Assembly: GCF_032854445.1 (NCBI RefSeq)
Contig: NC_088303.1
Coordinates: 12,593,501-12,657,500, forward strand
Direction: 5' to 3'
Source: Liolophura sinensis
Lineage: Eukaryota > Mollusca > Polyplacophora > Chitonida > Chitonidae
Length of the DNA: 64,000 bases
The notes under the pieces are model-generated. The model was not told the origin of the DNA. It searched no databases and saw only the letters and a list, made by a program, of their open reading frames with translations. The translations under genes were made by a program, and so were the position numbers. Positions 1-64,000 of this stretch are shown piece by piece (position 1 is the first letter of the stretch; every line of letters begins with the position of its first letter).

Positions 1-1423
1 CCCGCCCACTGTGTACTGTACCAGTCAAACACCCTCCCACTGTGTAATGTTCTGTGTCAGACAGTCTGCCCATTGTGTAATGTACCGTCAGACAGCCCGC
101 CCACTGCATAATGTCCCGCGTCAGACAGCCTGCCCACTGTGTAATGTCCCGTGTCAGACAGCCTGCCCACTGTGTAATGTCACTTGTCAAACACCCTCCC
201 ACTGTGTAATTTCCCATGTCAGACAGTCCGTCCACTGTGTACTGTACAAGTCAAACACCCTCCCAGTGTGTAATGTCCTGTGTCAGACAGTCTGCCCATT
301 GTGTAATGTACCGTCAGACAGCCCGCCCACTGCGTATTGTCCCGTGTCAGACAGCCTGCCCACTGTGTAATGTCCCGACGTCAAACACCCTCCCACTGTG
401 TAATTTCACATGTCAGACAGCCCGCCCACTGTGTACTGTACAAGTCAAACACCCTCCCAATGTGTAATGTCCTGTGTCAGACAGTCTGCCCATTGTGTTA
501 TGTACCGTCAGACAGCCCGCCCACTGCGTATTTTCCCGTGTCAGACAGCCTGCCCACTGTGTGATGTCCCATGTCAGACAGCCTGTCCACTGTGTGATGT
601 CCCATGTCAGACAGCCTGTCCACTGTGTGATGTCCCATGTCAGACAGCGTGTCCACTGTGTGATGTCCCATGTCAGACAGCCTGTCCACTGTGTGATGTC
701 CCATGTCAGACAGCCTGCCCACTGTGTGATGTCCTATGTCAAACAGCCCACCCACTGTGTACTGTCCTAGTAGTGTGTAATGTCCCGTGTCAAACACCCT
801 CCTACTTGATCCTTTCCACTGTGTAGTGCCCTGTGTAATGACCCGTCAGACAGCCTGCCCACTGTGTACTGTACCAGTCAAACACCCTCCCACTGTGTAA
901 TGACCCGTGTCAGACAGCCTGCCCACTGTGTACTGTACCAGTCAAACACCCTCCCACTGTGTTATGTCCTGTGTCAGATAACCTGCCCACTGTGTAATGT
1001 ACCGTCAGACAGCCCGCCCGCCCACTGTTTATAGTCCTAGTCAAACACCCGCCCACTGTGTAATGTCCCTTGTCGGGCAGCCCGCCCACTGTGTAATGTC
1101 CTGTGTCAAACATCCCTCCCACTGTGTATTGTCCAGTGTCAGTCCACCCACTGTGTAATGTCCCGTATCAGACATCCCGCCTTCTGTGTATTGGCCGATG
1201 TCAGACAGCCTGCCCACAGCGTATTGTCTAGTGTCAGACAACCTGCTGACTGTGTAATGTCCTGTGTCAGGCAGCCCACCCACTGTGTAATGTCCCGTGT
1301 CAGACAGCCCACCCACTGTGTAATGTCCCAGTCAAACACCCCGCCCACTGCATGATGTCCTGTCTCAAACAGCTCTCCCAGTGTGTTGTCCTGTGTCAAA
1401 CAGCCCTCCCACTGACTGTGTAA
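1..1423. repeat. 33-bp minisatellite array, left part
   Basis: Tandem array with a consensus monomer of about 33 bp (ccactgtgtaatgtcccgtg followed by tcagacagcctgc). The cleanest block is at about 555-735, where successive gtgatg steps are exactly 33 bp apart. Variants carry gtcaaacaccctc in place of gtcagacagcctg. Because 33 is a multiple of three, long cysteine-rich open frames run through it on both strands (11-residue repeats). I see no start context, splice signals or conserved protein, so I treat it as non-coding. The array is cut at its right end by a SINE and continues as scattered monomers beyond it. Confidence 0.93.
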
Positions 1424-1562
1424 TTTATTTATTTATTTGATTGGTGTTCTATGCCGTACTCAGGAATATTTCACTTACACAACGGCGACTAGCAGCGTGG
1501 TGTGTGGAAACCAGGCAGAGCCCAGTTGAAACTCACGACCATCCACAAGTTGCTGCAGACCT
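1424..1562 (-). mobile_element. SINE copy, truncated, inserted in the 33-bp array
   Basis: Starts with (ttta)n, then the recurring module gattggtgtt-tacgccgtactcaggaatatttcactta and the accaggcagagccc / acgaccatccacaagttgctgcagacct blocks shared with all other copies in this window. The tRNA-related head, expected at the right end on this strand, is missing. Minisatellite-like sequence resumes immediately to the right (tgtataatgaactgtgtcatat). Confidence 0.8.
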
Positions 1563-2586
1563 CAGCTGTATAATGAACTGTGTCATATACCTTTCCCACT
1601 GTGTAATGTCATGTAATGTCCTAGCTAGCGTTTTATCGATTGGCACTCTGCCATGGCTCTGGGAACGTCCACCATCCCACTGTGAAACCGCAATACCTAG
1701 TGCCATGCCTAAAAATGTCCTTTGTAAAGTAATTTTTTTTGCGTATTTTAATTTTCTTTTGAATAAAACAATGCTATGCACTATAATTCCATGGGCAAAT
1801 GATCTCGTACATACGTGTAGCTAATTTTGGCCTCCAATTCCCAAGAGTAACTTCCAAATCGGAAACCCTTTAGTGAAGACATCTTGGGTGCCTGAGGCCT
1901 GTGCAAATGTCTGTGCAAACACTCAGATTTTGTGACCTTGCCAAGCCATTGCTTACTGAATCATAAATTACTCGTGTAGCGCCTAGAATGGCGATGCATT
2001 GAGTTGACACAGTAGCATGCCGAGTTCACCTCAGCTGACTAGGAAGCTTCAGTCCATCCTAGAACAGTGCTTTGAAAGCAAGATGATTTCCCCATGTAAA
2101 ATTTCAGTTTAACCTCCAAAGGCAATATTTTAGCCAATATAATTGGCTCCGAAAACAGGTGTTTTCAGGTGAAAGTATGTCAAATATACCAGTGTGCTGA
2201 CTTTTAGTGTAGCTTACTGTTGAGTCCCAGATTACCGTTAAACCTGCCACGATTTTGATGTAGGAAATTCTTTGCAGTACAGCCACAGTGCATGACCCCT
2301 GATAAACTGTTTGCTGATAAACTGGACGCCAGGCTCATTTGGCTGGGACGCTCTTCCCCCATGCCTTCACCAAATCCTAGCTAGGGGTTTGTGTCAAACA
2401 TCAATCACACTGTGTAATGTCCTGCATATAGTTTATGCTGTCGTGTCGTTGGTCATTCTGGGCATTTAAGTGGATGAGCTTGAATTGAAAAATGTTTGTC
2501 AGTGAGCTTAATACTTTTGTTAATTAGTCAAGTATATCAACTGTCCTGTTGTATTTCTTATATTTTGTCTACTTTTTATCCTTCAG
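1563..2586. other. No confident gene; minisatellite remnants
   Basis: Mostly unique AT-rich sequence. Single diverged monomers of the 33-bp array recur near 1590-1625 and 2390-2425, showing the array was once longer. The right end contains the polypyrimidine tract and AG acceptor for the exon that begins at 2587. I could not find a convincing upstream exon for that gene here. Confidence 0.5.
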
Positions 2587-2718
2587 CACCAGCACATTTG
2601 TGACTTACATGCTGAGTTAGAGACTCAGAGAGAAGAAACAAGGAAGCGAGGGAAGAAAGGAAAGAAAAAGCCCAGTGCTCAAGAGGATGCTGATGAAGAT
2701 TCAAACATGGTTGACTGA
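2587..2718 (+). CDS. Terminal coding exon of an unidentified gene (lysine-rich C-terminus)
   Basis: A strong acceptor (tactttttatccttcag) precedes a frame that stays open for 43 codons to TGA; the other two frames close early. The encoded tail starts with an amphipathic stretch rich in Leu and Glu (DLHAELETQREE). A basic block follows (KRGKKGKKKP), then an acidic end (EDADEDSNMVD) before the stop. This looks like the end of a coiled-coil or nucleic-acid-binding protein, but I do not recognise the family. The upstream exons must lie left of 2587 and probably outside the window. The 3' half of the exon is the first unit of the tandem array that follows. Exon status is fairly well supported; function is unknown. 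Confidence 0.55.
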   Translation, partial: HQHICDLHAELETQREETRKRGKKGKKKPSAQEDADEDSNMVD

Positions 2719-3215
2719 GAGGTAGGAAGCAAGGAAAGAAAGGAAGGAAGATAAAAGCCCATTGTTCAAGAGGATGTTGATGAAGATTCAAACATGGCTG
2801 AGAGGTAGGAAGCAAGGAAAGAAAGGAAGGAAGATGAAAGCGCATTGTTCCAGAGGATGTTGATGAAAATTCAAACATGGTTGACTGAGAGGTAGGAAGC
2901 AAGGAAAGAAAGGAAGGAAGATAAAAGCCCATTGTTCAAGAGGATGTTGATGAAGATTCAAACATGGCTGAGAGGTAGGAAGCAAGGAAAGAAAGGAAGG
3001 AAGATGAAAGCCCATTGTTCAAGAGGATGTTGATGAAGATTCAAACATGGCTGAGAGGTAGGAAGCAAGGAAAGAAAGGAAGGAAGATGAAAGTGCATTG
3101 TTCAAGAGGATGTTGATGAAAATTCAAACATGGTTGACTGAGCGGTAAGAAGCAACAAAAGAAAGGAAAGAAAGGAAGCAAGATAAAAGCCCAGTGCTCA
3201 AGCGAATGATGGGAC
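2631..3215 (+). repeat. Tandem array (81-87 bp unit) derived from the terminal exon
   Basis: About seven units, with gaggatg marks at about 2683, 2770, 2853, 2940, 3022 and 3106 and a decayed last copy near 3200. Each unit contains the exon's gaagcaaggaaagaaagg, cattgttcaag and gatgaagattcaaacatgg segments. Spacing alternates because some units have an extra ttgact. The first unit is the real coding end (stop at 2716). Later copies sit in the 3' flank or UTR, and each has its own in-frame TGA or TAG after the aacatgg segment. Confidence 0.85.
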
Positions 3216-4828
3216 TTAGTCATGTCTATATGTTTATATTTGGAACCCTTGTTCATCAGCTATTGGCAGTGATTTGTGATCATGATGACATTGCTTGTAC
3301 ATATACGTGCAACCAGCACGGCTGAAATACTGTTGTCCTCATCCAGTGGCATGATATCCAGGACATTAAAAAAGACTGAATTACGTGAAGGAGATAAAGA
3401 CCAACACTAAGGTGCAGACCCCAAGTTATGAACACAGAAGATTTGGGTCAGTCCCATCCTAGGACCGAATTTAGATCAGTGCTAAGTTGCAGACTCCCAG
3501 TTAACACAAAACATTTGGGTCAATCCCATCCAGGACAAGATGTGAATCAGAGCTGAGTTGCAGACTCCCACTTGTGGACACAGATGATTTGGGCCTTTCC
3601 CGTCCTAGGACAGGCTGTGAATCAGTGCTGAGGTGTGGACTCCCAGTCCCTGTGTAACTCCTTGAATCATTGAATCTTCTATCCAGTAATCACTGAATTA
3701 CCTTAGTGAAACTTGATTTCTTTTTAAAGGGTTAAACCATTTTATTGGTGATTAAGATCAGTTTGTGATATGAATATATTACATGGAACGTTCATGTAGG
3801 TACCGATCTCTTCAGCAACCAGGGAACGTATTTTTGTGAATTTCATGAATAGGGAGGGGTGATATAGAATATTTATAGATAAAATGCATGCGACGCATAT
3901 TTTATTTATGTTAACGGCCATGCACATCACACATTGAAAAGTCTGTTTACCATAGGTTGATAGTTTATTCAGGGCACTTTCACCCATAAAACTGACTGCC
4001 ATCATACAGGAATACAAAAGTCTTGAATATGGCATTATACAACAATAAATCAATCAGTCAGTAAGCGTGACAAAATTGTGAATAACAGGTTATCATATTG
4101 ATCCATCTATTCTATGGGGAAAATCTTGCATACACCTCTGATACTGAAGGACTGCGTTAGCGGTTTTTCCTCTCTATGCAGGGGATGGCCTGATACTTGG
4201 GGTTTCTTCTCATAAGTCACATCGTTTACGTCAAAATTTGTTTCAGTGAGTGACAATTCCTGCTCAAGCAAGTGAATTAAATGCTGTGCAAAAACTTAAA
4301 ATCAATAAAATTGTTTTAGGTTTTGGTTAGAATCATCTTGTACATATTCTAGATAAAAGAGAATGCATGTGTATATAGTAATGTTCGAGATAAAAGTTGA
4401 GGTGAATTGTATTATGGTGGGAGGAAACCTTCCCACTTACACTAATTTTGTTTTCTGACATCACTTCCTGCCTCATCATCACGATCCCTATGACCTCAGC
4501 GTTGTTCAGGATTTCTGTACAAAATTTATTAGCGACGTAAAGCAAAAGGTAGAGAGCGATACATGTGCTGTAAGGGGTATGGAAAGGCCAGAGTTATACT
4601 TCCCCATTAAAATGAGAGAAATCTAAATTTGCACACGGATCTGTTGTTTAATTAAACTTTTAATGTACACTCAAAATTCAAAACTGCACACTTATACAGT
4701 ACCTGTGACTGTTTAGCTTTAGTTGAAAACTGCTTTTCTTTAATCTGTTGCAGCTCCTGGCTGAATAATAATGTAAATGATAATCACATGGAACAAACAG
4801 AACATTCTTCCAACAATCACACTGGGTA
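3216..4828. other. Convergent intergenic stretch between two 3' ends
   Basis: Unique sequence with a weak 60-90 bp imperfect repeat at about 3410-3650 (variants of gactcccagtt...catttgggtcaatcccatcc). No supportable ORF with gene-like properties. For the minus-strand gene ending at 4829, candidate poly(A) signals (ATTAAA read on minus) lie near 4647-4660. This region therefore probably holds the 3' UTRs of both flanking genes. Confidence 0.5.
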
Positions 4829-7433
4829 TCATCTCCACCATTCAAAGTTTTCAGCCCCGGGCTGATCTGGTTTAACAATGTCCTCAGCCATTGGGTAATG
4901 AGTTGTGTCTCTGATCTTATACGGCCGACCGGCATCTCGGAATCCAACGCGAATCTGATCCCGCACTGTTTGAGGTTTGTCCCAGTTTGTGACTGGCGTG
5001 TCAGGACAGAGATCATGCTGCGCGAAAGACACTTCAGGTTGGAGCAGTATGAAACAGTTTTTGCTGCCGAATGCAAATCTTGAATGGTTGCTGGTGTAAA
5101 ATGGAGCAAAGGTTGTGACGAACATGGTACATTTGTTAAACTGGAACACCCATCCTCTGCGGCAGATGTTGGTGTCCTCCATGCAGCAGACACCAGCAGG
5201 GTCGAGGCTGGACACCATGGTCAACACACGACGTACGGCCCGACCGAACACCTGTCAACACCAAACACCTGTGTCAATAAGAGACTATCATATCTAATGA
5301 ATGATGATACACCTGTGTCAGGCTGCCACATACAGTCTGACCAAACACCTGTCAACACCAAACGCATGTATCATTAAAAGGCTATCATATACACTTAATG
5401 ATGAAACACCTGGGTAAGTACACTACATACAGCCAGTCAACACCAAACACCTGTATCATTAAGAGACTATCATATCTACTCAATCATAATACACCTAGTC
5501 AGAACATGACATACAGTCTGATCAAACACTTGCATCGTTAAGAGGTTATCATTGGTATGGCGTACATGTATTTAATGATATACGTCTGAACAAACACTTG
5601 TCAACACCAAACACCGGTCAACGCCAAACACCTGTCAAGGCAAAACAGCTGTATCATTATCAGCGGTTATGATATCTACCTAATAATACCCTGTGATTTC
5701 TTACACCACTGATTCATGAAACAGCCTCAGAAAGTCACAGCCTAGTGTTCAGGTGTGTGAAAGCCCAAAAGTTCACAGAAACACATGCGCATGTATTTCT
5801 CGAAAAGCTTACCTGTAAATCCCTGCCATACTCATGACCAGATAACATAATTACAAATGCATCTAGCCCTAACACTGGGCACAGGTGAACAAACTTCAGC
5901 AGAGTTGGAACACACCTTTTAACAAAAAAAGAAAATATGACAAAGTATGTGAATCACACAAGAAAATAAGCATACAAATGTAAAGGTATGAATCAGACAG
6001 TTGAGAAAGATATTTAATTGATTAAAAACATTCAATGATGTCAGCTGGTTAATGAGCAATGCATCACAGGATTGTCTACTGACATAAGAGTTAGGTACCA
6101 GTTGATTACAACACATCATCAGGACTTGTATTACACATGGAGAAAGGTGTAATGGTGGCAACACTGGATGAGCAATGTGTCTAATTTTAGGGTTGTACAC
6201 CACTGAACAGAACAATGGGAAATGGTTTATAGATATAAATAAGCAACATCTAGTCAATACAACAGCAAGGAAGGTCTACTTACTTGTATATATTTCCCTC
6301 TGAAAATCGGATAAAGCAATATTGGTGAAATTTGGTTCAACCTAAACACATGTATTTCCTCCACACATATCACAGGCAAAATTCATATATGCAGGACTAG
6401 GTGTAATTGCTAGTTAAAATCCTCAACCAAAAATGTTTTGGTCACCTGTCCACAACTTCAGCATATATATGTAGCTTCAGTATTATTTTAGTATAGTGTA
6501 TGAACAGTAATAGTCCTTGCTGGGCAAAATCATCAGTTTATCAAGTTTGGCAGTAACAAGTTCAAATCCAGCTTCTGATGCCATTTGCATTTTCTTTGTT
6601 TGATATGTTAAACATCACCATTCAGTAGTATCTAACCCATGACTTTTCTGTCTTCATCCAGTTCCTTGTCATCTTTCATCATTAGACCATAAGATCTCAT
6701 ACTTCACTTCATCATCCGCATACAACAATAAATGCCTTAAACTGAAGCTTTGTAAAGCCTGACTGTCAGTGATCTATTTATTGAATTTTTATGAAAATGG
6801 GCTGATGACACAGGTCCCTAGCCAACTATTCAACAGTTACAGTGCAATTCCCTACATAGCAGATTCAGCAATATATTACCTAGAGTGAGCTGATCATCCC
6901 AATCACAGCTGCCCCACACTCTGGCTCTTTTTGCAAATATACACTCTGTCTGAGATTTGATGGCTTCAAACTCTTCAATCGCCTGACAGTGGACAGGATC
7001 ATAAGTGACCAAGGCTGAAATCTGCTTGTCAATGTTACTCCTTAACTCGTTTGAAATGTCATCCATGGATACTCCCAGGGGTTTCCCTCTCAGCGGATTT
7101 TCGGTGGTGTGAAGTTCTACCCGTTTGGCTGGTTCCCTCAAGATATACAGGCTCACTGAAACCGAGATTGGACAGTTTCATGGAGATACAGGCCTGGACA
7201 TTTTCCTATACTTTTACAGCATTTTTTTTTTTTTTTTTACATTTGATTATTTCTTTGAATACTTTGACCAGAGGTCCGAAGTTATGTTTTGGAATGACGA
7301 AACATATGTATGCCTATAATTTACCTAAGAGAAGAGATCCGTAGAGTGCAGCCAGCCAGGAGATGTGGATGGAGACTGTGTGGTAGAGGAGGAGCAGCAG
7401 ACACAGCAGTCTAACAGCGGTCAGCACACGCAT
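4829..7433 (-). CDS. YqcI/YcgG-family protein, membrane-anchored, 5 exons, complete
   Basis: Exons on the minus strand are 7433-7325, 7155-6880, 6299-6284, 5915-5813 and 5251-4829; they total 927 nt (308 codons plus TGA). Every junction is GT-AG and the phases match throughout (1, 1, 2, 0). Residues 1-36 hold a run of leucines after MRVLTAVR and then a second hydrophobic stretch, giving a signal anchor or signal peptide. The rest matches my recollection of the YqcI/YcgG family (Pfam PF08892). Visible landmarks are ECIFAKRARVWGS, LGLDAFVIML, FGRAVRRVLT, FNKCTMFVTTFAPFY, HSRFAFG, LLQPEVSF, RDQIRVGFRDAGRPY and a terminal EWWR. The family includes the bacterial heme-dependent N-hydroxylase GntA; whether this animal copy has such activity is unknown. 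The start is chosen because it precedes the hydrophobic leader. The family is best known from bacteria, so an old transfer or patchy retention is possible. Confidence 0.82.
5250..5670. repeat. Imperfect tandem repeat in the last intron of the YqcI/YcgG-like gene
   Basis: Three to four diverged copies of a unit of roughly 105-110 bp: cacctgtcaacaccaaacacc, then a tcattaagagactatcatatc block, then acatacagtctgaccaaacac. The left edge touches the acceptor of the last exon (exon begins at 5251 on the minus strand), so the terminal repeat copy supplies the sequence next to that splice site. Confidence 0.7.
6284..6299 (-). CDS. 16-nt microexon of the YqcI/YcgG-like gene
   Basis: Between exon 2 (ending with one spare base) and exon 4 (needing two) the reading frame cannot join directly. 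A 16-nt segment, preceded by gattttcag and followed by a perfect gtaagt donor, restores it exactly and adds residues reading E-G-N-I-Y-K across the junctions. That is the short linker expected between the WGS...L block and the VPTLLKFV block in this family. Frame repair, two good splice sites and a plausible protein support it together; a transcript would settle it. Confidence 0.72.
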
Positions 7434-8470
7434 CCTGTGTAGGTCGGCAGGTTGATCACTGCTGTCTCTCACAACTTAGCGAGAGTGATGCGTGACTGGC
7501 AGTTATATTGAGAACAGTCTGGCCTCGGACACGCATACAATATCTGACGTGGAGGTTTCGGCATGGCCAGGAGCCATTTCTACCCCCATCCCCCAGCCGT
7601 TGACTTACATTGTGCCGTTCTCAAACTTCCGTATACTCATAAGCCTTTATTGTTTTGTGCGCCACCTGCTTTAGTCTAGCCACCTGCTTCTGGTCTTCGT
7701 AGGTGAACTTCGGTTTCCTGGAAGCGAAGCTTTGTGCTAGTTACCAGTAGGTCCACGTGCTTCCTGGGTCACAGCGCCCTCTGTAAACAACCCCAGTAAG
7801 GGGAGGTAACAAACGTATACTACATTTTATGTCACTTCAGACCAACAATACTCCAGATCATTGTTTTTTTTCTCTACACTCTTGGTCTAACGTCTACATG
7901 CTGTACAGATTCTGTGCACTTCTTGCGGCATAGTCTCTTTGTGAACACTTTTCCTGTTTCAGACGATTTACACACCTGTATGTCTTATCTTTTTCATGTA
8001 GGCCTATAGTGACCAAATCAGTTATTTGTCCTTCCCTAAGCACCTAAATTTTAGCCAAACTTGACGAAAAATGTGGCAGGAGAGCCTGGATTTTGAGGAC
8101 CAGCTTTCGAATTTATATTCACCGGAACCAAAAACCCCTCCCACAGCCAGCCCACTTTGGGCACGTTAGCACTTTCCGAGAATCGTGGTTTAAGGATTAC
8201 AAGTAGCCTACATGTAATCACAGGTCATTTTTCTTCTAGTCTTTGATAAATCTCTACATGCGTATTATTGCCTCGACTGACGAGATATGAAAGGCATTGC
8301 TTACATTAATATTGGATTTAAAGGGACAACTGACGTCTGGCGACCTAATATTGTGGCGTGATAAGGTCCTTGGTTATCCATCCACCTAACGGTGCGTCAG
8401 CGAGCAAATTGACGGGTGAGCCCTTTTCGCTCTTTGTTGAAAAAAAAATGGACTGGGTACAACTGAAGAG
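7434..8470. other. 5' flank of the YqcI/YcgG-like gene
   Basis: Unique sequence upstream of the minus-strand start at 7433; it should contain the promoter and 5' UTR. I see no clear TATA box at a sensible distance and no ORF I can support. The short ORF at 7492-7674 on the plus strand has no recognisable features. Confidence 0.4.
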
Positions 8471-10011
8471 TGGACAGAGCGGTAAGTCATAAGCTTAAAT
8501 GCTAGTCGACCAGAGTCGGTGTCAAGGCAGGACAGACCGTCACATCTTTAAAGGCGTAAAAGCTGGTAAGCCCGTAAATTGGTGCAAAGATTGGACAGAG
8601 CGTCACACCATTATAGGCGTAAAAGCTAGATGGCCGGTCAGTTGGTTTGATTTATTTATTTGATTGGTGTTTTACGCCGTACTCAAGAATATTTCACTTT
8701 TACAGCGGCGGCCAGCTTTATGGTGCAGAGCGCGGGAGAAACTCACTACCATCAGCAGGTTGCTGCATACCTTCCCGCTTACGACCGGAGAGGAAGCCAA
8801 ACATGAGCTGGACATGAACTCTCAGGGACCGCATTGATGAGAGGCAGCTGGGTCATTGCCCCATGCTGGCGTGCTAACCCGGTAAGCTGGTGCAAAGACT
8901 GGACAGAGCGTTACATCATTATAGGCGTGAATGCTGGCAGGTCAGTCGTTTGGTGTTGCGGCTGGACAGAGCGTCACATCAGTTGACGTAATTGATGGTC
9001 GGCCTGTTGGTGCAAAAAGCGTCACATTATATCAGGCGTAAAAGTTTAGTAGGCCAGTCTGCTGGTACAAAGACTGGACAGAGCGTCACATCATTATGGG
9101 CGTAAAATCTAGTAGGCTCGTCAGTTTATGCAAAGACAGGACAGAGCGTCACATCATTATAGGCGTGGATGCTGGTAGACCTGTAAGCTGTGCAAAGACT
9201 GGACAGAGCGTCACATCATTATAGGCGTGGATGCTGGTAGACCTGTAAGTTGGCGCAAAGACTGGACAGAGCGTCACATCATTATAGGCGTGGATGCTGG
9301 TAGACCTGTAAGCTGGTGCAAAGGCAGGACAGAGCGTCACATCATTATAGGCGTGGATGCTGGTAGACCTGTAAGTTGGCGCAAAGACTGGACAGAGCGT
9401 CACATCATTATAGGCGTGGATGCTGGTAGATCTTTAAGCTGGTGCAAAGGCTGGACAGAGCGTCACATCATTATAGGCGTGGATGATGGTAGACCTGTAA
9501 GTTGGCGCAAAGACTGGACAGAGCGTCACATCATTATAGGCGTGGATGCTGGTAGACCTGTAAGCTGGTGCGAAGACTGGACAGAGCCTCATATCATTAT
9601 AGGCGTGGATGCTGGTAGACCTGTAAGTTGGCGCAAAGATTGGATAGAGCGTCACATCATTATAGGCGTGGATGCTGGTAGGCTCGTCAGTTGGTGTAGC
9701 GACTGAACAGAGCGTCATATAGTTGACATCAATGGTGTTCGGCCTGTTGGTCCAAAAACTGGACACAGCGTTTACATAACTTGGCGTAGATACTGGTAGG
9801 CCCGTCAGCTGGTGCAAAGACTGGACAAAGCGCCACATTATAGGCGTGGATGCTAGTAGGCCCGTCAGTGGTGAAACGACGGAGCAGAGCGTCACATAAC
9901 TTGACGTAGATGTTGGTCGGCCCGTCAGTTGGTGCAAGAACTGGGTAGGGCGTCGCATCACTTGGCGTAAATGGTGGTTGGCCTCGTGGTACGAATAGAC
10001 TGAACAGAGCG
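8470..10011. repeat. 63-bp minisatellite array, running into the assembly gap
   Basis: Monomer: gcgtggatgctggtagacct, then gtaagttggcgcaaagactg, then gacagagcgtcacatcattata. It is nearly perfect from about 9120 to 9690 and increasingly diverged on both sides (8470-9120 and 9690-10011). The 63-bp period equals 21 codons, so 21-residue repeats are open on both strands; I regard these as by-products. A SINE copy interrupts the diverged left part. Confidence 0.93.
8648..8880 (-). mobile_element. SINE copy inside the 63-bp array
   Basis: Nearly full-length: (ttta)n tail, gattggtgttttacgccgta module, ggcggccagctttatggtg, the cgaccggagaggaagccaa block and the tRNA-like end gggtcattgccccatgctgg. The last 15-20 bases of the head are missing. 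Satellite sequence continues directly on both sides. Confidence 0.88.
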
Positions 10012-10211
10012 NNNNNNNNNNNNNNNNNNNNNNNNNNNNNNNNNNNNNNNNNNNNNNNNNNNNNNNNNNNNNNNNNNNNNNNNNNNNNNNNNNNNNNNNN
10101 NNNNNNNNNNNNNNNNNNNNNNNNNNNNNNNNNNNNNNNNNNNNNNNNNNNNNNNNNNNNNNNNNNNNNNNNNNNNNNNNNNNNNNNNNNNNNNNNNNNN
10201 NNNNNNNNNNN
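10012..10211. other. Assembly gap (200 N)
   Basis: Exactly 200 undetermined bases, a conventional placeholder for a gap of unknown size. It interrupts the 63-bp array, so the true array is probably longer than shown. Confidence 0.99.
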
Positions 10212-10639
10212 AACACAGCGTCACAGCTGACCTCACTGTCCCGGAGTAATATGGGAGCGCCAAATGCGCAGTCATTTAGTCAGCCATGGCTAGATCATCA
10301 TATACAATGCATGGCCAGTATAAAGTAAAAAAAATCATAAAACCAGATGACCATTTCCAGTATAATTATTTAGGTTTATATAAAAATTTCCTACCATTTT
10401 TTTGGTACAAAACCGTAAACAAAAGTATCAAAAACAAAGTATCGAAAACAAAATCAAAACAAAACATGGATGGTGTAAATACAGGCTAGCGTGTTCGAAA
10501 TGCCTTTGAGTCAGCAACTACTGCCGGTCGCCGCCGCATATCTGAAAACAGAAAGGCATATTTAACATTAGGTTATGTGCATGTCGGATGGCGGCTGTAT
10601 TCACCTTCTTCATTCACTGTTGATTATAAACTGTACGAA

Positions 10640-11040
10640 AGACAAAAGGTTCAATTCTGAGATGACCTCAGTGAAAAACCTGGGGTCAGTGACGAGAGCT
10701 TTGGGTCATTAAATATAGCTTGAGGGTCAATGCAGGGGATCAGTGAAGAGATCTGGGAGGGGGGGTTCAATGAAGGGACCTTGGGGGTCAATGAAGAGAC
10801 TTTGGAGGTCAGTGAAGGGACCATGCGGGGGTCAATGAAGAGCCCTTGCGGTCAGTGAATGGGCCTTGGGTGCATGTGAAGGGACCTTGGGGGGATTTTT
10901 TTTTACTGGGGGGGGGGGCGGTGAAAAAACTACGTGGAGGAGAACATGAGGGGGGATGTCTGTAAAAGAGAACTTGAAGGGGATGTCTGTAAAAGAGAAC
11001 TTGAGGCGGGGGGGATGTCTGAAGAGAACTTGGAGGATGT
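10640..11040. repeat. G-rich tandem repeat, about 30-bp unit
   Basis: Variants of ggtcaatgaagggaccttgg and ggtcagtgaagagactttgg repeat with about 28-33 bp spacing, followed by a diverged gggatgtctgtaaaagagaacttga set with runs of G (for example at 10905-10920). On the plus strand the G-runs could form quadruplex-like structures; this is inference. Confidence 0.75.
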
Positions 11041-11658
11041 GAGTGAAGAACTCTTCATTTGATATGAGCAAGTGTATACAATACACCATTTCACACCTGC
11101 GTTGTCTATTTAACAGAAAAGAGAGGGAAAGTACGTGCGTTAGAGAGATAAGTCGCAGATTATAGGTTAAAATTGATAACACGACGGTCCTTTCGGTTTC
11201 TCTATGCGCTCTAGTTTCCTAGTTTAGACTGCGATATCTCGGTCAGGCAACATAAACAAAAATCATTGACACAGATTTTCATTTGGTCCAGTGTTGTCCT
11301 TTTTCAGCCTAATCAAAAGGCGTCGTCTTCCAGAGTATTTCACGGAAGCTTGTGAAAATTCCCGGCGATTATGGAAAAATCAACGAACCCATTCCGGGAT
11401 AATGTTTACTAGCGCACGAAGGCACAAAATTGGTTATTATTCATGCTGCACTCATTTTCATCTGTTTGCTTGAAGAATTCATAAACCTGGGGGCTGCTCA
11501 TCAAAGGGGTCACCATGAAGCCGCGTATGCAAGCTGTGTTGGTACTTGGGACCGGTGTGACGTTACAACGTGAGAATCAGCCTCCTCGCCCATTTCAACA
11601 AGGCTTTGTCATTTTTCCTCACCTTTCTCCCTAAATAAGGTTGCTTTCTGACTTAGAT
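11041..11658. other. Unique sequence, no supported gene
   Basis: Between a G-rich repeat and a SINE. A short plus-strand ORF at 11291-11473 has an acceptor-like tract before part of it but no recognisable protein and no matching partner exon. The missing 3' exon(s) of the ZP gene could lie in this general area, but I could not identify them. Confidence 0.35.
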
Positions 11659-11875
11659 TAATTTATTTGATAGATGTTTTACGCCGTACTCAAAAACATT
11701 TCACTTATACGACGGCGGCCAGCATTATGGTGGGAGGAAACTGGAAAGAGCCCGTGGGAAACCCACGACCATCCACAGGTTGCTGGAAGACCTTCCCACA
11801 TCTGGCCGGAAGCCAGCATGACCAGGACTTGAACTCACAGCTATGACCTTAGAACTTACAAGACAAGTTAACCAT
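11659..11875 (-). mobile_element. SINE copy
   Basis: Contains the gatgttttacgccgtactca module, cgacggcggccagcattatggtgggaggaaa, acccacgaccatccacaggttgctg, tggccggaagccagcatga and ggacttgaactcacag. The tRNA-like head is decayed at the right end. Confidence 0.88.
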
Positions 11876-12045
11876 CAAACAATAACGGGCTGACTATACA
11901 TATAATGGGGAAAAAAAACAACAAAAACAACAAAAAACCTACCAATCGGTATACCTTATTTAGAGATTGTCAAATACAATCGACATCGGAAGTCGCCTGT
12001 TAAGCGCATTCTTACGGGATATACCATGCACGCGAGAGAGCAACC

Positions 12046-12205
12046 GTGCACAGGAACAAACAACCGTGCACAGGAGCGAGCAAACGTGCACTGTAACAAG
12101 CAGACGTGCACAGAAGCGAGCAGGCGTGCACGGAAGTGAGCAGACGTGCACGGGAGCAAGCAGACGTGCACGGAAGCAAGCAGACGTACACGGGAGCAAG
12201 CAGAC
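12046..12205. repeat. 20-bp minisatellite, about 8 copies
   Basis: Monomer gtgcacgggagcaagcagac with exact 20-bp spacing of the palindromic gtgcac core. Confidence 0.85.
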
Positions 12206-12574
12206 AAGTCTTTGTTACTAAGGACTGGATATTATCGGAAGAGTGTGTGTGTTAGTGACGTACTCCCCTCATTAGGCCACCTCCTCACTGGAACCTACCT
12301 TTGAGCGTTCTCTTTGGTCTTTTTCCACTGGCTATCACGGAACATGAATCCTGCAAATGATGCGAGATCTCATATTAACTTCGTTGATTTATGAACCCAA
12401 GTATTCAGACACACATTCATATAGCCTACCATTCGCAGACCATAACAGGACGTTCCAAATCGCCAGACCCAATTCCAAAACAACTTTAAACAAAAGTTCT
12501 TAAATTAATATGTAAGAAATAGTAAATAAATATCAAAGCTCGTAACGTATAGGGCAGAAACAGTCATCAGTTTT
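12206..12574. other. Unique sequence, no gene seen
   Basis: AT-rich spacer between two minisatellites. I see no splice-flanked open frame or recognisable element. Confidence 0.4.
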
Positions 12575-13100
12575 GAATGATTCAGGGAAGACAGTCAATG
12601 TTCAACGCAAAGAGTAGAGCACAGAGCGCGCCCGGATTGCCTAGAGTAGAGCATAGAGCGAGCCCTGGATTCTTGGGAGCAGAGCACAAAGCGAGCACTG
12701 AAATACTTGGAGTATGCCACAGAGCTAACCTTGGATTGCCCAAAGTAGAGCACAGGGCGAGCCCAGGATTGCTCGAGAACACAAAGCGAGCCCTGGATTG
12801 CCCCGAGTAAACCACCGAGCGAGCCCAGCATTGTCCGGATTAAAACATAGAACTAGAGTTCCCGGAGTAGAGGACAGAGTGAGCCCTGGAGTGCGCAGAG
12901 TAGAGCACAGGGCGAGCTCTGGATTGCACCAAGTAAACCACCGAGCGAGCCCAGGAGTGTCCGGATTAAAACATAGAGCCAGCCCTAGAGTGCCCGGAGT
13001 AGAGGACAAAGTGAGCCTTGGAGTGCCCGGAGTAGAACATAGGGCGAGCCCTAGAATGGGCGGAGTAGAGGACAGAGTGGGTCCTGGACCACCGAGAAAC
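12575..13100. repeat. 33-bp minisatellite, about 15 copies
   Basis: Monomer of about 33 bp (gcgagccctggattgcccgg, then agtagagcacaga), moderately diverged. It gives 11-residue open repeats in several frames. It lies immediately downstream of the last identified exon of the ZP gene. Confidence 0.85.
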
Positions 13101-13276
13101 ATCACGGAATAAAGGATCATCTAAACGGCAATGTGTGCATAACTGATCGTCCACTGCAACCAAACCCCCGAGAGCAGTGGAAAGTGGAAGGCGGAAGGAT
13201 CTCGAAAGACGATGCAGAATTTGATAACATACCAAAATGACATTGTTACTGCTAGGAAATGCGTGGTGGAACTCAC

Positions 13277-13433
13277 CCCGTCGCACAAACTTGAACACTC
13301 TGTAAATCTACACTGAAAATTAACGCTGTAGTCCGCTCCGGCCAGTTTGAACGCCTCAAAGAACGGACTATAGACTTTGTTTCCTTCTGTCTTGAAGCCT
13401 GCGGTTTTGGAGAAAACCAAGCCGTCTCCACAC
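13277..13433 (-). CDS. ZP gene exon: C-terminal part of ZP-C
   Basis: Acceptor cctttcctgtgttcaaag, donor gtgagt. It encodes the most diagnostic segment, with the C-G-D-G turn, SPFFEAFKL, FQCRF and the paired TECSSLC cysteines, and ends in phase 0 after DG. The signature is typical of ZP domains, so the family assignment rests heavily on this exon. Confidence 0.82.
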
Positions 13434-16400
13434 CTTTGAACACAGGAAAGGAATGCAGTTTTTTGTTAAAATACCCGGACTATACTGACATATTTAGAAG
13501 TGAAACAAACAGGTTAACGTAAGTATACACTTACAGTCAGATTTCTAATATCGCTGGGCTTCAAACAGCAAGACACGGTATCCAAAAAGACATCGACTTT
13601 GGTTTAGAGCAAAATATCCATGATCTTGAACTATTTCATTTGCTGAGACTATTTTATGCGCTGTAAATGTTTTTTTTTGTGTGTGTTGGAATTGCTTTGT
13701 GTGCTAGAATTAATTTATGTTGTGGATATATTTTACGTGATGGAAAACAGGTGTCATTTCCACCGTGACTAAGAGAGCCTTCAACATTTCGTCGACCCAG
13801 CAAGCCCTAAGACTCTGAAATCAAACACCTGACCAAAGTATTCATCAATCAGAACAACTATTCTCCCACAATGATGGTACAAACCATCCGGCATACCCTA
13901 AACACCAACCAACAGGACCTCCCAAAACCAACCGAAGACCCGTCGTCACCGGTTATGACAGCCTTGCCATTCACTGGAAAGACAAGCTATGTATACAGCG
14001 ATTACTTAAACAGAAAGCCAACATAGACAGCATATTCACCACTGGATTAACTCTGAAGGCTTTACTGAACACATCTGGTAAAAGAACAGCAGCCTATATA
14101 CAGCAACCTAAAGGGTGTGTATACAAGATTAACCGTTCCTGTGGTGAACGCTATACAGGCGAAACATGCCGACCATTTATTTTATTCATTTATTTCATTG
14201 GTGTTTTACACCGTACTCAGGAATATCTCATTTATACGACGGCATCTCATTTATACGACGGCGGCCACCATTATAGTGGGAGGAAACCAGTCCAGGGGAA
14301 ACCCACGACCATCCGCAGGTTGTTGCTAGACCTTTCCACGTACGGCCGGAGAGGAAGCCAGCATGAGCTGGACTTGAACTCACAGCAACCGGCCAGACCA
14401 TTGAAAAAGCGGATCAAAGAGCACCAGGCCTGGGCCCAAAATAAAGATATGAAATCAGGCATATCAGAACACACCTGAGTCAACCTCTACCACGAAATAA
14501 ATTGGAACAATATAAACCTATCCAATAACAAACACCACAACAAGGAAACTAATGGAAATCTTTGTTATCCGGAAGACTGAACCACAAACCATCACGGACC
14601 TAGGGTTCTTTATTCCCAAAGCCTACAATGACCTTTTTGGCGATGTAACCCGCTAATCTACCATGTGTATGTATCCCAAACAATTTGTATAATGCTTTGC
14701 CACTGTTTGTGTGTTTATTAGATTTTTAGTGCAGTCATCATGCTTGTGTTTTCTGCCGTCATCATGCTTTGTTTTACATTATGTTCTTTATAATATACCT
14801 GATACTGCTATGATTAGATGTCTCTCCACATAACAGGTGTAACAATACTCTGGTTTTCTCTACATCTCTCTATACATCTTGTATATAATCGGTATTTATT
14901 GGTTGTACATGCAATGTGAGAATGTACATCGTAACGTCGGTAAAAAATAAATCAGAAGTCGTTATCCATACAGAAACTTTGTGATGTTGGATTTTTTTTG
15001 TCTTTTAATGCAGTTGTGTTCGGAAGACATCGTGCGGAACAAGTGGGGAAACCCACGACCATCCGTAGGTTGCTGCAAGACCTTTCCACTTACTTGAGCT
15101 GAACTGGAGATCAAAGCGACCCCAAAACGGCCACGGACGCTCGTAGTGCTGAAATTGTTAAATATAGGTCTTATATCGTTCATTACTTACCCCGCCCTCA
15201 GAATATGGTATCGGCTGACAGAATTCAGAGCTGAACAACTGAGCGCTCGAAATGCCACGGCTTTCCCTGTTTAAATTAAACATTTATGTCAACATACAAT
15301 ACCAGCTGTAATTGTTTTCTTTGGGATTTTCTTAAATTTATGTGGATTTTTATAAAAAAGACTTCAGAGCAAATAAAGACAAACAGAATCGAATTAAACT
15401 TAATCTATTGAGAAAGGTATGACCTGGTGGAAATAGGTTATATATCCATGAAATTGTTTTTCAGAAGACAGAACTTGTCCGGGGACGGATTTCCTTACAA
15501 AAACCTACCAAGTGCAATTGCTAAAAAATAAAAAAAAATCCAGTTGGTATGGCAACGTACCCGAAGAATCTTCGGCCATCAACCGGATCTTCCTGCCCAG
15601 GGATATGTAGTCTGACGTCACTTCCTCTCCTAGCACATCCATCACCTTCAAAACAAACGCTGCCGAGGAATTCCCTCCTAACAAAGTCTGTGATTCCCAG
15701 GGGTTTAGAAACCTGATAAAGACAATGAATCAGGCTTAAGATGACCTCTGACACATTCTCTGAATCCATCAATGTCTGGAGTTTCTCAGGAGTTTGGATA
15801 CCGGATAACTAGAAATTATGGCCACCTCCTACAAATTCCCTGAATCCATGTAACTGGGCTACAGTCATTAAAATTAGGTTACAATAATTGAAATTAGGTA
15901 ACAATAATTGAAACCAGGTTACAATCATTAAATCTAGGTTACAATCATTAAATCTAGGCTACAATCATTGGGACTAGGCCACGATCATTCAAACTCGGCT
16001 ACAGTCATTGAAATTAGGCTACAATGGACCTTCATCAAGCATCGACCGATTTATATGTAGGCCTAAGCAACTTTAACACAATTCCATAGCGAAGACCATT
16101 TTACTGACGCTATCCCGTGTTAACAGCTTGAGGAAGAATCAGTACATCCATGCGTTTACTGAGTGACCAACAACCTTAACACTTCGGTACACTGTCCAAG
16201 CTGGCGGGAAAGGGCGGTTTGAAAATATCAGAGATATTATCGACCTGAATCATGAAATGAACTGAAGCTATACACCTGGTCAACGTATTATTTACTATGC
16301 TAAGTAGTGAGAAATAACTTTCATACACAACGATTTTCAACATTGTAAAACAAATATCAAATTAGATTTTCAGATTGTAGTAGTTCATAACAGAAAACAC

Positions 16401-19400
16401 AATAGTTTAAAATCAATATCAAATTAGATTTTTAGATTGTAGCAGTTCACAAAAGCGAACACATACTGACTGCTCACCAGTCAGTGATATTTTGTTCGGA
16501 AGACACAGCCTGGCCATGGTCGTCGTAAGCACAGGAGAGCGTGCGGATCTCTGACTGCTGCAGCACTTGGCTGCCTCGGTCCCCCCATCCCACCTCCACG
16601 TCTACTGTGTATGTGTTACTGCCGTCTTTCTTCTACAGAACACCGTAAGGTTGCCATTGAATGCATATATCATAGAAAAGCAATAAGTGAGTACTGAAAA
16701 AGTTTCTAAACAAGTCTATAACCAAAGATTTGAGTACCCGTCGTGCATATAGACCTTTGGAAACCTACTTTTCCATAAACTCTGATCAGAATTACGTTTT
16801 GGTGTTAACTTTGATGCATTATGATTAGTGCTTTAAATTGGCGAGGATATCGCTAAAAAATGTTTCTAAGACTTTTGTTAGGATCCCGGAATCAGCCATG
16901 TGAGTCTTCCAGACCGGTGTCCCAATGATGGATCTTCCAGACTGGTGTCCTAGGCTCCAGAAACCCCAGATTCAGTCATGTGGGCCTTCCAGGCCGCTGT
17001 CCTAGGCTTCAGAAACCCCTGCATTAGCCATGTGGCTTCAACACCCCGGAATCAGCCATGTGGATCTTTCAGATCGCTGTCCTAGGCTTCAGGAGCCCCG
17101 GAATCAGTTATGTCGGTCTTGCGGATCAGTGACAGTGCGGTGTGGAGATTTTAGATGGCATGCAATGGAATAAACATAGAAGGGTACTAAGGCGCAGGCG
17201 TGTTGCTACTGTTTTAGCATACACATGAACAGTCGTAATAAACGGTGTCTGAGTTAAATTGACAAGCGGTCGGATTTCATCGGTAATACGTGACTCTATG
17301 CATTGAAACAGACATTCGTATACCAGCCGTCAACCAAGGTCAATAATCGCTGTGCTAATTTCCAAAACGGCGTTTAACACAAACTATCGAAAAACTAAGG
17401 CACCATTTACCAACTAACAAACTTATTTTAGTCTCCATGCTGTAGTCTTTATCTGTGTTAGAAGTTAGCTGTTTTTTCCTCAAAGACTGGTTGGACTAAA
17501 GTATCTCCAAAGGCCATATCCTTATTATGCTTCAATATTACTCCCTCTGTGTCACAATTTAGTCTGGGACAGTTCTCACACATATGTCCCACCATCTTTG
17601 CGTCGAAAAAGACATTCGTTTACCAGACGTCAATTAAATATGGTCATGTGACAACGAGGAGTCATTAGGTGTGTGTACATATATACTGTGTCTTCTTGTG
17701 ACAGAACGAGTGCATGCCGCCAAATTAAGTGCCGGTGAAGTATCATACCCTGTTTCCTCACCAAACGAGGCAGCAAGAAGTGTCAATTTTAAATTTCTCA
17801 GTATGAACAAATCCCGACTTCGAAGCTGACGCTCTAACCATAAGGCCATCGAAGCGATCGATATTGCAAGCATATGGTTGGTGATGAAAACCATCACCAA
17901 TTACGATAATATGTCGGTTTTGTTTTGTCCTAAATTTTAATTTATGTTTTACTATTAACCAATAAACGTTTCACTTAATTGAGTTAGTTGTGATTTCACT
18001 GGCAGACGTACATCCGGAGAGCAAGCCAAAATGAGCTGGTCTTGAACTCGCAGTGACCGAACTGGTGGGAGGCTCTGGGTCATTGCGCCACGCTGGCGTG
18101 CTAACCACCTCGGCCACGGAGGCTCCCAACCAGCTGCAAAGTTAAAATAAAGTTATTTGGAAAAGTTGGAATGATGAACACAGTTGTCAGACGTACGTAA
18201 AATTGACAGTGGTTGCCCACGTATGACTGATCAAAGGTGCCGCCAAGACTATACGTTACTTCATCAGTCTCCACTAGAGGCTTGTCCTCGTTCCTGCATC
18301 TCGCAACTGCGTAGGCGGGCACATCGGCCGTCAATCGTAACAGGGGGTTACCGTTACTTCTGGATGGACATTGGGAAACCACTGCGAAGAGAACACCAAG
18401 GACTACAGAAGGACATTTGGGAAAGCACTGCCAAGAGAGCACCAAGAACTACAGACAGGCATTGGAAAACCACTGCGAAGAAACACCAAGAACTGCATAT
18501 GGCTAAGACTGCAAAGAGAACATCATCAACTAAAGAAGAACATTTGACAGATGGACACTGGGAAACCCCTGCAAAGATAAAACCAATAGGGACTAGCAAA
18601 CTTTCCCAAATATGAAACACAGATTTTCATCGGCTTTCCACGTTTGTAATATCGATCTATGGCATTGGTTTCCAACCAATTTTATGAAAGGCAACCATTT
18701 CATCAATGATTAACAACCGTCCGGATATATAAGGCTTCTAAATATCAATATTCTATATATCACGCTTCTAAATATTCATTTCGAGCCAACGAAAAATTCT
18801 TTTACAGTGATGTATTATAGCTTTATGAAGCTTACCATAAACGACAATAATAAAGTTAACTTACGATGGATTATAGGTTCATCTGCCAAGGTCAAAGTCA
18901 CCTAAAGAGGTCAACAGAATAAAAGTGATTGGGGTAAGCGGTCACGAGTAGTAGGCCTATAGTGGAAGATAATAAGAAATATTTTCTCTCTGAATACAGA
19001 TTCTAGTCATAACAACGTTACATAAATGATTCCCTACCTTTCATCTTTGAATGAACATATTTGTGTCAATTCCGTGAGAACGTTAAGACGGTCAAGCCAG
19101 CAAAACCTCTAGTTCTATGATATATTCCCTCATATTTGAACGGGTGATGGAACAAACAATGAAATAATGCGTTATAAAGTCGTCGCGAGTGGTTTTCGTA
19201 TAAACTTGACAAACCACAGGCTAAACTTTGGACACTGAGCAGAACGTTTTGGTCAACCAGAATTGTTGTGACTGACAGAAATGCACGTAAGTACATGTAC
19301 ATGTGAAATAGTTCGATTTATTTATTTGATTGGTGTTATACGCCGTACTCAAGAATAGTCAAATAGTTTGACAGCAGACGAATACTGTTAACAGTCAGTA

Positions 19401-20647
19401 AGAGAGCGACCTAGGTTCTATTTTAGAGCTTTCTATTACATGTTAGAAGCCACGTGATTACTACAAACTGGGGTGAAGATCTTATAAGGAGACGTTTACT
19501 CACCAAGTACAAGAAAAGCGCAACCCTGTGCATGATTCATCTATGTGCAAAAACGTACAGCTGAAAATGAAATAAAATCTGCTTAATTAACATTTCTATG
19601 GGTGCCAACATAACCAAATTGTCGCAGTTCAAGACAATAAGCACGTAGGCAGCAATGTTACTGAATAAGATGGGTGCATGGCATAGGGAATTTAGTGATG
19701 TACTCAAAGAGTATTTTACGTACACGAGGGCGGTGTTTTTTATGAGAGGAGGAAACTGAGCAGAGCCGGCGGATGAAAACCACCGCCATTCACCAGGTAT
19801 CAGAGATACTTCCTGATTAAAGGTCAACCGCGTCATTGGTAGATGAAGTCATAAAAAGGTTGTATGCAAAGCCACGACAGACCAGTCGACTTTATCGACC
19901 GTATACTCTGTCGAAAGTGACGTAATCCATGTTAGACAATCAACTTCCCGTACCAGCAAAATATCCTGTGCCGGCAAACAAGTACAAGATTTCATTGGTC
20001 GAACTAGAGGTATCTTCATTAATATTAACACAACTTATACACAGGGATGTTGTTGACTACCAACGTACGGCCGGAGAGAAAGCCAGCATGAGATGGATTT
20101 GAACTTACAGCTACCGCATTGCTGAGAGGCTCCTGCATGGGTCATTGCGCCGCGCTGGCACGCTAATCACCTCGGTCAAAGGATCGTCTAGTTGATCACA
20201 ATTGTCGGAGAGCTTTATTACCCTGACACAGAGATTCACAGCCGCTACTGTTCCACTGGGTTACTGAACTAAACGTACATACCGCCGTCGAAAATGTTAC
20301 CGGGTTCAAAGCTGGAAGTTCCCGAGCCTTTTAATTTAGGCCACGACGTCAACAGCTCGTGAATTGGAAACACTGGGGAAGGCCGCTCCCTAATCATATT
20401 TGCTGTACCTCACCCGAAAGGAAATATCTCCCACTCGCTCACCTGAACAGGTCACTATGTAGTCATCTTCACAATTCACGAATCGCCAAGTTTCGTGTGA
20501 TAGACGCGTACCTTTTCGTGTACGTTGCTGTGAACGGAAGTTGATTTGTGCTAAGAACAGCATGGTGGCCAGTGTGGTTTTTGCGTTAACCGTCAGAGCA
20601 GTTGCAAGATTCAGCATGCGATACAAACGATTATGAATATCTGCCAT
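13277..20647 (-). CDS. Zona pellucida (ZP) domain protein, 7 exons seen, 3' end not found
   Basis: Minus-strand exons: 20647-20456 (5' part uncertain), 18901-18865, 18306-18197, 16632-16478, 15712-15561, 15266-15191 and 13433-13277, with phases agreeing at every junction. The ZP-N half shows four spaced cysteines in VNCEDDYI, LARCRNED, GNHCQFY and TLSCAYDD. The ZP-C half shows AAFVLKVMDVLGEEVTSDYI, then ALSCSALNS, AGCGDGLVF, the hallmark YSPFFEAFKL, FQCRFTECSSLC and DG. ZP proteins polymerise as extracellular filaments (egg coats, cuticle, matrix). The expected furin site, membrane anchor and stop are not identified; they should lie between 13277 and the gene starting at 7433, possibly in or near the gap. 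The first junction needs a weak GTGACC donor, and the start ATG at 20647 with a moderately hydrophobic leader is tentative. Confidence 0.7.
13765..14655 (+). mobile_element. Penelope-like element remnant with GIY-YIG endonuclease region
   Basis: In an intron of the ZP gene and antisense to it. The plus strand encodes, with frameshifts, features of the C-terminus of a Penelope-like retroelement. These are an AFNISS-like end of the reverse transcriptase at about 13775, LPFTGKTSY (13965), IQRLLKQKANID...F (13995-14040), and a GIY-YIG nuclease core KGCVYKINRSCGERYTGET ending at about 14168. After an inserted SINE it continues as KKRIKEHQAW (from about 14395) and a GISEHT / HEINW tail. It is clearly dead: at least one frameshift near 13985, later stops, and the SINE. 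Identification is by motif recognition, not by search. Confidence 0.75.
14173..14392 (-). mobile_element. SINE nested in the Penelope-like remnant
   Basis: Standard module order from ttattttattcatttatttc to ggacttgaactcacagcaacc, with a 21-bp internal duplication (catctcatttatacgacgg twice). The head is truncated. Flanks gccgaccatt (left) and gccagaccatt (right) look like a target-site duplication, and removing the insert rejoins the nuclease reading frame (CRP to LKKRIKEH). Confidence 0.85.
14656..15190. other. Intron sequence of the ZP gene with SINE fragment
   Basis: Mostly unique intron. A short SINE fragment lies at about 15043-15118 (gtggggaaacccacgaccatccgtaggttgctgcaagacc), minus orientation as for other copies. 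No other element recognised. Confidence 0.55.
15191..15266 (-). CDS. ZP gene exon: ZP-C linker with conserved Cys
   Basis: 76-nt exon with acceptor ttaatttaaacag and donor gtaagt. It encodes A-F-R-A-L-S-C-S-A-L and then RYHILRAG, matching the expected 'fx(V/A)xxCxA...yxLIxxGC' stretch between the 15.6-kb and 13.4-kb exons. Phases 1 in and 2 out fit both neighbours. Confidence 0.75.
15561..15712 (-). CDS. ZP gene exon: start of ZP-C
   Basis: Acceptor attgtctttatcag, donor gtacgt. It encodes FLNPWESQTLLGGNSS and then the AFVLKVMDVLGEEVTSDYI beta-strand pattern typical of the start of ZP-C. Phase 2 in and 1 out fit the adjoining exons. Confidence 0.78.
15852..16026. repeat. 20-bp minisatellite in a ZP intron, about 9 copies
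   Basis: Monomer aggttacaatcattaaatct with mild divergence. Confidence 0.85.
16330..16455. repeat. Local tandem duplication, about 70 bp, two copies
   Basis: The segment caatatcaaattagattttt-agattgtag-agttca occurs twice, about 68-70 bp apart, directly downstream (minus sense) of the 16478 donor. Confidence 0.7.
16478..16632 (-). CDS. ZP gene exon: end of ZP-N
   Basis: Acceptor ttctgtag, donor gtgagc, 155 nt. Encodes NTYTVDVEVGWGDRG and then IRTLSCAYDDHGQAV, corresponding to the 'Y-x-N-T-V...L-x-C-x-Y' region that closes the ZP-N half. Confidence 0.78.
16880..17130. repeat. Tandem repeat of about 55-60 bp, 4-5 copies
   Basis: Repeated ggaatcagccatgtg, cttccagaccggtgtcctag and gcttcagaaacccc blocks. 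Confidence 0.75.
17131..17996. other. ZP intron, no element recognised
   Basis: Unique AT-rich intron sequence. Short similar phrases recur (gacattcgtataccagccgtcaa at 17311 and gacattcgtttaccagacgtcaa at 17610), suggesting an old duplication of about 300 bp spacing. Confidence 0.4.
17998..18126 (-). mobile_element. SINE fragment, tRNA-related half
   Basis: Contains acatccggagagcaagccaa, atgagctggtcttgaactcgc, tgggtcattgcgccacgctgg and aaccacctcggccacggagg. The last two, read on the minus strand, give a tRNA-like box A (gtggttagcacgcc) and the head. It ends about 70 bp downstream of a ZP exon donor. Confidence 0.82.
18350..18575. repeat. Tandem repeat of about 55-60 bp, 4 copies
   Basis: Repeated acattgggaaaccactgcga-agaga-caccaag-actacag motif. 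It abuts the 18197-18306 exon of the ZP gene on its upstream side. Confidence 0.75.
18902..20455. other. Long first intron of the ZP gene with SINE fragments
   Basis: Unique sequence with three decayed SINE pieces, all in minus orientation: 19315-19357 (tail module), 19690-19845 (central part, very diverged) and 20061-20187 (ggccggagagaaagccagca through ggtcattgcgccgcgctgg, the tRNA-like half). No further exon was recognised. Confidence 0.55.
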
Positions 20648-21490
20648 TGTTGACAAACGAGTCAACTGCGTCACGCAACCATGCCGATGTATAAAGGGTG
20701 AATTCAGAAAGGTTTTATCTTTTGACATTTTAATATAGCTCAGCAGTACTATGTAATAAAATTCACTGACATACCAGATAAGTCTTACTTCTCAGCTAAG
20801 GGACTGTGGTGACAAATACACAAGGGCTAACGGACGAGAAAACTGGAAACTCTCAAATACCCTATGTCCTTGTCCCAAGTGTACTGACGAGGACAAACGC
20901 AACCTGTATGCATTCGTGGTAGCCAGCAGTCTTTGTAGTTGCGAGGTCGAAGACGTTGTACAGCACTGTTACGAAAAGATTTTCGTGTCGTCTTATGTAG
21001 AGAACTGGAAGGTAGTGTTGTTCCTCCATCACTGATAAATATCCCTGAACTGAGCAATTGAAACAGCATTTAGGAGCGGACAGCTGAGTATGTGTGACCA
21101 CAGTAACAAACACCTCTTTGTTTTTACAACTTTTTTTTCGTTGCTTTGTGCTAGCGATGACATCATTTAGTAAGTTGATCCAAGTTTTCATTAGAAATGT
21201 TACAGATATGCAATGTACATGACGAATATGCCTTCCACCTTTGTTATGTTAATCAGTTAAGCAAATAAATTTGGGTCTCTTTTCTTCATAAGGAATTGCG
21301 TTTTACTCTAGACAGTCCGCTTTCCACCATTCATAAAGTTGATGGTCACAATGATTTCGTACTTTACGGTTTTACATTTTCCATTGAAGAAGAGAACCTA
21401 ATTCCTGTAGCGGGCCATTGATCTGCCATGACATGGATTTTGATTCGCTAATTTAGCACACGTTTTCATGTAGATGATGATGACTCTTAT
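20648..21490. other. 5' flank of the ZP gene
   Basis: Unique sequence upstream of the tentative ZP start. Minus-strand ORFs here (20827-21191) lack domain features, so I do not call them genes. An additional 5' exon could be hidden here. Confidence 0.35.
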
Positions 21491-21499
21491 CATATACAC

Positions 21500-21620
21500 A
21501 GTAATACATTGACGTGTGTGCGTGTGTGTATAACAGTGTGTAAGAGTGTGCATAACTGTGTGTAAGAGTGTGTATAACCGTGTGTAACAGTGTGTATAAC
21601 TGTATGTATAACCGTGTTTG
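21500..21620. repeat. GT-rich microsatellite-like repeat
   Basis: Variants of gtgtgtataacagtgtgtaag repeated about seven times. Confidence 0.8.
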
Positions 21621-21879
21621 TAATTGTTTCGGTGGGGAGGGGAGTGGAGTGGAGTGGGGAGCGTTTTTGCTATATATATTTAATAGATGTAAAGTTTCGG
21701 AAAATTAGCAAAATTACTAAATTTGTTTTGCTTCAAATTGTTCTATGTTTGCAGAAATGTGGATACAAGTTGGGAAAGTCACGAATATGAGCTATAACCT
21801 TACGTTTTTATCTCACGGAAATAACTCGTTCTTGGGTAAACCTTGGCTTGTACTTAACAAATAATGGTCCTTGGCTATT

Positions 21880-23155
21880 CCTATGTATACTTAAGCCACA
21901 CTGATCCGTAGATATACCGATATCTACTTAAGCCACACTGATCCGTAGGTATACCGATGTGTACTTAAGCCATACTGCTCCGTAGGTATACCGATGTGTA
22001 CTTAAGCCATACTGCTCCGTAGGTATACCGATGTGTACTTAAGCCACACTGATCCGTAGGTATACCAATCTGTACTTAGGCCACACTGATCCGTAGGTAT
22101 ACTGATGTGTACTTAAGCCACACTGATCCGTAGGTATACCGATGTGTACTTAAGCCACACTGATCCGTAGGTATACCAATGTGTACTTAAGCCATGCTGA
22201 TCCGTAGGTATACCGGTGTGTACTTAAGCCATACTGATCCGTAGGTACACCGATGTGTACTTAAGCCACACTGATCCGTAGGTATACCGATGTGTACTTA
22301 AGCCATACTGCTCCGTAGGTATACCGATGTGTACTTAAGCCATACTGCTCCGTAGGTATACCGATGTGTACTTAAGCCACACTGATCCGTAGGTATACCA
22401 ATCTGTACTTAGGCCACACTGATCCGTAGGTATACTGATGTGTACTTAAGCCACACTGATCCGTAGGTATACCGATGTGTACTTAAGCCACACTGATCCG
22501 TAGGTATACCAATGTGTACTTAAGCCATGCTGATCCGTAGGTATACCGGTGTGTACTTAAGCCATACTGATCCGTAGGTACACCGATGTGTACTTAAGCC
22601 ACACTGATCCGTAGGTATACCGATGTGTACTTAAGCCACACTGATCTGTAGGTATACCGATGTGTACTTAAGCCACATTGATCCGTAGGTCTGCCGATAT
22701 GTACTTAAGCCACACTGATCCGTAGGTACACCGATGTGTACTTAAGCCACACTGATCCGTAGGTATACCGATGTGTACTTAAGCCACACTGATCCGTAGG
22801 TATACCGATGTGTACTTAAGCCACACTGATCCGTAGGTATACCGATGTGTACTTAAGCCACACTGATCTGTAGGTACACCGATGTGTACTTAAGCCATAC
22901 TGATCCGTAGGTATACCGATGTGTACTTAAGCCACACTGATCTGTAGGTATACCGATGTGTACTTAAGCCACATTGATCCGTAGGTCTGCCGATATGTAC
23001 TTAAGCCACACTGATCCGTAGGTATACCGATGTGTACTTAAGCCACACTGATCCGTAGGTACACCGATGTGTACTTAAGTTGCACTGATCTGTAGGTATA
23101 CCGATGTGTACTTAAGCCACACTGACCTGTAGGTATACCGACGTGTAGTTAACCA
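21880..23155. repeat. 37-bp satellite, about 34 copies, with higher-order repeats
   Basis: Monomer gatgtgtacttaagccacac, then tgatccgtaggtatacc. Diagnostic variants (catactgctcc, atctgtacttaggcc, ccatgctgatcc, ggtacaccg) recur in the same order at 21971-22303 and 22304-22636, a displacement of 333 bp or nine monomers. A second displacement of 296 bp (eight monomers) links the acattgatccgtaggtctgc variants at 22675 and 22971. Confidence 0.95.
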
Positions 23156-23159
23156 GCTG

Positions 23160-24610
23160 TTGCTATATCATTGTATACTTAATACCCATAGGTCCTTGGG
23201 CTATACTTGCAATCATTCTTGGTAATATATTATTGTGTGCTTGACTCAAACTGGTATTTGTATACACCTGTGTGTGTTTAACCCACTCCTGTCTTTGGCT
23301 ATACCAATGTGTACTTAAGCAGCTCTGGTCTTTGGTTACATCGCCATGTGTTTTATCATACAAGATGTGTTATGATATAAGAAGTGTGTAATCTTAAGAT
23401 CTTAAACTTTGAATGCACAATAAAGAGAATAAAGAAAAATCCGTCAAAAAAGATAAACAAGAAAATACTTGTTTGACAAATTTTCGAAATCTCATTTACA
23501 GTCTCCTTTTTAACGTGCAATGAGAAATCTTCCTGCCATGCCGAAGAGTGGTCATTTGGAAGACGGACCATATTAATCAGAGGGAAAGATTATATCAGAT
23601 TGTATATATTTCTATATCTCTAAGTCATTTATCTGCTCTAAATCTGCCCTGTACAAGTTTGCACTTCAACAACGACATGGGTATCAGTGCTGGACGAATT
23701 GCTACGTTGTGGATGTTTTACAAAATTCCATAATTCTGGTACACAAAATTAATGTGAATGTGGATTTTTACCACAATATTGTACACCACACTTACACAAT
23801 GTAGAATTTACAAAGTAGCACGTAAAACCATTACCGTGCATCTGCCCATTTGTTTATTGATTTCAACAGGATTATATCATGCGCTTTTATGTAAGCTGCT
23901 CAGTTTTTCTCTCGATGTTTTGGTCTTGTAAATCAGTGATTAACAGTGGGGTTGCTACTAATTTAATTGTGTTGCTGAATCAATCTGTTATAGTGAATGT
24001 TCAGCGCCCGTGCTTTGTCGGACTCGCAGGTGGTCTATGACAAAAGCATGATACTTAAAGGAGAAGAAAACTTAAATATCAAACAAATACCATTGAAAAG
24101 ATTATGCATTTTCTCGCAGGTGCATGCCATGAAAAAAATTCTAATAGGTACCTCAAGATGATAACTTATAAATAAAGTCTGCGCCAAAATCCGCTGTGGG
24201 CGACTCCATTTTGCCTAAGAACTAGTCCCGAAATCTTCTGTGTTAGGAGGAGATTTGTCGTCGGAAACGCCGAAGTGCAATTGGTACATTTCCGGTGGAA
24301 CTCTTCTTCCCAGAAGGTAGCGAACAGTACAGTTTGTTTTCCGCTTTACGAGGGACACTGGAATGTTGGACGTAGGTTCCGAGTTTACACGAACAAGCCG
24401 GCAGTTTTAACCACTCTTACTGGCTGAGAGGCAACACATCCCAAGCATAAATTACAGGGTGTTAAAGATGGAGGAAGCGATTTGTGCCAGCTTTGCCGTT
24501 TTCAGGCCTTACGTGTATGGCGAGGAAAAATCGCAAAATTATGCAGCAGGCACCACCAGATACAAAAAAATGTGCTCTTTTCAGCCTGTAGTGTCATAAT
24601 TTTAAGTTTT
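23160..24610. other. Intergenic spacer
   Basis: A few decayed monomers of the 37-bp satellite continue to about 23345 (for example ctataccaatgtgtacttaag). The rest is unique. The ORFs present are short and featureless. The segment at about 24040-24600 has higher GC content than its surroundings but no recognisable coding or element signature. Confidence 0.45.
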
Positions 24611-24619
24611 CTCATCCCT

Positions 24620-25010
24620 TAAGACTTGATTATCGCAGAAATTATCGTCAATAATACAAACTGGGGTCCCGGATTTGACACTAACATTATATTACCTCAG
24701 AAATTATCGTGTGGTGCCCCGGATTTCACAGTCTATAACAGCCCGGGAAATATCATGTGGTGGTCTCTTCGTGTAGTGGCCGATAACGCAGACTGGCACC
24801 CCGGATTTGACACTTAGGCTCTATTGCCCTAGGAAATATCACGTATTGGTCTGAAATAGGTTTAACAGAGGCTGGCATTCCGGAATTAACACTTAGATTT
24901 TATTACCCCAGGAAATAAGTCATATACTAACACAAACTAGTGAACCGGGTTTGATACTTAGGCTGTTACCTCAGGAAATGTGGCTTACATGTACAACAAC
25001 ACGCACTGGC
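24620..25010. repeat. Diverged tandem repeat of about 75-100 bp, 4-5 copies
   Basis: Repeated aaactggggtcccggatttgacactaa, ttacctcagaaattatcgtg and related phrases. High divergence. Confidence 0.65.
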
Positions 25011-26376
25011 GTCCTCGATGAGGGAATCGGGTAGTCTCTTCCACAACACATACGTAAAGCATTCCGCCACAAGGAATACGGTGCGGACGTACCTTTAGCC
25101 GCACAACTGGTTGTGCTTAATGGACTATAGGCTGTCCCCATTCAGACTACTAGCCACTGACCTGTTGATATCCACATAACACTTGTTCATTGTTTCCAGT
25201 GCATTTATACTGCATTTCAAATTTTTACACATATCCAAAATGGCTTTGTGGAATCGGTACCATGTACATGTCTAGCTTCTCACAAATTGAGGCTGTGCAA
25301 TGCGTTTTAGACGTGTAACTCATACACTGTTACGGATATAACCACATCTGTGGGAAAATTTAGTGTTAATTCTTGAGATAAACTGGTTTCAATAAAACAT
25401 CACTGGCTGGAGATTTAAAGGAGTTCGATCAAGTAAAAAGGAGAAAAAAAATCCTTTCGGAGACAATTTAGTACCCTCCAATGAAACCTGTAAGAGACAC
25501 AGAAAATGGAAACGTGACGAAAATTCTACAAAAAATAAATAAGTTTATTGATCGGCTTGATAAAGACGAAAAAGCGGGACAATGAAAATGGGATGGCAGA
25601 GGTATGGGGCAGGCCTAAAACTGCTGTCACAATCGTGACAAATCCCCTGATAGAAAGTATTTACAATTAAACAATCACCAGGATACAACCCTTCTGGTAG
25701 TAGATGCAACGTTAACTTTACACTTTTAACAATATAACAGTAAAAGGCTGTTGCATATCTGTAAATGTGACGCCTCGGTATTCTAGAACAGCAAAGCGAG
25801 CTCTCTCAGTCTGTATGACTGTACAGTATTTCGTCACTTTATACGCATATCCAAACAGAAAGGATGTTTGCTCCCTTCCTTCAGTTATGCATAACGGTTT
25901 ACCTTCTTTTAAGATTACACAAGCACTGAGTTCACCAGGTGCAACGTTGTTCTCAATGTGACCTCACGTCTTCTCACTGCTCGTGTTTAGGCTTAATGGT
26001 ACAAAAATATGTAATATTCTAATCCTGGGAGAGTAAGAACGGGTTTACACCGGAGACTGTCATATACAGAGTGATTAAAGGCACCGCCGAGCAGCCGTCT
26101 TACTTGTAATGTCTTGATATCGCAGTGCAAACCTTGTCGATCAATGTTACTTCGACGAGAAACGTCTTGTTAATTTGAAATGATACAACTGTCTTCTCTT
26201 TTCCGCAGAGTTGTTTCTACGGAGGATCCTGTCGAACTATGAACTAACTATGGAAATCTTTGTTTCAATCTACCCCAAAAAGGGTGGGCGCCATGTGTAT
26301 TCCTGTATGAAACAGTCTCAGGTAACACTTAGTACCCCCCTCCCCCCCCCAAAGGGCTGGTTCTAATGGTTCCCAC
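25011..26376. other. Intergenic spacer, no gene seen
   Basis: Unique sequence. I see no splice-flanked open frames and no element. The plus-strand ORF at 25767-25961 has no recognisable feature. Confidence 0.45.
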
Positions 26377-28165
26377 TTAGTAAAGTAAGGGTGAAAAATG
26401 TGGACTACATGATAAAGTAAGGGTGGGTAAACATAAGAAATGTGGACTACATGATAAAGTAAGGGTGGGTAAACATAAGAAATGTGGATCACATGATGAA
26501 GTAACGGTGGGTAAACAAGAAATGTGGACTACATGATAAAGTGAGGGTGCGTAAACATAAGAAATGTGCATCATATGATAAAGTAACGGTGGGTAAACAT
26601 AAGAAAACATAAGACGCTGCTAAACATTACAGAGATGTGGACCTCATGGTGAAGAAAGACTTGCTAAACATAACATAGATGTGGACCTCATGGTTAAGTA
26701 AGGGTTGCTAAACATAAAAGAGATGTGGACCTCATGGTAAAGTAAGGGCTGCTAAACATTACAGAGATGTGAACCTCATGGTAAAGTAAGGGCTGCTAAA
26801 CATTACAGAGATGTGGACCCCATGGTAAAGTAAAGCTGCTAAACATTACAGAGATGTGGACCTCATGGTAAAGTAAGGCTTGTTAAACATAACAGAGATG
26901 TTGACCTCATGGTAAAGTAAGGGCTGCTAAACATAACAGAGATGTGGACCTCATGGTAAAGTAAGGGCTGCTAAACATTACAGAGATGTGAACCTCATGG
27001 TAAAGTAAGGGCTGCTAAACATTACAGAGATGTGGACCTCATGGTAAAGTAAGGCTGCTAAACATTACAGAGATGTGGACCTCATGGTAAAGTAAGGCTT
27101 GCTAAACATAACATAGATGTGGACCTCATGGTAAAGTAAGGGCTGCTAAACATTACAGAGATGTGGACCTCATGGTAAAGTAAGGGCTGCTAAACATTAC
27201 AGAGATGTGAACCTCATGGTAAAGTAAGGGCTGCTAAACATTACAGAGATGTGGACCTCATGGTAAAGTAAGGCTTGTTAAACATAACAGAGATGTTGAC
27301 CTCACGGTAAAGTAAGGCTTGCTAAACATTACAGAGATGTGGACCTCATGGTAAAGTAAGGCTTGCTAAACATTATAGAGATGTGGACCTCATGGTAAAG
27401 TAAGGCTTGCTAAACATTTCAGAGATGTGGACCTCATGGTAAAGTAAGGGCTGCTAAAGTTTACAGAGATGTGAACCTCATGGTAAAGTAAGGGCTGCTA
27501 CACATCACAGAGATGTGGACCTCATGGTAAAGTAAGGTTTGCTAAATATAACGGAGATGTGGACCTCATGGTAAAGTAAGGGTTGCTAAACATTACAGAG
27601 ATGTGGACCTCATGGTGAAGTAAGGGCTGCTAAACATAACAGAGATGTGGACCTCATGGTAAAGTAAGGGTTGCTAAACATAACAGAGATGTGGACCTCA
27701 TGGTAAAGCAAGGGTTGCTAAACATTACAGAGATGTGGACCTCATGGTAAAGTAAAGGTTGCTAAACATTACAGAGATGTGGACCTCATGGTAAAGTAAG
27801 GGTTGCTAAACATAACATAGATGTAGACCTCATGGTAAAGTAAAGGTTGCTAAACATTACAGAGATGTGGACCTCATGGTGAAGTAAGGGCTGCTAAACA
27901 TAACAGAGATGTGGACCTCATGGTAAAGTAAGGGTTGCTAAACATAACAGAGATGTGGACCTCATGGTAAAGCAAGGGTTGCTAAACATTACAGAGATGT
28001 GGACCTCATGGTAAAGTAAAGGTTGCTAAACATTACAGAGATGTGGACCTCATGGTGAAGTAAAGGTTGCTAATCATTACAGAGATGTGGACCTCATGGT
28101 AAAGTAAGGGTTGCTAAACATTACAGAGATGTGGACCTCATGGTAAAGTAAAGGCGGTACATATA
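26377..28165. repeat. 44-bp satellite, about 40 copies, with higher-order repeats
   Basis: Main monomer aagtaagggctgctaaacat, then tacagagatgtggacctcatggta. The leftmost part (26377-26610) is a diverged version (gggtgggtaaacataagaaatgtggactacatgataaagtaa). A six-monomer block is duplicated: the variant order gaagtaagggctgc, aagtaagggttgc, aagcaagggttgc begins at 27617 and again at 27881, 264 bp apart. Confidence 0.95.
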
Positions 28166-29356
28166 AGAAATGTGCACCAGATTGTAAATACCGAGACAAA
28201 CCTGGTAACTGACATATATGTTTACCATTACAAAGTTATAAGGCCTCACACATACGTGAAACACGTCAGGGTATAATAAATAGAATATAAGACTGCTGAA
28301 AGACGTCTCATACAATATAGAAATCTGAAAGACACAGTCATTATCACACCGACTTCTCCAACCGAAAAAGCTTCCCGAAAAAAAGAAGCACAGTACAGCG
28401 ACCATATAAAAATAATCATCTTAATTTCATCAGGACGATTTTTCTATTTTCATACGGACGTGTTGAATCATTACAAAGTTACAAAAAATGTGTTGGATGG
28501 CTTTCTAGTTACAAAACACATTGGTAAGGGTCAAGGCACAATAATGTGATACTCCACCTGCTATTACATCCCCAAATATGTCAAACAATTTATAGAATTC
28601 CCCAATTTACAGTATTTCTGTATCATCCGAACTCCGAAATACTAGCCTCCTGGTAAGTAAAGTAATACGACTTACGCTGCCTGCAGACAAAAACGTGTAG
28701 ACAAAAAAAGGAGACCCAGGGGGGTTGCCAGTTTTCTGAGGGAATTATATATACACCTGCTGAACCTGTAAATGAGGAGTGATACTGTCAACAGCTAGAT
28801 TCTACATCTGAACCCATAACAAAAGTATGAAACCTCAAGCTTTCAAGAAGAATAAAATTTGAAGCTCATAACAGCTCAAACAACTGACAAGGTTGTACTG
28901 GTTCGTCTTTACCTCTTCACCCAGCTCTCTGTGGTATGCATCATGCAATGGGCAAACTCCCTGGAATGTATTTAAGGACTGGCGGAATAGCATGTAAATC
29001 ACAAAGCATAAGGATATGTAGGGTTATCTATGTACAAGAATAAACGTATAGGGCGAACTGATCGTATAACGGTGCATATTCATGGCTGATAATATATGTA
29101 CATGCAGGAAAGCAAAGTTAAAACTTTATCAACAGTTATTTATGGTGCTTTTCCATGTGTTCAATCGAACTATCCACCAAAAATGCGCTTTATTCAGTTT
29201 GTGTCAAAAGAGCATACCCAATCTTCACAGTCTGTAGAATTTCCCCAATCTCAGAGACACCATCACGAACCTCACATAGTTCTGCTGAGTCTAGAATGAA
29301 GATAAAAATCCCCACTCCTTCAGCAGTCTATTCCTGAAAAAATCTTTCGTTTGTTT
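28166..29356 (-). other. Probable 3' UTR and flank of the receptor gene
   Basis: Unique sequence downstream (minus sense) of the receptor stop codon at 29357. An AATAAA signal on the minus strand lies at 29194-29189, about 160 nt past the stop, and is a reasonable poly(A) site. No other gene is visible. Confidence 0.5.
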
Positions 29357-29588
29357 TCACGATAAATCTGTCATCTCTATTGCCTCCTGCGAATTCACGG
29401 AGTTATCGAAGCATCCCTTCTGTCTCACGTCTTGCACAAATATCTCCGGCGCAGACTGGTACGCATCTTCCGGTACCACAGGCGAGTTCTCCTCTGTCAC
29501 TTCCTGCAAGCTTGATTCTCTGTTCAAGCTGTGAAGACGCCGTAACTTTCCCGAGCGGCGCCGAGACGTGTCGAGAGTAGTTAGTCGA
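29357..29588 (-). CDS. Receptor exon 17: C-terminal exon and stop
   Basis: Acceptor ctgtgcttccttcag, phase 2; 232 nt to TGA at 29359-29357. Encodes TSRRRSGKLRRLHSLNRESS (a basic patch with possible R-x-x-S kinase sites), an acidic middle, and ends NSQEAIEMTDLS. No canonical PDZ-binding C-terminus. Confidence 0.82.
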
Positions 29589-32500
29589 CTGAAGGAAGCA
29601 CAGAGGAAGACGTACAGTTCAAGAATTATCCATCATATTTCATGTATATCAAAGAATACTAACATTATAAATGGGGATAAAAAACAAACTTTTACGTGAT
29701 GAAGTTTTTGTATCCTCGCACTGCTTTTTGTCCAGCAATGCTAACTGTAGAGTGGACGGTGTGACAACACTCGTACCAAAAATAAATATGGGTATTCATG
29801 CGTTGAGATAAGCTCAATAATATTTATTTATTTATTTGATTGCTGTTTTACGTCGTACTCAAGAATATTTGACTTATACGACGCCAGCCAGCATTTTGGA
29901 TGGGGGAAAACCACGACCATCCCCAGGTTGCTGGCAGACCTTCCCACGTACGGCCGAAGAAGAATCCAGCATGAGCCGGACTTGAACTCACAGCGACCGC
30001 ATTGGTGAGAGGCATTCTGGATCAACTGAACCACGGAGGAGGCCAGTCATATAAACGTTAGATTTTGTATCCTACTGTAATACATTGTTACTCACGGTAG
30101 GACTGTATACTGCAAATGCAAGTGGCTTCACACCCAAACAATTCATTTATCTACTTTAATATTGCATTATTGAGCTTTTTAATCTGCCGTGTTAGGAGAA
30201 CATCAAAAGAAGACACATGGCAATATTCTTACCTTAAAGGGAGACAACCTTTTAAGTCGTCATCTGACACCAATCCATCTTCTTCACCGGAAGTATGAAT
30301 GCGGCCGTTGCGCAGTTTTTTGTTCTCCTGTGATATACGTTGTAATTGGATCAATTTAAGCGCAGCTTGCTGCAGTTGTGATGTCACTCTTCTCTCGTCA
30401 GGTCTGTGGAAACCCCAAAGCAAAAAGAAATCTAGATATTGAGAATTATCATGAATTAGTTCGTGAAGCTCTGTATTGGATGAAATTATATAACACGTTT
30501 CCACAAAATGAAAACTGCCTTCTTGTCAGCCGGCAGTACTGTCCACTGACCAGAGAAATTCATTTAATTAGGTCAAGGTCAGTCCTTGATCTGTTACAGA
30601 CAGCAGAGAAATTCCATGTGAGATTGCGAAAAATCCGTCCATGGTATAAGAAATAAATGGGATCTGAAAACCCTGATTTGGGAGTTCGAAGATATTTCCT
30701 ATATTGAAATAGTGTAATATAAAATTCTTACCGCACTGCGACGCCCTGTATATAACGTATTTATTTATTTGATTGATGTTAAATGCCATACACTGGCGAA
30801 TTTTCCAGCCATACGATGGCGGTCAGTTCTACACGGCGAGGAAACCGCATTCCCTGGGGTTTGGCGAGTTACTGTAGATATTATCCCGAATACAGGGAGG
30901 CCTGTCTGTTTGACACTCCGGTAAAAATCAAATATACTGTTCATCAAAAGAAGTAGGTATTGCATATAAACAATATAAAAAAAATATAAGCATTCAGATG
31001 ATCCAGGCCCCCCTTCAACAAGGCATTCTTTCCTGAAGGGGATGTAAAAGCATATTAGATAATGTTCATCCAAAACACAGAGATATCTGATAAGGAAACA
31101 ACATACGGAGTTTTAGTAATGATTTAGTCGTGATTTAACCAATCAGATATATGGAAACTGATTAACGAGTGTGATTGCAAATTTCCAAATGCGCCTAACC
31201 TAACGTGCATGTACGCGTATAATGCAAAATGCCTGCGCGGTATTGGTATGTTTTGTCGAATATAATATGACACGATATGAAGAGTCTAACTGTGTTCCAC
31301 ATTCATTCACATTTTTTGCTGTTGGATTGTTGGAGAAACACATGTACAAAAACATGATCTGAAACATCGCCTACACTATGTAACTGTACACAACTGTATC
31401 CAGGTGTGTCCTATAATTCTCTTACAAACCATAATTTTTACCATTTAATGCAAACGTTTAGGAAATCAAAGCTGAAGCATAGAATATCTTTTCCGCAGGT
31501 GAATTCATGTGGAAACATGAGGAGTTCTGGATTTGTTTCCGATGCCAAATGATCCTAGGCGAACCCATAGGGTGTTCACCATAGACAGCTATTCTGTAAA
31601 GATATTACCGTATTTTTAAATACAGTTAAATGTATGTAAATATCTGGATTCTAAGGCGGGCCTTTTTGATTCATAAAAAGAAGTTTAGTTCACTGTCATA
31701 CTGACCGCCGATGATTTGTTTTCTGCATTTCTTTAAAACATATATTTACGGTAAAATTAAATGATGTATTTTTACACTAAAATTTATACACATCTCTCTT
31801 CTGACTGTAAATTGAAAGCCCATTCTGTAGTAACATAAGCAAGACGCTGTAAAAGTACAAAAATACCACACGTTTCTTTTGCAGTCAGATTGCTGTAAAG
31901 GTACAGACGCCAATCAATCAAACACCAGTATGTTGTAAACTTACAGCTAAATGAGACACCTTCAGGTACTTGTATTTGTTCATATAGTTCATATATTTGT
32001 TATTTATTTGTTTGATTAGTGTTTTTTACGCCGTAGTCAAGAATATTTCACTTATACGGCGGCGGTGTGTGTGTGTGTTGGGGGGGGGGGGACCGCATAT
32101 TTTTGTAGATCTACACCGTTTGTCTTAGTAAAGTATTTACAAAACTGAAAGTATTATTAGACACAGTTTCAAAGTCTATCTAGTAATAGCTACTTCCATT
32201 TTTGTTTTTTTTTGTTGTCGTCAACCAATGGGTAATCAAAACCCGAGTAAACCCGGTACCTGACAATTCTCTTGACTTGTATCCGAAGCCAAACCGGCAA
32301 AATCTGGATTCAAACTTGCTTTTGCCAAATGAGCAAGTGCTTCCACTCAGTGACGACTATTGTCATTCGGTGACTTACCTAACAGTTGGCCAGGACGAAA
32401 ACGGCTTTTCGTAACGGTCAGGTCCATAACTTAACTCCGGGCTAGGGGCCGAGGAAGTTGTTTTGGAATTTGATTTGTCCGTTGAGTTTTCCTTAGTTTG

Positions 32501-35500
32501 GTAAGCTGAATCTTTGAATTTTTTGTTTGAGGAAGGGATAACAGAGTGGAAAACCCTGGGTTCAGGAGTTGGCTGAGGGGCTGACGGTTCTGTGGGGAAC
32601 CTCAGGGGTGATGAATGGGCACTCTTGGGTGCGGAGGAGATGGCAGAGTCTGTTAGTGTGACTGCCAGGAACTGAGTTCGATCCTCTGGATTACAGTCCC
32701 CTGAGTACTCCTCCTCGCTCGATGACAGTACAGTGATTTTCACATCCGGCGTCTTCAGCCCATTTCTTTCTATGATATCATAGTTTTTGGAAATGACCGC
32801 AATGTCGGTGTGTTGCCTTTCCGACGGATCGGGCACTTTTGACAGCAAACTGTCGTTACTTTCGTAGTTAGACAAAGTTTCAAATGAGTTTACTTCGTTT
32901 ATATGTGTAGTCACAGGCACAGTAAGCACCAAGTCACTCGATGAACGGGATTTTCTATTATCTCGAGCCATTTCGTTTTTGTAGTTGTGACCGACTCCAT
33001 TACATAATAGATCATCTGTATCATGACTCTTTGCCCTTCTCAGTGATCGGCGTGGCGGTCTTTTGTAATCCTTTTCGCTGTTGCTTGAATCACACTTTTC
33101 CACCGTTTCATGTCGGCGTAATGTCCGCCGCCCAGAATGTTTACCTTCTCCATAAAGTTTCTGTCTTCCGGAACGTCGATCACTTTCCGCGCTTGATGTC
33201 GTTTCCACAGGATATGACATCACGTCCGAATGGCTTCCGGTCATCCTGTGACGGCCATGACGGGACCGTCCAGAGCTTTTGTGGTGGTGACGTCGGTCAT
33301 ATTTGATGCATTTTCTACACTGACATGTTCGTTGTTTTCTGCAGGACGAATGGCAGGACTCGTATGAGGACTGATGGCCTAATCCCGAATCCGAGTACGT
33401 GGTCACGTCATAACTTCCGGTGTTCCAGGCTTCTCGGCGTGCGCGGGAGACAGCTCTGAATTCCGACTCTGTAGAACTGCTGTGGTCCCAGAGACACCAT
33501 CGTGGATGACGGCACTGCTTCTCAGTGTTGTACATAGCATTGGCGCTATGGGATTTCAGCGCAAAGTCTCGACGCCTTTCCTTGGCGCCATATTCCAGAT
33601 AATAACTGGCCGACTGAACGATGGGATCTGTCGGTATACTCAACGAATGCATTTCTCCCATCAGGTTAGTACCTTTCTGGGCTTTTTCATCTACAATTTG
33701 GTCAGCAGAAGCCACAAGACCGTCATCGGTCGTGGATTCTACGTCAAGATCATTATTTATTATGATATGTGGATAGAAGTGATGTCCCACCCCCTCTAAG
33801 GATTTTGGCCTAGGCAGAACACTGGCGTTACCACCGTGACGATGTATCAGCGGCGTGGAACTGTAACTTCTGTTTAACCTGGAGATCGGCTCACGAGTCT
33901 CGCTCGGACGAAGTTTAAGGACGGCTAGAGGATTCTCTGCGTTTGCCTCCGTGTTGATCTGATCAGTGTTAAGAACAAAGGAGCCGGCAACACTGGATTC
34001 CATTGTGTTCGTTGTATCCTTCACTTCGGGATATCTGGACGTAATACCCCGGGCTCTTTCTGAGGAGAAACGGCTGTCCTGAGTAGGATTTTCGTACACG
34101 ATCCCAAGCACACCCTCCTTTGTAGGTTCATCGCTGTACGAGGCCAGCCTCTCATCGGATACCTAGAAAACGTAAGAGTTACGCTCTCTAAGAGGTCAGT
34201 CAGGAAGTTATTCTCTTTTACAGGACAGGTATAATACTTTTTCTTTATTTTCATTATATAACGACTGGATACACTGATCTTGAACATATATCAACTTTTG
34301 AGGTACAGGCAAAACTGGTGATATGTTAACGCTAGGATATCACAGAAGAAGTGTAAATATCATAAATGTATCATAAATGTATCATATCATACACTTGGAA
34401 TATTTATGCCATTCATATGAGACTGTGCAATTTTCTCTGTGTACTGACAAGGTATTCCGAATCACGAGACACGTTTGATCTTCTTGTGCTTTCATCGAAT
34501 TTCAGATCTGTTCTAATCAAAGTCTCCGGCTACTCTTGATCTGATTTATCTCAAATTTCAAATGCATGTTCAGATTAAAGAAAACTCGTGCAGCAAGGAT
34601 TTGACTACGCACGAACGCCAATATACTGAGTGGAAACAAAATGGCTGCATACCTCTTCGATGTGAATTTCTGGCTGTCGCCGGAAGTCAAGCGGGCTTTG
34701 TTCTCTGGACAGATAGCTGTTGTAAGTTGGCAAAGATGTCGACGGGATTCCATGGTCTAGCCGCCCTGAAAGCATACAGGTACTCTGCTTTAATCTAAAA
34801 CTGAAACAAGGCACATTTGCTGCGGGATGGGAATCAGCACCCTGTTAGCACTTCAGTCTGTAAAAGGGATACTAGTCTTTTCTTAAACCCTATCCACTAA
34901 AAGAGTGCCTATGAGCATTTCTGTATCAATTTGGAGTAATGTGTTTACTTTGGGGTTGATCAAAGCGGACTTTCCTGGAATTTCGAAAATCCTCTTTCAT
35001 ACCCCCTCCCCCCAACTTCCTGCAACACTGTACGTCAAAATTTTCACAAAATTGCAATAAGACATGTCCTACACTTTGAAAGTTTATAGTCAAATAAATT
35101 ACCTATCTTTTGATGAAAGTTTTGACACATTTGGACTTTTAGCTTTCTCTTTAACACCATTCTAAACAAGTCTTCTTAAAATCCATATTTTTCTAAATGT
35201 TTGTTATTGGAAAATGTAAAATATTTTATCATTGGAATTTTCATTTGGCTCACAGTTAAACATCCTGGCTTTCCAAAACAATTAACCTGATTGATATATT
35301 TTGAAGGGTGTGTGCGCTACAAAGCTTTGGAGTTTACCATTGACAGTTAGCAGAAGCAGATAAGCAGACATATTTCCAAGATGGGGTACTCCAAGTTAAA
35401 TTTCTCCTGCTCAAAAGTTTTGGCATGTATCAAGCCCTAACTTTGCGTGTGAAGTATGAGTGCAAAAATTACCGATTTTGACAAATGTTGGTGTGTGTGA

Positions 35501-38500
35501 TAGGAATCGGTCCCCTATTAGCACTTATGCGTTTTAATCATAAACGTTTGAAATTCTGGACGAGAGGACATCACGAGAGAGGTGATGATGAGTCTGTGAG
35601 TGACGCCTCCTTGGAGTTGCTAGGCACCCCTCCCAGCACATGGCAGAGTTACAGCACTAAATATTAACACTGTCGCTTATGGAAAATTAATAGCCGTCTG
35701 AGGCCAGACAAGTTTGTGAGGATATATGATGGCGTGATTGATCAATCACGTGACTCGAGATATCCCGCGAGACTTCCATTAAAATACATTCTTTTCTAAA
35801 TCTGTACCCTTTACCTGAGGGCAAAATAGCATACACACGTTGGTTTCCGTGCACTTCGGAGTTGCTAGCTTGTGATCATCTACACGACATCCGGCCAACC
35901 CAAATACCGTTTCGTTGTTTATACCTCTTGGATCATTTAACCTGTGCTCAGGTTTGCGTATGCTGGAGAACGACGAACAATCTGTCTTTCAGATAAGGTT
36001 TTCACCTGCGACTTTCAAAGCCTTCGGAATATGTAAATGTAGCTCACCATTTTGCTCCTGTTGTTTCTTCTTAGTCTTGTTCTGACAACAGCAGTTCTCC
36101 AGGCGCCCTGAGCACTTCCGCTTCACGCAAAACATTATGACAAAGATGAGAACAAGGGAGAGAATGACGATTAGACCGATCCATATCGGCTCCTCCAACA
36201 AACGCTGACTGGCCGTGCGTGGGGTCAGCATAGGGAGGCCGCTACGGCTAGAGCACTGGGCACCTGTAGAAGAATAGGCAGGGTCTGGTTGAGTGACTGA
36301 TACATGGATATATTAAACCAGTCCAGTCGCTAACTGAAGAGGAATTGGAGCTGGGGGCGGGTGGGGGGTGCGCTGTAGGAGAAGCTGCACAGGGGTACAC
36401 ATAAGATGGTTAGGTGACTGACACACTAGATATTTTCTCACAACAAAAGGGACTAAATAACGGACAATCTAGTTATTTATCTCAAATATCCCAGTTACTT
36501 AGAGAAAACCTTATTTTTTACTAATTGTAAGGATTTTTATTGGTGATATGAGTAATGATTACGTGAATGAAAGTTTGCTATGAAAACTGGAATAGGATAA
36601 GTTGTACTCTACCGTGTTGTCTTTCGAAGAAAATCCAAATGTCTATTACCAATAAGCCTTAAGGCCATCATCTCAGTGAAACCGTCGTATATGACACAAA
36701 AAATGAAATAAATCAAACAAATAAATTCTAGGCGTATAAAGTTTGATAAGATAACGCTTACCAGAATACCCCAAATCACACTCGCAAACAACGTTGTGCT
36801 CGTTTTCCCGCCAGCACGCTCCGTGATTGCCACACAGTTTCGTTCGACAGGTGTCGCTGTCAAGTTCACAGTAGATGCCGAAGTATCCTGGCTCACAGAC
36901 ACAGGTGTAGTAGGTGCTGGTCAGATTGCAGGTGCCTCGAACACAATTGTCCACCTCACACCACGTGGCATGGCATAACAACCCTGAGCAATAAGGACGG
37001 ACAACTATTAACACACGATAGGAAATTGTAACAGTGTATTTATCATTACCATGGTCATATGGTAAATATTACACATTATTGAATAATATTACTTTGTACC
37101 GATAACAACCTGATAGGTTGTCACTGGCTTCACGGATTTGTTTTTTTACATGCCTCGATTTTTAATTATCAGTGAAACGATTAAAAGAGTACAAAAATTA
37201 GCGGAGCCAACATAAGCTAATTTTTAATTTATTACATGTACTTTAACATATACATAACAACCTTGTTGACTTGCTTGGACTCGAACACGTGACTTCATTA
37301 GGTCACATTAACTGAACTGCGATGCTCATGTTCAGTGAGCTACTGAAAAGTGTCTGGCATAAATCATGTTTACAGAAGATAGTACGGTACGAATATCTAT
37401 AACAGCTGAAAATATCTGCTTTCGTAAATATGAAAAATTTTATGTATTTCAAACAGAGGAAACTTAAATCTTTGGGAACATAATTTTTTGGTATTTCTTT
37501 TGAAGTTTATGTGAACTCAAAATGTGTATGCAGCAAACATTGATTGCACAGTCAGCATCACTCTCATTGTCAGATGATCATATCAGCATGTAACCATGAG
37601 GTCAGCATATATTAGTTCATTCAAAGTGTTCCCCGACATCTCTAACCTGAGTAGCAGTTCGTTGCTTTAACTAAAAATTACGGCCAAAGACATTTTAAAA
37701 CAGTAAGGAAACTGCACATCGCGCATGCGCAAAATTTAATACATGCAGAGACACATATGTATATATAAGTTTGGATGGCGACCTCATCCCATAGAATGTT
37801 TTGCGCTAAGTCAATAAGGTGTTTCATGGATTCAGGATATCCTTATCTTGTGAAAGATTTCTGGAAGGGGTTTCGTACGCAAATGAAAGATGATCCTCAC
37901 AAACAACGCCATGTTGCCTTGCAGTCATTCCAAAACGATAGATGCAGAAATCCGACTAGTTGATAACTGATGTAATTGAACTAAAACGTCACGTCTTTTT
38001 AATGCGAGATTTTCATTACCATCGTGTTTTGGACGAGAAGACAGTTTTATGTGATCTATTAAGGCCCTACGCTGAAGGAACAGCTTGAAAACAACGGACT
38101 GATCCTCAGGCTGGCAAGTTCGTTGGATATATAGTGTAACATTATTTCGTCCATGGGCCTGGTGATGGGTAAAATGTGTTCTTCATCTTTTGCTGGCTCA
38201 GCCAAGTTGATTGCCTTTAATTAAAATTATATTGATTGAAAACTGCCGCCACAGACCAGAACTGCAAAGGAACTCGGGGGAAAAACCACCGGATGTTCGG
38301 CTGAAGAGATAAGAGTAATCTACATTACCTGTGTAATATCCGGGACACTTGCACTGGAAGCCACCTGCCGGAGAAGTATTGCAGGTACCCCCGTTATAGC
38401 ATGAGTAGGGTCCGTCAAGACAGGCAGGAAATGTCAAGTCAGTCACGTTCTTTGTCTTGTTGAAAAACTCTGGGTCTAAAAATGGAATATAAAATTGGAG

Positions 38501-41500
38501 AGGAAGTACCAATGTTATCAAATGCGTGTAAGCCTAATGATCCTTTGAAAAACTATCCGTCGCAAGGTCTCTGAATAAAGTTTGTATATGTTGTTTAAGT
38601 TTGTCTCTGATGTTTTCATCTTCTCGTCTTTCTTGAATCATCCTTTTTTGTTAGCCAGCAAACATAGCAATTTTCCCCGTATAGACTGTACTTCTGCTGA
38701 AAGTATTTTATTCATTTCTTTGAAGTGTCATCAGTAGGCAAGATAAAGATTGTGAGATCGATAGATTGCATTTCTTAAGACATAAACTACATCACTGTCC
38801 TTGCGTGTATAAGACATGTGCAATGTACAGAGCTTAGGCCTAAAGGACACAAAGGTCAATGTTCACTGGTGGTGTGCTAGTGGGTTGTTAGCGCAGGAAA
38901 TTTCCCTACAAAATCATTTCAAATAAGTGAAATAACCTCTAAATCTACAAATTATGAATGTATTATCTAATTGTGTCATAAAGCAGTCATGCCAGTGGCG
39001 AGCTGGGGATGGGTCCAGCTTTTATATGTCAGACACAGTCATTCAGAATTGCACAAATGAATTTTTTCGTATTTCACATGTACACATTACTTATTGGTTA
39101 CGCATCTGTGTTACGGGCAAGGAGAGGGACTGACTGGCCCAAAAAAACTTTAAGCATAGTCCGCACGCGATATAGTCTCTACTGTTCTGATGTTCTGATG
39201 TTGTAGATTTGTAAATTTATCGTGAAGCAAGCCGCCAGCAAACAAGTTCTGAAACTATTCCATTCCTGCTAATTTTTGTAGAAAGTTCGGATTAATGTGT
39301 ATCCTTGCAGAGGGGGGTATAAATTAACTCAGATCATTGCAGATGGAGATATAGAGTAACTCAAATCATTGCAGATGTGGATATAGAATAACCCACATCA
39401 TTACAGAAGGGGATATAGAGTAACTCAAATCATTACAAAAGGAGATTTAGAGTAACTCAAATCATTACAAAAGGTGATGTAGAGTAAATCAAATCATTGC
39501 AGAGAGGGTATAGAGTAACTCAAATCATTACAAAAGGTGATGTAGAGTAACTCAAATCATTGCAGATGTGGATTTAGAGTAACTCAAATCATTGCAGAAA
39601 GGATATAGAGTAACTCAAATCATTACAAAAGGTGATGTAGAGTAACTCATATCATTGCAGAGAGGATATAGAGTAACTCAAATCATTACAAAAGGTGATG
39701 TAGAGTAACTCATATCATTGCAGAGAGGATATAGAGTAACTCAGATCATTACAAAAGGTGATGTAGAGTAACTCAAATCATTGCAGAAAGGATATAGAGT
39801 AACTCAAATCATTACAAAAGGTGATGTAGAGTAACTCAAATCATTGCAGATGTGGATATAGAGTAACCCAAATCATTACAAAAGGTGACGTAAAGTAACT
39901 CAAATCATTGCAGAGAGGATATAGAGTAACTCAAATCATTACAAAAGGTGATGTAGAGTAACTCATATCATTGCAGAGAGGATATAGAGTAACTCAGATC
40001 ATTACAAAAGGTGATGTAGAGTAACTCAAATCATTGCAGAAAGGATATAGAGTAACTCAAATCATTACAAAAGGTGATGTAGAGTAACTCAAATCATTGC
40101 AGATGTGGATATAGAGTAACCCAAATCATTACAAAAGGTGACGTAAAGTAACTCAAATCATTGCAGATGTGGATATAGAGTAACTCAAATTATTGCAGAA
40201 AGGATATAGAGTAACTCAAATCATTACAAAAGGAGATATAGAGTAACTAAAATCATTGCAGAGAGGATATAGAGTAACTCATATCATTACAGAGAGCGAT
40301 ATAGAGTAACTCAAATCAACGCAGACAATGTTCCCATTCTTACATAGGTATATTAAAACAAATATGTTATTAATAAGTAATGAGTAATGTGGCAAGCCAA
40401 AATGGCGGGAGGGAGGGAAGGTGGAGGGGGGGGGGACGAATAACGGCCAATAATAGTGACATCGATGTAAAATATGCGCATGTATCCCGCTAACTGTACT
40501 TATATTAATCCCTTACGTCCCTTGTGCTTGTTAACTCTGATCGTTATAATGAAGAGATCCATGTTAGCTGTGATCGTTGTAATGAAGAGATTCTTCTTGG
40601 CTCTGATCGTTATAGTGAATAGATCCATGTTAGCTCTGTTCATTACAATCTAGAGATCCTTGTAGCTCTGATCTTTATATTGAAGAGATCCCTGTTGGCT
40701 ATGATGGTTATAATGATGAGATCCATGTTAGCTCTGGTCGTTGTAATGAAGAGATCCCTGTTAGCTCTCATCGTTACAATTAAGACATCCTTGTTGGCTT
40801 TGTTCATTACAATGAAGAGATCCCTGTTAGCTCTGATCATTATAATGAAGAGATCCCTGTTAGCTCTGGTCGTTATAACGAAGAGATCCCTGTCAGCTTT
40901 AATCGTGATAATGAATAGATCCCTCTTAGCTCTGATCGTTAAAATGAAGAGATCCTTTTGGCTCTGTTCATTACAATGAAGAGATTGCTGTTGGTTTGAT
41001 CGCTATAATGAAGAGATCTCTGTTAGATCTGATCATTATAATGAAAAAATCCCTGCCAGCTCTGGTCGTTATAATGAAGAGATCCCTGTCAGCTTTAATC
41101 GTGATAGTGAAGAGATCCCTCTTAGCTCTGATCGTTACAATGAAGAGATCCTTGTGGCTCTGTTCATTACAATGAAGATTGGTGTTGGTCTGATCGTTAT
41201 AATGAAGAGATCTCTGTTAGCTCTGATCGTTATAATGAAGAGATCTCTGTCAGCTCTGATCATTATAACGAAGAGATTCCTGTTAGCTCTGACTGTTGTA
41301 GTGAAGAGATCCCTGCTAGCTCTGATCCTTATGAGAAAGAGATCCTTGTTAGCTCTGTTCATTATAACGAAAAGATTATAGTTAGCTCTATTCATTATAA
41401 ATGGATATAGTGTTCGTACACATGTGTACGTTTGTGTAGCTCATATCAGAAAAATTTGCAGGTAAAAGAAGGTTAAGAGTACTTCTATTAAATTGTGTTA

Positions 41501-44500
41501 AACATCGTAGACTTTTTTGAACCTTCGAATCATTTTTCTTCTGTAAGGTATCCTTTTATGTATATATAAAAAACAACATCTTAGTATCCAAGGAACCGAA
41601 TCGGCTGTTTGGCGTTCGCTCATGCATTTACGGATAATTTATTCTAATATCTTCGCCAGGAACTGGACAGACTCATTGGCAGTCAGACACCCACTGGATA
41701 ATTCGATGTGCATGTAGTGTCACAGGACCTAAATCGGCCAAGCATTTACGGATAATTCAGTCAGGTATCTCTTGACCGGGAGTGGCTGTTTGGTCACGCC
41801 ATGACGGATAATACCGTCTAGTACCAAGCAAATGGCTGGTGGGAATCAACGGAGTGATCTTGAAATGTTTATCCAGTCAGCGCGTTGCCATCAGACTGCA
41901 CTTCATGAATTTATATACTACGTGAAAAGCTAAGGTCTGCCACGAAATATTATTGAGTGCTATATTTTACACTGTGCTGGAACAGTCAGAGTATAACGGT
42001 CAAAATCTGCTGATGATAATATTTTGTCTTTCCATTTATCCCAAGTGAAGAATTTTAATTTTGCTCATTCCTCCTTTTTACAGAAGGTCGTTTTTTTCTA
42101 TTCTGTTATAAAATGCAGCACAATTCTTTAAATACGGTGTAGGTATACTACAAGTGCACCATGGTGCTTTCTCTGACTTCAGAGGTAAACAAATGCTTTG
42201 ATTTTTAGAAACCAAAGCTTTGGAAAGAAATGAGAAGAATTTATCCATTTCTTGGCCCCTAACCAGGCACCTGTATCTCATTATTGTTGATTTCATGGCT
42301 TTTTATGCAAACTGTTTGTATCAAATGTACCCTATCTCTCTGAATTTTAATGCTTCGCAACTTCCGTTAGATCTATTTGTGATTTACTCTATGGTTTATG
42401 ATAGTATTTGAATGCGACGAACAGCCTATGCCGTAAAATATGTTTGATCCAAAAATAACCCTCAGAAACAGCGTTGTTTCTTTAATGCGTAAAATAGCGA
42501 CACTGTTGACAGTGAAAGATAACTAAGCAGCGACTGTTTAATGCGTATGACACTAGCTCCCAGTTAGTCTTTGATTTATGCCAAATGATTTCAAAGGCGG
42601 CTGAGGAAGTCGACCAGCAGGCAGAATCCTCCCGTAGGGACTGTAAACGGCAATCGGAGAACGTCGAGGATCAGACGCTAAAATGAACAACATCCATCAA
42701 ACCACTGTCAAGTTTCCATGACAGCGTCAATAAATGATTGGTTCCTTGAGCTTACATTGAGTTCCTTGGTTCACATTAATCTCGATAATGGCGACGTGGT
42801 AAAGATGTGTGAAGATCAAGTTTTAATATCGTTTTAGGATACTTTGAATAACAGTCTTTCAGTGGGTACAAACACTGATCGGGGGTCGACCATGAACATT
42901 GTAAAACAAAACAAAGCAAAGCAAAAACAACAACAACAAACAAGAAAACAACAACAACTAAAAAAAACCCCACCAGTTAACACTGTCCTAATTTAATGCA
43001 AAACAGCCATCAAATATATCATGTAAAATACAGCCTTTCCCCCCATTCACTTTGTTCGTGGGACCATGGTGACGAAAAAATGATCGACAGAGTTCGTGAT
43101 GACCTGGTCACAGGTTCACGTCGGCCTTGACAATAGGTCAGAAGTTGAGCAAAAAAACATAATGACCTGTAGTTGTGTTTTCAACGTTACTCAAAAGCCA
43201 GCACCGCCATCTTCATTTAAGTACCGGTATGTAAGTGATATAAGTACTCATATTTGCTCAATTGAGGCAAACTATCCTTGAACATATTGCAGCTGCTTTG
43301 GACCATCATGGACTGCTATTGTAGTTTGTGTGTTTGAAAATGTTTAAATCATACCATCTGGTGTTTGTGTACATGTACGTGTGGCTTGTGTGGTAAGCTA
43401 CCCAATTACACAGCGACCGAACACCGAAACCATAGAACTCATTTGACCAGCGTCTATGGAGCGCATTCAAAGCAACACCCTTTGATCTCAGTCAGCTGAA
43501 ATATGATCTCAACAGATGTGCAATCGTTAAGGTAGGACCATAATCGTTAAGGTGCGACTACATAGCAGGTTGGTTGGACTAAGCACCTAAGTTGTTCCAA
43601 CGCCGTTTTATAGTGTTGATGACTATACCAGAAAATTATTCTGAAGTGTGATTTGGATGTTCGCTTACTACTGGTCATGTGATTACGTATGTCGTAAGTT
43701 TGTCAGCTTCAAATCAAAATTTGTAAATTATTAACAATTCTCGTGCTACATGTACTATGCCATAGAGCCACGTCTTGCCTGCACCTATCAAAAAGATACG
43801 AAAACCTCCACCTAGCATCACATAGTTAACCATGCCGACTAGTGACAAATAATTAAAGGGAGAGGTCGACCTGGCGATACATTCGGCCTGGGAAGATACA
43901 TATGAATACATTACTCAACCTGGAGACGTGAAGTTACGTGTATCGTCAAAGAGACATGGACTGCAAGGAACACTTGATTAGACCCAAGGCAGAAGATAAA
44001 TTAAATACCTTCAAAACAAAATACTTATATTACCAATGTTAGATGGTTGCTTACAGGAGACAAGCTGGGGATAAGAAAACTCCATATGAAAACTACGTGT
44101 ACTTTCATACGACAAAGCACAGATGCATAACACCAATATGCAGAGGAAACCTTGGTGAACGAGTGATTAGCGAGCTAGCGCAGCAGAATGACCCAGGAAC
44201 CCATCACAAATCCAGCTCAAGCGGGCTTCAGCTCAGGTCTGACTTGGCAATTTCTGCCAGCAGCCAGTGGTTTCTGCCCAACATAATGCTGGTCGCCGTC
44301 GAATAAGTGATATATTACTTAGTAGGCGTAAAACACCAATCAAATAAATGAATACAACAACATCAAGCATTTAGAGTGGAAAGAAGATATTCACCACCAA
44401 ATAAATCGAATCAATCATAAAAACATTGTACAATATATACACTTCCTTACGGAAAGAGTAATTCCAAGCAAAGCAATTGTTATAAAGGTACTTCTGCCAT

Positions 44501-47500
44501 TTCAAACAAAGCGTACTGAATCTTGTAATTTTAGCGCCAAAAGGAATTATAAACTGTTGGAAAGTTGAAGTTATACAGAAAATTAATTTTACCTTGGAAA
44601 ACAAGATACAATGAAGTGGTTAACTAAACGTTTGAAGAACGGGGAATGTCCATCCCCTAAACAACGATTATACATGAAACTTACCTGTATACCAATAAAA
44701 GCTTTCAAGACTGGAATCATATTCGAGGTAATTATCAGTATAGGAGAGGGGTGAAGTATAGCGTCAAGACTGTAAATAGAAATACCTGGGAGAATCTTGT
44801 AGAGGACAGAGAATCCTGGGGTAGCTGAGTGGCCGATGTCACCGGTGTGGAAGCGTAGAGACACTTCGTGGAGCTGAGACTGTGATGTGATGACGGGTGG
44901 TGGAGTCACAGTAGTGACGGTAGTGTCAACACAGAGAGGGAACCTAGTCGTCAAGCCGATCTCCTCCACAGCCGTGTCCGCTATCTCCACATACGTGTCC
45001 TTACACCCCTCACTGTGATTGGTGATCGTGGACAAGTGCACTATCTTCAAGTAGATCATCCAGCCCAGGCTTGCCTGCAGTTCTATCGTCTGAGCTAGAT
45101 CATTAACACCCCCGACCTGCTCATTCACACTGTGGATTACGCCGAATCTTTTATTAGTGACATCCAACACGGAGTCGATGTTGGGAGAGGCAGCCAGTAC
45201 TACAACGATAATGATGTAAAAAGTAAGAAAAGTGGGCCGGGCTGTTTTGCACTTGGTGTCTGGACACAAACAACTGATTATGTACAATCACGTCACATCG
45301 TTATCTCCCTTTGAGTTTTGCCCTCACTTTCCTGAACAATGTCATAATTATGGCATAAGCCCGCTGTCTGGCACAAAGAAACATGTTCATAAATAAAATG
45401 CCCACGTACAATGAGCAAGTTCAGACCTCTTCATTGCATGTTACACCCCTGTAGTTCACATATTAGAACACCACCGTAGTTCACATATTAGAACATCGCC
45501 ATAGTTCACATATCAGAACACTGTCATCGTTCACATATTAGAACACCACCATAGTTCACATATTAGACCACCATCATAGTTCACATATGAAAATGTCACT
45601 ACATATTAGAGCGTGCCGATAGTTCACAAATTAGACCACTGACAAGTTCACATATTAAAACATCACCATAATTCACATTTTAGAACACCACCATACATCA
45701 CACATTAGAACACCGCCACAGTTCACATATTCACATAATTTAATATAATCTGAAAAATTATATATAAAAATGTATCACCACAATTTGTTTACGATAGTTT
45801 ACATACCAGAGCACCGATATGGTTTACATACCAGAGCACCGATATAGTTTACATACCAGAGCACCGATATAGTTTACATACCAGAGCACGGATATAGTTT
45901 ACATGTCAGAGCACCAAAACTCATAAAATCGTTACAAAATAGTATTAGTTTCTTCCAAATCACTATGTAATAATAAATTAAAATCCTGAGGAATAGTTGG
46001 AATCTAAATGTTAAATCGGGCAATTATATACCACTCCTAATCCAAGAGTTCCTAAGTAAATAATGTACATTTTTGTTTCCAACTATTAAACAAGTCATCT
46101 TTGTCCATAATAACCATTCACACAATGTCATTTATATCTTGTCGGAATGTATGATCCATAAGACAGCGATTGATATCTCCCAAGCATCATACATCAAGGC
46201 AGCAACATTTCTGCTCCAATCAATGGAGGTACGTTCTCCGCCAACCAATGGCGGTACACTTTCTGACCGTCTTCGATATTTTCCCATTCTTCTGTAGTCT
46301 CCATATGGTGGTTACATATAACATGTAGCTTGTGTTCTGTAACCAAAGTTCGGCATACACGATAGCTTCTGTTCTGTAACTAAAGCTCGGCATACACGAT
46401 AGCTTCTGTTCTGTAACTAAAGCTCGGCATACACGATAGCTTCTGTTCTGTAACTAAAGCTCAGCATACACGATAGCTTCTGTTCTGTAACTTAAGCTCG
46501 GCATATACGAGACCTCCTGCTCTGTAACTAAAGCTCGGCATACATGAGACCTTCTGTTCTGTAACTAAAGCTCGGCATACACGAGAGCATAGGTTCTGTA
46601 ACTAAAGCTCGGCATACACGAGAGCTTCTGTTATGTAACTTAAGTTCGGGCATACACAAGAGCATAGGATCTGCAACTAAAGCTCGGCCTACACGACAGC
46701 TTCTGTTCTGTAACTAAGGCTTGGCATATACATAAGCCTCTGTTCGGTCCTCGTGGATTCCGAGCTTTATACAGCGTCAAACTTTCAAACAAAAATGGAT
46801 GCTCTATTTATTCGTTAATTTCAGTAACTTATACAACGCTCTACCAGGAACTAAAATGGTTGCTTGATGTATTCGTTTATTTCTGTAACTAATGTAGTGC
46901 CATATCTGCAAAGCAAACTGGCTGCTCTATTTATTCTAAATATGTTTATGTTAATTTAGTAGTTTTTTATCGCCATATTTCAGATTGATTCACTTCTAGA
47001 TGCTGGTGTATCCTGGTTGGAGAATACCGGAATGCCGGTTGTAAACCACTCACCTTTGGCAAGTTATGTTGAAATCGTTTCCACAATACTGGACAAGGTG
47101 AATGGTGCTCTGTGAATTACACGTAAGACTACACGCGAGAGCGCCGTCGACGGATTATTGCTATTACGGATAACAATGATCCAAATGTCCTCTCCAGGAA
47201 TGGTATTACGGGAACGATAACAAGGGTCCAGATGTCCTCTCCAAGAATGGTATTACGGGAACGATAACAATGGTCCAAATGTCCTCTCCAGGAATGGTAT
47301 TACGGGAACAATAACAATTGTCCAGATGTCCTCTCCAGGAATGGTATTACGGAAACGATAACAATGATCCAAATGTCCTCTCCAGGAATGGTATTACGGG
47401 AACGATAACAATGGTCAAAATGTCCTCTCCAGGAATGGTATTATGGGAACGATAACAATGGTCCAAATGTCCTCTCCAGGAATGGTGTTACAGGAACGAT

Positions 47501-50500
47501 AACAATGGTCAAAATGTCCTCTCCAGGAATGGTATTATGGGAACGATAACAATGATCCAAATGTCCTCTCCAGGAATGGTATTACAGGAACGATAACAAT
47601 GGTCAAAATGTCCTCTCCAGGAATGGTGTTACAGGAACGATAACAATGGTCAAAATGTCCTCTCCAGGAATGATATTATGGCGCCGATAACAATATCCTG
47701 AATGTCGTCTCCAGGAATGATATTACGAGACCCATAACAATGATCCAAACGGCTTAACCACTAGACCATGAACCTCTCCCAAAAACGTCAGTTGTGTAAC
47801 CTCCCACAATTAGCGCGCCCTCTAATCGATTGTTACGTGATGCCAGGAATCAAAGGCCTTAACTAGGCGTAAAGAAATGGTTAGCTTGTGGTTTGAGAGA
47901 TTAATTACCCGGTGACCATGGCTGCTCCCTTATCAGGTGTCACGTCACCTGGAGCAGTGTAGCCAATATATAATCCCTCTCAAGAGTTATAATTAAGACT
48001 TCGTTAACAATCTTGTAATTACAGTAGGTAAGGTAAAGAAAGGTATTAGTCTAAGGTAAGCTGAGAATTAGTCTTCCTTCCAATCTGACCCGATGACATT
48101 CGCGATTCATTATAACTATGACTTGATGGTATTCACGAATCATTATAAATGTGACCCGATGACATTCACGAATCATTATAAATCTGACCTGATGACATTC
48201 GCAAATCATTATAAATCTGACTCAATAACATTCAAGAATCATTATAAATCTGACTCGATGACATTCGTCTGTCATTATAAATCTGACTCAATAACATTCA
48301 AGAATCATTATAAATCTGACCCGATGACATTCACGAATCATTACAAATCTGACTCGATGACATTCACGAATCATTACAAATCTGACCTGATGACATTCAC
48401 AAATCATTATAAATCTGACCCGATGGCATTCGCGAATCATTATCAGTCTGACCCGATGACATTCACGAATAACTATAAATCTGACTCGATGACATTCACG
48501 AATCATTATAAATCTGACTCGATGACATTCACGAATCATTATAAATCTGACCTGATGATATTCGCGAATCATTATAAATCTGACCCGATGACATTCACGA
48601 ATAACTAAAACTCTGACCCGATGACATTCACGAATCATTATAAATCTGTCTCGATGGCATTCACGAATCATTAGAAATCCGACCCAATGACATTCACAAA
48701 TCATTAAAAATCTGACCCGATGACATTCTCGACTCATTATAAATCTGACCTGATGACATTCGCGAATCATTATAAATCTGACTCGATGGTATTAACGAAT
48801 CATTATAAATTTGACCCGATGACATTCACGAATCATTATAAATCTGACTCGATGATATTCACGAATCATTATAAATCTGACCTGATGACATTCACGAATC
48901 ATTACGAATCTGACTCGAAGGCATTCGCAAATCATTATAAATCTGATTCGATGACATACACGAATCATTATAAATCTGACCCGATAACATTCACGAATCA
49001 TTATAAATCTGACTCGATGACATTCACAAATCATTAAAAATCTGACCCGATGGCATTCGTGAATCATTATAAGTCTGACCCGATGACATTTACGAATAAA
49101 TATAAATATGACCCGATGACATTCACGAATCACTATAAATCTGACTCGATGGCATTCGCAAATCATTATAAATCTGACCTGATGATATTCGCAAATCATT
49201 ATCAATCTGACTCGATGACATTCACGAACAACTAAAACTTTGACCCGATGACATTCACGAATCATTACAAATCTGAGCCGATAGCATTCACGAATCATTA
49301 GAAATCCGACCCGATGACATTCACAAATCATTACAAATCTGACCCGATGCGTTCGCGAATCATTATAACTCTGACCTGATGACATTCGCGAATCATTATA
49401 AATCGGACTCGATGGTATTAACGAATAACTAAAAATCTGACCCGATAACATTCACAAATCATTATAAATCTGACTCGATGATATTCACGAATCATTATAA
49501 ATCCGACCTGATGACATTTACGAATCATTATACCAAGCAGTGCTAAGCGAGAGACAATCTGTACAGTCTGATATTTGGTATCTATTGCTGGAAACGTAAA
49601 CTCAGCATTATGCACGTATTGAATACCTGTCACTTTTTTTATTGTCAAACGCACTGTTGAATACATCGTATAAGTTAGTTAGGTAGTCGGATAGTTCTTT
49701 AATTCAAGACAAACGTGGCTTGACCCCAAAAGGGCGTGTCGCCTTATTTGTCCTGAGACGATCAGTATCTATGTACGTGCGTTTCACTTACCGTGTGTGG
49801 TTGTAGGTTAGCTCTTGCTATTGAATAGCAGTGTTAGTCTGTCCTAAGGGGCTACCAAAGGCTACCAGCCTTATCTCGGTAAGTATTCTCTGGGGATGAG
49901 GTAAGCTCTGAAACACGGCATCTCACCCTGGGCACAGTCCATGATATGACCATCCTTCTCATTGGTCAGTACCACACATGGGTACGGTGGCCACTACATG
50001 TAAATCAGTGAGTTGCTTTAGAAATCAATGCTACGCGACGGGCGCTCTCCGTACAAAGGCGGCTGTGGTAGTTGACGAAGCTCATTACACTCAGCGCCCA
50101 GGAGGCCTGTGTTCTCTGAGGATTTGAATGATGCTTCAGCCCGTGCATTACCAGCCGAACCTAGCCAAGGATTCATTGCAGGGTTCAACAGTATACATCC
50201 AGTATAAAAACATTGCTTAGCAAGTGTCCGATGGATCAGCTCACGAAGATACAATTACCATGGCCTTTCATCTGTAATTCTTCTTCCTATATTATCCTAA
50301 CATCGTGAGAACAAAATCTGTTTGGCAATCTGGAGTCTTCTCACTTCCGATCATCGTCGTCACTCGATGGAAACCCAAGGTCGTAGGACAAATACTACAT
50401 GGAGTTCCAGCTAACAATACGTCAAACGTCCGCTCTGAGCAGATTAATAAAAGCCTCTGGTGATAAAAGCGTATGAAAATGTTTACACCTTTACACATTT

Positions 50501-53500
50501 GTGACTATCCCCAAAAAATTCTCTTCAGGAGTGTTTTTTCCACCCTTATAAAAATTTTCACTCTTACCTATCACTAGTAGTTTCCATTTTGACCAAATCT
50601 GAAATAGTTTCCACTCTGATTATATCAGTAACAGTTTCCACTTTGACGATATCAAAAATAGCTTCCACTTAACCAGGTTTGTAACAGTTTCGACTTGGAT
50701 CATATTAGTAACACTTTCCATTTTGACAATATTAGTAACTGTTTCCACTTTGACCATATTAGTAATAGTTTCCACTTTATTAGTAACAGTTTCCACTTTG
50801 ATCACATTAGTCATAGTTTCCTCCTTGACCACATTAGTATTAGTTTTCTCCTTGACCACCTTAGTATTAGTTTTCACTTAAATCATATTAGCAATAATTT
50901 CCACTTTAATCATATCAATAACAGTTTCCATTTTGTCCATATTAGTAACAGTTTCCATTTCAATCATATTAGTAACAGTTCCATTTCAATTATGTCAGTA
51001 ACAGTTTCCATTGGACTATATCAGTAACAATTTCCATTTTGATCAGATTAGTAACAGTTTCCACTTTGATCATATTAGTAACATTTTCCACTTTGATCAG
51101 ACTGGAAACTTCACGTCCACCTGTATGACTTGGTGACGATCACTTACACGTATACATTTCCTGAATTTCCTAATGTATCTGCCACTGTGGGCTCTCTTGG
51201 CGAGGACAGGTCCAATTCCATTTCTTCACGACCTAGTCCTAATTGCTACAGGGCCTGATAACACGATGAGGAATCCGCTGGTCTCCGGTGTTTCCGCACA
51301 TTTCGTGCGCATTAGGAAGCTAGGGCGACACATAATCGTTACGCAGAACTATTTTCTACAGTTTTATTAGCATTCTGCGAAATGTTAGGAGTCACAGGTT
51401 TTGTTCAAAGCTGTTTGCCAGCCATGCAAGCGTTTACTTTTCTTGGACAGTCTTAGTTTCCAAGAAATCTATCGGAGAGGACGTATCAGTTTGCACTGAT
51501 CGCTCTTTTGTCAAGACCAAATCTAACAGCAAGTGTCTGTGTCTCCACGATCTGTGATTGTAGGTGTACATATCTCTATTTGCAAAATGGCCGCATCAGC
51601 TCTAAAATAACATATGTATGTAGACCATCCCATACTACCGCGGTCTTTAGACATACATGTGCATTCAACTATAACATAATTGTGAGTTCTGTATTAAGTA
51701 GCAAGAACTTATCACCACATTATATTTTGTAAAATAGTTTAAAAGTTATCTATCATGGCGATGAAATGCCTACAGAGTCTACGTCATGGAGACTCTCTGT
51801 AAGCGCTTTCATTCCATGCTTCGTCGCGACGATTAAAGCATTCATGCTGATAAGGACAGACGCTGTCGCTTTTCGTTTCTTCACGCCTCTATGTACCGGT
51901 ACTTAAGCTTAGTTAACACATGAACGCTGTCTGTAACGTTCATCTCTGGTTTGCTTTTTTCTTTAGAGACTAAATAAATGAAATATGAATTTTTAAAATT
52001 AGATGTAAGTAATGTTATTTACTCTTGTATTAAATATACCTCCACACTGCTATTAATCACACTGGCACTTAAGACCCATGTTCAGACACATCGCGGCATT
52101 TGGCTCTGGTACCTTCACTGACAGCAGTTCGACTCAAAGACCTATAAGAAACATCACATGTTTGATCCTTATACTTCAGAGTATTGTATGTGCCCATAAC
52201 TGCTGTTTTTATTAATAGTGAATATTTGTTCATTTACAAATCATGAATGTCAAGTCGTTCTAAAACTAAAATACTCCTGTACCCGAAATTTTGGCCAAAT
52301 CCACCAGCGCAATTTAAATCGGGCTTATTGCTACCAGTTTTGAATAGCTCAAATAATTACCGTTCACAAAAATCAGCCTTGTTTCTGCACGTGACACCGC
52401 TTAACACGGCAATAAACTTCCTAACATTTATATTTCGGGTGGCAATATAAACTTGTTCAAAGTTTTAAAGTCATTTTAATACTATATAGTGCAGTAGAGT
52501 AATAATATGTACAGGTACAGGCGTCTGATATATCTTTTCTACCCCCTGGATTTTCCTATTGAAGGTGTATCATTAATTTGAACATCTTCAGCATGTCTTC
52601 GGCAATACATAGGCGTCGTGTATCAGTCGTACTAAAGTCAGAAATGTGCACACATACAAACATACTACAGTCAGAAACCTTCGCGCATACAAAATTGCTG
52701 CGGTCAGACATCTGCACATATATAAATATACTACAGATACAAATCTGCACATACATAAATATACTACAGATACAAATCTGCACATACATAAATATACTAC
52801 AGTTAGAAATCTGCACACATACATAAATATACTACAATTAAAAATCTGTACACACACATACTACAGTCAGAAATTTGGACATATATAAACACACTACAGT
52901 CAGAAATTTGCACAGATATAGACATACTACAGTCAGAAATCTGCACACATACATAGTACAGTCAGAAATCTGCACATAGATAAATATACTACCGTCAGAA
53001 ATCTGCACACATACAAACATACTACAGTTAAAAATCTACACACGCATGAACATACTACAATTAGAAATCTGCACACATGCAATCTGCTACAATGAGAAAT
53101 TTGCACATATATAAACAGACTACAGTCAGAAATCTGCACACAGATAAACAAACTACAGTCAGAAATCTGCACATATATAAATACACCACAGTTATAAATC
53201 TGCACACATATAAACTTACTACATTCAAAATAAAATCTGCAACATTTTTTTCTGAGGCGTGGAGTAATAAATATAAAGCGTCATGTCCGACATCCATATA
53301 CCATTCGTAGCCATATTACGAATAAGGCATATTTAACACTAGAACTGTCTAACCACAGACCAAACTGTTCACGTGTAAGTTATAAGCGGACACGTACCTC
53401 TCCGGAAGCTGGCCTCGAATCCCTTGCCCCCATCTGCAGCGTCAGAGTGGAAGGTGAGGGTCATCTGGCCACTAGTGGACAAGTAGCTGAGGAGACCGTT

Positions 53501-56500
53501 ATCTTGGTTGTGCTCTGAGCACAGCTGCGTAACCACGCCCCCAAGATCCACGTCAAGTAATCTGAACAATTCCCAGTGCGAGACATATCCAGAAGTCTTA
53601 TCTCTAAATAAATTCTAAAACCATCCGGTGCTTTTATTGATATTACACAGTCCATGTTATCAAAGTAGGATAGAGGGTTGTTAAAGCTTTGGATGACACC
53701 TGGAAGGCGTCGCTTTCCCAGTTACATTTGGAGATGTTGTACCCAAGCCAACTGAGAGAGAAACCTCGTCCTCCAATCGAATAATCGCTCCGAAACTTAA
53801 TGGTCACGTGATTTCCTGAAGTCACGTAGTGTATATCACCAGATTCTCGGCCGCAAAACGTTTGACTTTTATTGCCTTCTTCCATTTGTAGAATGGTAAG
53901 AGAATCGTATAAACAGTGCTCTTGGTATTCAATATCCATAGAGGATATGTTAAGGGAAATTCGGTAAGTCTCTGGTAATGTTATATGTAAGATACTTTCC
54001 ACATTATTTTCGTAAGTTGTCCGGATATTTGGGTAAGCCGCCATTCTCCGCTTAATTCCTTGCTGCTCATTTCATCGCGCTTTTGGGTGGTATCTAAGAA
54101 AAAGAATAACACAAAAGGGATTTGATAACACAGGTTACATGTCAGGTGACATTCTTGTATTTCTGAACGATGAGTAACGGAAATGATTTGTCGCCAAGTT
54201 ACTCCATTGTCCTCGCCAGGGAGAGATACCAGGGTTCGCATTTATCAAGCAACTTAAGACTTATGCCATTAATTTCAAGTGCTTAAAAAAAGCCAAACTC
54301 TGAACAGGAAAGAACTCGAGGGCATTTGATCATGTTAAACAGAAACGCATATAGATTGATTGACCATTTGATGATGCTAAAAGAGGAATTGCCGGAAAAA
54401 CAGAAAATGCACTGTGTGAAGACAAATGATGGTGTCAAATTACACTCGACAGATCATTGCACGATTAGACATCTGTTGGTGGATAAAACAATGAAGATTA
54501 CATGGTGAGGACATCGGATGATGCCAGTGATTTGCTTAGGTGTCTAATGACGATAATCAAGGAAGAACAGACACAGCTCGTCACCAGACACAGAGGCGTT
54601 TGATGATTTCCAAAAGAACGGACGGAACTTAGGGTAGTTTGCTTTACCAGGTCTTCTTGGGTCAACAGGGCAAACAAACTAATACATGCAGAATTAACAC
54701 ATGACTGCATTTCTAGTGTTCATAAACATTCTGTTTTTGCTCCTCCTGCACGGAAGCAATGGAGAAAACATAAAACTGTATTGTACAATTTAGTCCTGTG
54801 AAACTCACCTCCAGAATGACGGCTGCAGATGAATCCAGTTTAGTAGAGCATGGTTTTGTCCCTTCACCAAAAGGGTTCCTGTGTGACTACCGAGAGACAA
54901 AGTAGAACACCGATCACCTGCTGGTAAACAAAATCAGTGTTTTAGGGATTCGGCTTAATCTCTGAAAGAAATAAACCAAGCAATGCTTGACTCAATCAAT
55001 CACATCGATCATTCACCATAAAAAATTCAAAATCTCTAGCGTGTATCCACTTATTTGCAAAAGGCTACATAATAAGGCCATAACAAATACTAGTGTTAAA
55101 TTCTGAAAATCATTTGCATACGGGAATGTAACCAGGTATGAAGAAGGTAATGTTCTATTATATAAGCGTTCTGTTGCACAAACCTGCGCCATTTCACCCC
55201 CTACAACTAGAGCAGCCATTTTCAAGAAAACAAATGCAATATACGCCTACCTTCAACTCCAGGCACCCATATTTTCCTTTCTCCTGTAGTTGCACTTGAC
55301 ACTGCAATGTGACATCTCACACATTTCATTTCACAGTAACGAATATTTAGTACCGGTAATATATTTACTATTGATAAGCCCTAGGCCTATAAGTCATTAT
55401 ATTATATTACATTACATTACATTACATTACATTACATTACATTACATTACATTACATTACATTACATTACATTACATTACATTACATTACATTACATTAC
55501 ATTATATTATATTATATTATATGTGTTTTGTAACATATATCTCACATTGAAAGGTGTTTACAAATATTCTCTAGGCTGGAAAGAGATAATAATTTTGACC
55601 TTACACTCGGTAAATGCTTGGCCCATATAAACTTTAGAATCTTTCAAGCCATTAAAGAACAAGAAAACACCAGGTTAAAACATATTTCAGCCAAAAACAG
55701 GTTATTCAAGCTTTCTAAAAAGTGTCATACTTTTTTTATTTTAATGAGGTTTCCCCGAGTAACATGTAGAATAAAATGACAATGCGGCCATCTTGACAAT
55801 TTTATCCAATCAAACACGTTGCTATCAGATTACACAACCTAAGCTGTGAAGTTACTCATTCACTCGATGAAGTGACATATCATAACACAGAACCACTGCA
55901 AAATACATTATCTTGAAATCGTTGACAACGATTTAGCTATGTGTAGCCGAAGGCCATTTCACAAAGAGTTGTGGGGCAGGCCTGTATCATTTACGGACCA
56001 CCACAGACGTAAAATCAGTTGATATACATTCAGCCGTGTAATATTCAACGAAGGTATCACAAATGATGTCAGACAGTAGCAAACATTCTAGGCCCAAACC
56101 ACATTCGTATTCCCAAACAGCCTACATTTTTTGTCGATGATGTTAGTGTTTAGTATGGAAACAGTACGCAGTTGCTAAATAACCAATGTCAGTGAAAAAT
56201 TCATTACGGACGTCGAAGGTTTATGGGAATGAGAAAACGGCATCTCAGCGGATAACGCCTAAAACTAATCAAATCTTATGTGCTTATTTTTTATATGATA
56301 TATGCTTTTCTCTGAACGTAACGTCACCTTTCTCTCGATAATGCAGACGAAGGTTCACTAAACTTTTACTGGGTTGAAAAAAATTTTAAAAAAATATTTA
56401 CTGCCGGTTTAAGATACTTTGGATGGCAGTCTTTCAGTGGACATAAACATTAGTCAGATGCTGTCCTTCACTTCAGTTAAAATGCTATCTTGACGATTGT

Positions 56501-59500
56501 TGTCTCCCTTCCGTACACAACTCTTCATGGTATATTTTGTTAATTTCTCTATTGAAATGTATATTTCATTAATTTCTACATTGAATTGCATATTTACATG
56601 TAAAGATATAAGATAGAATATGTTTAGAAATCACGAATTGTAAAAAGTATACAGGTACAAGTAGTTTTGATACAGTATGGTATATGTCAGTGACAGGATT
56701 CACACAGGGCGGACGTAAACTCTCTCTTTGGCAACTTGGATGAGGTGTTAACGAACTACTATCTCAAAATGGACAATAGGAAACATTTTTCCCAGCTAAG
56801 CCAATCTACGTTTACGCTGATCTCTGGCAAAACGTGCGTAGTGCATAAAACATACGTAATGTGCAAAACATGTGCAACGGGGAAACAATGTTTGGTGAGC
56901 ATGACGTCATCAAAAAGACAGAAATAAATACACTACGTGGGTTGGACCCAACATGTTTTAGAAAGGAAAGGTTTCCTCGTTGCATTTATTGAGTAGTAAT
57001 AAATGGCAGTGTCATATTGTCAACATGACTTGGGCCTTAATTCGACGATTGAGCAGGGACAATACAGTCCCTTGTCTAGCTATTTGTCCTTCAACTCAAC
57101 ATTTTATTGACCTCGAGATGAAAAAAAATAGCATGTTTTCTTTGCCGTCACGCAGAATCTATCGTTTGCATGATCGATGTAGTGCACCTGTCCATTCCCA
57201 GTATTTCTAGTTACGGAATATAACCATCACGTGAATTGCATTCAGATCTATTCTATGTAAAGCTATGGGAGAAGTAAGATGGTCTTTGTGGACCAAATCG
57301 CTCACGGAAGTTAGCCACAAAGATCTTCTCTGCGTCAGTGGTTGGTTCGGCAAGCACGGCGTCCATGTCCTGGCAGAGAGCAGTGGCCATGGAATGGTCC
57401 AGGAGCGTCGAGATGAATACAGCATAACAGTGGAGCCCAAAAGCAATCCAGGAGCCGTTCCCACATGTCCACGAGACTGGAAATAAATAAACGCAAATCA
57501 TATATCCCCGGGTCCTATATCCGTAGGTTGGGAGGGGGGAGGTGAGGCGGTAAGTTACCTACAGATGTTGGGACAATTTTGGCGGGTGGTAACACATTCG
57601 AGGTATCATGTATATGAGATTGAACAGCAGGATTTTAGTCGAACTACTTCTTATGAATGCTGAATATTTACACAGAATGGACATGAAGCTGGCTTACCCT
57701 CCACCAGCCTAATGTTGGCTGCGAAGCCACCCGCCACTACATTGTGGTCAGAGTGGAAAGTGATGGTTAGCTGATTAGACGCCGACAGGTGGCGCAGCAG
57801 CTTCAACCGCTTGTCGTAGTTACCGCAGAGTCGTTGAGTTGAGGAGTCAGTTGTCGACTTGGCAAAAGGGGATATACTTAGATAATCAAAAGTGCAACTG
57901 GAACAGAAACAATATGTAATCTCAGCCGATTAGTCTTTAATCTGGTACAATTACCAACTTTTGACTGAACCTGGAAGTAGAAAGTAGAGGGCAAAGTTTT
58001 GAATGACAATGTGAAGATGCCGAACATGTATGTCTACAATCTTCCTAACACGAGGCTGTGTATGTCTACTATTTGCCTTACATGAGACTGTGTATGTCTA
58101 CGATTTGCCTTACATGAGGCTGAATATGTCTATGATTTGCATTCCATAAGGCTGTTTGTCTATGTCTACGATTTGCCTTACATGAGACTGTGTATGTCTA
58201 TGATTTGCCTTACATGAGGCTGTGTATGTATGTCTACGATTTGCCTTACATGGGACTGTGTATGTATGTCTACGATTTGCCTTACATGAGGCTGTGTGTA
58301 TGTCTATGATTTGCCTTACATGAGGCTGTGTATGTATGTCTACGATTTGCCTTACATGGGACTGTGTATGTATGTCTACGATTTGCCTTACATGAGGCTG
58401 TGTGTATGTCTACGATTTGCCTTACATGGGGCTGTGTATGTATGTCTACGATTTGCCTTGCATGAGGCTGTGTGTGTATGTCTACGATTTGCCTTACCTG
58501 AGGCTGTGTGTGTATGTCATGTCTATGATTTGCCTTACATGGGAGTGTGTGTATGTCTACTATTTGCCTAACGTTCTGAAGAAGAACAGGTAGTTGTCTC
58601 CCATGGTAACTTTACAACACCACTTTGCATGGGTAAGATGAATGTGGTTTACGTTTATTTTTATGTGCATATTTAGTTGATTATTCACTTCTGACGGCTT
58701 TTTAGGTCATGACATGATTTCTTCTGATTCATGTTTATTAGGGGGAAAAACCGAATAGAGCGTCACGTTACCAGTCGCAGTCGTCACGATGCCAAAAAAG
58801 TGGGATTTAGTGACATTGCTTCAACTCAATACGGATTGACAGCATAACTGTGTGAGTACAAATCATCTAGTAAATTTGCCTTCAGCCACAGATAACTTAC
58901 CTGTCCGACTCTTCTATATCAAACGTATCAAATTCCACTTCGATGCGGTATCCTATTGGGGCGCGGATGCTGTAAATGCATTTCAGGAAATCTGAGTAGT
59001 TCGCCGGAAATCCTGGACTTGTTATTCTTCCGCCGGGTGATTGAGGAGATAGATCAATGGAATCATTGCATGCAGGTCGTTCCTGCGGTTTCGGGCGATC
59101 CACTGTAACAACAGCAACGTGAAAAACGTGCAAGTAGTGACAGCGAATGCAATCGTTTTGATAGGAGAATTACAAATTTGAGCAATGCTTGTAATATTGC
59201 CTATACGGTTTACTGTTACATTATTATCACCTGTATATCGTGTTAAGTGAGGAGAGAACAGATGCGACATTTTTGTGTCTGTCTATCGTGTAATCAGCGG
59301 GGCACATTCAGTTGAGTTACAATGTGTACAGTGATTTATTCTTTGTAGATTCTGGTTTCTAAATGTTAACGTTATCAGCACGCGCACCGAGTTCCCGCCA
59401 TGGCTTTTGTCTTTTATCTAAGGCTATGGTAAACTTCCGGCAGAAGAGCGTTCACACCACAAACAACCATCACGTGCAAAACCCAATACTTCAGATTGAT

Positions 59501-62500
59501 TTACTGATGGTATTTAAGGCGATGGAAAACCTGTTTTGTTATAGTCGTGGGCTTTTAAATGTACAAGCATTTTCAAATAGACAAACTGGTCCAATAGACA
59601 TGAAAAACAAACAAATAATTTTACTTATTTATTTGATTGTTGTTTTACGGTGAACATTAGAATATAAATACAAATATGTAATTAAGGAAAAGATTAAATT
59701 TTCAACCCAGCAAAGACCTTGGTGAAAGCTGAATGCGCGTAGAAGACACAGGGAAACAGGGGGAAATGAACAATAAAGGAAAAATGGTCTTTTGTACCTA
59801 AGTCATGAAATAAAGGTTACATAATGTGAAGGGTGAATATCATTAGGAAGGAACAGATTTTTAAAGAAAAAACTGCAGACAAGGAAAAATGTCACACGAT
59901 GGTATACAATGTGAACTGAAAACAACAGTTGACATTTTGTGTCACTCGTGTTTTGAAGAGTCAAAAGCCACTCTGTACAGGCGGAGGTAGGATTGCACAT
60001 ATGCCACATTACATGCACAATTATGCTATGTTTACGCAAAGCAATTAAGGCTGAGTAAATATTCTGTAGCATGAAAGCCGCAACAAAGCACATATTTCTA
60101 TTGGCTGTATATTCCATAACTAACGGTACGGAGAAAAGCTTTCTGTCACATCTGAAAAGGTTTATTCTCAGCTGGGTCATTCTGACTGACCAAAGGACAT
60201 AAACTGTCCGTAAAATGAAAACTACAAAGGTGGAATATTGGACATTTCGTCGGCCTGTAGTAACCAATCACACCGTGCTAAACAGGATACGTATCGGGTT
60301 TTTATACAGCAATCAAGCTATTTCAGTATAACCTGGCATGCAAAGAAGCGATAAAACCTGTGATATAGACTGACAGCCATGCGCTAGGAGACGGACACTG
60401 TTTGTAATTATGATATTGGTAAGCAGCGAAGTGTGGTCGTCGTCATCTACAGAGTGGTGCTTACAACAGCGTTGTACAGGAACCAGTTATGAAGAGATCT
60501 AAGAGCTGGCCGTACGAGGATCAGCGAGGCACACAGCGATCACAAGATACTGGCCTCTACTGCTCAGATAATAATCCACCTTATGGAAAAATCAAAGTCG
60601 ATTCTTATCACGTTAGGTACAGATTCGTGAGATTTGGTTCTCCTCAACACTATAAATTACACACTCCGGGGATGTATTTTTATTTTTGACAGAGGCGTTA
60701 CTATTTGTAACGTTTGGAACACTGTGTAGAGCGTACTACCCACTAACATGGTGTTGCAAACTAGACATTGACATGGCTAATAGGCTGAAACAAACATGCA
60801 ACTTCCGGTTTAATGCAGGGCGCCGTGTTGAAAGCATGATGGCAAAATATGAAGTGTCACACGACACTAGACAGGCGACAAGTTATTATTACTCTTCTCA
60901 ACTTGTTCTTTAAATGCTTTGTAACCAATCCTTCTTTGCAGGTGTCGCCATGTGTGAATTATAACACACAGATGTCAGTTTACCTGGTAGTTTCTAAACA
61001 TAAATTGTCGCTATATAATAGATGGTAGAATAGGGCCTACATGCTTCCCACAAGATGTATATAAAGAAGATCACTGTCAAAGAGGCATATTAGCTTTTTA
61101 ACGCTTTAACTTACTGTTTCCGACAAAAAATTTATTTTCCTGAAATTTGCACACCACCTTAAGCTTTAGTCCTTTAGCAACAGTTCAGTTAACACAGCCC
61201 TGATTATTGAATTATCCACTAAACTGGCCACGATGTTCTCTTTCCTGATATACTGCCGCATGACTGAGTGAATGAGTGAATGAATGATTAAGGTTAAGCG
61301 CCACATTGTGTATCTCCATCTATGTATTTATTTGGTTGGCGTTTTACGCCGTACTCAAGAATATTTTACTTTCACGACGGCTGCAAGCATTGTCGTGAGA
61401 GGAAACTTAGGGTTACTTCAGCCTTATAAATATAGTTATTATAGGAATAAACGTTTTACTGATTTATTGGTTTAAATATTCAAAATGACATTTCATACTG
61501 CTAGGGCACAGTATTCCTTTCACTAGGGCACATATTTTTGTTAGGACATGCTATTTTTGCTACAGCACACTGTTTCCTATTGCTAGGGCACATGCAGTGT
61601 CTTAGCCAGGACACACGTGTTTTGTCTCGTGAGGTATAGGATTTTTTTTTTTTTTTTTTTTGATTGGTGTTTTACGCCGTACTCAAGAATATTTCACTTA
61701 TACGACGGCGGCCAGCATTATGGTGGGTGGAAACCGGACAGAGCCCGGAGGAAACCCACGACCATCCGCAGGTTGCTGCAGACCTTCTCACGTACGGCCG
61801 GAGAGGAAGCCAGCATGAGCTGGACTTGAACTCACAGCGACCGCATTGGTGAAAGACTCCTGGGTCATTACGCTGCGCTAGCGCTTTAACCGACTGAGCC
61901 ACGGAGGCCCCGTGAGGTATAGGACAATAGGCCACTAATAATCTTAACGTTACATGTAAATGGAATGGCGGCTACAATGATCTAAATGCCATCGTAGTTC
62001 CGTGCACGTAACGCATTGAAACCATCGCGCTTGGACAGATGAATTGTCAGACAGACGAGTTGTCACACAAATAATTGGTCAGACAGATGAGTGGTCAGAC
62101 TGACGAGTTGTCAAGCAGATGAGTGGTCAGACAGACGGGTTGTCAGACTGCTGTTAACAATCTTGTCTCAGTGTCTCCTTACCTTGACGTTTGTACATCT
62201 GACAGATGTAGCCGTTTTTCGCCTCACAGTTCCTGTCATTCCAGTAAAAATCTGTCACCTGCTTGTCTCCCTTCAACGGGAGCCGGAAGTTCCTGCGCAG
62301 CTCGACACAGTCCTCATTAGCATAACCATCATCACTCGGCTGTTTGACGTCATAATCATACTCAGGCCATCCCGGAAACCAGTCTAATCAAACAGAGTTG
62401 TGGAAATGCTTGAACGTTAATAAGGTACAAATAACGAACGCCATTCGGGTCCATGATTTCGGGACATGTACTGGTCCACCCCTTACGAAGCGAAAGCTCT

Positions 62501-63031
62501 GGTTTAATTAATATGATGTTGCATTTGTTTATTTCATTTATGTGAATGTTGTTTAGCGTGATTCAAATGGTCTTTATACTTATACAATGATGGCCAGTTT
62601 TAGCAGGAAACCGGAGTGCCTGGGATAAACCACAGGTCTCTGACAAGTTACTGACGAACTTATCCATGTGTGACGTACCACACCATATACAATCACGCGC
62701 AAAGGCCCCAGACTTGCAATCACAGTTTTCCACATTAAGTGTTAGATGTGATAGGGGTGTGGGTTAACATTATTCAGAAACGTACTGTTTCATGTTTTCA
62801 TTCTGCCGTAAGCAAAATGAGCTTTTGAAAACAGAAAACCTTTCAACATAGTAACGGGTATTTTTGGAAGAATACATTTGTGATTACTTTTCTGATTAAA
62901 TACTTTTCTCTATGCCAGATTTTGACTTACAATACGTCTCCACGCGAGTTCCATCCACCCAGTAAAAGTCGTTTTCAAACAGGCGGTCATTGGCTCCTAT
63001 CCAGTATGTTTGCGGGAAACTCTCGTTCGTC
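29357..63031 (-). CDS. Giant transmembrane receptor: CTLD-CUB-CTLD-like-CUB x3-EGF x3-TM-long tail (5' partial)
   Basis: One gene of at least 17 exons, assembled by hand on the minus strand: 63031-62931, 62383-62183, 59102-58901, 57897-57698, 57476-57306, 55301-55251, 54917-54809, 54655-54585 (weak), 54093-53398, 45199-44786, 38475-38329, 36983-36762, 36263-36006, 34765-34653, 34162-32379, 30403-30233 and 29588-29357. Splice phases match at all junctions, and three EGF domains become complete only after splicing, which argues strongly for a single gene. About 1,700 residues are encoded in the window; the signal peptide and the start of the first lectin domain lie beyond the right edge. Topology is type I: adhesive or binding ectodomain, one helix, and about 800 cytoplasmic residues. 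I know no named gene with this order. Role inferred: cell-surface recognition or adhesion with signalling. One exon has frameshifts (see its entry). Confidence 0.8.
29820..30043 (-). mobile_element. SINE copy, nearly full length, in the last receptor intron
   Basis: (ttta)n, gattgctgttttacgtcgta, gcatgagccggacttgaactcacagcgaccgcattgg and a decayed tRNA-like end aactgaaccacggagg. Confidence 0.9.
30233..30403 (-). CDS. Receptor exon 16: coiled-coil cytoplasmic segment
   Basis: Acceptor tttggggtttccacag, donor gtaaga, 171 nt, phase 2-2. Encodes VTSQLQQAALKLIQLQRISQ and ENKKLRNG, a strong short coiled coil, then an acidic SGEEDGLVSDDDLK. The phase fits both exon 15 and exon 17. The reading frame again hits TAA at the donor (AGG TAA). 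Confidence 0.8.
30404..32378. other. Receptor intron with SINE-like pieces
   Basis: Mostly unique. At about 30758-30880 there is a second, diverged SINE-like type (tatttatttgattgatgtta, ggaaaccgcattccctgggg, ggcgagttactg), also resembling 62521-62720. At 32000-32066 a truncated copy of the common SINE ends in a GT/G-run (32066-32091). The ORFs at 30378-30656 (plus) and 30568-31073 (minus) are not supported as genes. Confidence 0.6.
32379..34162 (-). CDS. Receptor exon 15: large cytoplasmic tail, 595 residues
   Basis: Acceptor cttacgttttctag, donor gtaagt. Long open frame of Ser/Arg/His-rich, low-complexity sequence that is probably disordered. It holds a membrane-proximal VYENP (a Y-x-N motif as bound by Grb2-type SH2 domains), a Cys/His-rich stretch (ESCHSSCRKQRTCQCRKC), repeated RHG / RHRR clusters, and an acidic SSSEEEYSGD resembling a CK2 site. 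No catalytic domain. The frame reads straight to TAA at 32375, but that stop is formed by the donor itself (AG|GTAAGT), so I take the exon to end at 32379. Confidence 0.88.
34166..36005. other. Receptor introns around exon 14
   Basis: Unique AT-rich intron sequence apart from exon 14. No repeat array or element recognised. Confidence 0.5.
34653..34765 (-). CDS. Receptor exon 14: juxtamembrane cytoplasmic segment
   Basis: Acceptor catacaggtactgtatgcttt-like tract ending cag, donor gtatgc, 113 nt, phase 1 in and 0 out, exactly what is needed to join exon 13 to exon 15. Encodes LDHGIPSTSLPTYNSYLSRE and RRQPEIHIEE. No domain recognised; two tyrosines are possible phosphorylation sites (speculative). 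Confidence 0.75.
36006..36263 (-). CDS. Receptor exon 13: transmembrane helix
   Basis: Acceptor tattcttctacag, donor gtgaaa, 258 nt, phase 1-1. After the last EGF cysteine and a short stalk, IWIGLIVILSLVLIFVIMF forms one transmembrane helix, followed by CVKRKCSG and a CCC group (possible palmitoylation) with a basic KTKKKQQ stretch. The basic side follows the helix, so the N-terminus is outside. Confidence 0.9.
36762..36983 (-). CDS. Receptor exon 12: EGF-like domains 2 and 3
   Basis: Acceptor ccttattgctcag, donor gtaagc, 222 nt, phase 1-1. After the last cysteine of EGF 1 come EGF 2 (WCEVDNCVRGTC, YTCVCEPGYFGIYC) and EGF 3 (DTCRTKLCGNHGAC, VVCECDLGYSG), whose final cysteine (AQC) lies on the membrane exon. 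There is no D-x-D/N...N calcium-binding consensus. Confidence 0.88.
36984..38328. other. Receptor intron, unique sequence
   Basis: No element or ORF that I can support; the plus-strand ORF at 37775-37963 has no features. Confidence 0.5.
38329..38475 (-). CDS. Receptor exon 11: EGF-like domain 1
   Basis: Acceptor ttccatttttag, donor gtaatg, 147 nt, phase 1-1. A linker with N-x-T sites (NKTKNVT) leads to CLDGPYSCYNGGTC and FQCKCPGYYTG. The sixth cysteine is supplied by the next exon (LLC), so the six-cysteine EGF pattern is complete only in the spliced product. Confidence 0.87.
39290..40330. repeat. 31-bp minisatellite organised as 62-bp dimers
   Basis: Two alternating monomers: gtaactcaaatcattacaaaaggtgatgtaga and gtaactcaaatcattgcagagaggatataga. 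The dimer period is 62 bp (for example agtaactcatatc at 39641 and 39703). Some dimer variants (gatgtggatatag) recur at longer spacing. Confidence 0.92.
40535..41400. repeat. 33-bp minisatellite, about 26 copies
   Basis: Monomer gaagagatccctgttagctc, then tgatcgttataat. Multiple-of-three length gives open 11-residue repeats on both strands (MKRSLLALIVI-like, hydrophobic); no start, splice or conservation evidence for translation. Confidence 0.92.
41401..44130. other. Receptor intron, unique sequence
   Basis: AT-rich intron. At 42905-42975 an A/CAA-rich low-complexity stretch. At about 41590-41830 three loosely similar phrases (catttacggataattnantc) hint at an old tandem repeat. No supported gene. 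Confidence 0.5.
44140..44356 (+). mobile_element. SINE copy in plus orientation
   Basis: Reverse of the other copies: agaatgacccaggaacccatcac, gccagcagccagtggtttct, caacataatgctggtcgccgtcgaataagtgatata, then gcgtaaaacaccaatcaaataaatgaat as the tail. It is diverged and lacks a clean head. It is the only clear copy in this orientation in the window. Confidence 0.8.
44786..45199 (-). CDS. Receptor exon 10: divergent CUB domain
   Basis: Acceptor tatcgttgtag, donor gtattt, 414 nt, phase 1-1. Encodes VLAASPNIDSVLDVTN, GWMIYLKIVHLS, EGCKDTYVEIADTAV, RFPLCVDTT and LHEVSLRFHTGD, then GHSATPGFSVLYKILP. The strand pattern and the late G-F-x-x-x-Y motif fit a CUB fold, but the usual first cysteine pair is absent, so only one disulphide is likely. 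A threonine/valine/proline-rich insert (TTVTTVTPPPVITSQSQ) sits inside. Confidence 0.8.
45440..45915. repeat. 25-bp minisatellite, two diverged blocks
   Basis: Block one (45440-45740): gttcacatattagaacaccaccata. Block two (45790-45915): agtttacataccagagcaccgatat. Same length and alignable, so they look like two homogenised versions of one array separated by about 50 bp. Confidence 0.87.
46320..46750. repeat. 37-bp minisatellite, about 11 copies
   Basis: Monomer cttctgttctgtaactaaag, then ctcggcatacacgatag. Unrelated in sequence to the other 37-bp array at 21880. Confidence 0.9.
46751..47160. other. Receptor intron spacer between arrays
   Basis: Three loosely similar phrases (tgctctatttattcgttaatttcagtaact) at about 46798, 46862 and 46930 suggest a decayed repeat of about 65 bp. 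Nothing else seen. Confidence 0.45.
47165..47750. repeat. 47-bp minisatellite, about 12 copies
   Basis: Monomer ggaacgataacaatggtcca, then aatgtcctctccaggaatggtattacg. Confidence 0.92.
48085..49535. repeat. 33-bp minisatellite, about 44 copies
   Basis: Monomer gatgacattcacgaatcatt, then ataaatctgactc. Open 11-residue repeats on both strands are a consequence of the 33-bp length; no sign of a gene. Confidence 0.94.
49536..50540. other. Receptor intron, unique sequence
   Basis: Unique sequence with short featureless ORFs (for example minus 50018-50254). No element recognised. Confidence 0.45.
50560..51110. repeat. 27-bp minisatellite, about 20 copies
   Basis: Monomer agtaacagtttccactttgatcatatt with variants (tagtttccacttt). 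Confidence 0.9.
51111..52620. other. Receptor intron, unique sequence
   Basis: AT-rich intron. No supported gene or element. Confidence 0.45.
52630..53225. repeat. 33-bp minisatellite, about 18 copies
   Basis: Monomer actacagtcagaaatctgca, then cacatacaaacat. It ends about 170 bp downstream (minus sense) of the double-CUB exon. Confidence 0.92.
53398..54093 (-). CDS. Receptor exon 9: two CUB domains on one exon, with three frameshifts
   Basis: Acceptor ttctttttcttag, donor gtacgt; length 696 nt (a multiple of three), phase 1 in and 1 out, matching both neighbours. The content is two CUB domains: one with AAYPNIRTTYENN, SSMDIEYQEHCLYDSLTI, TFCGRESGD and VTIKFRSDYSIGGRGFSL, the other with GVIQSFNNPLSYFDNMDC, IKAPDGFRIYLEIRLLD, CSDYL, LDVDLGG, MTLTFHSDAADGGKGFEASF. 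However, the frame must shift near 54047, 53710 and 53570. Each shift looks like one missing base (or two extra), and the three add to a full codon. Either the assembly has three one-base deletions here or this allele is broken. Confidence 0.72.
54585..57476 (-). CDS. Receptor exons 5-8: C-type-lectin-like segment, degenerate
   Basis: Exon 57476-57306 (acceptor tttatttccag, donor gtgagc) is a clear CTLD start: TCGNGSWIAFGLHCYAVFIS, then ALCQDMDAVLAEPTTDAEKI. The following small exons, 55301-55251 (with KIWVPGVE) and 54917-54809 (with DRCSTLSLGSHTGTLLVKG), keep phase but do not give a canonical lectin C-terminus. Exon 54655-54585 (FRPFFWKSSNASVS) has a poor GTGACG donor and is included because a piece of that phase is required. 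The second half could be a degenerate domain, or I may have misplaced one exon. Confidence 0.55.
55395..55525. repeat. (ATTAC)n microsatellite
   Basis: About 24 near-perfect pentamers bounded by ATTAT variants. It lies about 95 bp upstream of the acceptor of the small receptor exon at 55301-55251. On the sense strand it reads (GTAAT)n. Confidence 0.97.
55526..57305. other. Receptor intron, unique sequence
   Basis: No element recognised and no ORF that I can support. A missing piece of the second lectin-like domain might lie here. Confidence 0.4.
57698..59102 (-). CDS. Receptor exons 3-4: CUB domain 1
   Basis: Exon 59102-58901 (acceptor gctgttgttacag, donor gtaagt) carries ACNDSIDLS, GGRITSPGFPANYSDFLKC and the IRAPIGYRIEVEF strand. 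Exon 57897-57698 (acceptor tttctgttccag, donor gtaagc) continues in phase 2 with CTFDYLSIS, QRLCGNYDKRL, LTITFHSDHNVVAGGF and ends ANIRLVE. Four cysteines and the S-P-x-F-P...Y motif identify a complete CUB domain of about 110 residues. Confidence 0.9.
58020..58575. repeat. 36-40-bp minisatellite, about 14 copies
   Basis: Monomer tctacgatttgccttacatg, then aggctgtgtatgtatg; the length varies with the number of tatg units. Confidence 0.9.
59103..62182. other. Long receptor intron with SINEs and small repeats
   Basis: Unique sequence apart from SINE pieces at 59619-59660 and 61323-61420 (both minus, truncated), a full copy at 61645-61911, an approximately 30-bp tandem phrase ctagggcacatatttttg at 61495-61610, and gacagatgagtggtcagacagacgagttgt repeats at 62035-62150. 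The ORFs at 59803-60267 (minus) and 60489-60913 (plus) show no domain or splice support. Confidence 0.55.
61645..61911 (-). mobile_element. SINE, best full-length copy
   Basis: Read on the minus strand it starts with a tRNA-like head: ggggcctccgtggctcagtc, then ggttaaagcgctagcgcag (box A-like tggctcagtcgg). Next comes the box B-like gagttcaagtccagctcatg. A conserved body follows (ggcttcctctccggccgtac, aacctgcggatggtcgtggg, ccaccataatgctggccgcc, gtcgtataagtgaaatattc, ttgagtacggcgtaaaacac) and an A-rich end. About 265 bp. It is a polymerase III promoter type element, therefore a tRNA-derived SINE; the body resembles SINEs I know from molluscs. Confidence 0.92.
62183..63031 (-). CDS. Receptor exons 1-2: C-type lectin domain, middle and C-terminal parts
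   Basis: Exon 63031-62931 (acceptor ctcattccag, donor gtaagt) encodes YWIGANDRLFENDFYWVDG, the classic CTLD 'WIG' core. Exon 62383-62183 (acceptor gtttgattag, donor gtaagg) encodes DWFPGWPEYDY, then EDCVELR, then FYWNDRNCEAKNGYICQ, the typical closing 'C...W-N-D-x-x-C...Y-I-C'. The N-terminal third (the first Cys pair and 'CY') must be on an exon right of 63031, which I did not find before 64000. Calcium-site residues are not obvious (no EPN or QPD triplet), so sugar binding is uncertain. Confidence 0.85.
62521..62720 (-). mobile_element. Second, diverged SINE-like type
   Basis: Starts tttgtttatttcatttatgt, has acaatgatggccagttttagcaggaaaccggagtgcctggg and a right end aggccccagacttgcaatcacag. 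The aggaaaccg-agtgcctggg and caagttactg blocks are shared with 30758-30880 but not with the common SINE. Confidence 0.55.
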
Positions 63032-63745
63032 CTGGAATGAGGAAACAAAAGTTAATATTGTTCAACAATTGAACGTAGACGTAGAAATCAATCAATTTCA
63101 GGGTACAAAAACGTGATTTTTACGCGTCTACTGTTTTGGATTAAGGTAACTCATAAGCCTAAAAAGCAGACCTACGATGGTTGTCTCCCTTGGTAAACAA
63201 TTCCCATGTACCCTATATGCCACTATTACACGACCTTTCACAGCAAGAACAAATGTGTCCTAACTAGTTCATGAAGGAATCAATATAGCACCAGTAATAC
63301 ATGAATATCAACGTATGATTACATGAGTCTATTTATGTTACAGGATTTCATAATGCAAATAAGGTAATAACGATAATTACTGCGTGAAGAGGATTACTTA
63401 TTAAATCAATCCTTTATCCATTCCTGTATATTTTTAGTTTCGTGTCTAGCTATGGGGTGTAAAATACTGCCTCATAAGGTTCTGAAGGTTTTGTTCAAAT
63501 AAAAAAATCTCACGATTCGCAAGCGAAAAAACAATTCCACATTTTTTCCCCACTTTTTTACGCATAATGTTTCACAATAATGACAAAACATAGTTTGGTA
63601 TAAACCACATTCTTTCACTGAAATTATATTCCCAATCTCACTTTCTCTCGTCTTATCCCAGTCTCAATCGATGAAACGTATCGTAAGAATCAAATGCGAT
63701 ACTTTGTATTTAGGAGACCCTGCTCGTTCGAGTGAAATGTGCGTT
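63032..63745. other. 5' side of the receptor exons; no upstream exon recognised
   Basis: Unique AT-rich sequence. The N-terminal part of the first lectin domain and the signal peptide exon should be upstream (higher coordinates) of 63031, but I see no open frame with the expected Cys and CY pattern here. Confidence 0.4.
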
Positions 63746-63749
63746 TGCA

Positions 63750-64000
63750 GGGCTATATTTGACAATCATGCCTCAAACAGTTTCCCTTACAATCATGGCT
63801 CACTCAGTTTCCGGTACAATCATGGCTCACACAGTTTCCCGTAAAATCATGACTCACGCAGTTTCCCGTACAAGCATGGCTCACTCAGTTTCCCGCACAA
63901 TCATGGCTAACACAGTTTCCCGTACAATGATGGTTCACACGGTTTCCCGTACAATGATGGCTTGCAGTTTCCCGTTCAATTACGCTCGCACAGTTATATT
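63750..64000. repeat. 27-bp minisatellite, runs off the right edge
   Basis: Monomer cagtttcccgtacaatcatg, then gctcaca; about nine copies. Confidence 0.9.

Follow-up and report, generated by a model that had tools for sequence, protein, structure and literature searches.

Several described proteins combine the module types encoded at the locus reported here. The nearest in domain content among the named proteins found in the literature is Uninflatable (Uif) of Drosophila, which, according to the available portion of PMC3340373, carries one CLECT, three CUB, 18 EGF, 8 CCP, 2 FA58C and 3 HYR domains. Like the predicted chiton protein, Uif is a large single-pass surface protein with CTLD, CUB and EGF modules; unlike it, Uif has the CCP, FA58C and HYR domains, which are absent from the chiton exons found, and 18 EGF repeats rather than three (PMC3340373, same portion). 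An Uninflatable orthologue would be expected to show those CCP, HYR and FA58C domains and all 18 EGF repeats; the exons found do not, although exons could be missed. The M02D8_5-like CUB families (PF23061, PF23062) show a likeness in that the first CUB of the chiton gene matches PF23062 at 5.1e-7, but its 30 bits fall under the curated cut-off of 32 bits, and the same domain scores higher, at 60.5 bits, with the generic CUB profile. A literature search on M02D8.5 found nothing. Attractin and MEGF8, both membrane proteins, have CUB together with EGF domains, attractin also a CTLD, and they are marked by Kelch and PSI domains. Pfam, in contrast, finds no Kelch or PSI domain in the chiton exons found, and these would be expected of a member of that group. 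Cubilin and other multi-CUB proteins share the arrays of CUB domains, and cubilin is the best PDB match (1.2e-30) of the CTLD1-CUB1 piece of the chiton gene; to our knowledge, cubilin has no TM helix and no CTLD. Novel combinations of CUB and CTLD domains are described in cnidarians in the available portion of PMC5119243. No receptor with the present domain order came up in the literature searches, as far as the portions of the sources they reached extend (including PMC3340373, PMC12867482 and PMC5119243).

The gene lies in the chiton Liolophura sinensis, to which the species name was changed in a later correction (PMC12441733). The window, meaning the whole stretch of 64,000 nucleotides that was analysed, is C9:12593501-12657500; exon coordinates below are window positions, except for three upstream exons (X1 to X3) given in C9 coordinates. 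The initial annotation had placed a large type I receptor with a long cytoplasmic tail at 29357..63031, and a multi-exon gene is indeed found there on the minus strand. The first exon inside the window starts at 63031, the stop codon ends at 29357, and the 5' part extends past the window edge. With an exon-chain scorer trained on seven ectodomain and TM stretches, the tail being held out, the minus strand of 27001-64000 scores 126.8 with 12 exons; the opposite strand scores 2.5, and 20 dinucleotide shuffles peak at 5.7. The minus strand of 1-27000 scores 28.5 with 7 exons under the same scorer; what is probably another gene can thus reach this level too. The automatic chain, of 12 exons, lacks E2 and E5, includes a 36-base piece of the CUB2-CUB3 block described below, and begins E10 from 45259. 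E2 and E5 were placed by hand (acceptor score 0.0 for E2, donor score -0.7 for E5). With them, E1-E5 and E10-E17 carry acceptor and donor sites and joining phases.

The likeliest reading from the sequence is a type I receptor for recognition whose tail would serve for docking. It is supported by the chain score (126.8, with 5.7 as the highest of 20 shuffles), by stop-free joins of 717 and 1,098 residues on the two sides of the block, and by the Pfam domains, the TM helix, the tail composition and the phases that allow E4 or E5 to join E10. On balance, we think it probable that this is one gene encoding a single-pass receptor. The order would be a signal peptide, three CUB domains, a CTLD, a fourth CUB, half of a second CTLD, an unreadable block of two further CUB domains, a CUB-like domain, three EGF repeats, the TM helix and a tail of 791 residues. 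The supposed receptor of lectin, CUB and EGF modules with a long tail lacking a recognised domain is thus borne out in kind. Its CTLD, CUB, EGF, TM and tail exons are well supported; the order first proposed fails in that the second CTLD is a half, the block is unreadable, CUB4 is no more than CUB-like and the upstream CUBs were omitted.

The window cuts the gene. Three more CUB domains and the opening half of CTLD1 lie upstream of it on the same strand, all in phase, so the order as first listed was not that of the full receptor. X1 (C9:12666644-12666517, minus strand) and X2 (C9:12666315-12666087, minus strand) together encode one CUB (Pfam 2.3e-16). X3 (C9:12665033-12664112, minus strand) encodes two CUBs (8.9e-39 together, in two stretches) followed by the CTLD1 first half, and it joins in phase to E1. 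A scan for signal-peptide exons of fitting phase gives six candidate rows from four start regions in the 29.5 kb upstream of X1 (one is at 12675603). At most one of the four regions can be right, so at least three are false; the signal exon presumably lies upstream of X1. None of the five control stretches contained a candidate.

CTLD1 continues in E1 (62931..63031, minus strand, as are all exons that follow), which holds its middle part (WIG...FYWVDG) and was placed by splice sites and frame, and ends in the hand-placed E2 (62183..62383; donor score 5.0), which carries the QPS and WND motifs. Joined from X3, E1 and E2, the domain passes the whole-domain profile cut-off for the C-type lectin domain (PF00059; 1.3e-17, 64.9 bits, profile positions 3-106 of 107) with a query short of two residues at the X3-E1 junction; E1 and E2 alone match Lectin_C at 1.4e-10. 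The motifs of calcium-dependent sugar-binding CTLDs are EPN or QPD together with WND. CTLD1 keeps WND and has QPS at the EPN/QPD position, and it may bind glycan. CUB1 is split between E3 (58901..59102), its first half, and E4 (57698..57897), its second half; E3 and E4 rest on splice sites and a joint Pfam match of 2.6e-21. The three upstream CUBs (a, b and c) and CUBs 1, 2 and 3 all score above the PF00431 cut-off, the queries for CUB2 (1.4e-15) and CUB3 (4.9e-12) carrying X at the breaks. The CUB array may bind proteins or glycans together with the CTLD. X1 to X3 and E1 to E5 join into 717 residues.

Two domains of the initial annotation did not hold up as proposed. Its second CTLD-like domain is present as a first half in the hand-placed E5 (57306..57476), which has a weak donor and matches the lectin-like family UL45 at 0.13, below cut-off. 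A candidate exon E6 (54809..54917), with good splice scores, looks by eye like a short piece of a CTLD first half and is uncertain. Pfam gave no Lectin_C match for E5 and no match of any kind for E6, and the second half of CTLD2 was not found on the minus strand of 53001-64000. The proposed CUB4 in E10 (44786..45199) gets no hit from Pfam at E 10 or below; when it is aligned with a profile built from five CUB domains of this genome, hhalign gives an E of 0.0053 with a probability of only 6.9. On its sequence, it is CUB-like at best. For E10 we prefer the start at 45199 to the alternative acceptor at 45259, which is in the same phase, with scores of 0.3 and 0.6 that are too close to decide. E11 (38329..38475) encodes a linker and EGF1, E12 (36762..36983) the end of EGF1, EGF2 and most of EGF3, and E13 (36048..36263) the end of EGF3, the transmembrane helix and a basic juxtamembrane stretch. 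The EGF repeats match Pfam at 7.6e-9, each has six cysteines when read from the sequence, and they may form a stalk. In a Pfam check of the proposed domains, CTLD1, CUB1 to CUB3 and the EGF repeats were matched, and CTLD2 and CUB4 were not. The exons bounded by phase 1 on both sides are E2, E5, E10, E11, E12 and E13; the symmetry claimed for most ectodomain exons from CUB2 to the membrane is therefore real from CUB4 to the membrane (E10-E13).

The TM helix in E13 has a mean hydropathy of 3.3 over 19 residues. The tail that follows it counts 791 residues, close to the 800 first estimated, and is encoded by the end of E13 and by E14 (34653..34765), E15 (32379..34162), E16 (30233..30403) and E17 (29357..29588), the last with the stop codon. 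E10 to E17 together give 1,098 residues plus the stop. E15, a tail exon of 1,784 bases and 594 residues with a Cys/His-rich patch, has no hit to a Pfam family at E 10 or below; the two final tail exons have chance-level Pfam matches only (0.22 and 0.82), and E16 has a helix-like stretch by eye. S, T, P, E, D, K, R, Q, N, G or H make up 72% of the tail. The Y-x-N motif first noted there is present, and occurs twice, but the shuffle mean is 1.33 (P 0.40). Being at the level of the shuffles, it says nothing. YxxPhi occurs three times (P 0.87 against shuffles), RxxS/T 20 times against a shuffle mean of 14.4 (P 0.053), and there is one Cys cluster (P 0.088). A scan for signalling motifs found one ITIM-like motif and no NPxY, class I PDZ end or ITAM in the tail; the last would mark an ITAM-bearing immune receptor. 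The mostly polar tail could act as a phosphorylated docking scaffold.

The CUB2-CUB3 block (53398..54093) encodes two CUB domains in one stretch and has no single readable frame. Its only good acceptor is at 54093, and in the CUB2 frame read from there a TGA follows the sixth codon, unless the frame changes at the block start. CUB2 and CUB3 need different frames, and there are two further frame changes, one between the two domains and one inside CUB3. The initial annotation had counted 17 exons with matching phases, which does not survive here: CUB2 and CUB3 form one block with two frame changes and the early TGA or frame change, and the count would fit the breaks having been taken as introns. 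Micro-introns or programmed frame shifting can be set aside, as the breaks are from a few to about two dozen bases wide with no intron-sized gap. So can a second copy or haplotig, the block having a single match in the genome, the window itself. The phases around the block allow two outcomes. E4 and E5 both join E10 in phase, so skipping the block would leave an intact receptor; for E5 to join E10, an intron some 12 kb long would have to enclose the block. The block is in phase with E6, and its good donor with E10, which suggests that the block was or is spliced in. In the receptor as we read it, the block would thus be either skipped or misassembled, and the two come out about even.

That the breaks are local assembly errors, the true exon being unbroken and the protein carrying six CUBs and a CUB-like one, falls a little short of an even chance in our estimate. 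This explanation concerns the block alone and is compatible with the receptor reading. The open pieces of the block still score as CUB domains, and the phase of E6 allows a join to it. Runs of five identical bases are the commonest site of error in HiFi reads, and one such run, of G at 53542, lies at or next to where the third break may be set; neither of the other two breaks coincides with a run of at least that length. According to the available portion of PMC11068029, HiFi coverage of the assembly was 14x and GenomeScope put the read error rate at 0.74%, so errors could sit where coverage is locally low. Against this, the other exons, about 5.4 kb, contain no breaks. If breaks were evenly spread, all three would fall in the 698-base block with a P of about 0.0015, a value computed after the breaks had been seen and one that locally reduced coverage would account for. 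CTLD2 is also incomplete beside the block, which favours a real lesion.

That there are two genes here, one for a secreted lectin-CUB protein that stops after CUB3 and another, CUB-like/EGF/TM, that begins near E10, seems improbable. The 8.2-kb gap and the unreadable block between the halves would suit it, and with the 45259 acceptor E10 would open with a hydrophobic stretch. The open frame of that stretch, however, has no preceding Met, and the good donor of the block fits E10 in phase. Candidates for a signal-peptide exon of fitting phase are absent from the 8.2 kb between the block and E10, as they are from the 6.3 kb between E10 and E11. The rate upstream of X1 predicts about 1.7 candidates per 8.2 kb, so their absence from the gap says little, and the scan argues only weakly against two genes. 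That the whole locus is a decaying pseudogene is less probable again: the unreadable block and the half CTLD would agree with decay, but the 16 other exons (X1-X3, E1-E5 and E10-E17) are open and in phase, including the 1,784-base tail exon. Least probable of all, at a slim chance, is that the gene makes two forms, a membrane receptor by skipping a CTLD2-CUB2-CUB3 cassette and, by splicing E6 to the block, an early-stop soluble CUB-CUB-CUB-CTLD-CUB decoy.

The rest of the genome was searched for copies and domains in the same assembly as the window (609,464,459 bases in 632 contigs). The tail and the TM region each have one match in the Liolophura sinensis assembly. Paralogues were considered and rejected, as the tail exon E15 matches the genome once only. 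The CUB4-EGF-TM piece has 53 matches, five of them in this gene; the 48 elsewhere all fall on the EGF part (query positions 154-275, with one extending to 309). Nine stretches were compared with the gene, eight at CUB hits elsewhere and one beside the window. CUB similarity was present in five (21-44% identity), and no CTLD, EGF or tail similarity was seen in the nine at E 1e-3. With 150 of 205 candidates scored, CUB matches in the genome number at least 133; with 150 of 376 scored, lectin matches number at least 120, this gene not being among them. Among the matches listed, three places were picked out by eye where CUB and lectin hits lie within 31 kb on the same strand: C1:27585512-27601513 (minus), C1:78530620-78561390 (plus) and C13:21589490-21619922 (plus).

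Other features of the window were recorded in passing. Three open frames lie on the minus strand, each with a match below cut-off: 4832-5254 weakly to the YqcI/YcgG family (5.7e-4), which is mostly bacterial; 6833-7177 weakly to FANCL_d3 (0.0074), in the stretch where the chain score of 28.5 suggests a gene; and 18357-18626 to PAC1 (2e-4), which may be chance because the frame looks repetitive. A 200-base run of N at 10012-10211 is presumably a scaffold gap. Tandem repeat arrays were seen by eye, in the sequence and its translations, at 1-1400, 9150-9700, 39300-40500, 40600-41400, 48000-49600, 52500-53300 and 58000-58600, and several of them sit in introns of the receptor gene. What we take to be a SINE-like family has two copies, at 61660-61900 and 29850-30060, ending by eye near ATATTCTTGAGTACG(G/A)CGTAAAA, and a diverged copy in the other orientation at 44190-44340.

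If the breaks are not assembly error, the unreadable cassette flanked by phase-1 junctions would represent module loss in progress. Molluscs have no antibodies, and recognition and adhesion in them draw on many lectin and CUB proteins. A receptor with an ectodomain of these modules and a long tail for docking would be a candidate for a link from recognition to signal in chitons.
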